A stretch of 64,000 bases of DNA, taken from contig CP126203.1 in the NCBI GenBank assembly GCA_030272155.1, positions 124,001-188,000 on the forward strand, read 5' to 3'. Shown here in pieces: positions 1 to 64,000 of this stretch; within the stretch, counting starts at the first letter, position 1, and every line of letters starts with the position of its first letter. This stretch comes from Tetradesmus obliquus (lineage: Eukaryota; Chlorophyta; Chlorophyceae; Sphaeropleales; Scenedesmaceae). The notes under the pieces were generated by a model. The model made no database searches. It was given only the letters and a program-made list of their open reading frames with translations, and was not told the DNA's origin. A program made the position numbers and the translations under genes.

Positions 1-310
1 CAGGATGTTGTGCTGAAGCAGTTGAGCATGAGTTGCCAGGTCGCCATGGGCATCACTGTGCTGATGTGCGTCACTTAATGTGCCTTACCACGCTCATAAG
101 GCATCAGGACTCGGTGGTGTTTTGTGTATATGCCGCATGTTGTGCTAGAGGATGAGTCAGGCCAGCTCGCCATGGGCATCACTGTGCTGATGTGCCTCAC
201 CATGCGCTTCCTGTCATGAGGCGGCAGGGCTAGCTGATTTGATGTGGTGGTGTAGCATTGTTGGAGACCTTTAAGACAAGCTGGCCATGGGTGTCGTGCT
301 GATGTACCTT
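1..310. repeat. Diverged tandem repeat, about three units
   Basis: GCCATGGGCATCACTGTGCTGATGTGC-type blocks start near 44, 170 and 284 (spacings about 126 and 114 bp). The spacing resembles the junction-copy periods elsewhere, so this may be an intron or UTR of a gene cut by the window edge. Confidence 0.7.
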
Positions 311-3763
<3,453 letters not shown>

Positions 3764-4497
3764 ATGCCATGCCCCTCGTTCTCAAAACCAGCGCGCACGC
3801 GTCCTGCCACCTCCCACAGCAGCTGCGCGGGTGTGCCCACAACATTTGCCAGCTCAGCATGTAACGAAGCTGTGTGTCTGATACTCAGGGCGGCCTCAGC
3901 CCAGCCCGTACACCCACACAACAGGCTGCAGGCCCCCCAACAAGCTGCCTGCAAGCCGTGTGCCCAAGCAGCCCCCATCAGAACTCTGCACACCTTCTGT
4001 ATTTTGCTGCCCTCAGAACCAGCGCGCCCGTGTGCTGCCAGCCAGCCCCGGCACACCCCACACTGCCTGCAAGCCGTGTGCCCAAGCAGCCCCATGACAA
4101 CTGGTCAGCAGGCATTATATCAATCCAACTGCGCCCTCAGAACCAGAGCGCGCGCGTGCTGCCAGCCAGCACCTCCCACAGCAGCTGCGCAGGTGTGGCC
4201 ACAACATCAGCCAGCTCAGCATGTAACGAAGCACTGTGTCTGGTACACAAGCCAGCCCACTCAGGCCAGCCCAAACACCACACACACAAGCTTCAGGTCA
4301 ACCAATCAACTGCCAGCAAGCCGTGTGCCCAAGCAGCCCCATGCCATCACAGCACACCTTTTGTTCCTGCTGCTGCCCTCAGAACCAGCGCGCGCGCGTG
4401 CTGCCAGCAGGCCCTGGTACACCACACACAGCCTGCAAGCCGTGCGCCCAAGCAGCCCCATGACGACTCAGAACGCCTTTTGTTCCTACTGCTGTCC
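3764..4497 (-). repeat. Tandem copies of the terminal YqgE exon end
   Basis: The last about 80 nt of the RING-CH/YqgE gene (residues ELADVVATPAQLLWEV onward, including the stop) recur at about 4225-4138 and 3865-3764 on the minus strand. The 4225 copy keeps the frame and the same stop. Between them a further unit containing the Trp-Phe-stop end plus about 90 nt of trailer is repeated about four times (starts near 4515, 4410, 4165 and 4035). The block is probably 3' UTR or an alternative terminus. Confidence 0.7.
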
Positions 4498-5313
4498 TCA
4501 AAACCAGCGCGCACGCGTGCTGCCAGCCAGCACCTCCCACAGCAGCTGTGCAGGTGTGGCCACAACATCAGCCAGCTCAGCAGCCGCCACCACGCCCCAC
4601 GCCCCTGCCCGCACCTCTCCCTCCAGCTGCCCGGGGGCCCACACACACACGCCATGAAACAGCCGCAGCGAGGCAGCAAGGCCCACAAGCTCCTGCTGCC
4701 ACAGCTGCTGCTGCTGCTGCTGGGATGGGGGGTGGGATTGGCCAGGGTTGGTGTTTGTGCCGGCTGCAGGCCGGTTGTTGGGCTGCTGCTGCCGGTGTGC
4801 TGAGCCGCGCTGCGTCAGTGGCCAGCGCAGCTTGCTGGCTAGGCCTGATGCGGCCGGAGCAGATCCTGCTGCTGCTGCTGCTGCCGCGCTGTTTGCTTGC
4901 AGGACTGCCTGCAGCAGCACGTCCATGGAGCCGCCCTGGTACAGTGACAGGCTGGCAAGGTTCATTGTTTGGCTGCTGCTGCTGCTGCTGAGCTCAGAAG
5001 GTGCAGCGGCCAGCACTGGCTGCTGCTGCTGCAGGGTCTGCCTCCTGCCTGTGCTGCTGCACGCCCTCAGCATCTTCTGCCACGCCGGCAGCCGCCGCAC
5101 CGGCTGCTGCTGCTGCTGGTCGAGTTCTGCTGCTGTGTCCTGCTGCTGTGGTGCGTCCATCTCCTGCTGTAGTGCTGCTGTTGCTGCAATCAAGGGTGTT
5201 GCGCCGGGCACTGCTGCTATGTGGTGCAGTACCACAGTGTGGCTGGCAGGCCCTGTGCGGCTGGGTAGCCCTACAGGGCCCCCTAGGAAGTGCCGGATGG
5301 CTGCGCCGTGTGC

Positions 5314-5348
<35 letters not shown>

Positions 5349-6541
5349 GTGCGGCCTCTGCCAGGGGCTGGTGCTGCGTCCACAGCGCGCTGTCTGCTGT
5401 CTCCATAGGCTGCAGGGTGAGGCAGAGCAGCGGGCAGCAGCGATGTGAGTGGATGGAGCCGCACCAGCAGTGGCGCACTCAAGCGGGAACATGCAGAGAC
5501 TAAGCCTTTGCGTGTCACACAGCAAGGCCGGTCCGGCAGGCGCATGGGCTGCGGGGTGAGGCAGAGCACGAAGGGCGGCAATGTGAGTTCATGCGGCAGC
5601 AGCAGCACAACCGGCGGAGACATGCAGACTAAGCATGCCAGTGGGTGGAGCAGCAACGGAGTGAGCGGCGAAGATATGCAGGCTAAGCAGTTGCGTGTTG
5701 CACAGCAAGGCCAGACAAGCAGCTGGCTCCCGCTGGCCCTGCAGGCGCATCGGCTGCGTGGTGAGGCAGGCCAGGGGCGGCAGCAATGTGAACTGATGAT
5801 GGAGCCGCTGCGTGCAACTGCTGCTGCATGCATGCAAGTGCACACAAGTGCTGGGGCGTTGCTGCAAGCATGTTAGGCAGCACATGCACGTCGGTGCTAG
5901 AGACAGTGCCATGTGGGCACACGCCTGCCCGCCCTCCCCTGCCATGTGGGTGCCATGTGGGCACACGCCTGCCCGCCCTCCCCTGCCATGTGGGTGCCAT
6001 GTGGGCACACGCCTGCCCGCCCTCCCCTGCCGGCTGGCTGGTCAACAGGTGTGGATAAAACACTAGCAACAGCCTGGTGGCGCAATACATCAGTCATCGA
6101 CAGCATCAACAATGATGACAACCGTTACACAAGTAACGCCCTGCCGCGCGCACCTGGGTGAGCATGACGCCCCGTGCGCCCCTGGCGCTCTTCTCAGTGA
6201 TGAGCACCACCGCAGCAACATCCGCATCAATCAGCATGTAACAGCATGTGTGACGATGTCTCTCGCGCCGCACCTGGGTGAGCATGACGCCCCTGGCCCC
6301 TCGGGCACTCTTTTCAAACAGCAATAACAACAACGACCCACATTACAGATATAACACAGATACAACATGGATATAACACCCAGCCAGAGCGCACCTGGGT
6401 GAGCATCACGCCCCGTGCCCCCCGTGCGCTCTTCTCAGTGACCAGCACCACGCTGCGCTCAAACATGCCACCCTGCAGCGCAGCCCCGTGAGCCACCAGC
6501 AGGCTGCCCGCCTGCAAGCCATCGATGGGCGCGCCGTGCCT

Positions 6542-6583
<42 letters not shown>

Positions 6584-6984
6584 AACAAGTGTTGGGGCAG
6601 CAGCAGCAGCAGCAAATGCGTTAAGCTCGAAGTGCAGCTCGCTCCCACCCCCGTCCCTGACAGCAGCGCCCCTTCTACCTCCTCAAAACACAAAACACCC
6701 TTCAAATAACGTTACATTCACATCATCTCACCGAATCAGCGCCAGCCCGAAGCGCAGCTCGCCGTCTCCAGCGCCCCTCACCACCAGGCGCAGCCCCCTT
6801 GCATACAAACTGCCCACCACACCGCCCACCACCAGCAGCAGCACCGCCAGCAGCGACTGGCTGCGGCTGCCCAGCAGCAGCAGCAGCAGCAGCGCCAGGT
6901 GCAGCGCGGGCGGGCCGGACAGGCACAGCGCGGCCAGGCTGATCAGGGCAGCGCCCAGCAGCCCACGGCTGGCCGCCCACAGCT

Positions 6985-7026
<42 letters not shown>

Positions 7027-8154
7027 TGAGTGTGTGCAGACTGCAGCTTGGCAAGGCAAGCGAGGCGGCAGCAGCAGCGCGGTGCGGCTGTGTCACAGGT
7101 CAATGATGCTGTGCTGCTGCTGCTCCCAGCTGGCTGCCACACAAACTGAAGCCAGTTGTGCGGCCCGCCAGGCCTATGCCTTGTATGCTGCGCGGCTGCA
7201 TCTCTGCACGACACCACCCTAGCTACAGACACTGATGGATGCCACTCTTTCAGACATACCAGATCCAATCCGTGTGTGGCTGCAGCTGATCCATATTACA
7301 CACTCTCTTGGCTGCAGCTGATCCATATTACACACTTTTTGGCTGCAGCGCACGCCCCACACCGCACCTTGCGCGCCACGTGCAGCGCTGCCTGCGGCGG
7401 CAGGCTGGTGTAGGCGCTGCGGCACACGCCGCACACGGTGGCGCGCTCATCCCTCTTGCCCCCGAGGCGGGCCACGTTGGCCTGCCAGCGGTGCAGGCAG
7501 CCCTGGTGCACCCACTTGAGGGTGCCCTTGCACTTGCAGGGGCTGATCAGCTGCGCAGGGAAGCAGCGTGTGACACACAAGCAACAGCGGAGATATGTGA
7601 GACATAGGTAACGCAGTGGTGAGAGCACGTACGTACTTGAGCGTGCCCTTGCACTTGCAGGGGCTGATGAGCTGCGCAGGTGGTGCGGCAGGCACAGAAG
7701 GAGAAACGAGGTGGAGACGTGAACGATGCAATTGTGAGAGACACGAAGGCAGCAGCATAGGAACACTTGAAGAGCTGGCATTGAATTTTGGCAGCTGGGT
7801 TGTGCCGTTACGGCCCACGGCGTGGGTGGAGAGCTTGCTGCACATGTGAGCGGTAATGTCTGCTTGATGAAGTCTGCTACTGCAGGTGCTGCTCACGGCT
7901 GTGATCACGTTCTTTGGCTGCGAATGTGCTTCATACAGGTTCCCGAAGTACAAGATGTTGTGCACTGCATGCTGCAGGGATGGCCACGTCAGCTTTGCAG
8001 GCACTCCCTGATGCAACCTGGCTGCATTGCTGAGCCAACCCACCTCTGACGGCTTCGCGTCCTCGAAACATATGCGGCATGAGTAGAGAGCTTCTTCTCC
8101 GTCGCAATCAGCCGCAGGCATTGGGGCAGCACGGCACTGAGGCATGCCGAACAT
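4498..8154 (-). CDS. RING-CH / membrane / YqgE (UPF0301) fusion protein, 5 exons
   Basis: Exons: 8154-8044, 7550-7368, 6982-6732, 6539-6395, 5409-4498. All are GT-AG with matching phase; 533 aa. Residues 25-88 form a C4HC3 RING-CH (MARCH-type) finger with CRIC, CKC, VHQGC and CGVC pairs; this family acts as membrane-bound E3 ubiquitin ligases. Exon 3 encodes a very hydrophobic stretch (about residues 105-157) fitting two or three membrane helices. From about residue 192 the protein matches YqgE/AlgH: GSLLVAH, FERSVVLVTEK, GVMLTQ joined to P at the exon 4/5 junction, HFLGGPVG near residue 270, and WAPGQLEGEVRAGAW near 487-501. A Ser run and a Gln/Ala-rich insert interrupt the YqgE part. The function of the YqgE domain is unknown. 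The joint is seen only as matching splice phases, so two adjacent genes remain possible. Confidence 0.75.
5536..5770 (-). repeat. Two extra copies of the YqgE exon 5 acceptor junction
   Basis: The true acceptor joins the exon at 5409. Similar acceptor-plus-exon starts (TGCCTCACC, then GCAG, then CC.ATG) occur with exon-side first bases at 5548 and 5753. The copies diverge after about 10-20 nt of exon. They lie upstream in intron 4, 139 and 205 bp apart. Confidence 0.65.
5909..6031. repeat. 44-bp minisatellite, about 2.8 copies
   Basis: Direct repeats start at 5909, 5953 and 5997. The unit is rich in CCATGTGGG and CCCGCCCTCCCC. It lies inside intron 4 of the RING-CH/YqgE gene. Confidence 0.9.
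6153..6320 (-). repeat. Two extra copies of the YqgE exon 4 donor junction
   Basis: The end of exon 4 (residues EKSARGARGVMLTQ) and its donor CAG|GTGCG are repeated with donors at 6273 and 6153. The true donor is at 6394, giving periods of 121 and 120 bp. The copies encode almost the same peptide, so they are recent or conserved. Confidence 0.85.
7277..7348. repeat. 32-bp tandem duplication in intron 2
   Basis: TGGCTGCAGCTGATCC and its continuation occur at 7277 and again at 7309, with a third partial start near 7340. It lies just downstream of exon 2 of the RING-CH/YqgE gene. Confidence 0.85.
7636..7680 (-). repeat. Extra copy of the RING-CH exon 2 acceptor junction
   Basis: The first about 36 nt of exon 2 (residues LISPCKCKGTLK) with its GCGCAG acceptor are copied, exon side starting at 7671. 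The true exon starts at 7550, a period of 121 bp. The copy lacks the VHQGC part, so using it would destroy the zinc finger. Confidence 0.85.
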
Positions 8155-9133
8155 GCTGCTGCTGTGTTGGCAGTAGTATCCACCGCGAAAGCAGCAAAGG
8201 ACGATCCGGCAACAACGTACAACGTCGAAGCTAAGAACTCTGTGTGTTTAGCAGGTTTACAGCGCCTGTAGGCCAACGGAAAGCGAACGCGCGAGTGATT
8301 CAACTCTGGCCAAGAGGTAGCCCTGTATTGGAGTTTCACAGACTTGCTGCCGAGGTGCGGCTGAAAATACAGCTCGGTACCTGGTTTAAATGCAGAGTCA
8401 ACGCGTGCAGCCTGTCTGCAGCATAGCAGGACACACAATCTGCAGGACGCAGGCTCACGGTCCTCTGCTTGGCGGTATCGCAGGCACCGTAGCTAACATA
8501 TACAACCAATAAACAGTTTTGAGTTGCGATCCACTTGTTGTGGCAGTGTGATCGTAGGACAGTCTAGTCACTGTGGTATTTGCGCTTGGGTACTCATGCA
8601 AAGCTGGCACAGATGTGTATGGTCAAGGTTGCAAGCAAATACCTTTCTGCACGGATGACAGGCGTCGGTAATTCGCCTTGCAAACATGGCAGGTAGAAGT
8701 TTACCGCCAAGCACGCGGGTTCGTCGTGCTTTCAGTTCAGGAAACAAAGCAGCTTTCAAACGGCGTGTAATGCTTGAAAGAGATGTCGGCACCAAAGCAC
8801 CCACTGGCTTTTAGGTGCTTGAACCCGGAAAGTCCAAGGATTGCTCGGAGCCAGTTGCACTCACCCGTGAGTGCGTGTGCTGTCTTGCATACACGCTACG
8901 CCGCTACTGATGCACGTGCAGGCTCAATTGAAACTGTTGCTTGTTTTCGCAAGCCTCGCCAGTTTGTCAGGCCATTCTCTCAGCGTCGGCATCATCGCCC
9001 CGGGCCTGAGCAGCAGCCTGCAGCTGCACCCGCCAGCAGTTACCTGCTACGCACGATCACAGCTGCCCTGTTCATGCGTTTGGATTACCAAATCAGGGGC
9101 GGTTGTTCGCCGACTGCACATAGGACCGCAGCA
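8155..9133. promoter_or_regulatory. Divergent intergenic region, RING-CH/YqgE and CBM1-like genes
   Basis: The two start codons face away from each other across about 980 bp. A CCAAT-like box followed by AATAAACAG lies near 8502-8516. No clear TATA box is visible. An open frame with a signal-like N-terminus begins at 8910 and could be an alternative 5' exon of the CBM1-like gene. Promoter assignment is inferred from gene layout only. Confidence 0.35.
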
Positions 9134-9942
9134 ATGTTCTTCCAGCAGCAGGGCGGAGGCCAAGGCAGCTCACTGGTGCTGCTGCTCCTATTGGTGCGCA
9201 TGTGGTCTTCAAACATGCTGTGCTTGCACGCGCATGACATCTTGCCCATGAAATAGGCAGGATGAACTACTGGCTTTCTCACCGCACGAATGTATTTCAG
9301 CTGCAGGGGTATGTTCCTGTTGCAGTGTTGAGCCCACATCTGCGCTACATCTTCCCCCTGCTCCCACTGCCTGGTGCATCTTGCTGCTGCAACCTGCAGC
9401 TGCTAGCCGCCACAGGCCCCACCAGCAGCCAGGCACCCCCTGGAAGTGCAGAAGCAGCAGCCTCAGAAGCAGCAGCGCAGCAGCACGGCACGCCAGTGGG
9501 CAGCATGCTACGGCAGAATGAGCAGTGCGGGGGCCCAGGCGGGCTGTGCAACCAGACCACTATCGGTGTACCTTGTGGCGACCATGTGTGGCGCGGCATT
9601 GTGTGCCCTGAGGGCTTTTCGTGCCAGCGGCAGAACAGCAGCGCCTGGCTGTGCCTGCCTGCCCCTCCTGGCAGCCCAGAAGCCAGCAGGGCTGCCAGCC
9701 GCAACAGCAGCAGCAGCAGCAGCAGCGCTGAAAACAACACAGCATCAGGCAGTCGAAGCATCACTCCAGAGGCCCCTGCAGCAACTACAGAGATCATCAA
9801 TGAGAATGCTTCGCAGGGGCCGCCAGGGCCACCAGGCGCGGCTCGCAGCAGTGCAGCAACAGTGGCTGGTTGCGTGTGGCGGCTGACTGTGCAAACTGCA
9901 GCTGCAGTGGCTGCAGCAGTCACCCTGGGTCAGGCGCTGTGA
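9134..9942 (+). CDS. Secreted CBM1-like, possibly GPI-anchored protein, 2 exons
   Basis: Proposed exons 9134-9193 and 9400-9942 give 200 aa. The join makes a compact signal peptide: MFFQQQ, then a Leu-rich core running into LLAATG. Residues about 61-107 contain QCGG, six cysteines and a VCPEGFSCQRQN..AWLCLP pattern. This resembles the fungal-type CBM1 cellulose-binding knot (QCGG, C..G..C...N, aromatic, C), with extra cysteines. A Ser/Ala/Pro-rich linker follows. The C-terminus (about 175-200) is hydrophobic and ends without charged residues, as expected for a GPI-attachment signal. The first exon is uncertain: the second frame is also open from 9262, and a signal-like start exists at 8910. 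Binding to cellulose is not demonstrated. Confidence 0.5.
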
Positions 9943-10589
9943 TGTGTTGTGCCCAGGAACTATCTACCAAACATTATGAATCATATTTATATACAGCAGA
10001 TGCATGGCGGGCATCCCAGCCGCTGCTGCACGCTTTGCACTGTGCACTGTGCACTGTGCATGTGGCACGTCCCTGCCAACACACGGAGCTGTGCAGAAGC
10101 CGCCTGCCAGGTTCTCGTACACCCTGACACCGTGTGTGCTGCCTCATGACATGCTGGCAGTTGGGCTTTTGCTGGTGAGTTGGTTTGGCAGTGTTGCATT
10201 GCAGTGTTGCATTGCAAAGGGAATGGCACACATTACCATGCTTAAAATTGTCCTATTTACACATGTTTGTTGGTGGTGCAGCACGGCAGCACGCCTGCTG
10301 AGTGTGCAACAGTGCACATGCTCATCTCTCTGGCGGCGCAGCAGGGTGCAGCTGCCGTGTGCCATCAGATGCTGCTTGCTGCAGGCAGAATGTTATGCGG
10401 CCTGATGCAAAGGCATGCAGTGTGCGGCAGCAATCTGCACCAGTGGGCCACTTGGCTGAACTGGCCACACAGGCAGCGTGGCTTGCAGGAAATGCAGATA
10501 ACAAGTGGAAGGAAGCAGGCTACATTGACTTGTCCTTGCAGTACAAATTTTGAGTGCGTTATATACTCTGTTGTGCATCATCGCGGTGT

Positions 10590-10594
10590 TGTAA
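10590..10594 (+). terminator. Candidate polyadenylation motif TGTAA
   Basis: TGTAA is the usual green-algal poly(A) signal. This one lies about 650 nt after the CBM1-like stop codon. A five-base motif arises often by chance, so this is weak. Confidence 0.25.
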
Positions 10595-11057
10595 TTGCTT
10601 GCTGCTGTTGGTGTGCTCTGAGGCTGCAGTAGTGTGCATGAAATCGCTGTGTATGTTAGCCTTGCAGGTTTCCCATGGTGTAGTGTGCTTTGCAGAGGTG
10701 TTCATGGAAGGCTTTCTGACGTTTCAATTGTTTGTTTGCTGTACAAGGACAAAGCACTAGCATGTGAGGCCCGGTGAAATTTAGCTGTTAAATGTGAGCA
10801 CTTGCAGCATGCATGCATGCGCGCATGTACGACGCAGGGCTGCCTGCAAGTCAGCAAATGCCTATGGAGGTCGGCATGTGCCGCAGCAGTGCTGCAAAGT
10901 GATGCACTGCGCTGGGCCAGTGCCAGTGGCTGTCAGCAACTGTGTTGAACAAAGTTCGTTGTATGTGCAGCGTTGCTTGCAGGATTACGCTCAGCTGGCT
11001 GAAACTTTCTTGGGTGGCTACCGCGATGCACGCATCTGAGTGCTTGAAAGTCTTGTA

Positions 11058-11127
11058 CCTCCCTCGTGGTTGACACGGCATGCAACTGACAACCTCCCTC
11101 GTGGTTGACACGGCATGCAACTGACAA
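11058..11127. repeat. 35-bp perfect tandem duplication
   Basis: Two copies start at 11058 and 11093 (CCTCCCTCGTGGTTGACACG and on). Confidence 0.95.
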
Positions 11128-12383
11128 CCAGCTGTTCATCTCCAGAGCTCAAGCAAAGTTCTCAAGGTTGAGTTGTGATTGCAGACAATGCTGCTGCAGG
11201 CTGCTTTGCGCAGGGATGTTCAAGCACGTTGCCACTGCAAACCTTGAGCAGCTAGACTTATTGTATAAAACAGCGTCATGTAGTAAACTTGTCTTGCACT
11301 TGCCTTTCACTCTGCCAGAAGTGGCACGCAAGCCTTGCTTGCCTTGCAGGAGTGCAGGCCTTGCCAGTGCAATCACCCGTGTGCATCCTCCGCAGCTTCG
11401 CATTGGCAGCGTGGCCAGCACTGCCACACGATTGCTGATCACTTTGCCGCTAGCTCCCAACAGTGGAGCCAACACCAGCTGGTCACCTAGGGACCGGGTC
11501 CTGTTCGTCCTGTATGAATTCTTCCTGTCAGCTTCCTGGTGAAGAACTCACTGGTGTGTTGCAGTGACCAGGCATGTACTGAAGTGGTATGAAGAGTGTT
11601 GTATTGCAGTAATATGAACAGAGAGCAGGCTGACAAACGGTGCAATGCACAAGCATGCGGATTTGGGCAGGGGGGTGGCCTTGGCAGTGGTAAGCAACGA
11701 GGGCTCCCGCCCAAACTTCAAGGGTGCAGCATGCCCTGCCTGATGTGAGAATAGCAAAACGTCACGTCAGATATCCACTACTAGAAAAAAATAGTGTCCG
11801 TCCGTCCGTCAGTCCGTCAGTCCGTCAGAAGCCTGGCTTAGGACCTGGCCCTTGAACCCCAGGGCGATCCGAAAAAGTGCAGAGGACGCAAGCGAAGGCG
11901 CGAGAGCAACAGATAAAAGTTTGTGTACACGTGTGAAGTCGTTTCGAAGCCGTGGGCTGGGTGCAGCGGTGTTCTGTTGCGGGGTGCTACTGCAAAACAT
12001 CACGGGCTACAGCAGGTACAGCAGGCAGTGAAGCAACGATATCTGGGAAGCGATGGCGTGAGAATATTACTTTCAGCGAAAGGAGAACGAAATAGGGATG
12101 ATCATGGGTGCCTGCTAAGATTGCAGGTGTTGCAGTTGCTGCCTTGAGGACAGCACCAGCAAGCACGGGTGCCTCCCATCATTACTAGATAAGAGTGACG
12201 TAGTCACGGGAAACTGCTAGTGCAAAAGAAACAGAAAGACGGCTTGCAGGACGCCTGCTCGACAGCTCGTAAACCCTTTGGGGTCCAGCCTCCATTCTGT
12301 TGCGATTGATAGGCGTGCCCAATCGCTCAGTTCGGTCTCTTTCAGGCGGGCTGTTGCCAGTTGCAACACGCTAAATAGTCAAA

Positions 12384-14498
12384 ATGGCGGCAGCACGGCC
12401 TATGGTGTCGGTGCAGGGCCTGGATGGCACCGCAGCAGAGCAGACCACTCTGCCCGCGGTGTTCTCCGCCCCAATCCGTCCGGACATCGTTCGCACGGTG
12501 CACACAAACATGAACAAGAACCACCGCCAGCCCTATGCCGTCAGCATGAAGGCTGGCCACAACACCGCAGCAGAGTCATGGGGAACTGGCCGCGCAGTGT
12601 CCCGTATCCCTCGTGTGCCAGGCGGTGGCACACACAGGGCTGGACAGGGAGCCTTCGGCAACATGTGCCGCGGCGGTCACATGTTTGCGCCCACCAAGAC
12701 CTGGCGCAGGTGGCACAGGAAGATCAACATCAACCAGAAGCGCTACGCAGTGGCCTCCGCACTGGCTGCTTCCGGCCTGCCCGCTCTGGTGATGGCACGT
12801 GGCCACCGCATCGAGCAGGTGCGGCGCTGCTGCAGCTGGGGCCTGGCAGTACTGCTGCTGCTGGTGCTGCTGCTGCTGCGGGTGCTGTGAGCAGCCAATC
12901 AGCAGGCGATTCAGCCATCTGCTGCATGCAACAGCAATAGCAACCGTAATGGATGTGATATGCTGCTGCTAGGGTGGCTGCTGATGTGTGCGCCTGCAGC
13001 AGCTGTTGTGTGAAGGTGCAATGATTGGCATGCAGCAAGCGGAGCAGCTGCTGCTGGCTGATGTGTTGGCATCGCAAACTTAGACAGCAGCTGGGAGCAG
13101 CAGCATGGCGGCACGAATAGCAGCGCAAAGCAGCCGTTGGCACACTGGTCAACAGCAACAGAGCCGAGCAGCAGAATGCTTGTCAGCAATTGTTGCAGCA
13201 GCGGCTGCTGCGGCGGCCGCGTGGTGCAACCAACAGCAGCAGCAGCAGCAGCAGCAGCAGTTGCGCGGTGCAGAAAACAACAGCAGCAGAGCCGTGCTGG
13301 ATGGCAGCAACAGCACAGCCGTGCGTGTGCAGCAGCAGCAGCAGCAGCCGTGGTGTAAACGTCAGCATCACAGCCGTATGTGGGATCAGCAGTGTGGCGC
13401 TGATAGCAGCAATGTCATGTTGATGTCAGCAGCTGACGGCAATCTCAATAAGGTCCACAACAGGAGCAGCAGCAGCCGCGGCATGGTCATGGCAGTGCAG
13501 CCAGCAGCAGCCATCCAGCAGCACAGCAGCCGCAACCTTGCCAACCAGGCACCCGGCAAGCAGCATCTCTAACACCCTTCCTGCCACCTCGCCGCCACGC
13601 ACTTGTTGCCTCCTGCAGGTGGCTGAGGTGCCTCTGGTGGTCAGCGACGCCGCTGAGTCCATCACCAAGACCAGCAAGGCGCTGGAGCTGCTCAAGGCGC
13701 TGGGCGCTGAGGCCGACACGGACAAGGCCCGCGACAGCAAGGCGCTGCGCAGGTGAGGGTTGATAAAGGCAGCAGGTTAGGGTGGGGACAGCAGCAGCAG
13801 CAGCAGCATATGCAGCATGTGACATGGGAAAAGCGTGCAACAGCGAGGCGCTGCGCAGGCGAGGATGCGTCATGTTTAGACGCAAGCAACACGTTTGCGT
13901 CGAGCGCAAGCTCAGCAGCAGCAACAGCAGCAGCATGGACAGCAGCAGCAGCAGCAGCATATGCAGCACATGACACAGAGAAGGCCCGCGACAGCAAACC
14001 GCTGTGCAAACGGGGGCAGCGCGGGCGGATGGCGTGAGCAGCAGCAGCAGCATGCGAAGCACAGGACGTGGAGCAGGCCAAGGACACTGCTGAGGGCAGC
14101 GCAGGTGGCCAGGCAGCTTGGCTGGCAGCAGCAGCAACCCATTCAACAGCAGGCAGCAGCAGCAGTGTCATGACCAGAATGCTTCACAACAGCCAAGCGA
14201 GCGGGTGATATCTTGGCGGAGGTGTGGAGCAGCGGCAACACTCGCACAAGCAGCCAGGGAACAGCAGCAGCTGCCCGGCATATGGCCGTCGCCAGCGCCA
14301 GCCAGCAGCAGTGTGTATTAGAAAAGTGCCACAAACCACCTAAATATATATCCTTCTTGCTGCCCTCCTGCCGTCCTCTGCTGCTGCTGCTTCTCCCTCT
14401 GCTTCTCCCTTTGCCTCCTCCAGGGGCAAGGGTAAGATGCGCAACAGGCGCTACGTGCTGCGCAAGGGCCCGCTGGTGGTGTATGCTGCCATACTCTG

Positions 14499-14542
<44 letters not shown>

Positions 14543-16229
14543 CTTCCAGGGGCAAGGGTAAGATGCGCAACAGGCGCTACGTGCTGCGCAAGGGTCCGCT
14601 GGTGGTGTACGGCGCTGACCACGGCATCAGCAAGGCCTTCCGCAACCTGCCCGGCGTGGAGGTGGCCAGCGTAGACGCGCTCAACCTGCTGCAGCTGGCG
14701 CCGGGCGGCCACCTGGGCCGCTTTGTGATCTTCACCAAGAGCGCCTTCGACCGCCTGGACAAGATCTTCGGTGAGCGCTGCTAATGGTTTCATGTCGCTT
14801 GTGTTGAGTGTTACAACGACAGTGTATCACGGGGCAGTCAGGTGTATGCAGGAGGCCGCTGTCAGCAGCAGCAGTTGCCGTGGTACCGAATGATCAAGAT
14901 TTACAATGAGGCGCATGATATGTGTCATTTGGCGTCGCAGTTGCAGCATATGGGGGGTTACGAAGTTTGCGAGAGGCAGCAGCAGCATGCATGTAAACAG
15001 CTGGTTCTGCTGCCTGGGCAGAGTCTTTGGTGAGGCTCGGCCACCTGTAAAGCATGTCAGTTGTTCGCCACAGCGCAGCTCGGGCTGTTTGGCAGGTCAG
15101 ATCCTGGTTCACACGATTGATGTCAGCCATGTTACTCTAACAGCAAGAGACGCCCCACATTAACCCTGTGAGGCAGAGCCGGGCCGGATGTGACAAGGTG
15201 ACCGGGTGTGACCCTTCTCCACCCCATGCTGTCCTGCAAGCGTCTCACTTTGTGGTTTGCCTGCCCTGTGCTGTCTACTGCTCCTGCAGGCACCACCACC
15301 ACTGAGAGCGAGGTGAAGAAGGGCTACAAGCTGCCCCGCGCGTGCATGACCAACGCTGACGTGACCCGCCTCATCAACTCCGACGAGGTGCAGAGCGTGG
15401 TCAACGCGCCCAAGGCGCCAGCCAACGCCAAGCACTACGCGCTGAAGAAGAACCCGCTGAAGAACCTGGGAGCCATGATCAAGCTCAATCCACAGGCAGC
15501 GTCCGCACGCAGGTGCGCAGTTGGTTGGGCCTCGTTGTGACATGGTCTCCTCTCTGCGGGGGTTGCAGTTGATGGTGGTGATTTGGTGTATGACATGATG
15601 ACCTGCTACATGCTGTTGCCGGCCCGATTGCTGGTTTGTTTTGTAGCGGTTAATGCCGAGGCTCGTGTGCCCCGTGTTGCTGTGATGATATTAGTATCAA
15701 CATACGTCAAGCTCAACAGTCTGAGCTGCTCCGCAGCTTGAGGAGAACGTTTCGTCTGACGCAACACAACACACACGCAGCCTTTTGCTTTGTTAATTGC
15801 TTGACTTGTTTGGTTTGCTTTGAGGTGTTTTTGGTTGTCACCTGACTGTTTTGGTAGTGGCTGTTTTTTTGGGCTCGACTGTTGGTAAAGCAGTACTTTT
15901 GTGGCACATGCACACTAGCTGTCCTCCGCGCCACTTGATACGTCTTCACATCCCCTCATGCACCGACACATACATTCTCACAGCACCCTTTCCTGCAAAC
16001 CCACCACCCGTCACGCCGCAGGTCTGCCATCCTGCTGAGCGAGCGCCGCGCCAAGGAGCGCGCGGAGCGCCTCGCCAAGCTGCGCGCCGGCCAGCCCACC
16101 GGGGCCGCCAAGCGCAGCAAGGCGCAGCAGGCCATTGCCAAGAAGTTCTACGGCCAGCTGGTGGTGGACAGCGAGTACCAGGGCCAGGACTACGAGGTGT
16201 TCGACAAGTGGCTCGGCACCGCGCAGTAG
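12384..16229 (+). CDS. RPL4: 60S ribosomal protein L4 (uL4), 5 exons
   Basis: Exons 12384-12818, 13619-13752, 14550-14770, 15290-15512 and 16022-16229 join in phase to 406 aa, the normal size for plant and algal L4. It is a structural protein of the large cytosolic subunit; its extended loop reaches the peptide exit tunnel. Family blocks are clear: [111 protein letters not shown]. The start ATG lies in AAAATGGCGG, a good eukaryotic context, and directly precedes the conserved N-terminal region. Introns 2 and 1 carry junction copies (listed separately). Codon use is strongly GC-biased, as expected for a highly expressed algal gene. Confidence 0.97.
13826..14111 (+). repeat. Degenerate copies of the RPL4 exon 2 donor end
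   Basis: The exon 2 end (residues [10 protein letters not shown], donor at 13753) is echoed near 13826-13860, 13975-14000 (AAGGCCCGCGACAGCAA is identical) and 14060-14111. The first copy has GC in place of the donor GT. All lie downstream in intron 2. Confidence 0.65.
14424..14487 (+). repeat. Pseudo-exon: copy of RPL4 exon 3 start
   Basis: The first about 60 nt of exon 3 (residues [20 protein letters not shown]) with its CCAG acceptor are duplicated 126 bp upstream of the true acceptor (exon at 14550). After the Tyr codon the copy diverges and meets a TGA within five codons. Splicing to it would truncate L4. Confidence 0.92.
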
Positions 16230-18276
16230 ACGCGCTGCTGCAGTGTATGCGGCACGCTTGCTTTGTGCGGCTGTGCCGACGGCTGGTGCTTTGTGGCGCT
16301 GGCTGGCGGTTGGTGCCGCAGGGCTTGCGGCTTGTTGGGCTCTGCCAGTAGCAGCCGCGGGTGTGATGCGGCACGTAGCAGTTGACGGTTAACACACTTT
16401 GTGTCTAGACGGCTTCAACTGAGAGTCTTTGTACGCTACACGTTACTGTGTTGGCGATGAGCAAGTGTGCTGCGCGCGTTGGCTGCCTGGTGGTAACGAT
16501 ATGACGCTTGTTGGAATCAAGTATTACACAAGCTTTCCCAGCTGCTTCATGTTGCGCTATAGCAGGCGGCAACGCCGTTGCCGAATGACATTCGATGCTG
16601 AGTCAGCAGTGCAGTTGAAGGTGGATGCCTCTGGAGTAGGGACAGTCAAGGTCCCTACACACCTCCCACATCATCGTGTTACCAAATTGGCGTTACCAGT
16701 CAAGCCTCAGCAACAACGCCACATATGACACAATGCAGACTCGTTGCATTCACAACGTCCTACTGACTGCATGCTGCTGTTTCACTTGAAGCCGCGAGCC
16801 AGCTAGATTCTTCATGCATTGAACGCCGCCCCACCATGCTAGCTACCAGAAGGAGCGGCCTGCAGCACACACGGCAACTGCAGCCTGTTCAGATGATGTT
16901 CAGATGATGTTCAGATGTGACAGGACGCTGCCAGCACAGATGGACTGAGCCTGACAAGCTGCATCCATCTACCATTGTATGGTGATTCAATCACCCAAAT
17001 ACGTCGTCATTTCCCCTTGTGCTAACAGAGATGTTATGCTATACATCTGTATAACTTGCAAACACTGTGCTGATGGGCAAGGCCGCACCCCAGAAGCCCT
17101 GATTCCACAGCTACTGCAGCGGCTGCTGAGCAGCCTGTCCAATGAATGCGGACAGCTACTTCAAACACGCATGTCTAACCGCCGCCACGCATTCCAAGTA
17201 ACATGCATGTGCCGCTCCCACAGTGCAACCACACCATGCACGGCATGCGTGCACACGCGTGCAGTATACACCACCACGTCCCATCTCTGCTGGCGCACAT
17301 GCTTACAGGAAAAGAAGACAATGTGCCACAGTGTTAGCAGCTGTGCTGCTGAGGCTGAAGCTGCCCCTGCTGCCGCACAAGCGGCCCCTGCTGTAGACTG
17401 CAGTAGCCACTGCAGCACGCATGCCACTGCTACAGCAGCATGCAGCAGCTACTGCAGGGGCCACTCTGAGCTGGGGTCGATGGTGGGCATCCCTGGTAGC
17501 ATGGCGGCAGCAGGCGCAGCAGCCGGCAGCACCAGAGGAGGCTCAGCCAATGCCCCACACAGCAGGCTGCGCTTGTATACATGAGACACAGCGTCAGAAA
17601 CTGAAGCTAGTACACAGGCTCCCCAGCAGCTCTTTGCAGACCTCGGCTCAAGGTATTCAAAGAGCAAAGCTGATATCACAACAGGCCTGCTGTGCATGGT
17701 CCATGTCAGACAACCTGGACCAGTGGATGCCTACTGTGGCCACGACCCATTTGCTGAGACTGTGTATGACTTGATGAGTATGCTGCTGTGCACGTGCAGT
17801 CAACGGTAATGACCACAGACAGCAACACAGCAGGATTCTAAAGTACACAACACACCAGCACATCTCGTGGTCTGCTGTGGCAAGGCTTCAGGCCTCCATC
17901 GGCTCTGAGTACACCTGAGCACCTGAGTGCCATGCACACACAACAGCAAGGTGCAGCATATGTTTTGATGTTATGCCAGACAGTATGGCATTCAAATTCC
18001 CGCCCTCTCCTCTGTAACAGCGTCAGAACCATACCATGCTGACACCTGCAGTGTTCAGAAACACACACTGTCAGCTACATTGCGTACCAGGAGCATGCAC
18101 TTCAGGGCTGGCACAGACCAGCACTTTAAGTATGCCCCGCATATTCAATCACAGAAGTTTGACTCCTGCACAGCTGTTACTAGCCAAGCACTGGCGTGCA
18201 CACCAAACAACCGCACCAACAGCGACAGCACTTGCAGCCATGCGCAGTCACCTAACCTGATCCTTATATCAAGGTC
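16230..18276. other. Convergent intergenic region, RPL4 and helical-repeat gene
   Basis: About 2 kb that should hold both 3' UTRs. An open frame at 16979-17584 is Cys/Ala-rich but shows no domain, and the overlapping antisense frames are equally open, so I do not call a gene. No clear repeat array is seen. Confidence 0.4.
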
Positions 18277-19251
18277 CTACGGCACAAGCAGCGCTGCACC
18301 AGCGGCTGCACAGCCGAGAAGCGCAAGCAGGTTGCCAAAGGCAGCACCAAACAACCCCAGCCATTGCATTGATGCCGCACCGCTGGTCTGATGTTATCTT
18401 TCCGGCGTTCATACGTTGTAAAGCAACAACAGTTCATACGCCATGCCCATCTCCCTGGCAAGATATGCTTCAGCCTGCCGTGGTGATCTCACCGTAGAGC
18501 GGGTCCGCCTCCAGGTCTGCCTCCTCGATGTTGACCAGCAGCGTGGGGTTGGACTGCAGCAGCGCGACTGCATACGGCACAGGTTGAAAGGCACATACAG
18601 CCGATATCACTGCAGGCGCCCCAGGCCAGATGCATCACAGATGGGGCACCAACGCAGCACATGCTCCGAAGCCACCTAACGTGTACACTCCTTGCTTGGT
18701 TTGCCGTCATGTGCTGATGTTGCAGATGCCTAGGCCTTCATATCACAAAGCAGGTGGGTCAAAGCCGCGTGCAAAAAGAGCTGTGTTCTGTTGCGGTTGT
18801 CAACACTGCGAGACGCACAAGCAGCAAAGCATGCTGTGGCTGCTGCTGCTTGCTGCTGCACAGCTCCGCCACGCACATGGGTCCTGGTTTGGGAACCAGC
18901 GTGCCAGGTTGGCCAGCGACTGCTGCACCTCTGCAGGGTTGATCAGGTAGGGCACCGCGTCAATGATGGCGTCGATGTCCTGCACCCGTGACAGCAGCGC
19001 CTTGACCTGTAAGCAAAGCCCAGCAGCAGCAGCAGCAGCAGCAGGTGGTGAGATTGTGATGATGGCGTCAATGTCCTGCACCCACGGCAGCAGCGCCTTG
19101 AACTGCATGGCAGTGTAGGCGCAACAAGGGCCAGCAGCAGCAGCAGCCGCAGAAGGGTTGATCAGGTAGGGCACCGCGTCGATGATGGCGTCAACGTCCT
19201 GCACGCGCGACAGCAGCGCCTTGACCTGCATGGCAGAGCAGGCGCAACAAA

Positions 19252-19305
<54 letters not shown>

Positions 19306-20455
19306 GTTCGGCCCTGCGTTGATGATGGCATCATCCAGCGCCTTGACCTGCACACTTGCGGCGTGGAAACACAGTCACAGTTGACTATGCAGCAGGGTGG
19401 CTGTGGGCATGCACGGAAGCATCACGTCGACCTGGCACAGGCTGCTCCTAGCTGCGCCAAACAGACACGTGTGGTTGTTCAGGCATGAACGATGCCTTGA
19501 TAAAACAATGGCATGCACACACTGCCATGCTGCTGCTGCTGCTGCTGCCTCACCTGCTGCGCGTCCGCCTGCACCTGCTCCAGCGGCTTCATCAGCAGCT
19601 TGGGCATGCGCTGCAGCAGGCGCGCAATGTCCACCTGGACCGCAGCAGCAGCAGCAGCAGCAGCAGGCAGGCAGCAGCATTAGAACGGTTGTTGACTGGC
19701 TGTGGCGTGGTGGAGGCAGCAGCCGCGCAATGTCCACCTAAGAGGCAGCTGCCGGTGCTGTTGATGCAGCCATTAGCACTTTGCATAATCTGTTCACACG
19801 AATGCCACATTTAAACAGATAGTGTGTATCAGGCGGCTCGCCTGCTCGATGCAGCCTCCAGCTTGGTGCCCGCTACACGACTTTTTGACACAAACGTTGT
19901 GTTCAATCAGATAGGGTGTGTTGAGACAAGGCATCCGCAGGTACCATTGAGCTGACCTAAGCACAACACTTCATCGATATCATCAACTGAGCCACCCACC
20001 TTGGGGTAGGCCGTCTTGAGGCAGATGACCAGAGCCACCACCCTGTCCACATCCTTCAGGATGCTTGCCTGCAGCAGCACACCACACGCCAGCCAGCAGC
20101 AGTACAGCGGGCAGTTATTTATGTTGCAGTCAGCGCCACCACCCTGTCCACCTCCTTCCCTGAACAAACAGGATGCTTGCCTGCAGCAGTATACCACACA
20201 GCTGTGCTACCACAGCCAGCAGCAGCACAAGCACAAGGCGCAGCACAGCGCCTGCTGCAGCTAGCTGCAAAGAAGTACAAAGATGCACACTGCCCATGTG
20301 CCTGGCGTGCTGGCGCCCATTTTATGTTGGCAGTTATATTCAATTAATAAGCAGCAAGCCTCGCAGCAGCAAGCAGCTGGAGCCACAGCAGACATCAGCA
20401 GCAGCTGCGCAAAACATCCTTGCATGGCCACAGCAACAGGGCAAGGAGATGCGTA

Positions 20456-20496
<41 letters not shown>

Positions 20497-21760
20497 AACC
20501 ATGCTGCTGCTGCTGCTCACCCAGTCTGAGGCCTTCATCTGGTCCAGGTTGGGCGCCAGCCCCGGCACCAGCTGCTGCAGCTTGCCCAGGTTGGCCTCAA
20601 TCACCTGGCAGCAGCAGCAGCAGCAGCAGGACGGTGACCGCCACCAGCAGCAACAAGAACCACCATCCCAGCGCAGCCGCAAATGCAACTGCAGCGATTG
20701 CTACACAAGCAGGGGTGTGCTTTCCAAATTGAAAGCTTGCTGCATGCCTGCAGCAGCAGAGCCACAGTCACCGCCCCCACCTCTGCCGAGGTGCCCTGCT
20801 TGGCTGCTGCTGCGGTCATCTCAGCCAGCTCGCGCTTGCGGCGCCGCGCTGCCAGGTCCAGCTGCTGGAAGGGCTCCACCTGCGGCGGCAGCGGCGGCAG
20901 CAGCAGTGGCAGCGGCAGCAGCAGCAACAGGGGCAGCAGCAGCAGCAGCACGGGCAACTGGTCGACATATTTGCTTAGCGATAGCAACAAGGAAGGTCCA
21001 GCTGCTGGAAGGGCTCCACCTGCGGCGGCAGCGGCAGCAGGGGCAGCAGCAGGGACAAGGTCTATGTTGCAGTCACGTTGCTTCTTGAGCCAAAGCAACA
21101 GGCAAGGTCCAGGCGCAAGGGCGACACCTGCCAGATGTGTAACGCACCAGCTGGGGCACGTGTGTGCAGCATGACCATATGCATACACGCCACCGCAGCA
21201 GCTGCTGCAACAGGCAGTACTGCCGCATGTGGCGAACAACTGCAGTTTGATCCATCTATGTAGAAACTGCGTCCTATTGATGCTGCCCTGCGCTGCACCA
21301 GCATGCTCACCTTATCTTTCTTCAGGTACAAGCTGCTGAGGGTGTGGTTGACTGCCAGCGTGTTCTCCCACTTGTCTGGCTGCTGCTCTTGGCTGCTGCT
21401 GCTGCTGCTGCTGCTCCTGTTAGGTTCAGCAGCAGCTCTGCTACTGCTGGGATCAGCAGGACTGCTGGCTGCAGCTGCAGCAGCTGCTGCAGTGCTGCTG
21501 TGCATGCGGGGGTCTACTGCACTGAAGGGGTCCGTGTACTCTGCTGGAGTAACTGCTGCTTGTGCACCGGCATCCGAAGGTTTGTTAGGTTGTTTTGAAC
21601 TGGTCGTTGCGTCTTTGCGGCTTGCTCTGCAACGACAGCGACTGATCGGCAGGCTGGCAAGCAAACTGTCTCCCGGCGTGCCAGTCGGCTGCAACCGCGG
21701 CCTTTTCACTTGCTTTGTGCCACATTGGGCACCAAAGTTGTGAAAACACAGGGAACGCAT
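18277..21760 (-). CDS. Helical-repeat protein, probably organellar (mTERF-like at best), 8 exons
   Basis: Exons 21760-21311, 20879-20781, 20604-20521, 20068-20000, 19634-19554, 19006-18877, 18567-18493 and 18305-18277 join in phase to 338 aa. The N-terminus (MRSLCFHNFG, then basic and Ser/Thr-rich, then an Ala/Ser-rich linker) looks like an organelle transit peptide. The C-terminal half has three related helical units ending in P-x-L-L: VDIARLLQRMPKLLM, VDAIIDAVPYLINP (IDAIIDAVPYLINP in the model), and FALLQSNPTLLVNI. This layout recalls mTERF-type repeats that bind organellar nucleic acids, but I cannot confirm the family. The first in-frame ATG after an open upstream stretch was chosen. The last two small exons are the least certain part. 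Confidence 0.6.
19050..19353 (-). repeat. Three extra copies of the exon 6 acceptor junction
   Basis: Copies of the CAG|GTCAAGGCGCTGCTG start have exon-side first bases at 19102, 19225 and 19347; the true exon starts at 19006. Periods are 96, 123 and 122 bp. The 19225 copy retains about 70 nt of coding sequence as far as LINP; the 19347 copy keeps little more than VKAL and DDAIIN. Confidence 0.88.
19717..19744 (-). repeat. Extra copy of the exon 5 acceptor junction
   Basis: About 24 nt of exon 5 (residues VDIARLL) with a CTTAG acceptor recur about 100 bp upstream of the true exon start at 19634. Confidence 0.8.
20130..20172 (-). repeat. Degenerate copy of exon 4 start
   Basis: The GCAG|GCAAGCATCCTG start and the later VDRVVAL stretch of exon 4 recur about 100 bp upstream of the true exon at 20068, with a small insertion between them. 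Confidence 0.75.
20996..21030 (-). repeat. Extra copy of the exon 2 acceptor junction
   Basis: The first about 30 nt of exon 2 (residues VEPFQQLDL) with the GCCGCAG acceptor are repeated, with a (GCC/GCT)-rich leader also copied. The true exon starts at 20879. Confidence 0.85.
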
Positions 21761-22550
21761 GCCTGCTTGGATGCTTTCGGGGGCAGCAACGACACTGTTG
21801 CAGCGGTGCAAAGGCTCGAACGCGGTACGGATGAAACGCGTCACAACATGAAGATGTGGGTACGTTCCAGAACATGCGGCAGCCAGGGCGAATGCGTGGG
21901 TAGGGTTGTTTGGGGTGGGACCTGCTGCCAGGTCAGACGAGCCACCGGCAACAAAGATCTTGAAAGATCTGGCTGGTGATACGCGCGGAACACGAGAGGG
22001 AGGAGCTACTCACACCTCCACCGTAACAGACAGCAGAAAGGCAGCGCGGAGCACTGCTGGCAGCAGCAGGTGCATGGGCGTCTGCAGGTGTCTGGTGCCA
22101 GTTACACAGCAGCAGCCCTGACCAGCGCAGTGCATCCCACCTTAGAAAAACATGAAATTAAACAGCAGTCGGCACTGCTACCATAGCAAAGCTGAACACC
22201 GTAGCAGACTGCTGTCTGGCTGCACAGGACAACAACAACATGTGCATGCGCAAAAGGAACGGCCCTGAAAGCGTGCAGAAGAGTGCCCAGAGGTTTGCAA
22301 GACAGCAGCACTCCTTGCCTCAGTGACGGCGACAAGTAGTGCATGCTCCACATCCGTGCAATGCCACTGGAACCTGCAGCACCTTGCACGGCAGCATTGC
22401 CATGACACTCCACAATGACTGAGCACCCCAGCAAGGTGTCTCTGCCCAGATGGCGCTATGCAACCAGCTTGCTGCTGTTGTGCAACTGTACAGCAACCAG
22501 AATGTGGCACGACTACTATTCACACCAGGCGTGGCACACAGCACACACAC

Positions 22551-22940
22551 AACGATTGTGTCTGGCATTTGCCCATTGCGCAAGCAAAGGACGTATGCAC
22601 GCAATGATGCCAGGCTACCAGCGCGCTAGCGCACAGTGATGCTCCAATGCCCGGCACACAGCTGCAGCAACAACCTACATGAGCGGTGCTGCATTGCAGT
22701 GCACAGCAGCACATCGGACAGTTCAGCCAGCATGCTGCAGCTGCAGCAACGATTGTGTCTGGCATTTGGCCATTGCGCAAGCAAAGGACGTATGCACGCA
22801 ATGATGCCAGGCTACCAGCGCGCTAGCGCACAGTAATGCTCCAATGCCCGGCACACAGCTGCAGCAACAACCTACATGAGCGGTGCTGCATTGCAGTGCA
22901 CAGCAGCACATCGGACAGTTCAGCCAGCATGCTGCAGCTG
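22551..22940. repeat. 197-bp tandem duplication
   Basis: AACGATTGTGTCTGGCATTT starts at 22551 and again at 22748. The two copies are nearly identical over about 190 bp. Confidence 0.93.
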
Positions 22941-23399
22941 CAGCATGCTGGCTGGAGCTGCAGCAGCAGCAATATGGCAGCAGTACGCATGGCTGCAGGC
23001 AGCAGCACCTGATCCAGCCAGCTGCAGGCATAGCTGCATTCCATGCGCTGCATTGTTGGAACTACTGCAGACACAGCCACGGCAGTGGCGACGGTGCGGC
23101 ATACAGACTGACCACAAACTCTACGATCATCAAAGCCTTGCAACCCCAACCACATGCTGAGCATGTCAACTATCGCATATCACTCATCACCGCCATGCTA
23201 GGCTGTGGCATCAACATGATCCTAGCTGCTACACACACACCGTTGCCCACCACACCAGCTACCTAACGCTATTTTTGAGACCCCATCAATCACCACGGCC
23301 TCCATGCGCCCTGAACCCTGCTGTTCACACGGCCCCGCTCTAGCAGCAACAGCCGCCAGCTGCCCCCAAGCAACCAGCTGAACAACTGCCCAGCAGCAG

Positions 23400-23660
23400 T
23401 GCACTGCACAGCACGCCGCCTCAGTGATAGCCGCGATGCGCCCAAGCAAGCAGCTGGCAGCCAGCAGCACCGCATCACCGCGGATCAGCAGCATCCGCGG
23501 TGTGCGCTGCCGCCAAGCAATCAGCAATCAGCTGGCAGCCAGCAGCACCGCACACTCCCGCGGCTGTAGCTGCTGTGCGCCCACGCAGTCGGCTGGCAAA
23601 CTGCACAGCCCCTCAGTGGCAGCCGCAACCCCAGCTGCGCCCAAGCAATCAGCTGAATGA
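23400..23660 (-). repeat. Degenerate copies of the SPOC exon 3' end in the trailer
   Basis: Blocks resembling the last coding bases (GCGCACCGCGG..., CCGCTGAGGCGG) and the following CCAAGCA(A)TCAGCTG recur near 23418, 23505, 23565 and 23640, downstream of the stop on the minus strand. Confidence 0.6.
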
Positions 23661-23684
23661 CGAGCAGCAGCGCCTCACGCCGCC

Positions 23685-24585
23685 TCAGCGGTAGCCGCGG
23701 TGCGCGCTGCCGCCGCCGCTGCCGCCCGGCCCGCCGCCCGCCGCACTCGGCTGCGGCACCACCACCGCAATCAGCATCGCGGCGCGCCCGTCCCATCCCA
23801 CCTGCAGCTGCTGGCACACCCCGGGCTTCGGCGGAATTAAGTAAACCGCCCGCGGCCCTAAACCATGCTCCCGCAGCGGAGGCAGCTTGACCATGCCTGC
23901 TCGATCCTTGCCGTTCAGGTAGTTTATGAAGGACTGAAGCGCTGTGGCGTCCCCGCCGTCTGGATGTAGCGGCAGCAGCAGCCGCACGGCTCGCGTGTCG
24001 GGCGCAGATGCCGCGTACTGCTCCAGAGCATCACCCACGCAGATGCGGAAGTTCACATGCAGCGCGTCCGGCCAGCCGCGCGGCTCGGGGGCTGATGTGA
24101 GCATGCTGCTGCTGCTGCCGGGGTGCAGGCACGCCACGCCGCACATGTGCACCGACTGCTTCACAATCGAGCCCTGCCACAGCACGCGGCCCTGCTGCTG
24201 CTGCTGCTGCTGGAAGGGCTGCTGCAGAGAGGCTGGGCTGCCTGCTCCTGCGCTGCCTGCACGCGCTAGTGCTGCTGCAGCACCCGGCGGCAGGCCGTGC
24301 GCGCCCGGACTAGCACCTTGCTGCTGCAGCGGCAGGTGCTGCTGCTGCTGCTGCCAGGGCTGCTGCTGCTGCTGTTGCTGCTGCTGGCCGCCAGCCAAGC
24401 TGCTAGGGTGGGGTGCGATAGGTGGCATTGGCCCGGGAGGCCCAGCAGGCGGAGGCGCCCTCTGGCCCCACTGCTGCTGCTGCTGCTGCTGCTGCATTGA
24501 GTGCCAGCCGCCTCCACTTATGCCACCCACAGTCGGCTGCTGCTGACCAGGCGGCAGTGGCGGAGGCATGGGAGGAGGAATGCCT

Positions 24586-24620
<35 letters not shown>

Positions 24621-27224
24621 GTGCTGTGGGCCCCACCTGGTTGGGTGACTGGGTGTGGTGCTCCACTCGCTAGGGCTGTCACGCCAGCTGCCATTGTTAC
24701 CAGCTGCTGCTGCTGCTGCACCAGCACTCATAGATGGGGAGCTGTAGCTGCGCCTCACATTTGCTGTGCCGCCGGGATCAACGTAGCCCTGCTGCTGCTG
24801 CCGCTGCTGCAGCAGCAGCCCTGGTGACGCCGGCCTGCCAGCGCCGCCTGTGGCTGCCCTTTCTAACTGCTGCTGCTGGTAGTTTACAGGAGGAGGCCCT
24901 GGCGGCAGCGGCGGCACTGCCTGCTGCTGCTGCTGCCGCGCCCAGTCAGCTGCAGGTGGCGGCTCAGGAGGCAGCGGCGGCATCTCCTGCTCGCCCTGCT
25001 GCTGCTGCTGCTGTGGGTGCTTTTTGAGCAGGTAGGCCACCACACTGGCTGCATGTGCTGCCGAGGGCGTCTGCAGCAGCGTGCCGGGCTCTGCTGCGTT
25101 GTTGACCCTGGGGGCAGGACAGCCGCAGCAGCAGCAGGTGGCAGCAGCAGCGTGTCAGCAGCGGGCAGCAGGTTCAAGCAGGGAAAGGTGCAGCGTGTGT
25201 GACAGGGTTTCCAAAGTACGCTAGCCTGCTCGCGTGCCTGCACATGCGACCTCTCTGTTACCATACCTGTGCACATGATTGAAGCTCAGCCCAGCGCACC
25301 CCAGGCCCCCAGCACTACGCTCATGCCGCTGTGCACCCTGCTGCCGCCCCCTCTCAACACAAACACACCCAGTTGGTTGAGGCTCAGCCCAGACAGAAGT
25401 ACATCACAGTTCCAACCCATTACGCACCTGTGCACGTGGTTGAGGCTCAGCCCGGCCGCGCGCAGCTCGTCCGTGATGCTCTCAGCGTCACCCACAGCAT
25501 CACGCGTGGCCCACACATAGCCAAGCGCCTGAGCACTGCTTGCTGCCGCTGCTGCCGCCTTGGCGCTGCCGGGTGGCAGGGAGTCGCAGAAGGCCAGGCG
25601 CAGCGGCGGGCAGTGCGGCAGGCGCTGCATGCCGTTGTGACGCAGGTAGGCTTTGGCAGCTTCCCTGCAGGCGGCAGCAGCAGCAGCAGCAGCAGTGAGT
25701 GACATGTGCAGGGCCTGGTGAGCGTTTCAATGACGCAAACGCAGTGTGTGCGGGTGCTGCGGCAGCCTTCCTGCTTAGCAGACCATGATCGGCTGCTGCT
25801 GTTGTTGTGGCTGAATTGTTCACAAGATGCTTATGCATGTGTACTTCACTGTTGCAGCCGGCAGTTGCAACCATAAAATCTCACAGTCGCTAAAACAGCT
25901 CGGCAGTCTGCATATGCACGCCACAGCAGTTGCTCAGAAAGCCTCTTCAAGCGATGAGTAGCCATGCTGCTACTAGCACGTCTCAAAACAGCCCGCCAAT
26001 CTCTGCATATGCACCTCACAGCAGCTGCCCAGAAAGCCACTTCCCAGCCAAACGCTGAGCACCATGCAGCCACTACTCACAGGACGCCCTTGAACGTGCA
26101 GCACGCACTGCTGCTGCTGCTGCTGCCCAGCCCTCTGCTGCCAGCCTGCTGCTGCTGCTGCTGTGGGCCCAGCCATGCCTCCTCTGCCCCCAGTGTCTGC
26201 TGCAGCTCCTGCCTGCTGATGTGTGGCGGCAGGCCCAGCACCAGCAGGCACGGCTCGGCGCGGCAGATGGGGCCCGGCGGCTGCGGGAACTGCTGCTGCT
26301 GCTGCTGCTGCTGGGCGCGCGGCTCTGCAGTGCAGCAGTGGGTGGGGAGCATGGCAGGTGTAGACATCAGAGGTGCTGCTGTGAGGGTGGTGAGGGTGCA
26401 GGAGGGGTGTACGAGTTGAAGTCAATGCATGAATGCAGCCCAGGGTGGCTGTAGGCCCAAGAAGAGGCGCCATGCAGTGGCAGCAGCAGATAGCAGCAAA
26501 GCACAGGCACTGCAACCAGCACCAACTGCTTCTCAGCTGTGCAGCTGACACACAGCTGCCAGTGCGCCACACACGCACCTGGCGCGCCCAGCTTGCTCTG
26601 CTCCTGCCAAACTACAACAGCAGCATAGCACGTGCACGGCAACCAGCACCAACACCATTCATAGCTGCTGCACAGCTTCCCAACGCACCTGGCGCGCCCA
26701 GCTTGCTGCTGCCCGCTCTGCTCCTGTCGCGCTCCAGCTGGCCAGGCGTGGACAGAGACCTGCAGGCACAACACAGCACACACAGCATGTTACGTTCTAT
26801 TATTGCTGAGTCCTGGTAGCAGCTCCTGTCAGGCGGCTTTGCTGAGGAGCTGGTATGCAATCTATCTGTCACAGCACCGCAGCAGCCTTGCAGGTCGACT
26901 GCACTGCATGGTGCCAGGCGAGCCAGTGCACTGTGATTGTGCCACAGCTGCTGAAGCAGCGTCGGCCTACACAGTTCATGGCACGGACAGCTGCTGTTCC
27001 CTAGCTGCTGGCAGCTGCACTATCTCTGCGGTGCTGACGACGACTGCCTGGTACGTGCAGATGTAGCAGACTCCGCCATGGCCCTGCCGCACGTACTGCT
27101 GCTGCCACTGCAAGCACAATGCAACAGCAAGCATCCCGCACCTGCTGAGTGGCTCTGCGCCGTTGACCAGCCCGCCGTTCTGCTGCTGCCGGATGTAGTG
27201 CGGCAAGCTGCCAGAGCTCTTCAA

Positions 27225-27255
<31 letters not shown>

Positions 27256-29804
27256 GGCGTGCCGCGCGAGCAGTTCGCAGCCGCTGCTGCTGCTGCTGGT
27301 GTGGCATGGTGGGTGTCGGGTCGTGGCCGCAGCGCCTCCAGCTGCTTGTCTTCTGGCAGCAGCTGCAGCGCGCTCTCAATCACGCTGCGCACCTCCGGCG
27401 GCGCTGCAAGAAAGAAAACAGCACAGTTGTGGCAGCCGGAAGGTGCAAAAGCAGCAGTCGCGTAGAATGCTGAGAGTTGCCAGCCAGCTGCTGGCGAGCT
27501 GTGTGACTGCATGCCTTGCGCACCCGGCCAGTGTGCAACACCTACAGAGCGCACCCGGCCAGTGTGCAACACCTACAGAGCGCACCCGGCCAGTGTGCAA
27601 CACCTACAGAGCGCACCCGGCCAGTGTGCAACACCTACAGAGCGCACCCGGCCAGTGTGCAACACCTACAGAGCGCACCCCCACCCTGCTACCTGGCAGC
27701 CATCAGGACACCGCACCGCTGCTGTCTCGCGTAAGCCCAACCGCCGCACTGCCGATGCCCAACAAGCCACCATGGCTGCACCCGCCACTGACTTCCAGAT
27801 CAGGCAAGAAGCCGCACTCAACCCCAATGCAAGACACGCTGCCATCATCAGCCACATATATCTGCCCCACGCATCATGCGCTGCCTCACCTGTTGCTCTG
27901 CTGCGCGCCTGCCGCATCACCCAGCCCTGCAGCTCCTCAGAGCCCAGCAGCACAGCCTGCAGCAGGCAGCCGTTGCGCGCAGCAGCAGCAGCAGCAGCAG
28001 TGCCAGCTGCCAGCGCGTCCCCAGCCTTCGCTGCTGCTGCCGCCGCCGCTGCTGCTGTCGGCGTGCACTCACTCGACGGGCTGCGCTCTCTTAGTAAATG
28101 GTCCCGCAGCCAGAGCTGCACACCGTTAGTAACCTGCGGGTCCGGGCAATCCCTGCTGCTGCTGCTGCTGTTGCCGCGGCAGGCTGCTGCTGCTGCCAGG
28201 CAGGCTGAGCAGTAGGCCATGGTGGCTGCTGGGTGCAGCGACAGCGCCTCGCCTAGTGTCCGCTTCAGGAAGCCGAGGCTGGCGCTGCTGCCATCGCTGG
28301 GTGCTACCTCTCCCTCCTCTTCAGGCTCGCTGGGCTCCTCACTGGCGGCAGCCGGCAGCAGCCTGCAGGAAAGTCCAGGAATATGAGGTGGAAGGACAAG
28401 AATACTAAGTAGATGCGTGGTTGCGCACATTCAAGCAATGCTGGACCAGGAGACCCCCCGCCCCAAGTCTGCTGATGTGAAGAGTACGGGCGGCAGGGGC
28501 GACGGGTTCAGCAGGTGCAGGCAACAGCAGAGCAAATCGGCAGGGCAGCCAGCAGCAGTGTGTGTTATGGCGAGTACCACAGCTGTTGCAGCTGCGGTGT
28601 GATACAGCAGCGCTGGGCTTGTTGAAAGCAGCGCGAGCCATTGCGTCACTGCTACCCATGGCCAGCTGCAGAGCCAGTAGGTGGCATACAATAGCCCATC
28701 CAGGTGGCTGAGAGCAATCGCTAAGGGCTAGTTGCAGCCCGGCGCCAGGTTGGCACGCCTGATGCGCAGACATCACCATAAAAGCGCACACTGCCGGCTG
28801 GCAGCAATGCCATGATCTGCAGGCGCCCGTGAAATAGCATGGTGCTGCGCTGCAGTACATTGCGCATGCCAATGCCAGCTGCGCTGCTGCAGCGCCTTTT
28901 GATGCAGGCACACATGACTCTATCAATAGCCGTTCAAACAAGCCCAGCTGCGGTTCACCTGCAGTGTCTCAAGAGCCAGACTGCCGCCCAGATTGTGCCA
29001 GCGCCGGCCATCATTGCCTTTCTCGACACCGTCGCAACCGTTGTACTGCTGCACCCTCCACTGCATCTCCGCCTTCTGCTCAGGCAGCACTCCTGCCCCG
29101 CAGCTGCAAAGTATGCATCCAAACTCACCAGCCAACCAGCAGCCTTGACCAACACACACATCACACAACAACTAACACAGACGACAGCAGCACACCCCTA
29201 CCTGAACAGATGGTCCAGGACAAGCTTGACAGCAGCTTCACCATGCGGCGCCCTGCAGGCCCGTGCAGCTTTTAAGACAGCGCCCAGCCCCGCCAGCGCA
29301 TCCTGCCGGGTGAGGTCCTCCAGGCTCTTGCAGGACGGGTCAGAGGCCTGCTGCTGGCAGTGCAGCCGAATCAGCGCAGCAGCAGCAGGCTCGCTGTGCT
29401 CCGGGTGGTGCGCCAGGAAGCGCGGCACCAGGCGGGCAGCCAGGCGCCTGCTGGCCAGATCACCTGCGTAGGATGATTCAATGGTTATTATTTAATCGTT
29501 TTAAGACCCTAGATATGTTGCAGGCTGGGGAGAAGAGGCCAGGGAAGGCAGGCACCCTACCTGCAGCTGTTGCCTTGAGCAGGGCCTGGAACGCGGCCTC
29601 AGACGGGCCCTTCGCATCCACAAGGGCTTGGTAGGCCTGGTACAGCCCCCTTACAGCCGAGCGGATGTCCTCAGCGCTGCTGGGCTGCTGGGGCAGTGCC
29701 TGCTTCTTGGCTGGGGGCCTGTCTGGCTCCCTCTCGCGGCCAGCATCGGGCCTGCTGGAAGAAGGCCGCTTGATGGATCGTTTCGACGACTCTTTGTGAT
29801 CCAT
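23685..29804 (-). CDS. API5-like / RRM / SPOC fusion protein, 8 exons
   Basis: Exons 29804-29561, 29463-29202, 28362-27890, 27403-27142, 26759-26689, 26324-26081, 25664-25428 and 25107-23685 join in phase to 1071 aa. Residues about 45-170 resemble apoptosis inhibitor 5 (HEAT-like; LASRRLAARLVPRFLAHHPE fits the family LA.QLIPR.FK.FP block). Residues about 460-555 form an RRM: CLLVLGLP, then CCTFKGVLEAAKAYL, then PPLRLAFCD, with a Gln/Ser insert. A long Pro/Gln-rich linker follows. Residues about 905-1050 are a SPOC domain: LWQGSIVKQSVHMCGVACL, LHVNFRICVGDALEQYAAS, FINYLNGKDRAGMVKL, RAVYLIPPKP. RRM plus SPOC is the FPA/SPEN layout, which acts in RNA 3' processing and transcription control. I do not know the API5-like addition in this family. 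ATG at 29804 is chosen because the frame upstream has no ATG. Confidence 0.75.
25266..25395 (-). repeat. Extra copies of the SPOC-gene exon 7 donor end
   Basis: The exon 7 end (residues GLSLNHVHR) and donor at 25427 are echoed at 25372-25395 without a donor, and at 25267-25295 with donor CACAG|GTATGG at 25266. Confidence 0.8.
26578..26608 (-). repeat. Extra copy of the SPOC-gene exon 5 donor end
   Basis: AAGCTGGGCGCGCCAG|GTGCGT at the end of exon 5 (donor 26688) is repeated with a donor at 26578, a period of 110 bp. Confidence 0.85.
27520..27674. repeat. 31-bp minisatellite, 5 copies
   Basis: Perfect or near-perfect units (GCACCCGGCCAGTGTGCAAC and on) start at 27520, 27551, 27582, 27613 and 27644. 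It lies in intron 3 of the API5/RRM/SPOC gene. Confidence 0.95.
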
Positions 29805-30396
29805 CCCGCGGGTATCAGGCGATGTACACGATGGGCCACGCAAGGTCTTCACACAAGGCCTCTGCCGCAGCAGCCATGGCGAGCCTGCTGCGTCAGTTGG
29901 CCTTCCTCATCAGCAATGGGGGTCGGTGGATGCGCCAGAGAGGCACAGTGATAGCTGCGTTCAGTCGATCGCTTGCTGTATGTGCCAGGCTGCTGCTACC
30001 TTGATCAATCAATAACAGGCACGAAACAAGCCAACAAGCAATCATCACGTCGATCAGTTGACTGTGTCGCCCGTTCGTAAGTTACTTGCCTTGAAACCAA
30101 ATTGTGCTGTGCTGTCACATCACCCTTATCTCCCTCCTGCTCTCAACACAGCAGCAAGCAAAGCCGGTATTCCCATGAGAGAATTTGATATCTCCACCAG
30201 CCGTCCCTGTCTCGCGCATACTGATGCAACAGTAGAACAACAGCTGCACAAGAACCAGCAGCAGTACTTTGCTCTTGAGCTTAGCATAGCCAGCTGCTGC
30301 CCACGCCTGCTGCAACGGAACACATTATGGGCCAATAAAAGATAAACAAACCTACTCAGTACAGCAGTAGCTGTTGCATCAGGTCCTGCTGCAGGC
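29805..30396. promoter_or_regulatory. Probable bidirectional promoter, API5/RRM/SPOC gene and THO1
   Basis: The two start codons are 592 bp apart in head-to-head orientation. CCAATAAAAGATAAAC near 30334-30349, about 50-60 bp before the THO1 ATG, offers a CCAAT/TATA-like element for THO1. No equal element is obvious on the other side. Inferred from layout. Confidence 0.5.
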
Positions 30397-33300
30397 ATGG
30401 ACTCTGAGGCCTTGGTGCAGCTGCAGGACCCAAGCACACAGGTGACAGTACAGCTTACTGCTGCTCCTCATCAGCTTCTGCACTTGTTTTGATGGAGGGT
30501 CTGTTTCAGGCACTGCAGCATGGCGCAGTGCTGTGGCGTTGCGCTGCCATACACTGGTCAACCAGGCAGCGGCTGTGCTGCACATCGACAGCGCACTGCC
30601 ACGTGCTTTGGCATACCATTGCTTGATGCCCGCCCAGCACACAACTCACCAGCATCATTGAGCTTGTACCTGGATTTGGATAGTATAAGCACACCATAGG
30701 GCGCAGTAGGCGCAGCAGTGCAGGAATTCCCTGCAACAGCAGCAGCAGCAGCAGCAACCGCAGCAGCAGTGTCCAACGTCCAAACATGTATGCCGCCACT
30801 GCTGCGTTGACAGCTTACTAGACCTGGCTGCTGAATGCCTTTTACGTCCTGCCGGCTGCCGGCTGCTGCTGCAGGCTGCGCTGCGTGCTGTGCTGCTGTC
30901 GGGGCAGCCTGTGCAGGATGAGGCGCTGGCGCTGCTGCGGCAGCTGCTGCCACAGGCGGTGGCCAGCATAGAGCAGGTGGGGTTTCAGGAAGTATCTGGT
31001 GAAGTTCAGTGTTGTGCCTCAGCCGGCAGTTGCGGTTTCTCATGGCGAGCATGTTGTACAGCAGGTGGCGGTTAGTTGCCTCAGCTTTGGAGCTACGACC
31101 AACTGCTAGTGCCTGATGCTGTATGGTGCCTGCAGCGTGCAGCTGCTGCATTCAGTGCGTGCATCTCGTGCTGGCAGCTTCCCATACCCAGAGTATGTGC
31201 TGCAAGCAGCATCAGGCCAGCTGCAGCAGCAAGCCATCAGCACCACCGCAGTTGTCAGCACATGCGGATGTTTATCCACAGCTGCAGCAAGCCATGTGAG
31301 CGCTTGTGTCGCTGGCAGCGTGACACCCTGCTGCTCAGCATTCGTTCAGGCTCATTTTGGCATCTGCCTCTGTGCGGACTCTTTTACCATTCTGCTATCC
31401 CTGCTGTGCCTGTCTTTTTTGTACCTGCTTCCTCACCAACAGCAGCAGCAGCACCCGCAGCAGCCTGTGCGCCCGCAGGACGCCACCGTCAAAGCAGCGC
31501 TGCACTGCGTGTTCAGGCGCGCCTGCCTAGACCTGGCCGCAGAGGCGCAGCAGAAGGGGCAGGCCCCGCTGCAGTACGTGCCGGCCAAGGGCAGCCAGCC
31601 CGCGCTGCAGCGGCTGCTGCAGGTGGCGCTGCTGGCCTGCAACTTGGGGCTATCGGATGCAGGTCAGAATGGGGTTCATGGTGGTTTGAGTTGTAGCATT
31701 TAGGGTCCAGGTTGTACGGGCTATTCTGCAGCTGCTGCTGCAGGTGGCGCTGCTGGCCTGTAATCTGGGGCTGCTGGACACAGGTCAGTACAGGGTTAAC
31801 CGTGGTTGGGTTGGTTGTAGGGTTTCAGGCCAGCCGGTGCACGTGCTGTAGCGCCTTGCTGATGCATGTTCGCAGCCTCACCTTCACAGGCAGCACTTGT
31901 TCTGAGACTAAATGATACAAAACACCACACGTCGTGCTGCTGCTGGCCCTCTGCAGGGCTGCTGTTCCCTCTGCTGGAGGAGCTGGGCGAGGTGATCACG
32001 CCGGGGCACTCTCTCTGCTGTTGACAATGAATGTGTTGCCACCGCATGGTGTTGTGTGCTGCTCTGCAGGCCTGCTGCTCAGTCTGCTGGAGGAACTGAG
32101 CGAGGTCATCAGCCTTGAGCATTGGCCACTCTCTCTGCTGTTGACAATGAGATGCTGACAGTAAATGTTGTGTTGCCACCGCATGGTGTTGTGTGTTGCT
32201 CTGCAGGGCTGCTGTTCTCTCTGCTGGAGGAGCTGAGCGAGGTGATCAGCCCCAAACATTGGCCACTCTCTCTGCTGTTCACAGTGAGATGCTGACAGTA
32301 AATGTGGTGTTGCCACCGCATGGTGTTGTGTGCTGCTTGTAGGGCTGCTGTTCAGTCTTCTGGAGGAGCTGTCCGAGGTGATCACCCCCGGGCACTGCCT
32401 GGACATGATCGGCTGGCTGGAGCAGCACCGGCCGCTGCTCAACAGCGACGTCTTCATCACAGGCAACGCCGTCAACGCGGTGAGCGCTTCCGTGAATCGC
32501 TGTTGATGTTATGTTTGCTTCAAGTGGCTTTGCCAGGTCATTGTGGCGAGCCTGCTGCCATGCTGAGCTGGCACGGCGGCGTAGCTGCCTGCAGCAGCAG
32601 CCTGGGCTGTAGGCCTGCATGTGTGTGACACTGCTGCTGTCATGATAGGCAAGCTTTGCGTCAGACGGGCCAGCGTTGTGACAGTGCAGGGAAGCAACCA
32701 GGAGGTCTGTTGTCACAGCTGCTCAGCAGCAAGGCCTTCGTGACGGTCAGCATGGCCGTCAACGCCATGACACCCAAAGACCCCAAAGCCCTACGATCCT
32801 CGGATTGCAACGGCTTCTGGAGTTATTTCATCAACATATCAACTTGCTGCCGCACTGCCCTACCCGATGCTCCCCATCCCACCAAGTAGGTGCGCCACCG
32901 CACGGCCACATTGCCTCCTGCAGTTGGCACAGCTGTGCCACGACAATCCGCACCCCATCCACTGTGTGTCACTGCCGTCGCCACCCCTAACGCTGCCGAA
33001 CTGCCTGCCACACTGCTGTTTGCCCGCTGCAGTTAACGCGGCTGTGCAACGGCATCCTGCGCCGCCTGGGGCGCCACCAGGTCATCGCCACGGCGCGGCT
33101 CATGATGCTCATCGCAAGCACCGCTGCGCTGGCGGACCGCAGCGGGCTCAACGTCATGGTGAGTCACATTTGATCACATCTCATCATCAATGGTGATGGC
33201 TATGCTGACGATGCTCATCGCGAGCACCGCAGCGCTGGCGGATCGCAGCGGGCTCAACGTCATGGTGAGTCACGTTTGATCACATCACATCTCAGTATCA

Positions 33301-35392
33301 ATGTTAATGGCTGTGCTGATGATGCTCATCGCCAGCAGCGCTGCGTTGGCGGATTGCAGCGGGCTCAGCGTCATGGTGTGCTGTTTGGATGATGTCACGA
33401 ATGTTATGAATAATGCACCTAGCTGTGCCCAGCAGTTGTGGGCGAGCATTGGCTGGCGGACCGCGGCGAGCTCAACGTCATGGTGTGTGGTTTAGCCTAG
33501 CTGTGCCCAGCAGTGGTTGCTGATGAGCCATAGCTGGCTGCCACAAGGAGATAGATACACAGGAGATACACAACGAGATACATAAGGAGATACATCAGGA
33601 GACAGAGGGGTTACATTGGTGTGCTCATGCGGCAAACGCCACCACTAACACCTGAAATTGGACGCTGCAATAGCTCAGCACGGGCTGCCACAAGGACTGG
33701 CCTGGCGTGCTGCAGTGCATCATGCAGCTGGCTGTGCCCCGCAGATGATGATGATCGGCATCACATTCCTGATCAAGCCATAGCAATAACACCATTTGTC
33801 CAGCAGATGTCTACGAGCTATGGCTGACGTGCTGCAGTGCTGGAGCTGGCTGGAGCTGGCTGTAGGCGGGGTGCACCGCGGCTGGGTCTGACGTCTCAAC
33901 ATGCAATGTCCAGGCTGAAAGCGAGACTAGGTCTGTTTGAGATGCAGCAGTGTCAGTTGCCGGCACCTGCTGCAGGCTGGCGCTAGTGTGCTTGCTTATC
34001 GCGCGCCTGCATACAACTGAGGGTGCTGCTCGCTGCAGGGTGTGTGTTTGTAGCGCGATGTGGTTGCCTCTATCCTCTCCAGCTGGCCCCTATGGTGCAG
34101 CTGCTGGGACACACCACTCAAACCTTTTTTTATCTCTTGTTCTGTTGCCTCTTGTTCCCCCGCAAGGTGCGTTTGTGGCGCAATGTGATCACCTCTTGAA
34201 CAACCTCAACCCAGGTGCCCACTGTGGCCCGGCTGCTTGAAACACAGCACTCAACTGTCTTCTGTTGTTGTTCTGATTGCCCCTGTGCCCCTGTGCAGGG
34301 TGTGTTTGTGGCGCCGGATGCCCCGAAGCCGGAGGAGGTGCCGCCAGGCGCAGTGGACAGCGCTGGCAACCCCGTCAACGTGCTGCTGTACACGCAGTTC
34401 TGGGAGCTGCAGGTGCATACAGTCGAATGTCACAATGTTATAAACTGCCCTGGTTAACTGCCAGTAGAACATGTAGTTCTGGGAGCTGCAGGTGCATGCA
34501 GCTGTCAACGTATCTGTTACATCATTATTTGTTTGTTGTTATGTCAGTATGACAAGCTGCCAGCTGCTGAGCCGGCTCGTGGCTGCAAGTGTGCGCACTG
34601 AGTCAGCTGTGTGCATGCAGCACAGAGTGGTGGCGTTGCCAACAGCCGTGGCAGCTGCATAGTGCTCAGCAGTTGCTTAACGGTCAACATGTCCTGCTGT
34701 GCACCTGTGTCCATCTGCTGCTGCGCCAGGGCCTGCTGCAAGACCCGCTGTCCCTGCTGGCCTCTGCTGACAAGTGGTCGATATTCAAAAAGCAGCTGAC
34801 AGCTGTGCTGGAGGAGCTGGCAAAAGCCCCAGCCACAGTACCTGCAGCACGCACAGCAGCAGCAGCAGCGCCGGCAGCAGCCAGCTCTGCTGCGCAGGCG
34901 AGCTTGGAAGCAGCCTCAGAAGCAGCAGCAGCAGTGGCAGCAGCAGCGGCGGATGACGAGGGTGACGGCACGCAGTGCTACCTGAGCAGCTGGCGGCTGT
35001 TTGGGCTGCAGCTGACAGACTCCTCCTTCAGGAGGGACTTCCTGGTGCAGGTGGGCAAGGCACTGGTGCTGGTCAGTGCGTGTTTTGGTGTTGGTGCAGA
35101 GTGCGCGCGCTGTTTGCATGCGCAGATTGTGCGGTGTTCGTCTGCAAGTGCTGCGTGCGTGTTCATTTCGAGGCGTGCACGTGCTCGTGTTGCGTTTGTG
35201 TAGAAGCAGGCTGTGAGTTCAGCTGCACCTACTCACAAGCTGCTTGCTCTCCTTCTCCTGCTGCTGCTGCTGCTGCTGCTGCTTTCCTCCATTGCGTCAG
35301 GTGCTGATTGTGCTGCGCAGCCTGCTGCTGCCATGCAAGGTGCCCACTGAGGATGGATGGTTTGCCACCCTACTGCAACCACTCAGCTGCTC

Positions 35393-35423
<31 letters not shown>

Positions 35424-38400
35424 CACAGGTGCTGATCGTGCTGCGCAGCCTGCTGCTGCCGGGCAAGGTGCCTGCTGAGCATGGATGGTATACCACCTGT
35501 TGCAACCACTCAGCTGCTCTTGCTGCTGTTGCTGCTGCTGCTGCTGCTGTCACAGGTGCTGATCGTGCTGCGCAGCCTGCTGCTGCCGGGCAAGGTGCCT
35601 GCCGAGGGGCTCAAGCCCAAGCAGCGCCTGGAGGCGCTGGCGCTGGAGGAGCAGGTGTGTGTGTGTGGAGGGGTGGGGCGGGGGGGGGGGGGGGGGCTGT
35701 AGCGCATTGAATGGCATGTGCTGTTGTTTGTGATAAGGTGGAGTGGCGGCTGGATCCGCTTGCGCTGCAGGAGCAGGTGAGCGCTGAGGGCAGCAGCTGT
35801 GTGCATGCAGCTTGATGCCGTGGATACTCCTGGTTGTCAGGCTGTGCTGGGTGGCTTTGGGTGGCTGCCTAAGCTGAATGCCGCAACAAGCAATGGGATG
35901 CCTGGGCCAGCGGATCAGCATGCAGCCAACTTCAACCACACAACATGCATCAGCACGCCTCAACCTTGACAACCTGTTGGCTGTCCCTATGGAGCGCAAA
36001 CTGCACCTGCAGGTGTGCGCGGTGCTGAAGGCCGCGATGCGGCTGCATGCCGACTTGCCGTGCCCTCAATCACAGCTGGGCCTCTGTCTGTTTTTGATGC
36101 GGTGCTGCATCCGCCCCTGCAGGTGTACAAGGTGCTGGAGGCCACGCCCCGTGACGGCGCCAAGTTCTGCCGTGCTGTGCGTGAGGTGCTGGCGCGCGAG
36201 GTGACCTGGGTGCTGTGGAAGAAGGGCGGCAAGGACTTGGGTGAGCATGGGTACAATTGCAGCAGAATATCTGCTTTGCGCCTGATGCAAGTGCTGCTGG
36301 GTGTTGTGGAAGCAGGGAGGCAAGGACTTTGGTGCGCGGGCCTGCTGCGCTGTTAATACATAGACGCATCAACGTATGTTGGAAGATTTGTTTGATGGCG
36401 ACCTGAGTGCTGTGGAAGAAGGGTGGCAAGGACTTTGGTGAGCAGGGCTGTGCTGTGGTGCTTGTGTTTTCATGCATATGTGATTGCTTTCGGCTGCTGA
36501 AAGTATTGCTGCTGCTGAATTGCTGCTGCTGGGTGCTGTGGAAGCAGGCGGCAAGGACTTTGGTGAGCAGGGTACTGTTCAGCATTGCTTGGTTCAGAAA
36601 GAAAGTTTTGTTGTTGATGGCTGATGCAACTGTTGCTACTGCGGGTGCTGTGGAAGAAGCCGGCAAGGACTTTGGTGAGCAGGCCTGTCGCCTTATCTGG
36701 GATGGCAGCAGCTGCAGGATTTGCGCTTGTGCAAGCGTTCCTGTGGATTGTACGGCATACCGGTGTGTCGTGTTTTCCATGCCAACCAAGTGTGTTTTGG
36801 CCGGTCCTTGCATGGGTTGCAAGGTTGGCCAGCACTTTCTTATTCAGCAGACATTTGTGCAGCTGCATGCTGTTGGGTATGGCTGAAACTTGTCTTGATA
36901 CTGCTTGCTATGGAAAAAGGCTATGGAAAAAGGCAGCAAAAGCTTTGGTGGGCGCCTTGCGGTGCGCGAGACATTCGCTTGTTGCTCAAGAAAACACCAA
37001 CAAAGCACCCACCGCCTGCCGCGCTGCGACTGTCCCCCTCTGTGTCCATGCTCATCCTGCAGTCGTCCCCGGCAAAGAGCCGCCAGCAGCAGCAGCAGCG
37101 GCAGCAGGCCCAGCAGGCAAGAAGCCGCCTGTCCCAACCAACTGCATCGAGTGGAGCAAGCCGCCAGTACCTTCAATCGCGGAAGCCGTTGCCGCAGCGC
37201 AAAAGGCGTCAGCGCGGCAGGCGGCGCAGAAGCGGCAGCGTTATGAGGACGGGCTCAGCACGCTGCAGCAGATTGCGGATGCGCGGCGCACCTACGACAA
37301 CAATGGGGAGCCCTTTGAGGCGCCCTACAAGATGCGGCGGCGCACGGTGAGCAACAGTACATTCTACCCTACCATGTTGATATATTTAGTTGTAACAATA
37401 AGGAGCCCCTTGAGGCGCTCTACAAGATGCGGCGGCGCGCGGTGATTGCTTTGTTTACCTGTGTTGTCTTTTGCGTCTGATAACAACAATGAGCCCTTTG
37501 ATGCGCCTTACAAAGCATGTTTTCACTCATGTTTCCACTGAACCCTAGGTTCTCTTGCCTTCCTCTTGTACCACCGCTGCTGCACGTGTGCGTGCAGGTC
37601 ACCAGCTGGGCCCCACGGGCTGTATGTCCGCATCTTGTTGCAGCTGCTCCTGCTGCTACTGCTGCTGCTGCTGCCCAATGGTCTGTCTTCCGCTGCCGCA
37701 CGTTTCTTGCAGGTGAACCAGCTGGGCCCCACGGGCTGCAGCAGCGCGCTGCACCTGTGGGCGCTGCGCCACGTGGGCGACCGCAGCCTGAAGCAGCAGC
37801 CGCTGCTGGCGGGGCTGGAGGTGGCACAGCAGCCCTACCCCACACCAGAGGCGCTGTGTGCTCAGGTGCGTTTTTTTCCGGATTTGTCAGATGCTCTCGG
37901 GTGCAGGCTGTCGTTCCAGGCAGTGGCTGTCACGAAATGACTGCTGCAATGCTAGCTGCTGCAGCAGCAGCAGCAGCAGCCCCAGCGGGTACTACCTGTG
38001 TCAATGTCAGCAGCAGGCCCGAGCACTGGGTTCTGCCTCCCTTGTGCCATTGCTTGTGCAAGGCAGAGAGCTGACGCTGGAGACTCTGTGATAGGTAACA
38101 CAGACAGCAACACCCCTGTGCTGTGTCCAGTGGCGCACGGGGCTGATCATGACATGGCTATGACTCAATTGGTAACATGCTGATGCATACCCCTGTGCCG
38201 CAAGTGTGTGCGAGATGGACCCAAGTGCGGCATCCTGCACTGGACACTGTGGCGCATGTGCCTCGTGAACCCTGCCACAAAGGGCTCACCTAGTGTCTGA
38301 TCTGCGCTGCAGGTGATGCGCGAGATGGACCCCGAGTGCGGCATCCTGCAGGGCGACACTGCGTTGCATGCGCGTCAGAGACTGAGTTGTTTGATCAACA

Positions 38401-40095
38401 TTCTCAACTGCATGCACTGCTGCAGGTGATGCGCGAGATGGACCCCGAGTGCGGCATCCTGCAGGGCGACAGGCGGCTGGCTGATGACGGCATCTTCAGG
38501 TGGCGCGTGGGGCGCGTGGTGGCGCAGCTGAGCATGTGAGTGGCCGGGCTTAGGGTCCGAGGTTTTGGGATATAGGTTTGTGGGCCGCGTGGTGGCGCAG
38601 CTTAGCATGCGAGTGGGGTTTAAGCTGTTGGTCAGGCGGTTTAGGCGTGTAAGTTGCGTGGTAGGGCAGCTGAGCATGTGAGTGGCCGGTCCAGTGGCAA
38701 GGACTGGGGTGTCCAAAGTTTGGGGGTGAGGTGTGGCCAGCTTACACAGCAGCAGCAGCAGCAGCAACAGCAACAGGCAGTCTGCATGCATGTGCCGCTT
38801 TGCTAAGCCGACGCGTCCACCAGGCGCAGACCTGCCCAACGGCCTGCATGACGCTACCTTTCATGCTTGTCGTTTAATCCTTTGTGTTGGTGTTTTACTG
38901 TATGCTTTCATGCCCTGCAGGCAGCCTGACACGCTGAAGGGCGTGGACAAGCCGGAGGGGCTGCAGGAGGCCATGTTTGATACCTGACATTTGGTGCTTG
39001 ATTTTCAACGTCTTACGGTCAATGTGCTATGCTTTCATGCCCTGCAGGCAGCCTGACAGCCTGGCGGGCGTGGATAAGCCTGAGGGCTGCCTGGGCTGCT
39101 GCCTGGGCACCTTCGACGCCTTGCCTCTGCTGCTCACTGTAATGCTTGCACACTTGCAGGCAACCCGACACCCTCGCTGGTGTGGACAAGCCTGAGGGCC
39201 TGCAGGAGGCCATGCTGCATGCCTGCCTTTTGAAGCTTGCATGTGGTGTTTGGTATGCATGCTGTCACCCTCGCTGGTGTGGACAAGCCTGAGGGCTTGT
39301 AGGAGGCCATGTCAATTCTTTGTTCTAAGTTTTGGTTACTGACGTGTATGAGTTTATGCCCTGCAGGCAGCCTGACACCCTCGCTGGCGTGGACAGCCAG
39401 AAGGCTTGCAGGAGGCGATGCATGAAGCCTGGAAATCAATTCTTTGTTCACACGTTTGGTTACTGACGTGTGTATGAGTTTATGCCCTGCAGGCAACCCG
39501 ACACCCTTGCCGGCGTGGACAAGCCGGAAGGCTTGCTGGAGGCCATATTTGATGCCTGATAACCAATTCTTTGTTGTAACGTTTGGTTACTTGCGTGTAT
39601 GACTTTATGCCCTGCAGGCAGCCTGACACGCTGGCGGGCGTGGACAAGCCTGAGGGCCTGCAGGAGGCCATGCATGAGCTGTTCCCGCACCTGGTGCCGC
39701 CAGCAGCAGCCGAGGAGCGGCGCAAGCGCATCGAGGAGAAAAAGGCGGCAGCAGCAGACAAGGCCAAGGGCGGCGGCAGCGCTGCTGCTGCTGCTGCCAG
39801 CAGCAAGCTGGCGGCCACCACAGAGACTGGCGCTGCTGCTGCTGCTGCTGCCTCTGAGGCTACCGCGGAGATGCCAGCAGCAGCAACTGAGGCGGGTGGG
39901 AAGGCTGCAGAGGGGGCGGCTGAGGAGGGCACAGCGGATGCAGCGCCAGAAGCGGCAGCAGCAGATGGTGAGGGGGCAGCGGATGAAGATGGTGAGGCAG
40001 CTCCTGGTGATGCGGTGATGGCAGCGATGGAGGCAGGCGGTGGCGATGCTGCTGCTGCTGCTGTTGCCATGGATGTGGATGCAGCGGCGGAGTAG
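30397..40095 (+). CDS. THO1: THO complex subunit 1 (HPR1/THOC1), 13 exons
   Basis: Exons 30397-30441, 30875-30976, 31479-31662, 32343-32479, 33033-33158, 34299-34412, 34730-35050, 35556-35654, 36123-36240, 37063-37346, 37713-37865, 38426-38535 and 39618-40095 join in phase to 756 aa. THO1/HPR1 is a core subunit of THO/TREX, which couples transcription to mRNP assembly and export in the nucleus. Diagnostic blocks: LCNGILRRLGRHQV..ARLMMLIAS, SGLNVM, YTQFWELQ, KWSIFKKQLTAVLEEL, LQLTDSSFRRDFLVQ, VYKVLEATPRDGAKFCRAV, WVLWKKGGKDL, MDPECGILQ, GIFRWRVGRVVAQLSMQPD. An Ala/Glu-rich acidic tail replaces the C-terminal death domain of animal THOC1. Exon 1 is short and least certain. Most introns contain extra copies of adjoining exon ends. 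Confidence 0.9.
31738..31792 (+). repeat. Copy of THO1 exon 3 donor end
   Basis: GTGGCGCTGCTGGCCTG...GGGGCT and the donor ACAG|GTCAG (near 31784) repeat the end of exon 3, whose donor is at 31663. Confidence 0.85.
31957..32300 (+). repeat. Three extra copies of the THO1 exon 4 acceptor junction
   Basis: Exon-like starts (CTGCAG|GGCTGCTGTT, residues LLFxLLEELxEVI) lie at 31957, 32070 and 32206; the true exon is at 32343. Periods are 113, 136 and 137 bp. The true acceptor is TTGTAG, a weaker consensus than the CTGCAG of the copies. Confidence 0.92.
32706..32768 (+). repeat. Degenerate copy of THO1 exon 4 end
   Basis: CTGCTCAGCAGCAAGGCCTT...GCCGTCAACGCC resembles the end of exon 4 (LLNSDVFITGNAVNA) but has lost the donor. 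Confidence 0.6.
33196..33483 (+). repeat. Three extra copies of the THO1 exon 5 donor end
   Basis: The coding end MLIASTAALADRSGLNVM and its donor (true GT at 33159) recur with donors at 33265, 33376 and 33483. Periods are 106, 111 and 107 bp. The first copy also repeats the intronic GAGTCACGTTTGATCACATC. Confidence 0.93.
34034..34190 (+). repeat. Two degenerate copies of the THO1 exon 6 start
   Basis: Near 34036 (GCAG|GGTGTGTGTTTGTAGCGC) and 34166 (GCAAGGTGCGTTTGTGGCGC) resemble the exon 6 start GCAG|GGTGTGTTTGTGGCGC at 34299. Confidence 0.65.
34474..34500 (+). repeat. Copy of the THO1 exon 6 donor end
   Basis: TTCTGGGAGCTGCAGGTGCA recurs about 80 bp after the true exon 6 end (34412). Confidence 0.85.
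35301..35555 (+). repeat. Two extra copies of the THO1 exon 8 acceptor junction
   Basis: Exon-like starts CAG|GTGCTGAT(C/T)GTGCTG (residues VLIVLRSLLLP) lie at 35301 and 35429; the true exon is at 35556. Periods are 128 and 127 bp. Each copy ends before GLKPKQ and is followed by a (CTG)n run and a new acceptor. Confidence 0.93.
35680..35696 (+). other. 17-base G run in THO1 intron 8
   Basis: An uninterrupted G run follows GGAGGGGTGGGGC. It could form a G-quadruplex on the non-template strand. It is also a site where sequencing errors are common. Confidence 0.9.
35740..35784 (+). repeat. Degenerate copies around THO1 exon 8 donor end
   Basis: CTTGCGCTGCAGGAGCAG|GTGAGC resembles the exon 8 end GCGCTGGAGGAGCAG|GTG (donor at 35655), about 120 bp downstream. 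Confidence 0.6.
36005..36040 (+). repeat. Degenerate copy of the THO1 exon 9 start
   Basis: CTGCAG|GTGTGCGCGGTGCTGAAGGCC resembles CTGCAG|GTGTACAAGGTGCTGGAGGCC (true exon at 36123), about 110 bp upstream. Confidence 0.75.
36296..36950 (+). repeat. Five extra copies of the THO1 exon 9 donor end
   Basis: The coding end WVLWKKGGKDL plus donor (true GT at 36241) recurs with donors at 36332, 36438, 36563, 36675 and, degenerate, 36948. Three of the copies keep the consensus TTTG|GTGAGC. Periods are 91, 106, 125, 112 and 273 bp. Confidence 0.93.
37395..37515 (+). repeat. Two copies of the THO1 exon 10 donor end
   Basis: The end of exon 10 (GEPFEAPYKMRRR, donor 37347) recurs at about 37400-37441 with CGCG|GTGATT, and more degenerately at about 37483-37515. 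Confidence 0.85.
37596..37630 (+). repeat. Copy of the THO1 exon 11 acceptor junction
   Basis: GCAG|GTCACCAGCTGGGCCCCACG matches the exon 11 start GCAG|GTGAACCAGCTGGGCCCC (37713), about 115 bp upstream. Confidence 0.9.
38200..38425 (+). repeat. Two copies of the THO1 exon 12 acceptor junction
   Basis: Residues REMDPECGILQG recur at about 38313-38356, with a CTGCAG acceptor, and at about 38205-38240 in a degenerate form. The true exon starts at 38426. Confidence 0.9.
38570..38690 (+). repeat. Two copies of the THO1 exon 12 donor end
   Basis: GGGCCGCGTGGTGGCGCAGC...AGCAT recurs near 38580-38612 (donor GT replaced by GC) and 38655-38690 (donor GTGAGT kept). The true donor is at 38536. Confidence 0.88.
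38921..39617 (+). repeat. Six extra copies of the THO1 exon 13 acceptor junction
   Basis: Exon starts with CAG|GCA(G/A)CC(T/C)GACA and residues QPDTLAGVDKPEGLQEAM lie at 38921, 39048, 39160, 39367 and 39493, plus one lacking an acceptor at about 39263. The true exon is at 39618. Periods are about 127, 112, 103, 104, 126 and 125 bp. Most copies reach GAGGCCATG before diverging. The intronic TATGCCCTGCAG leader is copied too. Confidence 0.95.
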
Positions 40096-40310
40096 TTGAC
40101 TTTGGTCAGACTGTCGCAGTCATCGTCGTCATCGCGTTACCCATCTAGCCATAGCATTAACGCTTAGACTGTCGCAGTGAACGACAACCAACAACATAAT
40201 GCCGGCTGTGAAGCGCATTGCTGGCTCAGCAGCGCCTTGGTGCACACGCCATGCGTGGACTCAAGTTCTGTGGTTGTTGAAAACCAAGCAACGTTGCTTG
40301 GCATGGCTTC

Positions 40311-40315
40311 TGTAA
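40311..40315 (+). terminator. Candidate polyadenylation motif TGTAA for THO1
   Basis: It lies 216 nt after the THO1 stop codon, a plausible distance for a green-algal 3' UTR. Motif match only. Confidence 0.45.
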
Positions 40316-40595
40316 CAGGCTACTTGCTGAATGTTTGGAAGGCAAGGTTGAGCACAGCACAATGCTTTTCTGCAGTGATCAAGGCACGCTTCAATTGGTC
40401 GGTGCACACTGTCCATCATCTGGCGGCTGGTGGCTTACTATAGTTACCCTCACCTAGCTAGGTGATAGCGTCAACGGCCAAAGCTGCAGCTGTGGTTTGG
40501 CCACGGCTTGCAAAGGCACAGAACCAACTTGGCCTGCATCCACAACGCCATGGGCTGCCAGTTGGTGCGACCTGGGACACTACTGCATGCCCATG

Positions 40596-40600
40596 TTACA
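40596..40600 (-). terminator. Candidate polyadenylation motif TGTAA for the MYND gene
   Basis: It lies about 175 nt after the MYND-protein stop codon on the minus strand. Motif match only. Confidence 0.45.
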
Positions 40601-40774
40601 CATGCAACTCATGTTTTAAAGCGCTAGCGACTCTTTGGTGCTGCTGCCTGCAGCAGCTGTAGTGCAGCGATTGCTGCAGCCGCGGCTGCATACATCCTTC
40701 CAGCACACCACACCCTTTCTAAGATAAACATTGCTGCATCTGCTGCGCCACTGCAAGTCATATCACCCATGCAA

Positions 40775-42324
40775 CTAACCAGCAGCAGCCATGCGCTTGC
40801 AGGCACCTCTGTGTCGCTTCCTGTCAGCCTTTTGGCACGCCACGCTGCAGTAGCGGCAGCTGCAGCCGGCGCAGGCCTTGCAGGACGCTGCTGCCTCACT
40901 CGTGGCGGAAAAGCTCTCGCAGCTGGGGTTGTTGCACACCACCGGCAGCGGCGCTGCTGCCACTAGCGCCCTGCAGAGCTCGATTGCATCTGCAAACTGC
41001 TGCTTGATTGTGGGCTCCAGAACAGCATTGCTGCCTGTGGCATGTGCATAGCTGTCGGGCACGAGCTCCTCCCACCACATAGGCCACTTGCCGCAGAAGG
41101 CAGCCAACGCTGCTGCGCATTCCGGACTGCTCTGCTGCAGATGCAGCAGGTGGCTCCACTTGACCTGCTGACCGCTGCTGCTACTGCTTGTACTGCTGCC
41201 GCATGTCGCAGACGTTGGCACATTGCTGCTGTTGCTGCTGCTGCTGGAAGCCTCATTAGGCCCTGCTGCTGCTGCTGCTGCTTCTGTCTCCACTGCCTGT
41301 AGCTGGCCTCCACAGCCTGGGGCTCCTACACTGCCCAACGCCTGCAGGCCAAGCAGCAGTGGCTGCACTGCACCCAGCACCCCCAGCTGCCAGAACTGCC
41401 ACTGCAGCTCCTCAGTGATCCCCTCGCAGTCTGAAAACAGCTGCATAAGCTCTATGCGCTGTTCCATTCCACAAGGCACCCACGTCATGTGATAGCCAGG
41501 CTTGGCGGCTAGAGCCTGAAACAGCAGCTGGGGCCCTGCTGCCTCCATGGCATCTGCCAGCTGCACGACGCAGCGCGCAAGCACCACAGCCAACAGCGCA
41601 ACGCTGGCAGCAGCCTGGCTGCTGCTGCTGCTGCTGCTGCTGTTAGCCTTGCTGATGGCAGTGGCAACCTTCCAGACTCCGGACGCTGCCGCGCTCAGTA
41701 TGCAGTCAACAAGCGAAGTGACAAACGCGGGGTAGCAGATGGCAGCTGTGCGCTCGCATCCCTCTCCCGATGCAGCATCCGCCGGCCACGGCGCTGCTGC
41801 TTGCTGCATGCTTGCCGCTGCCTGAGTGAACTGCACTGCCCGCTTGACCAGGCTGGTCAGGGCAGACACCAAGCTGGCGACTGCTACGGAGCGTCCGAGC
41901 AGCTCCTGGCTCCCCAGCACTGCTGCTAGCGGGTGCACAAACATGTCTGCCGCTAGAAACATGGTGAGTGGCTCAGCCAGTGGTGAGCGCAGGAAGCAGT
42001 CAAGAACGGCTAAATAGGCCTCAGGGTGTGCTGCTGCTAAGGCGGGTAGCTGACCTTGACGGACGACACAAGCTGCAGCACAGCAGCGACATCAGTACAA
42101 CAATGCCATCGTCAGTTGGACAGAATCCAAACAGACGCGAGCAGCAGTGTTACCATCAAAGTCGGTGGTGGATGCAATGGCTGTTCCAGCATGCCGTCAT
42201 GCACATGCAGCAGATGCAGGACACATGCTGCACAACCTGTATGTACGTTGACAGCAATGATCTCAGAACACGCTCAAAGCGCTGAGGATGCACCCGCCAC
42301 GCAGTTCAACAACCACCGACAGGT

Positions 42325-42358
<34 letters not shown>

Positions 42359-43062
42359 CTTACCGTGCACTCCAACTCGCATCACAGGCATGCCTGCACC
42401 AGCGGCCCTGAATGCCAGCAGCTGCTGACCCACAACAGTGCCCCAGTGAGGAGCCAAACCTGCCAGCAGCCTGCCAGGGTAGCATTGCTGCAGCTGGTGC
42501 AGCGGTGCTGCCAGCGCCTGCAGCAGCTGCAGCCCGGCCTGCTGCAGCAACTCCGGCGGCAGGCTGCTGCTGCCAGTGACTTGCAGGACAGCGCGGATCT
42601 GAAGGTGCAGCATTTGGGTGGTTTGCAGCAGCAGCGCCTCGCCAGCATTGTGTGCACCACCCTGCCGCTGCTGCTGGCTTGCTGCATGTTGCCGCTGCAT
42701 GAGTGCAGCCGCCAGCAGCTGCAGCTCCAGCACCAGACGCACCGCAGCTGCCGACAGCAATACCACTTCCCCGCTGATGACAAGCGCCTGGCCAGCGTGT
42801 GTGGCGCCCAAAAGGCACTGTACGCTGTGCGTCATTGCTTGCAAACAGATGCGCGTGCGATACATCACCACCTGTAGTGTGTCAGCCAGGCAGTAGTCGC
42901 TTGGTGGAATGGTGGTCATATACCCAACTGCTGCATCCAGGTAGGCTTGGCCACCGGGCAGCTGCTGCAGCATGTCAGGGTGCTGGTGGAAGGAAGGGAT
43001 GAGCAGCAGGTCTGCACGCAGCTGCTGCTTTGGCCCATTGCCTGCCTCCTGAACACGCATCA

Positions 43063-43101
<39 letters not shown>

Positions 43102-43595
43102 CATGGGATTCTTTTGAAGGCCCCTGCCGCTGCTGCTGCCTGTGCGTGACATGGTTCGAATGCAGCATGTGCGTGTGCGCTGCCAGCAGCTGCAGCAGCA
43201 GCTCTGATGCTGCTGGGTCAGCCAGCAGCTTACGGGTGCACTCCAGCTGCAGCATACTGCCACGCTCTAACTCCTGCCTGTCCACAAGCTTTGTCGACTC
43301 GCCCAACTCGCACAGCATCTGTGCAGCCTCAAACTGCACTCCAAAAAGCGCCTCATGCGGCCCTTTGCTGCTGCTGACTGCTGTATGCCTGAATGCGCCG
43401 CTGGCTGCTGCTGCTGTGTTGATGGCTGCAGATGGAAGCAGCCGGCCAGCTGCCTGCAGATGCTGCAGCAGTTGCAGCGCTGAAGGCAGCACGGTCCGCA
43501 GCATAGCAGGGTTGTGTTGTGCCACACTCCGCCACATTTGCATCAGGGACTCTAGCAGCAGGTCCAGTAAGCTCACAAACACGCGCCAGTCTCCT

Positions 43596-43630
<35 letters not shown>

Positions 43631-43714
43631 CCGCTGTGCAGCCATCTTAGGTGCTGCCTGCAGCACTGCTGGCAGCGCGGGCAACAAGCCTGCAGTGAAC
43701 CACAACCAACAAGC

Positions 43715-43752
<38 letters not shown>

Positions 43753-44934
43753 GGTTATACACATGGGATACAAGTGCGCATGAAGCGCAGCAAGCTGCGT
43801 AAGTGGCAACACATGGCACTCACATCAACACCTGCTTGGGACACACCCACTGCATCCTGCCAGGAGCAGCCCGCACCATCCAGCTGTAAAATTCCCTAAG
43901 ATGTCAACATGGCTCGAAACACCAGTAATCAGGCGTAATCGTGGTGCATACATGCTGTGCACATATCATATATGCTGTGCGTACGTGCTTGGCCGCAGCT
44001 GGCTGGGGCCTTCTATGCAACTGCTAGCCACCCACCTGACTGCTCCAACTGCTGCGTCATTGCTGCCGCCAGCGTCCCCACACTGCCCGCCGCCTCCACC
44101 ACCACCGCTGCTGCTGCTGCTGCTGCTGCTGCTGCGTCCCACACCAACGATGGCGATAACTGTCATCGCCAGACATCGGTGGCTTTCATGGTACAGTGCT
44201 GCCAACAGCCGGCTGCCTGGCACGGTCGGCCGGTCTGTGGTGATCAGCTCTGGCCGCTGCAGCACCCACGTCAGCAGGGTGCCTGCGCTGACCATCGCCT
44301 TGCTGCGCAGAATAGCACGCAACACCTGCGCAGCAGTGCAGGCGATGCAATGTATGGCACCAGCGGCATGCGCTGACAGGCAAGGCATCTATGTGATATC
44401 ACTGCCTGCGTGCAGCAAGTGCGCAGCTGCTCGTACGTGCGACCGACCCTCCATTTGCTATCACCGCCACACAAGCAGCAACGTGCGCATGCATTGAACG
44501 GGCAGCTGTCGTGCTGTGTTTCTGCAGTGCCAAGAATGCGCCGGCTGAGCCACCTGCAACATCACCTACCGCGATGCAAGTAGGGGTTGCAGCATAGAGT
44601 CTTGCATCATGCTAGCAGGTACATTGACTGCTATAGATGGCTGCACATGAAGCGCATCTGCTTTGACACCCTGTTCTGACACATGCTGCTGCTCACGCCG
44701 CCCCTGGCAAGCGTAACCATGCTGCTCAATATCTGGCAGCACAGCTATCAGACTGCGACAGGCCACCATCCAACTCAGCAGTATGTCTTGCTGTTCAGCT
44801 GCGAGAACAGCAGATGGTGGCTGTTGCAGCAGCTGTGCAGCGCTGGCACTGCCAACCAGGACGGACAGCCTTTTTGCTGCATCCTCCACTTGCAGCAGCA
44901 GCAGGGTCGGCGAAGACTTCTGAGTGGGTGGCAT
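40775..44934 (-). CDS. Large MYND zinc-finger protein, 5 exons
   Basis: Exons 44934-44570, 44521-44473, 44325-44145, 43689-42364 and 42054-40775 join in phase to 1066 aa. The last about 54 residues are a MYND finger: CNNPSC, then CKACAGCSCRYCSVAC, then QKADRKRHRGAC. MYND fingers are protein-interaction modules, often in chromatin or signalling proteins. The rest is Leu/Ala/Gln-rich and probably alpha-helical with no domain I recognise. This long-helical-plus-C-terminal-MYND layout is common in green algae. The 16-codon second exon leaves a 48-bp intron and is the weakest part. I saw no junction copies in this gene, unlike most neighbours. The start ATG (44934) is the first in an otherwise open frame. 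Confidence 0.75.
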
Positions 44935-47140
44935 GGAACTAGACTGCTGTGTTCCGCGCGGCACCAACGTCTTCAGTCACAAGAGGAGCATGAGCGACAC
45001 AGAGCAAACTCCTTGCCTCTATACAGCCTCGTGGGCCTGCTACTGCTGTTGGCGCTGCTGCGCGGCTTTTCTGAATTCTGGCAGTCAGCTTGGACTGCAA
45101 TCCCCGGCTGAAATGCTTACAGCGCGTTAGTGCAGGCGACAAGGGCAGGATTGCTGGAGGTTGGGTGCTGAACCTTGTGGCTGGGCGTCTGTTCATGTGT
45201 ATGTGCTTCAATTACTTGCATCCGTGCTACTAGTAGCTTAATGATTCCCCTGTGCGTCCAGAATACATATATATGTGATGCCAGCGCACCCTTGTTGCGG
45301 ATCTGTCAAAGACAGGTCCAGCTCACCACTCTAGCTGCCTCAGGCTGGCCGGCATGTGGCGCGAACCACGAATCTCTTCTCAAAACATTGTTGCGGTAAG
45401 AGGCAATGAAAGCATTTAAACTCAGATTAGCAAAACTGCTGTTGCTTGTGTGCCCCAAGTGAGGTTCTTACAAACCTTGGGCCAGGCCAACTTGGTGTTG
45501 AACTCAGTGTTTCAAGCCCGGCCTTACCCTTGGCACACTGTCTGCAGCATTTGAAACCAACATCACACATGGCAACAAAAGAACTGGCTAAGCCACATTT
45601 GCCTGCAGGACGGCCAAATTCTGCTCAGGACAATTCTGCCTGTGGTGGCAGTGCACTGCACTTCACTAGGGCTGAAGCCCGCAAATCGCTACTCCTCCAC
45701 AGTCGCGCGTCGGCTAGCTACCAGCTGCTGAACACAAAGCCTACACATGGCAGAAAAAGAGCTGGCCAAGCCACATTTGCCTGCAGGACTGTCAAATTGT
45801 GCTCAGGACAACTCTGCATGTGGCGGCAGTACAGTGCACTAGGGCTGAAGCCCGCAAATCGCTACTCCTCCACAGTCGCGCGTCGGCTAGCTACCAGCTG
45901 CTGAATACAAAGCCTACGCATGACAACAAAGGAACTGGCTAAGGCACATTTGCCTGCAGGACGGCCAAATTCTGCTCAGGACGATTTGCCTGTGTGGGCA
46001 GTACAGTGCACTTGGGCTGAAACCCGCAAATTGCTACTCCTCTGCGGTTGCGCGCCGGCTAGCTACCAGCTGCTGAACACAAAGCCTACACATGGCAACA
46101 AAAGAACTGGCCAAGCCACATTTGCCTGCAGGATGGCCATATTCTGCTCAGGACGATTATGCATGTGGCGGCAGTACAGTGCACTTCGGCTCAAATCCGC
46201 AAATCGCTACTCCGCCGCGGTCGCTCGCCGGCTTGTCTAGCTACCAGCTGCTGAACACAAAGCCTACGCATGACAACAAAGGAACTGGCCAAGCCACATT
46301 TGCCTGCAGGACTGTCAAATTATGCTCAGGACACTTCAGCCTGAGGCGGCAGTACAGTGCACTAGGGCTGAAGCCCGCAAATCGCTACTCCTCCGCGGTC
46401 GCGTGTCAGGCCAGCTACCAGCTGCTGAACACAAAGCCTACTCATGAAAACAAAGAAACTGGCCAAGCCACATTTGCCTGCAGGACGTCCAAATTCTGCT
46501 CAGGATGATTCTGCGTGTGGCGACAGTACAATGCACCACTGGTGAATAGCAGTAGACATGTCAAGAAAATCTGGATGACTGTTGTACCACAACACCAGTA
46601 CGGTCCTGGTGTTTGGCAGTTGCGTGTTCTGCTGCTTGCTCAGTGTGCACTGACTTGATCAGCCAACGTTACAGTCCTTGTGATGTCTACTATATCGTCA
46701 CAAGGCAGCTACAAGGCGAGCCCTGCAAACTGCAGGTCACCTGCAGCAGGTGGCAGCTGAGCCAACTGGCGCGTACATGTCGCTGGCTGTGGCACAGCGG
46801 ATGCACGTCATCGAATATGCTCATATAAAGAAAATCACTCAAGTGAAGTAGTGAGTAACGCGCCCGCCGGCATGCCTCAGCGGGTCCCTCATCACGTTCT
46901 AAGGACCAACAAGTAACACAAGTCATCCTTCTGCTGCAACGCACCGAACGCCTTCCCTGTCCTCGCACCTGCTTCCTGTCTTATCATGGTTTGTGTATAC
47001 GCGGCATAATTTCAGCATCGTACAGCCTGGTTGCAGACGTGGCTTACTCCACTGCCTGCACACCATCACCAACCTGACCTGAGCAAGGCTCGCGTGGCTT
47101 GTTTGAAAACCACTTGTAAGACGTATATGTGGAGGCGACC
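44935..47140. other. Intergenic region between the MYND gene and the first bZIP-like gene
   Basis: Apart from the satellite array no gene is supported. The first about 500 bp should contain the MYND-gene promoter, and the last few hundred bp the promoter and 5' UTR of the bZIP-like gene. Confidence 0.5.
45546..46520. repeat. Satellite array, six units of 172-178 bp
   Basis: The CCACATTTGCCTGCAGGA block starts at 45593, 45771, 45944 (variant), 46116, 46294 and 46468, giving spacings of 178, 173, 172, 178 and 174 bp. Units also share AGCTACCAGCTGCTGAA(C/T)AC and CCGCAAATCGCTACTCC. Reading frames shift between units, so the long open frames across the array are not treated as genes. Confidence 0.93.
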
Positions 47141-49454
47141 ATGATTAGCGCCTTCCCGTCTCTCGATCTCGACCTAGCAGGCCTCGATACGCCGGCCTTC
47201 CCGCTTGACTTTAATCCAGAATTGCTATTAAACGATGAAAGCACAGCTGACGATTTCCACAACTGGCTGCAGTCCGAGCTAGACATCTTGCAGGACAGCC
47301 CCAAGGCAGCAGCAGATGATGTGGCCACGGAGCAGCCTAGCGCGCCTTCTTGGGGCTCGTCTGATGCTGGCAGTGGTCCTGGGCAGCATCAGGCAGGCAG
47401 CAGCGGCATGCAGGCTGCACCTGGCATAGTGGAGCTCTTCCAGCTGCAGGCATTGGCACCAGGGCCGAATGCATCTCAGCAGGGCCCCTGGATGGAGCCG
47501 CAGCTTCTCATGCAGCAGCAGCAGCAGCAGCAGCAGCAGTTGACCGTGCATCAGCAGTTCGCCGTGCAGCAGCAGCAGCAGCAGCAGCAGCAGGCGACGC
47601 AGGCAACGCAGGCCTTAGCTGCTGCCACAGCTGGCATGCAGCTGGCGATGCAGGGGAAGCAGGAGGCAGTCTCTACAGGCATGCTGTACCAGCAGCAGCC
47701 ATACGAGATGCAGTACATGCAGCAGCTGCAGCCGGGCCTGCAGCAGCAGCAGTACATGTACATGCCACAGCCAGGCCCGCAGCAGCAGCAGCAGCAGCAG
47801 CAGCTCCCAGGCAGCTTTGTTGCTGCTGCCCCCCAGGTCATGATGCAGCCGTACCCGCAGATGCTGCCAGGGCAGCTCCTGCAGCCATACAGCCAGGCCA
47901 TGTTTCCTGGCACTGGCTTCCCAGGTATGGTGCTGCCTCCTGCTTGGGGTGCAGGCATGCCAAACGGCGGCGCTGCTGCTGCCGGCAGCAGCGGCTATGC
48001 CATGCCAGGCAGCAGCAGCGGTTTCCTGCAAGTGAGCCCAGTCAACATGCAGCCCATGATCTCAGAGGCCCTGCTGAGTCCTGCAGGCAGCAGCTACTAT
48101 GCAGAGCCCTCACCCACAGCTGCTGCTGCAGCCTTCGCTGACGCACAGCAGCAGCAGCAGCAGCATGGCAGGGCTGGCAGTGGCCACAAGGCCACTGGTG
48201 CAGCAGCAGCGGCAGCAGCAGCAGTGGCAGCAGCAGCAGTGGCAGCAGCAGCAGCTGAGAAGCCGAAGCCTCCCTCGCGGCGCTTCAGGTGGGCTGGCTG
48301 GCAGGTCTGGCTGAGTTCCGAGTTATGCTGCGTGTTTGCTTGCGCAGGCTGCACGCCTGTCTTTGCTGCTGTGCCCATACTAGATGCGCATACCTGCTGT
48401 GTTTTCATGCGTGCGGCCCACTCTACTGGCAGCCTGCGAGTACTGGCTAGATGCTGTATGCATGCGCAGCATGGCCCTTGGTAGCCATCTACACAAGGTG
48501 TATGTTTGCTTGCCCCGCTTACTTCCTCGCTTGCTTGCGCGCTTGCTTCTGCATTCTTGCGCGCCTGTGTTGCATGTTTGCACATGCATGCGCACTTCTG
48601 CGCGGTGTGCCAATAGTTTGGTGCATCTGCTGCCGCAGGGAGCGCCAGAAGGAGACCGTTAGCAGCCTGGACGCGGAGGTCACTGCTTGCCTTGCTGCCT
48701 GCATTGCTGCTCCATAACAAACACCTGCTGTGCATGCTGTTGCTTCCTTGCAGGGAGCGCCAGAAGGAGACCGTTAGCAGCCTGGACGCGGAGGTCACTG
48801 CTTGCCTTGCTGCCTGCATTGCTGCTCCATAACAAACACCTGCTGTGCATGCTGTTGCTTCCTTGCAGGGAGCGCCAGAAAGAGACCATCAGCAGCCTTC
48901 AAGCAGAGGTCACTGCTTGCCTTCCTGCCTGCATTGCTGCATCATAACAACACCCGCTGCGCATGCTGTTGCTCCTCTGCAGGGAGCGCCAGAAGGAGAC
49001 CATCAGCAGCCTGGAGGCGGAGGTCGCTGCTTGGCTTGCTGCCTGCATTGCTGCTTCAAAACAAAACCTGCTGTGCTTGTTGTTGCTTCCTTGCAGGGAG
49101 CGCCAGAAGGAGACCATCAGCAGCCTGGAAGCAGAGGTCACTGAAAAGCTGGCGCAGCTGCAGGCGCTGAGTGCAGAGAATGAGATGCTCAAGCTGCGCT
49201 CTGCAGTGCTGGAGGCGACTGTCAAGGGCCGCGAGTACCACGTGAGGCGCAGCAACATGCCACTACTACTAATACTACTGATAATTCTTTTAATTCTTTG
49301 ATTGCAAGCTGTTATCTAGCGGTGGTGCTTGTTTGCTGGTGCTTGCGCGCGCGGGTGCGCACTGCAGCAGCTGCTAGCGCCGCCACCTGGTGAGCCTCGC
49401 GTGATGCTGCTTGTGCACGTACCTTACGCAAGTGGCTAACAGCACTGCGTTCCT

Positions 49455-49492
<38 letters not shown>

Positions 49493-49908
49493 AGATGAAG
49501 ATCATCAAGGAGCATGGCCCGCCCGTGTTTGATGCCAGCGAGGATGGCAACGGCATGCTGGCAGCATTGCAGCAGCAGCGGCAGTGGTGCTTCAGCGGCG
49601 CAACAGACCCTGACTGCTCTGGTGCGTCTCACTCTGGTGTGTCCGGCTCAGCACCGACTGCTACAGCCACCACACATTCGTCACCGAGCGACACCGATGG
49701 TGAAAATGCAGCAGAGGGCGCAGCAGGGGGCGTGTGTGGGATGAGCAAGTCACTCTCCGGGATGTCACACAGCAGCACGGCAACCGGAACTGCAGTGGCA
49801 GCTGCTGCTGTAGTTTTGAAGCAGGAGCCTACGGAGCCTGAGGCTCGGGCAACGAATGCAGCGGCTGCAGCAGCAGCAGCAGCAGGTGCTGCAGCAGCAG
49901 GTGGCAGT

Positions 49909-49940
<32 letters not shown>

Positions 49941-52147
49941 CAAGGAGGGTGAGGACGAGGCCGACTGTGGCGGGCTGGCGTGCTGCGACGCGCCTCAGCT
50001 GTGCTCTGCCGCGCAGCAGAAGAAGACCATCAGCACGCTCAAGCACATGAGCACAGGTGGGTGGGTGGGGGGGGGCTGTCACGGTGCAATGGCGCTGCCA
50101 TCAGTTGTTGATGGCGCGCCACAGCTTGTGGAGCTTCTGTTGGTTGCCTTTTTTCGTGTGTACTTGCTGCAGCACCAGACATGCGATTGACTTGACGTCC
50201 ATCTAGCAGGTTGTTATGCGTCGACTTGCTGCTCACGTGCTGTCATTTCGCTGCTGCTGCTGCTCCTGCTGCTGCCGCTGCCGTGCGTTTGCAGATGAGA
50301 TCATCAAGCACTGGAAGCAGTTTGTGCACGACGTGACCGGCGAGCTGCTCGCCGCAGAGCAGGAGCAGCAGCAGGCCGCACAGGCAGCCGCATCAGCTGG
50401 CAGCGACGCCACAGCAGCAGCAGCAGCAGCAGGGCCCGGTGCCATCGACAGCAGCAGCGCTGAGCCGTGCAGTGCCACCACCAGTGCTGCTGCTAGTGTT
50501 GCAAAAATCTGCCGCTGGTGCAGCTGCAGTGACTCGCAGGAGCACTCTGCTGAGGCCTGCGAGGCGCAGCAGCGGCAGCAGCAGCAGCAGCGCGACGGCC
50601 TGCCGGCGGATGCCAATGCAGATGCGAATGCAGCAGCGAGTGAGGGCCGCGGCTGCGGCGGCGGCAAGGACCCGGTTGTTATGGCTGAGAGCGGGTCGGG
50701 CCACCCTGGTGCTGCGAGGATTCAGGCGCTGGTCAACCGCTACTCGTATATGACCAAGTTTGTGGCGCTGCTGAACCCAGGTGAGCAGCGGAGCCTACAG
50801 CAATATGCACGCCTGCCTGCCTGCGCTGCCAGCATGCATTGCGAGCGTCAGTCCTCACATGGCCAAATGTGTGGCGCTGCTGAGTCCACCGCACCACCAG
50901 ATGGATGCGCAGGCGCAGGTGTGCAGCTGACACAGCAGATGCCTCGTGGCGTGCCTCTTATTTGTCACAGCATTTGACATGACACGCGTATGTATGTATG
51001 CCGAAACACAAATCGCCTGTGCACGCATGTGCAGGTGTGTACCACCTGCACGGGTGCCACCTAGACAGCGGGCTGCCTGCACGCTGCTGTTTGCCACCTG
51101 TTTGCCAACTATCTTGCATGCGCTGCTGCCGCCACCTGCATATGCAGGTGTGCTGTACCACCTGTACGGGCGCCACCTAGACAGTGGGCTGCCTGCGCCT
51201 TACAGCGATGACCACTGGCGCCAGGTGGTGATGCGCCTGGGGCTCAGCAAGCACCAGGTGCGCGGGCTTGATTTTGCTGTATGTTTTGTACGAAGTTTTG
51301 TTCTTACAGAACGTACAAAACATTGTTTTTTAAGCTTGTGGACTGTTGGGGTTGCTGCAGTTGGATTGTGTGTACTGCTGCTCTGGGTGTGTACAGGTGT
51401 GTGTTTCACAGCTCTGCGGAGCTGCTGGGTTTGCTGCACTGCAGTGTGGTGCTGCCCTGCATGTTCCCCAGGTACATCTCATGCAAGCCGCTGCTGATCA
51501 CCGCCCGCACATGCGTCTATCCCTGCTGTCGGGTTGTGTGACGTGTGTGACTTTTCATTTTCCCGCAGGTCACGGTCATCCTGGCGTGTGCTGAGCTGTA
51601 CTTCAGCAGCATGAGTGCGCTGCTGCAGCAGCGGCGCGGGCTGCAGCAGCAGCTGAAGCAGGCTGATGAGGGCCTCAGCGAATGCCAGCGGCGGCTGCTG
51701 GGGGTGGATGGCGGGCTCAACCAGCTGCAGGTGCGGTTTTGAATAAGGGAACATGTTTGACTAATGTCCGTGTTTGACGGTATGTCTGTGTTTTACTGCT
51801 GCCGCCCTGTTGGGCGTGGACGGCGGGCTCAACCAGCTGCAGGTGTGAACTAGAGTCTAAAGCACGTGTCTATAACTGCAGTACGTGTTTTGAGTGTGGC
51901 TTAAGTTCAGTGCACATGTTTGATTGACGTCTGTTTGACTGGCTGACGCCCTGTTGGGCGTGGATGGCGGGCTCAACCAGCTGCAGGTGCAGTTGTGTAG
52001 GCTGCGGTGGTGGCCGAGCAGCTCCTGACTCGTGTGCAAAACCCGCCAACTGCAGACTAATATGTGTAGCATTGTGCAACTGCTGTTGGTGTCTTTAGCG
52101 TGCTGCTGTTTTTCTCTTGGCTCATATGTGCCACGTGCCACCCTGCA

Positions 52148-52202
<55 letters not shown>

Positions 52203-52974
52203 AGGTGCTTGACGCGCTGGCCAGCAACCTCAAGCGCGAGCACGTGCTGCGCATCATGCTCAACTGCTTCGTGTGGGGCCGCAGCCTCAACTGCCTGCAG
52301 TTCGCGAAGAGCGCCGTGTACAGGTGGGGCGCAGTGCAGCAGGCCAGGGCAAACAATCATCGTGCCTGCATAGGCTACGATTTGTGGTTCATCACGTGCT
52401 TGCGCTATGCACTACCTTGGTGCTTTGCAGGTTAGGAGCAGCCTGATATCGTCCTTTGTATCAGAGCTTATCAAGTACATCTCCAGTCTCCAGGCGATTT
52501 TGCGCTGGTGGCTGCAGGCCTTGTGCCGCCGTTTAGTCCACACCTGATTTACCAAATAATCCTCGTTCCATCTGACTTACACCTCTGCGGTGCTGCCATA
52601 TCCTCCCCCGCAGTTACCCCTTCTTCCCAGATGTGCACGCCATGGTGTGCGTGCTGTACGAAGATGCGCGCGCCATGGCACCCAACGGCCAGCCAGCGCT
52701 GGTGTTCCCACACAGGCAGAGCTCCGCCACTGCAGCCGCCGGCAACGAGGCGCAGCTGCAGCAGCAGCAGCAGCCGCAGCCGCAGCTGCAGGCCCTTGCT
52801 GAGCAGCTGCGCGCGCAGAGCGACTGCCTGCGCGCGGAGGCCGAGCAGCAGCACCAGCAGCAGCACCACCAGCAGCAGCAGCAGGGTGAGGCTGCAGCAG
52901 GTGTGCAGTACAGTGGCAGCATGCAGTCTGCTGGGCTGGGTGACCTAGATCTGGAGGCAGTGCTGGCAGCGTGA
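47141..52974 (+). CDS. bZIP-like regulator, first of a tandem pair, 8 exons
   Basis: Exons 47141-48288, 49097-49241, 49495-50056, 50295-50780, 51148-51257, 51569-51730, 52205-52323 and 52614-52974 join in phase to 1030 aa. The first 375 residues are Gln/Ala/Pro-rich. The exon 1/2 junction builds a basic region and zipper: RRFRERQK, then ETISSLEAEV, AQLQALSAENEMLKLRSAVL. The invariant bZIP Asn is absent, so DNA binding is uncertain. The C-terminal half matches its paralogue and resembles green-algal bZIP proteins: IIKHWKQFVHDVTGEL, GLPAPYSDDHWRQVVMRLGL, ILACAELYFSSM, ASNLKREHVLRIML, DVHAMVCVL. ATG 47141 is the first in frame. Partner and target genes are unknown. Confidence 0.8.
48639..49096 (+). 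repeat. Four extra copies of the bZIP exon 2 acceptor junction
   Basis: CAG|GGAGCGCCAGAAGGAGACC (residues ERQKET[VI]SSL[DE]AEV) starts at 48639, 48754, 48869 and 48983; the true exon is at 49097. Periods are 115, 115, 114 and 114 bp. Each copy reaches GAG|GTCAC(T) or GAG|GTCGCT, a possible donor, so each could act as a 43-nt exon, which would break the frame. Confidence 0.95.
50855..50890 (+). repeat. Degenerate copy of the bZIP exon 4 donor end
   Basis: ATGGCCAAATGTGTGGCGCT resembles the exon 4 end ATGACCAAGTTTGTGGCGCT (donor 50781), about 110 bp downstream; the donor is lost. Confidence 0.8.
51035..51147 (+). repeat. Copy of the bZIP exon 5 acceptor junction
   Basis: An exon-like start at 51035 repeats YHLxGxHLDSGLPA, 113 bp before the true exon (51148). 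The copy has a 4-nt deletion near its start, which shifts frame. Confidence 0.9.
51805..51990 (+). repeat. Two copies of the bZIP exon 6 donor end
   Basis: GGCGGGCTCAACCAGCTGCAG|GTG recurs with donors at 51843 and 51987; the true donor is at 51731. Periods are 112 and 144 bp. Confidence 0.93.
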
Positions 52975-52977
52975 TGT

Positions 52978-53360
52978 CGTGCTGCGCTGCACTGGCTGCG
53001 CTGCACTGGCTGCGCTGCACTGGCTGCGCTGCGCTGGCTGCGCTGCTGCTGTCGCTGCTGGCTGTGGTCGTGCCTGGAGTCTGTGCTGGCGGCGTGCTGA
53101 TGATGATGTGGCGGAGGTGTCAGCGCTGCTGCTGCCGGCTGGTAAGGCAGCAGCAGTGGACTGCAGCATGTGGCGGGTGGTTGAGATCCCTTGACACTGA
53201 CAAGGAGGTGGAGCTCTTGGACAGGCATCCCAGCATGGATCGACGGTGCTTGCTGCGTGGTGGTGTGGCAGAACATGATGTTGCCGCTGGACAGTTGCTG
53301 TGTTTGCTGCCTGTGACTGGACCTGGAGTCGGTGTTGGCAGCGTGATGGCGTGCTGCGTC
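52978..53360 (+). repeat. Copies of the terminal bZIP exon end and a 14-bp tandem repeat
   Basis: Four units of about 14 bp (CTGCACTGGCTGCG) fill 52983-53045. Then CTGGAGTCTGTGCTGGCGGC near 53075 and CTGGAGTCGGTGTTGGCAGC plus GTGATGGCGTGCTGCG near 53323-53360 echo the last codons, stop and trailer of exon 8 (LEAVLAA-stop). Confidence 0.75.
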
Positions 53361-54049
53361 ATAATTAATTATTAGCTCCTAATCAGCTCCTTATAAGGAG
53401 CTCGTTGATGGCGCAGCTGATGATGCGGGCGAGCATCATGGTGTGGCGGCGCTTGGTGCACAGCTGCTGCAGCTGCTGCCTGTGGTGGGGCCTTGGGGCA
53501 CTGGTGGCTGCATGAAGATGGTTGGTTTGAAAACCTGGCAAGCCTGTTGTTGCGGCTTGCTGCATAATGGCATTACCTGGGAGGGTCTGAGATGGGTCGA
53601 TGCGTGCACTGAAAGGGGAACAGGGGGTCACAGCTTCAACTGTATTGAGGCTGTGTGTGGTATGCACCTGGCGATGGTGATGGTGATGGGGAAGGTGTGC
53701 TTGCGTGAGGGCTAGCGTTAGGGAAAGCTACATCTTGCAGCCTGGTTGGGGTGCTTTTGCAGGCCGTCAAATGCCGAGCCGGGACTGTCGGCGATTATTG
53801 ATGCGGGGTTGTATGCTGGCTGCAGTGACGAGGTACCACACACTGCTGAGATGTCTGGACAGCAGTGCTATGTGAGTCATGGGAAGGGCTGCCACACAGC
53901 TGCGCTGCAACACACACGCCCAGCTGTGGCCGTTGCCATGGCAGCCGTGCCTGTTCAGGCACAGGCTTGCAGGAGTGATGGCACAGCTGCGGCGGCTGGC
54001 TTGAGCTGCCGCAGCAGATGAGCCAGGCAGTTAGGAAGCACTGTTCGCA

Positions 54050-55900
54050 GTTTACTTGCACAGGGGCTTGTTGCATTGAGGACGCTCACTGCTAGCTCAG
54101 CTTGCACTGACAGTTGCCAGTTGTCCTGTGGCTTGTTTGGCGCTGAGCATAGTGCATGCACAGCTTGCACACAGGTACCCTTGCACTGGCAGAGGCGGCG
54201 GCCCTGGCAGTGCGGTAGCCCTGCATGCATATCTGTCTTGGTGCTTGCAGCAGTTGCTCAGCATGCATACGGTGTGACTGCTGCCGCCACGCGCTGGCTG
54301 TTTCACACCTTTGTAAACCAGCATGAAAAGCATATGGGTGTGCCAGCATCGCATAGCACAGCACTGCTGGCAGAGCTTGTCTGCAGCTTGCCGTTGTGGA
54401 ACTTGCAGCGCATCTAGCCCATTGGCTTGACGGTTGTGGAGGTTCAGGGCTTGCGGGTGCGCTGCAGGCACGCATTGCACACAGGCCCTGCCTGAGTGAG
54501 TGAGTGAGTGACTACCCAGGCAGCTCTGCAGCTCCTGGGTAAGTTGAGGCTAAGAGGGTGTGTGTGGCCAGGGGCGGCCCCCCTGGGCTCCACACCCTCT
54601 ACCCCTCTGCCTGCAGGGAGCCCTCTGCCATGTTTGCGGCACCTTTACGCACCCAGCACATTGTGCATGTGTGCACTGCTGCATCTGTGAAGTTTGCACG
54701 TACGTACGGGTGTAAGGCATGATCTTGAGGCCGGGTGCCAACCATCACCGCTCAGCTGTTCATGCCTCAGGCATTGCGCATTGTTTGATGCATGCCTGGC
54801 ATTTGAGACGTGCCAGCTACAGCCGTTGCTTAAGCTGCTGTGCTTCACTGATCATGCGTGTTGCACTTGTGTATTTTGGATTGTGTCACGACAGCTTCCT
54901 TGGGACACCATGCATGCTGTATGCACGGGTCCAAGTGGTGGTGCTGCACACTGTTGAAGCGTTTCGGCACTGCAGGGGAGCTTGGTGTGGTGAGGCCGCT
55001 CACTGCTAGCTGAGCTTGCACTGATGTTGGCCAGTTGTACTGTGGCTGGTTTGGTGCTGAGCACAATGCATTCACAGCTTGCCTTGTACTGCCTTGTACT
55101 GACAGAGGTGCTGGCACCAAGTGCTGCGTCAGTTTTGGGAGAGGCACAGTGCACGCGCTTTGATCAGTCTGCAACTTGCAGCTCCTGCTCGGCGTGCATG
55201 CAGTGTGACTGCTGCCGCTCGCAGGAAGCTGCGATAGAGGCAGCAGAGAGGGCTGTGAGAGCAGGTAGGGTGTCAATTTTGCTCTCTTGCAGCTCCTGCT
55301 CGGCATGCATGCGGTGTGACTGCTGCCGCCACTGGCAGTGGCTGTTTGCACACGTTGGTATAATCTACTGAAGCGCGTGTGGTTTGCTGATACTGCAGAT
55401 CACAGCAGGGCAAAGCTTGTTTGCAGTTTGCCGTTGTGGAACTTGCACCTTATGTAGCCACTTGGCTTGACAGGTCTGGTTTTAAGGGCTATTGTGTGCC
55501 ATGCAGGTGCTCACCTGCACACTGGCTCTGCATGCATGCAGCTTGTCGCTGCCATGTTTGGTGCAGCTTTGTGCCCCCAGCACCAGTGCTGTCGTGTATC
55601 GCTGCATATGTGAAAATTGTACGTATGTAGGGGCACAAGGGCACGGTCTTCAGGCTGGGTGCCACGTATTGCCGCTCAGCGTGGAGCGCCTCTACTGCGC
55701 ACGGTTTGATGCATGCATGGCATATGAGCCCTGCTGGCTACAGCTGCAAACTGTAGCGCGTGCTTGATACTGCTCCTGCATCTTTCACTGTGTCATGACA
55801 TGGGCCTTGTTATAACGTGCATGCTGTGTGAGCAGATCACCAAGGATGGTGTTGCATACTGGTGAAGCGCGGCGGCACCGCAGGGGTGCCTGTACTGTAC
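54050..55900. repeat. Diverged direct repeat of about 0.9 kb, two copies
   Basis: Blocks in the same order occur in about 54050-54960 and 54990-55900: GCTCACTGCTAGCT(C/G)AGCTTG, GTGTGACTGCTGCCGC(C/T), CTGCCATGTTTG(G/C)(T/G)GCA, TTTGATGCATGC(C/A)TGGCAT. Similarity is patchy between blocks. Confidence 0.7.
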
Positions 55901-58006
55901 CTATTGTGAGCTGCCTGTTGGCTTATGTGACGTCCAGGCTTATCTGCTTGCTGCGTGAGTGAGGGTGGGATCCCAGCGCAAGTGTTCATGTTGCATGGCT
56001 TATGGATGGTTCAGGGGCAGCATGTGAGTACAGCATGAGCAGCGTGACAGCGTTCTTCACCAGCAGTAATTGTTTTCAACCGGGAGTGGACATCACGCTG
56101 TGCTGCATCAGCTTGCCCTAACATCCCTCTCCAGCACTGCCTTTGACTTGTTGGTGAGGGGCGGTTGCTGCAGCCCATCGCCTTTTTGTGCGGCCCAGGT
56201 TCACAGCAATGAGGCGGAGATGTACCACCTGCCTTTGCATAACATATCCCAGGCACCTGCCACAGTTTTTTTTGCTGAACTGCTCACTTGGTTTTGATGA
56301 TCACGTGTAGCCCTGTGTTGTGTGCAAGTGCTGGCTGTGCACGGCCACTTGCCTGCCCACATGCATGCATGCATGCGTTTGTGCTGTGCACAACTAAGGC
56401 TGAGTGGGGTGTATGTATGTTGCTAGCGAAGAACTTATTGGAGCACTATTGGTGGGTGGACCAGCCCTGTTGACGACGGGATGTTACTTTGTGAAGCCTC
56501 TGCTTGTGATGCCCCGCGCATCGTAGCAACGTTCATCGTTATGTTATGGCCAGTGCCTCATCATGCACAACTCCTTGACTAGTTGCACGTGTGTATCTTC
56601 ATGTTGCTTAGGCTGTGAACATATGCTGCAATGGCATGAAGAGGGTTGGCAGACTTGCGGCGGCTCGCGAGCGTTGTCCTGCTGGATGTTTTGGCTCAGA
56701 CATGCGGTTGTCGCAAACAGAGTTTTTGAAGGAGATGTTGATCGCAGTTGGGCAGCATTTTAGTGTGCAGCACACTTGTGCCGTAACACGCTGCATGTCA
56801 GCTGCTGTGTGCGCCATCAGCACGCGGACGCTTGCGGCTGAGCTTTGCTGGCTGTTTTGACAGTTTGCCAGGTTGCGTGGGTCAGCCAAACTTGCGATAT
56901 GAGCAGCCGTGCATTTGCACCAGGAGTTGGCATGTCCGTGCATGGTGGTCTTTGCACAAATCATGCGCAAATCATGCACTAGTCACCTGTGTTTTGTGCA
57001 AACAATGCGGCATTGCTGCTGCGCGCGTTTGTGAGAGAGGGCAGTTGCATGAGGGTCCCGGCTGGTAATGGTTTGCTTGTGCTTGCTGCCATGCTGACAT
57101 ACGGCACAAAAAAGGGTTGAGGTGAAGCTTGTATGTCTGGGGTATACGCTGGGATTGTGCAATTGTGGCATCTTCAACGTGCTGTTTCATATGGCAGAGG
57201 CTGCATGTGTTCTGGGATGGGCACCTTGCAGGACAGTCCAACTTTGACCGTCAAGTAGCACGCTGCCACGCATGGGTATTGCATGCCATGCAGAACTCTG
57301 ATACTGATAAGATCTGCCATCCAGCCTAAGTGCACGTGAATGTTTTGGATTGCCATTGCTGTGAGTCACGTGTATCTGGCGTCATGGTGTTTTGAGAAAA
57401 GGGAGGTGTTGTGTTCAGTTTGGACAGCAGACCTTCAAGGCTTGCTCTTGCTGCACAGCAGGTGATGCAGTCATCATGTACAGATGGCAGCGGTTCGGTG
57501 GACGTATGGTAATCGGTCAACTGTGTGCAGCGTTTGTTGAAGGTCTGATGGCGTGGCAATGCGGCCTCGCCTGCCTGCCAGGCCTCCAGGCTGGAGCCAC
57601 GTGTTGGCAGGTGGCACTCACTGTCGTCTGCTCCATAGTCATGCGCGAACTACGAGCTAGCGGGGTCTGAAACCCTTTGAACGCCGCTAGCGACTTGCCT
57701 TCAACAGCAGCATCCCACGTGGTCGGTTGTGGACACCGGCGGGAGTAACCGGCACCAACACCATCTAGGTAGATCAACAAAGACAAAGGCAGCTGACGCT
57801 TGTGCGTAGCATATACGCACCATATTTGACAAATTAGAAACTTGGATTAGAAGGCGGCTGTGCGGACACCTGTGTGCATTGTCATCATCTTGCAGCTGCG
57901 TGTCAAGAAAGTGAAGGCTGCTGGCTGCCCCACTCGGACTTCATTCGTCTGTTCTATAGTGGAGAAAAGATCTACTTTATGCTCACTTCACAAGCAGAGC
58001 ATCGAC

Positions 58007-61000
58007 ATGGATTTGGACAACGACAACTGGGCTGCTGTGCACCAGCAGCTGCTAGAGGAGCCTGGAATAGCTGCTATACCTAGTCACTTGCAGAACTACT
58101 CGCCTGATGTTCATGGCACGCTCTTCGAAAACCCAGGCAGGTGGCTTGCGGAGTTTGGATGCTCCGAGCCATATAGTAATGGTGCCACGGGTGTTCCTGG
58201 TGTGCAAGGAAATGGCTTTGATGGCAGAGGCAGCTCGGGCGTAGCAGCATCGGGAGCAGGCAAGGTCAGCAGCGAACCCGGGCTTCCGGGAGCAGCACCT
58301 TCTCAACACGCGCCAGGGTCCCAGCAGCAAGATGTATGGGGTCTTCCTGGGCAGACTGGGCCGTTGCTGGGACAGCTACAGCAGCAGCAGCTACAGCAGC
58401 AGCTGCAGATGGGGAGTTCACACATGCAGCAGCAGCAACAGCATGGCCATGGCATGCCAGGCAGCACCCAGCAAGGAGTGGCCAGCTCGCCGCAGCAGCA
58501 ACAGCAGCAAGCCAACCAACAACAGCAGCAAGCACAGCTGCAGATCGCTCAGCTGCAAGGCCTTCAACTCCTGCAGCAGCAGCAGGCTCAGCAGCCAGTG
58601 CTGAGCTCCGCACACCAGCATCAGCTATGGGGCCTGCAGCAGCAGCTGTGGACGCTGCAGCAGCAGGCGGCACTCATCTCACAGCAACAGCAGCAACTCG
58701 GCATGCCGCTGGCGGTGGTGATGCAGCAGCAGCCGCAGCAGCAGGCTGGCCAACCAACTTCACTGCCGATGCAGCTGGCCATCCCTCTGAACGTCTCAGC
58801 AGGCTTGCAGGGCGCGTCAGCAGCATCATTCACCGCCCCCAGTGCACAACAGCAGCAGCAGCACAGCATACCCGGCCTGCCTAACATGGGGCTCGCTCAA
58901 AACGGCTTGCCGCACGTCCCGCTCAGCGTCGCAGCGGCCGCAGCTGCTGCAGCAGCCAATCCTGCTGCACACGCCAAGCGGCAGCGTGCTCCTGCAAGGC
59001 GCGGCGGCTCTGGCTCCGGCCCATCGTCCGCATTCAACACAGCAGCCGCAGCCGCCATGGCTGCCGCGCAGCACCACAGCATACAGCTGCAGCCGCAGCT
59101 CTGGGGCATGGCCAGTGTCAAGAAGCCCAAGGAGAAGCACAGGAGTGTGGTGGGGCAGCTGGAGGCAGAGCTGCAGGAGAAGCTGAGCCAGCTGCAGCTG
59201 CTATCTGCGGAGAACGAGATGCTGAAGCTGCGCGCGGCGGTGCTGGAGGCCACGGTGCAGAGCAGGGAGGACCAGGTGGGTGTGGCACAGCATGCTGCAT
59301 GTGCGTTTGTTCACAGGTTTGCTTGCTTTTGGGGGTTGAGGAGCGATGTACAGGCTGGGCTCAGAGCTGCATGTTTGTCCATCTGTTGTTGGGAAGAAGA
59401 GCGCTTTTGGCCTTGCGATGCTGTTGTGTGTACACGCAGTTGGTGGTTGGTGGTTGGCTTGTGTTTCAGCATGGTTGCATGCGTGTTGCGTGTGTGGTGT
59501 TGCATACATTTAGTTGCAGCAACAGGGTCTGCAGGGGATTTGGGCTGCTGCTGATCTGCGCAGCTGCTGCTGATCTGCCGTGCTGGGGGGCACAGCAAGA
59601 GCTCCAAGCAGCATGCACAGCGGGCAACACACCACAGTAGAACGCTGCTGGCGAACGGATGACCATGATCCAGCTTGAACTGCTTCGCTGCCCGGCTGTG
59701 CCTTAAAACTCACCCTGACTGCGCTGCCCTGTTTTCGCCTGCCGCATCGCCTGTCTGCAACCTCTGCTGCTGCTGACCTGTCTGCAACCTCTGCTGCTGG
59801 CCCGCAGATGCGTGTGATCAGCGAGCACGGGCCGCCAGTGTATCCAGTAGACTCGCCCACACCCGCTGCCTCAGCAGCAACCGCAGCCACCAGCAACACC
59901 TCTGGCGACACAGGCTCCCCATCAGCAGCAGCAGCAGCTGCTGCTGCTGCCGGCAGCAGGCCTGGGCTGCCTGCTGACCTGCAGAGCAGCGGCTCCACTG
60001 CTGCAGGAGAGGCGGGCGCAGCAGCTGCTGCAGCTGCTGCCACTGCTGTGCATGGGGAGGGCTTGAGTGACGAGGCGGCTGCCACCCCAACGGCTGTTGA
60101 GGTTGATGGCAGCGGCAGTCCTGCAGTGCAGCAGGAGGGGCAGCCCGAGGCTCATCTGGAGCAGCAGCGGCAGCAGCACCATGTGGCTACGCTTGCAGAC
60201 TTCAGGGTAAGCGGAGATGCTGCATATGTGCGTTGCTGCTGCCGTTCCTGGTGTGCAAGGTTTTTGCGAAGCTATGCTTGTGGGACTGTTGCTGTGTGCT
60301 GTCTCATTTTGATGTGGCTTGTGGCACACGTGGGGCACATGCTTGGCTGCAACCTTTACAGCCACTTGCGCGGGCTCACAACAGGCATCATCCTCAACCG
60401 CCCATTGCTGTCACGTGGCCTGGCTGTCGGCATGGCAACGCATGTAACCTGTGTGAACGCACAATGCAACCCTTACGCCCCGCGTTCCGCTGCATGATGT
60501 GGCGCGACACGTGTTCATGCTTGCAGGACAACGTGTGTGGTGCGCGTGCCGCGGTCAAGGCGATGAGTGTGGAGGACATCATTCGGCACTGGAAGCAGTT
60601 CCTGCAAGACGTCACCGGGGAGCTGGTCAACGTGCAGCGCGAGGAGAGCAGCGCAGCCTTCAAGCAGCAGCAGCAGGCGGCAGCAGCAGCAGCTAGGCCA
60701 CATGGCATGTGCGCTGCTGCCGTGGCTGCAAACGGCGATGCTGCTGGCGCTGCAGGCGATGGTGTATCTGCAGAGGCAGCAGCAGCAGCGGCAGCAGCGG
60801 GCGCTGATCCGGGGCTGAGCCCCAGCCATGCGCGCATTAACGAGATGGTGGCCAAGTACAGCTTCCTGGTCAAGACTGCGCAGCAGCTGAACCCAAGTGA
60901 GTGAGATGCGTATTATAGTGAACAGTACAGCTACCTGTATTGGAAAGTGCAGCTGCTTGCAGTACATGGTGCAGCTTCCTGGTCAACTGCGCAGCAGCTG

Positions 61001-63154
61001 AACCCAAGTGAGTAGTCGGTGCAGTGATGTGCGTAGTACAGCCTCCAGTAGAGCATAGGACAGCTTCCCATACATCATATGTACAGCTTCCCATACATCA
61101 TAGAACATAGTCCTGTGGTACGCTGTACAGCTTCCTGGTCAAGTGCAGCAGCTCAAGCCAAGCGAATAAGATGCGCAGTAGTACAGCCACCTGTATGAAC
61201 AAGCATAGTGCAGCTTCCTGGTTATAGCTGCATGCTCCGTATGTGTCAGCTGTGATCTGTTATTGCCGCCTGGTGCCTGCTGCTGCTGCTGCAGGCGCGT
61301 ACTGCCGGCTGTTTGGCACCAACCTGGATACTGGACTGCCCGCACCCTACAGCGACGCGCACTGGCGGCGCGTGGTGTCAGTGCTGGGCCTCACCAAGCA
61401 CCAGGTACGCTTGTCCTCTGTTTGGGTTTGAATGTTTTGGTTGTTTGTGCTGGGCCCCACAAAGCACCAGGTGGCAGGTGAACCACATCCTGGCGTACTG
61501 CTGCTCTTTCTGGTGCTGATGGCCTTGTATGTTCACCGCGCTGTGCGTTGGCTCGCTGACCTGCGACACTTGTGGCTGCCTCATGTGCCTGTAGGTGAAC
61601 CACATCCTGGCGTGTGCGGAGCTGTACTTCTCGTGCCGCGCCAAGCTGCAGAGCGAGCAGCGCGTGCTGCAGCAGCACCTGAAGGCCACCGCTGCCTCAA
61701 CAGAAAGCATGCTGTCGGGTGAGCTGCATGTGCCCAACATTCTGCCTGCAGCACTCGCCAGCTGTATGCCACCTCAGGCAGTCCACAACATGAAATGCAG
61801 GTGGCTACAGTACGGCTGTTGCGTGTGGCAGCGTCACCTGCGAGCGCTTTTGCTTGACAGCCATGCATCATTGTCAACGTGCCTGCCTAGCAGCTGCTGG
61901 TCTGGCTGCCACTTAACTCAACGCCTGCCCTGCTGCTGCTCTTCTGCCCTGCTGCTGCCTTGTAACATAACAATAACATAACACAATAACACACACCACC
62001 AGGTGCAGGTGACGACGCGGCCATACAGCCGTGGCTGGACCGGCTGGCCAGCAACCTGAAGCGCGAGCACGTGCTGCGCGTGATGCTCAACAGCTTTGTG
62101 TGGTGCACCATCTTCACGCCCGTGCAGTGCGCCAAGGCGGCCGTGTACAGGTGGGTGACAGGAGAGGCGTCCACTTACTGCTGCTTTAGCCAACATGCGT
62201 GTACAGGTGGGTGACAGGAGAGGCGTCCACTTACTGCTGCTTTAGCCAACATGCGTGTACAGGTGGGTGACAGGAGAGGCGTCCACTTACTGCTGCTTTA
62301 GCCAACATGCGTGTACAGGTGGGTGACAGGAGAGGCGTCCACTTACTGCTGCTTCAGCCAACATGCGTGTACAGGTGGGTGACAGGAGAGGCGTCCACTT
62401 ACTGCTGCTTTAGCCAACATGCGTGTACAGGTGGGTGACAGGAGAGGCGTCCACTTACTGCTGCTTTAGCCAACATGCGTGTACAGGTGGGTGACAGGAG
62501 AGGCGTCCACTTACTGCTGCTTCAGCCAACATGCGTGTACAGGTGGGTGACAGGAGAGGCGTCCACTTACTGCTGCTTCAGCCAACATGCGTGTACAGGT
62601 GGGTGACAGGAGAGGCGTCCACTTACTGCTGCTTTAGCCAACATGCGTGTGCAGGTGGGTGACAGGAGAGGCGTCCACTTACTGCTGCTTTAGCCAACAT
62701 GCGTGTGCAGGTGTGCGTAGCTGCGACTTGTGGGTATGTGCATTGCGCCAAGGCCGTGTACAGGTGCGTCATGCGTCGGGAGGATGTTGGGTGTACAGTT
62801 ACACGCGGTCTGCCAGCTCAACTGTAGGCAGCAACGACGGTGCTGCCATGCATGTCCTTGCTGGTGTTGGCGGACATGATAGTGGCAGACACTGGCGATC
62901 ATGATAGTAGCATTGCTGCTACGCCGCCTGCAGTCAGTCGAGCACTTTGCACTGACATCCTGCTGACATCGCTGTTGCTTGCTCTGGTCCTTTGCTGCCG
63001 CTGCAGCCACCCCTGGTATGTGGACGTGCACGCCATCGTGTGTGTGATGTGTGAGGACGCGCTCACGCAGCCTGCCAGCGGGCAGCGCGCGCTGGTGTTC
63101 CCGCACCGCCTGCAGACCAGCCCGCTGCAGCAGATGCAGCAGATGGTGATGTGA
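58007..63154 (+). CDS. bZIP-like regulator, second of the tandem pair, 7 exons
   Basis: Exons 58007-59275, 59808-60206, 60527-60896, 61295-61404, 61595-61718, 62003-62150 and 63007-63154 join in phase to 855 aa. It is a paralogue of the gene at 47141: shared blocks include LSAENEMLKLRAAVLEATV, the SEHGPPVY exon start, IIRHWKQFLQDVTGEL, TGLPAPYSDAHWRRVV, ILACAELYFSC, ASNLKREHVLRVML and VDVHAIVCVM. The region before the zipper (KKPKEKHRSVVGQLEAEL) is only weakly basic and lacks the bZIP Asn, so it may work as a dimer partner rather than a DNA binder. There is no intron between the Gln-rich region and the zipper, unlike the first gene. The frame is open upstream of 58007, where the first ATG in a sensible context lies. 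Confidence 0.8.
60970..61220 (+). repeat. Copies of the second bZIP gene exon 3 donor end
   Basis: AGCTTCCTGGTCAA..GCGCAGCAGCTGAACCCAA|GTGAGT (true donor 60897) recurs with a donor at 61008, and again at 61128-61165 with the donor changed to GC. A shorter CAGCTTCCTGGT echo is near 61208. Confidence 0.92.
61440..61500 (+). repeat. Adjacent copies of exon 4 end and exon 5 start
   Basis: GTGCTGGGCC.CAC.AAGCACCAG|GT at about 61446-61471 copies the end of exon 4. GGCAG|GTGAACCACATCCTGGCGT at about 61474-61498 copies the start of exon 5 (true 61595). One intron thus carries copies of both its flanking exon ends. Confidence 0.9.
62143..62765 (+). repeat. 56-bp minisatellite, 10 units, seeded by the exon 6 donor
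   Basis: Units start at 62143 and every 56 bp to 62647, ending at 62702; an eleventh partial start is at 62703. Each begins GTGTACAG|GTGGGTGACA, the last bases of exon 6 plus its donor (true GT at 62151). The units differ at only one or two positions. The last full unit, starting at 62647, and the partial have GTGTGCAG. A separate copy with more exon (GCCAAGGCCGTGTACAG|GTGCG) follows at about 62747-62770. Confidence 0.97.
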
Positions 63155-64000
63155 GCGCATCGCGGAGTGCTGCGGCCGCTGCTGCTATTGGGCCGGCGCT
63201 GCACCAAGCTGCATGCAACGCCTGCAGCAGCACGGTAGCTGCTGTGGAAGGCAACTGTCTGTGCAGCTACGGAGCGTTGGTGCTGGGAGCTGTGTGAAGG
63301 TGCTCAAGGGATGTTTGTGGTTGTAAGAGGTAGTGGTTGCTATGCAACATCTGTCCTGCATGCAGAGTGAATCAGCATGCTGAATGGATGTGGGGTATGT
63401 GCATCGGCAAGCACAGCAGAGGCATTGTAGCTTCGCATGATTTTGTCTGGTTGTCATCCGACAGCTGTCCCATGTGGTGGGTGCAGCTTTGTGGGGCAGT
63501 GGCTTCTGTTCAAACCACCTTTGAAACCGCACCGCTGCGCGCAAAGAACGTGTGTCGGGGCCCTTAGCCAAGCATAACTGAGTTTTGACAACACTCTGCT
63601 GCGTGCAGCGGTGTCTGTTTTGTTTATGTTTGTCTGTCAGTGCGTGTGCAGCGATGAACTCAGTTGTCAAGCACAGCACGTGGTGGCGCGCCCTGGCGGT
63701 TGGGTGGGCGGCGTAGAGTTGGAGTATGCCTTATGTTGACGTGTGAGTAACTCGGCGGGTGCATTGGGGTGGGTTTGTGAGCATCAGCAACTCCGTTGCA
63801 TACTGTTGCTGCAGGCTGCTACATGCTGCGTGTTGCCAGGCGAAGGTATATCGTTGTGTAGTGTTGACCACGGCAGCTGCAACTTCAAGGCATGCCGAGT
63901 GCGCTCCACGTGCTGTGGTGTTGTGGCCTGTAGGGCTCTGCAGCGTTGTCGCGCTCAACATACATGTGTGCAGTTTCAGCATGTCTCACAAGATGCCTTC
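63155..64000. other. Trailer and intergenic DNA at the right end
   Basis: Probable 3' UTR of the second bZIP-like gene up to about 63340. Nothing further is recognised. Confidence 0.5.
63322..63326 (+). terminator. Candidate polyadenylation motif TGTAA
   Basis: It lies 168 nt after the stop codon of the second bZIP-like gene. Motif match only. Confidence 0.45.

Follow-up and report, generated by a model that had tools for sequence, protein, structure and literature searches.

We confirm that, in Tetradesmus obliquus, the ends of exons are repeated together with their splice sites in the neighboring introns, both in a 64-kb stretch of contig CP126203.1 (the window) and beyond it, in two 100-kb blocks (A and B) on two other contigs, 264 kb in all. 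Tandem arrays that straddle the exon-intron border are the best explanation we can offer for these copies.

Sample and gene models

The sample held 230 introns, 51 in the window (those of 80 to 2500 bp) and 94 and 85 in the two 100-kb blocks. Gene models came from a self-trained gene finder, built without RNA, that penalized introns strongly and used fixed priors; it fuses some adjoining genes (e.g., model 18470-29877) and misplaces some starts. Several copies were initially called as exons by this gene finder. We removed 31 predicted exons (copies or tiny exons) before counting, and in-frame copies could escape the counts because the gene finder absorbs them. The gene identities proposed in an earlier note on this DNA hold in part: RPL4, efThoc1, RINGv, API5, and SPOC passed the Pfam cut-off in window genes, while an AlgH-like DUF179 match fell below it, as did a MYND match, and the two bZIP-like segments submitted to Pfam had no match.

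Exon ends recur on one side of the junction

By alignment, a local direct repeat involving the adjacent exon end was present in 92 of the 230 introns. The window contributed 25/51, about half rather than the "most introns" of the earlier note, and the wider scan which that note advised found the pattern again on the two other contigs (21/94 and 46/85). Repeats internal to the intron alone occurred in 6 further introns of the 230, 3 of them in the window. Among the 25 window introns of this looser alignment count, 17 were affected on the donor side and 17 on the acceptor side; a separate count with probes gave 44 copies at 25 exon-intron junctions in the window, in agreement with the "over thirty places" reported before. 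The copies in the window are as follows.

6154-6395 (-): RING-CH/AlgH-like gene, donor-side copies 6274-6316, 6154-6210; exon end 6395
7550-7671 (-): RING-CH/AlgH-like gene, acceptor-side copy 7635-7671; exon start 7550
13752-14008 (+): RPL4 (by Pfam), donor-side copies 13821-13858, 13972-14008
14374-14609 (+): RPL4, acceptor-side copy 14424-14483; exon start 14550
19634-19737 (-): model 18470-29877, acceptor-side copy 19716-19737
20879-21019 (-): model 18470-29877, acceptor-side copy 20994-21019
25267-25428 (-): model 18470-29877 (API5/SPOC part), donor-side copy 25267-25295
26579-26689 (-): model 18470-29877, donor-side copy 26579-26601
31949-32396 (+): THOC1, acceptor-side array, copies from 31957, 32070, 32207 (by eye); exon ~32345 (gene finder: 32366)
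33098-33488 (+): THOC1, donor-side array, copies 33210-33264, 33316-33375, 33452-33482; exon end 33158
34390-34501 (+): THOC1, donor-side copy 34469-34491; exon end 34412
35252-35607 (+): THOC1, acceptor-side copies 35301-35352, 35429-35479; exon start 35556; full-unit array
35654-35776 (+): THOC1, donor-side copy 35746-35776
36200-36688 (+): THOC1, donor-side array, copies 36297-36329, 36397-36435, 36529-36560, 36643-36672; spacers barely similar; no second match in the genome
37299-37445 (+): THOC1, donor-side copy 37394-37441; exon end 37346
37574-37738 (+): THOC1, acceptor-side copy 37601-37622; exon start 37713
38193-38471 (+): THOC1, acceptor-side copies 38207-38239, 38313-38358; exon start 38426
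38507-38689 (+): THOC1, donor-side copy 38580-38608, another at 38656 (by eye); exon end 38535
38897-39677 (+): THOC1, acceptor-side array, six copies (38921, 39048, 39160, 39262, 39367, 39493); exon 39618; sole locus in the genome
48635-49143 (+): bZIP-like gene 1, acceptor-side array, four copies 114-115 bp apart; exon start 49097; mostly full-unit tandem
51025-51196 (+): bZIP-like gene 1, acceptor-side copy 51038-51080; exon start 51148
51695-51997 (+): bZIP-like gene 1, donor-side copies 51807-51842, 51951-51986; exon end 51730
60856-61218 (+): bZIP-like gene 2, donor-side copies 60969-61007, 61125-61161; exon end 60896
61404-61470 (+): bZIP-like gene 2, donor-side copy 61447-61470
62142-62763 (+): bZIP-like gene 2, ten 56-bp tandem units (last 9 nt of exon plus donor), extra copy 62738-62763; exon end 62150

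The one-sided placement described earlier proved nearly absolute. Across the window and blocks A and B, donor-end probes matched the downstream intron in 27/184 cases and the upstream intron in 1/184, acceptor-start probes matched upstream in 21/182 and downstream in 0/182, and mid-exon probes matched neither flanking intron (0/74 and 0/74). The earlier note had held that an equal frequency of randomly placed copies would speak against the pattern; mid-intron probes did match the remainder of their intron about as often as exon ends did at equal threshold (14/118), although these probes partly fall on the copies themselves. At that threshold the opening 60 nt of introns matched in 7/114 cases and the closing 60 nt in 5/105. 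Direct repeats were present in 98/230 real introns versus 2/230 block-shuffled ones; since inverted repeats also occurred at equal threshold in 39/230 introns (the printed examples include short palindromes), we consider the direction test a better control than shuffling.

Duplication of whole exons, with both splice sites copied, does not describe these repeats. At junctions of exons shorter than 150 nt, a copy reached the far exon end in 1/43 cases, the one exception to the earlier statement that copies never include the whole exon. Affected introns group by gene (0/2000 permutations), and the model at 40775-44295 carries copies in 0/2 introns. Block A genes are often copy-free.

Copies share splice sites, spacing, and a far edge

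The exon part of the copies measures about 20 to 97 nt, and the splice site is included. The nearest copies have GT (47/49) or GC (2/49) at donors and AG at 34/38 acceptors. Their spacing is narrow, with interquartile ranges of 106 to 134 bp for donors (n = 49) and 117 to 136 bp for acceptors (n = 38), or about 120 bp overall, and offsets divisible by three are under-represented (16/87). Copies within an array have a common far edge: in 35 arrays, the median difference was 4 nt versus 16 nt when permuted, and 45/92 pairs agreed to within 3 nt versus 12 expected. This edge showed no clear sequence motif or AG/GT enrichment. Past the junction, 34/90 donor alignments run less than 10 bp into the intron.

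Introns with 0, 1, 2, 3, and 4 copies had median lengths of 309, 405, 535, 720, and 815 bp (n = 157, 36, 22, 8, and 4), and by slope each extra copy accompanies about 124 bp more intron, which could in part reflect a higher tolerance of copies in longer introns. The earlier claim that junction-spanning segments, splice site included, were copied into adjacent introns and left them longer agrees with these results. Its link to intron gain through AGGT-containing segments is not supported: exons ended in AG at 33/49 copied donors versus 113/181 others and started with GT at 14/38 copied acceptors versus 47/192 others, such that AG|GT is neither required nor clearly enriched.

Exon-copy similarity does not follow flank similarity

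Copies were more similar to the real exon (identity 0.899) than to each other (0.864), and this held in 26/34 arrays (P = 5e-5). There was no gradient with distance (nearest copies, 0.901; farther copies, 0.909; P = 0.79), and shared changes were few, with 22 informative sites in 15 arrays with at least three copies and none in 5 arrays. The copies thus form a roughly star-like set around the real exon. Incompatible pairs of informative sites (7/20) are too few to prove exchange.

Flank identity was at least 0.72 in 29/138 copies and below 0.66 in 97/138, and exon divergence did not vary with it (0.089 in the 29 copies whose flanks were homologous, 0.087 in the 97 whose flanks were not). Among copies at least 94% identical, intron flanks were unalignable-like (identity below 0.66) in 10/19 cases versus 2 to 4% in a simulation of plain decay, and at 0.90 to 0.94 identity in 18/30 versus 6 to 18%. 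Could rapid change of intron sequence in this genome be enough of an explanation? Block B holds old internal repeats whose introns are alignable at 0.75 to 0.84 and whose exons are at 0.73 to 0.78, which speaks against this, and LHC paralogues, with exon pieces about 80 to 94% identical and unalignable introns, speak partly for it. Among recent LHC paralogue pairs with and without a copy, we found no alignable introns.

Gaps in the copies were frame-shifting in 33 cases versus in-frame in 8, and the copies are therefore not kept as coding sequence. Exon-copy differences favor the third codon position (ratio, 2.75; bootstrap, 2.11 to 3.46), compared with about 1.8 expected, by rough reckoning only, if the copy were neutral and the exon under constraint. 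Differences between copies were biased as well, at 0.097, 0.066, and 0.218 per site for the three positions. CpG alone does not account for this bias. Subtracting exon-lineage changes leaves the copies' private changes nearly even over codon positions, by a rough reckoning, and the bias is partly unexplained. Translation of the copies, which it might suggest, is argued against by the frame-shifting gaps and by the equal bias that persists in gapped copies. A diverged paralogue as the source was also rejected: the THOC1 segment matches nothing but its own intron array. In a search for a full source elsewhere in the genome we found none, two arrays matching their own locus only and a third only pieces of 38 to 44 bp.

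Models for the origin of the copies

The copies, their direction, spacing and common edge, the extra intron length, and the lack of a relation between exon-copy and flank similarity were computed directly. Our best reading of them, which we favor tentatively, is that a junction-spanning unit of about 120 bp duplicated and was then repeatedly re-copied from the selected exon. In a first step, a ~120-bp unit across the splice junction would duplicate in tandem, with one exon end and splice site staying in the exon and the second landing in the intron. The outermost site would stay in use, a choice by the spliceosome that follows from our gene models, and the protein would therefore be unchanged and the intron about 120 bp longer. 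In a second step, the intron part of each unit would diverge and the exon-derived part would be re-copied from the real exon, by gene conversion over short tracts or by template switching from one direct repeat to another. The real exon would win because selection removes bad changes in the opposite direction. Homology would thus shrink to the exon end and splice site, and the ~120-bp spacing and common far edge would outlast the loss of spacer homology. The initial duplication, conversion, and the choice of the spliced site are the parts that we infer. Against this reading, conversion alone does not predict the third-position bias, some arrays (e.g., 48635-49143) are plain full-unit tandem repeats, and, as the LHC paralogues indicate, constraint on exons can by itself separate exon similarity from intron similarity. 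It is also conceivable, if doubtful, that a splice-junction-coupled process acts genome-wide, either placing copies of exon ends and their splice sites in the flanking intron or re-setting such copies to the exon, so that the coding exon end would evolve in concert with an array of which all the rest lies in the intron.

Alternatively, a process that recognizes splice junctions, probably via the transcript or splicing complex, may supply the adjacent intron with a segment of 35 to 90 bp that stops shortly beyond the junction, with no 120-bp unit being duplicated. Homology that typically stops a few base pairs past the junction (the 34/90 donor alignments above), the rarity of intron-only repeats (6/230 introns), and the often unalignable flanks of the best copies would suit such a process. 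However, it leaves unexplained the ~120-bp quantum, the common far edge within arrays, the gain of ~124 bp per copy, and the full-unit arrays of equal spacing, and we consider it unlikely.

If random ~120-bp segments simply duplicated in tandem and then decayed neutrally, a junction bias would arise provided that exonic duplications were purged and the exon partner evolved slowly, and copying would have its direction because the exon must remain intact. The full-unit arrays at 48635-49143 and 35252-35607 and the 56-bp array at 62142-62713 fit this model, as do the old repeats of block B, and a potato gene offers a precedent in the duplication of an intron-exon boundary (PMC4974935). Yet, given that same block B control, spacers that cannot be aligned are hard to explain next to copies of at least 94% identity, the simulated frequencies of such spacers fall far below those observed in both identity classes, and random placement predicts many intron-only repeats, which were seen in 6 of the 98 repeat-bearing introns. 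The simple tandem duplication proposed earlier accounts for some arrays, but the homologous intron flanks that it predicts are missing in more than half of the good copies; the simulation argues against plain duplication and decay as the sole process, and as a full account we judge it quite unlikely.

Selection might instead keep the copies for a role in splicing or expression, as decoy or back-up splice sites or in rare alternative isoforms. The retained splice dinucleotides (GT 47/49, AG 34/38), the third-position bias, the clustering by gene, and the scarcity of offsets in multiples of three, as if mis-use should shift the frame, are consistent with such a role, but frame-shifting gaps are common, gapped copies show the same bias, block A genes often do without copies, and in-frame copies may be absorbed by the gene finder and hence hidden, so that we hold it to be very improbable. 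An assembly or gene-model artefact is scarcely credible, for although the models were self-made without RNA and 31 predicted exons were dropped, the copies differ from each other and their spacers are unrelated, neither of which would result from mis-assembly, the RPL4 and THOC1 models freed of copies each give one unbroken Pfam domain match (6-182 and 51-446), and the pattern is common to three contigs.

Relation to known systems

Tandem duplication crosses one intron-exon boundary in the potato RdRp gene (PMC4974935), and in Drosophila there are cases in which gene-segment tandem duplication supplies splice sites (PMC2891723). In these cases, extra splice sites arise by tandem duplication and the protein is unchanged, as here; in contrast, existing introns here grow repeatedly at one junction in 40% of sampled introns, AGGT is not needed, spacers are often unrelated, and no new intron position is shown. 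Like minisatellites and intronic tandem repeats, some window arrays are head-to-tail with a characteristic unit length, but here the repeats are anchored at exon ends and lie to one side of them only, and the remainder of the unit, outside the exon, is often unrepeated.

Introner elements are one sequence family at many loci. They resemble our case in that one process alters many introns of a genome, whereas in our sample the repeated sequence is the exon end of the locus itself, without counterpart elsewhere for the two own-locus arrays. Under concerted evolution by gene conversion, tandem copies stay alike longer than expected. Prolonged similarity with a functional member as hub recalls this, although here the array would straddle the exon-intron border and the homogenized segments would be only tens of base pairs long. 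A literature search of titles and abstract openings found no paper describing the pattern. The term "partial exon duplication" may have been used for introns of scenedesmacean algae; for one candidate paper, PMC7955037, a term search of the main text returned neither "intron" nor "splic."

Significance

The copies lengthen introns and surround true splice sites with look-alikes, and they affect gene annotation, as the exon calls made by our gene finder on several copies show. They touch the open questions of where intron length comes from and how the spliceosome passes over near-perfect duplicates of the sites it uses. In this genome, natural duplicates of true splice sites occur by the dozen, with tens of nucleotides of authentic exon context, graded similarity, and a fixed distance, and would permit direct tests of splice-site choice and of the rates at which copies originate, are refreshed, and are lost. 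If exon-anchored re-copying is true, it would be concerted evolution across the exon-intron border; if a junction-coupled process is at work, its marks would be on about 40% of introns across the 264 kb sampled, and it would be a main cause of intron length here.

Repeats crossing exon-intron junctions are common in the sampled introns

The genome comprises 104,662,953 bases in 17 contigs, with the window at C13:124001-188000. Light-harvesting (Chloroa_b-bind) exon matches occur at 52 places, so the source is a photosynthetic eukaryote, and the window, with about 58% GC and long introns, resembles Tetradesmus obliquus in both respects as tabulated in PMC5966456 (GC 57%, mean intron 462 bp). 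Gene models were predicted from the DNA sequence alone, using a hidden Markov model with splice-site weights that was trained on the window and on two hand-placed, not randomly drawn, 100-kb blocks, A (C1:2.0-2.1 Mb) and B (C5:3.0-3.1 Mb). Window and blocks together make up 264 kb, roughly 0.25% of the genome. We counted introns of 80-2500 bp only (n=230), after removing 31 predicted exons (8 in the window, 5 in A, 18 in B) that either fell below 12 nt or were a short duplicate of the exon next to them; since such copy-like exons then become intronic copies, our counts hinge on that choice. With copies left out, the RPL4 protein has an unbroken PF00573 match (residues 6-182) and THOC1 an unbroken PF11957 match (residues 51-446).

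In local self-comparison, 98 of the 230 introns contained direct repeats, against 2 of 230 after 4-base block shuffling. An assembly or gene-model artefact is very unlikely. The flanking exon takes part in 92 of the 98 and six are intron-only, the 92 partly including non-crossing repeats, in which exon alone pairs with intron sequence (22 of 270 alignments). Junction-crossing alignments were present in 50 donor and 44 acceptor introns. Demanding at least 20 nt of exon retained 49 donors and 38 acceptors (87 junctions), and at 80 of these we re-located 138 copies, 44 of them at 25 window junctions. Affected introns numbered 25/51 in the window, 21/94 in A and 46/85 in B; the window therefore resembles B and is not unique. 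Genes differed strongly (0 of 2000 permutations as extreme), from 9 of 12 THOC1 introns to none in several block A genes. A single junction-crossing duplication is already known from potato, and among the current models of intron gain is tandem duplication, according to passages of PMC4974935 and PMC2891723, respectively. In a mostly open-access literature (titles, abstract openings and some passages), we found no genome with such arrays in about two fifths of sampled introns.

Copies are anchored on the exon and regularly spaced

Direction was assessed across the same sample, using probes of 60 nt and one fixed score. Exon-end probes matched the downstream intron in 27/184 cases and the upstream intron in 1/184, while exon-start probes matched upstream in 21/182 and downstream in 0/182; mid-exon probes matched neither adjoining intron (0/74 and 0/74). 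Intron-start and intron-end probes matched the remainder of their own intron in 7/114 and 5/105 cases. Mid-intron probes matched in 14/118, level with exon-end rates, a count that includes middles holding copies themselves. One-sidedness by itself is no surprise, since copies lying on the exon side would disrupt the protein; the unexpected feature is the scarcity of intron-confined repeats.

The exon part of the copies spans 20-97 nt, most commonly 30-50. The nearest copy lies a median of 121 bp away on the donor side (IQR 106-134) and 126.5 bp on the acceptor side (IQR 117-136), and some gaps between copies are about twice this spacing. Introns without copies have a median length of 309 bp, and those with one, two, three and four copies 405, 535, 720 and 815 bp, a slope of 124 bp per copy. 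Copies within an array share a far edge (median difference 4 nt vs 16 permuted; at most 3 nt apart in 45 of 92 pairs vs 12 permuted). Offsets divisible by three are rare (16/87), which may reflect gene-finder bias. At a light-harvesting locus (L042:841-1003), a 39-bp direct repeat with 100% identity follows the usual spacing (offset 124 bp). CAG/CTG runs are very frequent in the window and loci and often adjoin acceptor sites, and long stretches of Gln, Ala and Ser are present in predicted proteins.

Other repeats in the window were as follows.
3778-4582: repeats (about 119 bp and about 366 bp) that extend beyond the final exon, minus strand 4498-5409, of the RING-CH/AlgH-like gene; possibly a counterpart at a gene's 3' end
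22550-22945: 197-bp unit, two copies, 98-99% identical, within a predicted intron; an intron-only duplication
45565-46536: 178-bp unit, 5.6 copies, between two gene models, away from any predicted exon

Copies form a rough star around the real exon

Copies resemble the real exon (identity 0.899) more than they resemble one another (0.864), as holds for 26 of 34 arrays (P = 5e-5). Nearest and farther copies do not differ (0.901 vs 0.909, P = 0.79), and 15 arrays of at least three copies hold 22 parsimony-informative sites in total. Copy relations are thus roughly star-shaped and centred on the exon, without any growth gradient, which is at odds with stepwise birth of copies at the junction. The star fits either repeated re-copying from the exon or selection keeping copies near the exon sequence.

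Differences between exon and copy fall at codon positions 1/2/3 in the numbers 141/80/304 (about 2,000 sites each), a third-position ratio of 2.75 (bootstrap 2.11-3.46); between copies the values are 0.097/0.066/0.218. Part of this bias must come from synonymous exon change between copying times, and it is larger than the neutral expectation, a ratio of about 1.8 by our estimate. Gaps in copies shift the frame in 33 cases vs 8 that do not, six changed codons are stops, and gapped copies are also biased (2.51, bootstrap 1.67-3.88). Selection on the copies for splicing seems improbable to us.

Plain tandem duplication is insufficient alone

Joint duplication of exon end and intron start, followed by decay, should leave intron parts that can still be aligned where exon identity is at least 94%. 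Flank identity was below 0.66 beside 10 of 19 such copies (2-4% simulated); for copies with exon identity of 0.90-0.94 the figure was 18 of 30 (6-18% simulated). By a second measure, 4/19 flanks of copies at or above 94% exceeded the random 97.5% level. One array holds three copies 97-100% identical to the exon with seemingly unrelated spacers, except that beyond the last copy about 20 bp of flank are similar to the real flank. Among old internal repeats of block B, introns are alignable at 0.75-0.84 (aligned parts) and exons are at 0.73-0.78, so in general introns here decay no faster than exons. Light-harvesting paralogues speak the other way: exon pieces are about 80-94% identical and introns are not alignable, so strong exon constraint can, over long times, produce this contrast too. 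Among these genes, exon matches are contiguous at locus L031 and split by 245-400 bp at L034 and about 250 bp at L030, which suggests recent intron gain or loss among the paralogues.

As the whole explanation we think plain tandem duplication with decay unlikely; it covers a minority class: full-unit arrays exist, with flank identity of at least 0.72 in 29 of 138 copies. At 62142-62713 lie ten 56-bp units, nearly identical, which repeat the final 9 nt of an exon plus its donor and so line up about ten donor sites; this array is plain tandem and apparently young. At L012:2950-3500 (minus strand), a donor-array spacer holds a piece of about 40 bp that recurs at seven further places in the genome at 88-95% identity.

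The chief rival, somewhat less doubtful than plain decay, is a copying process aware of the splice junction. The reading we favour, tentatively, has two steps: a unit of about 120 bp across the junction would be duplicated in tandem, and the copies would then be homogenised, anchored on the exon.
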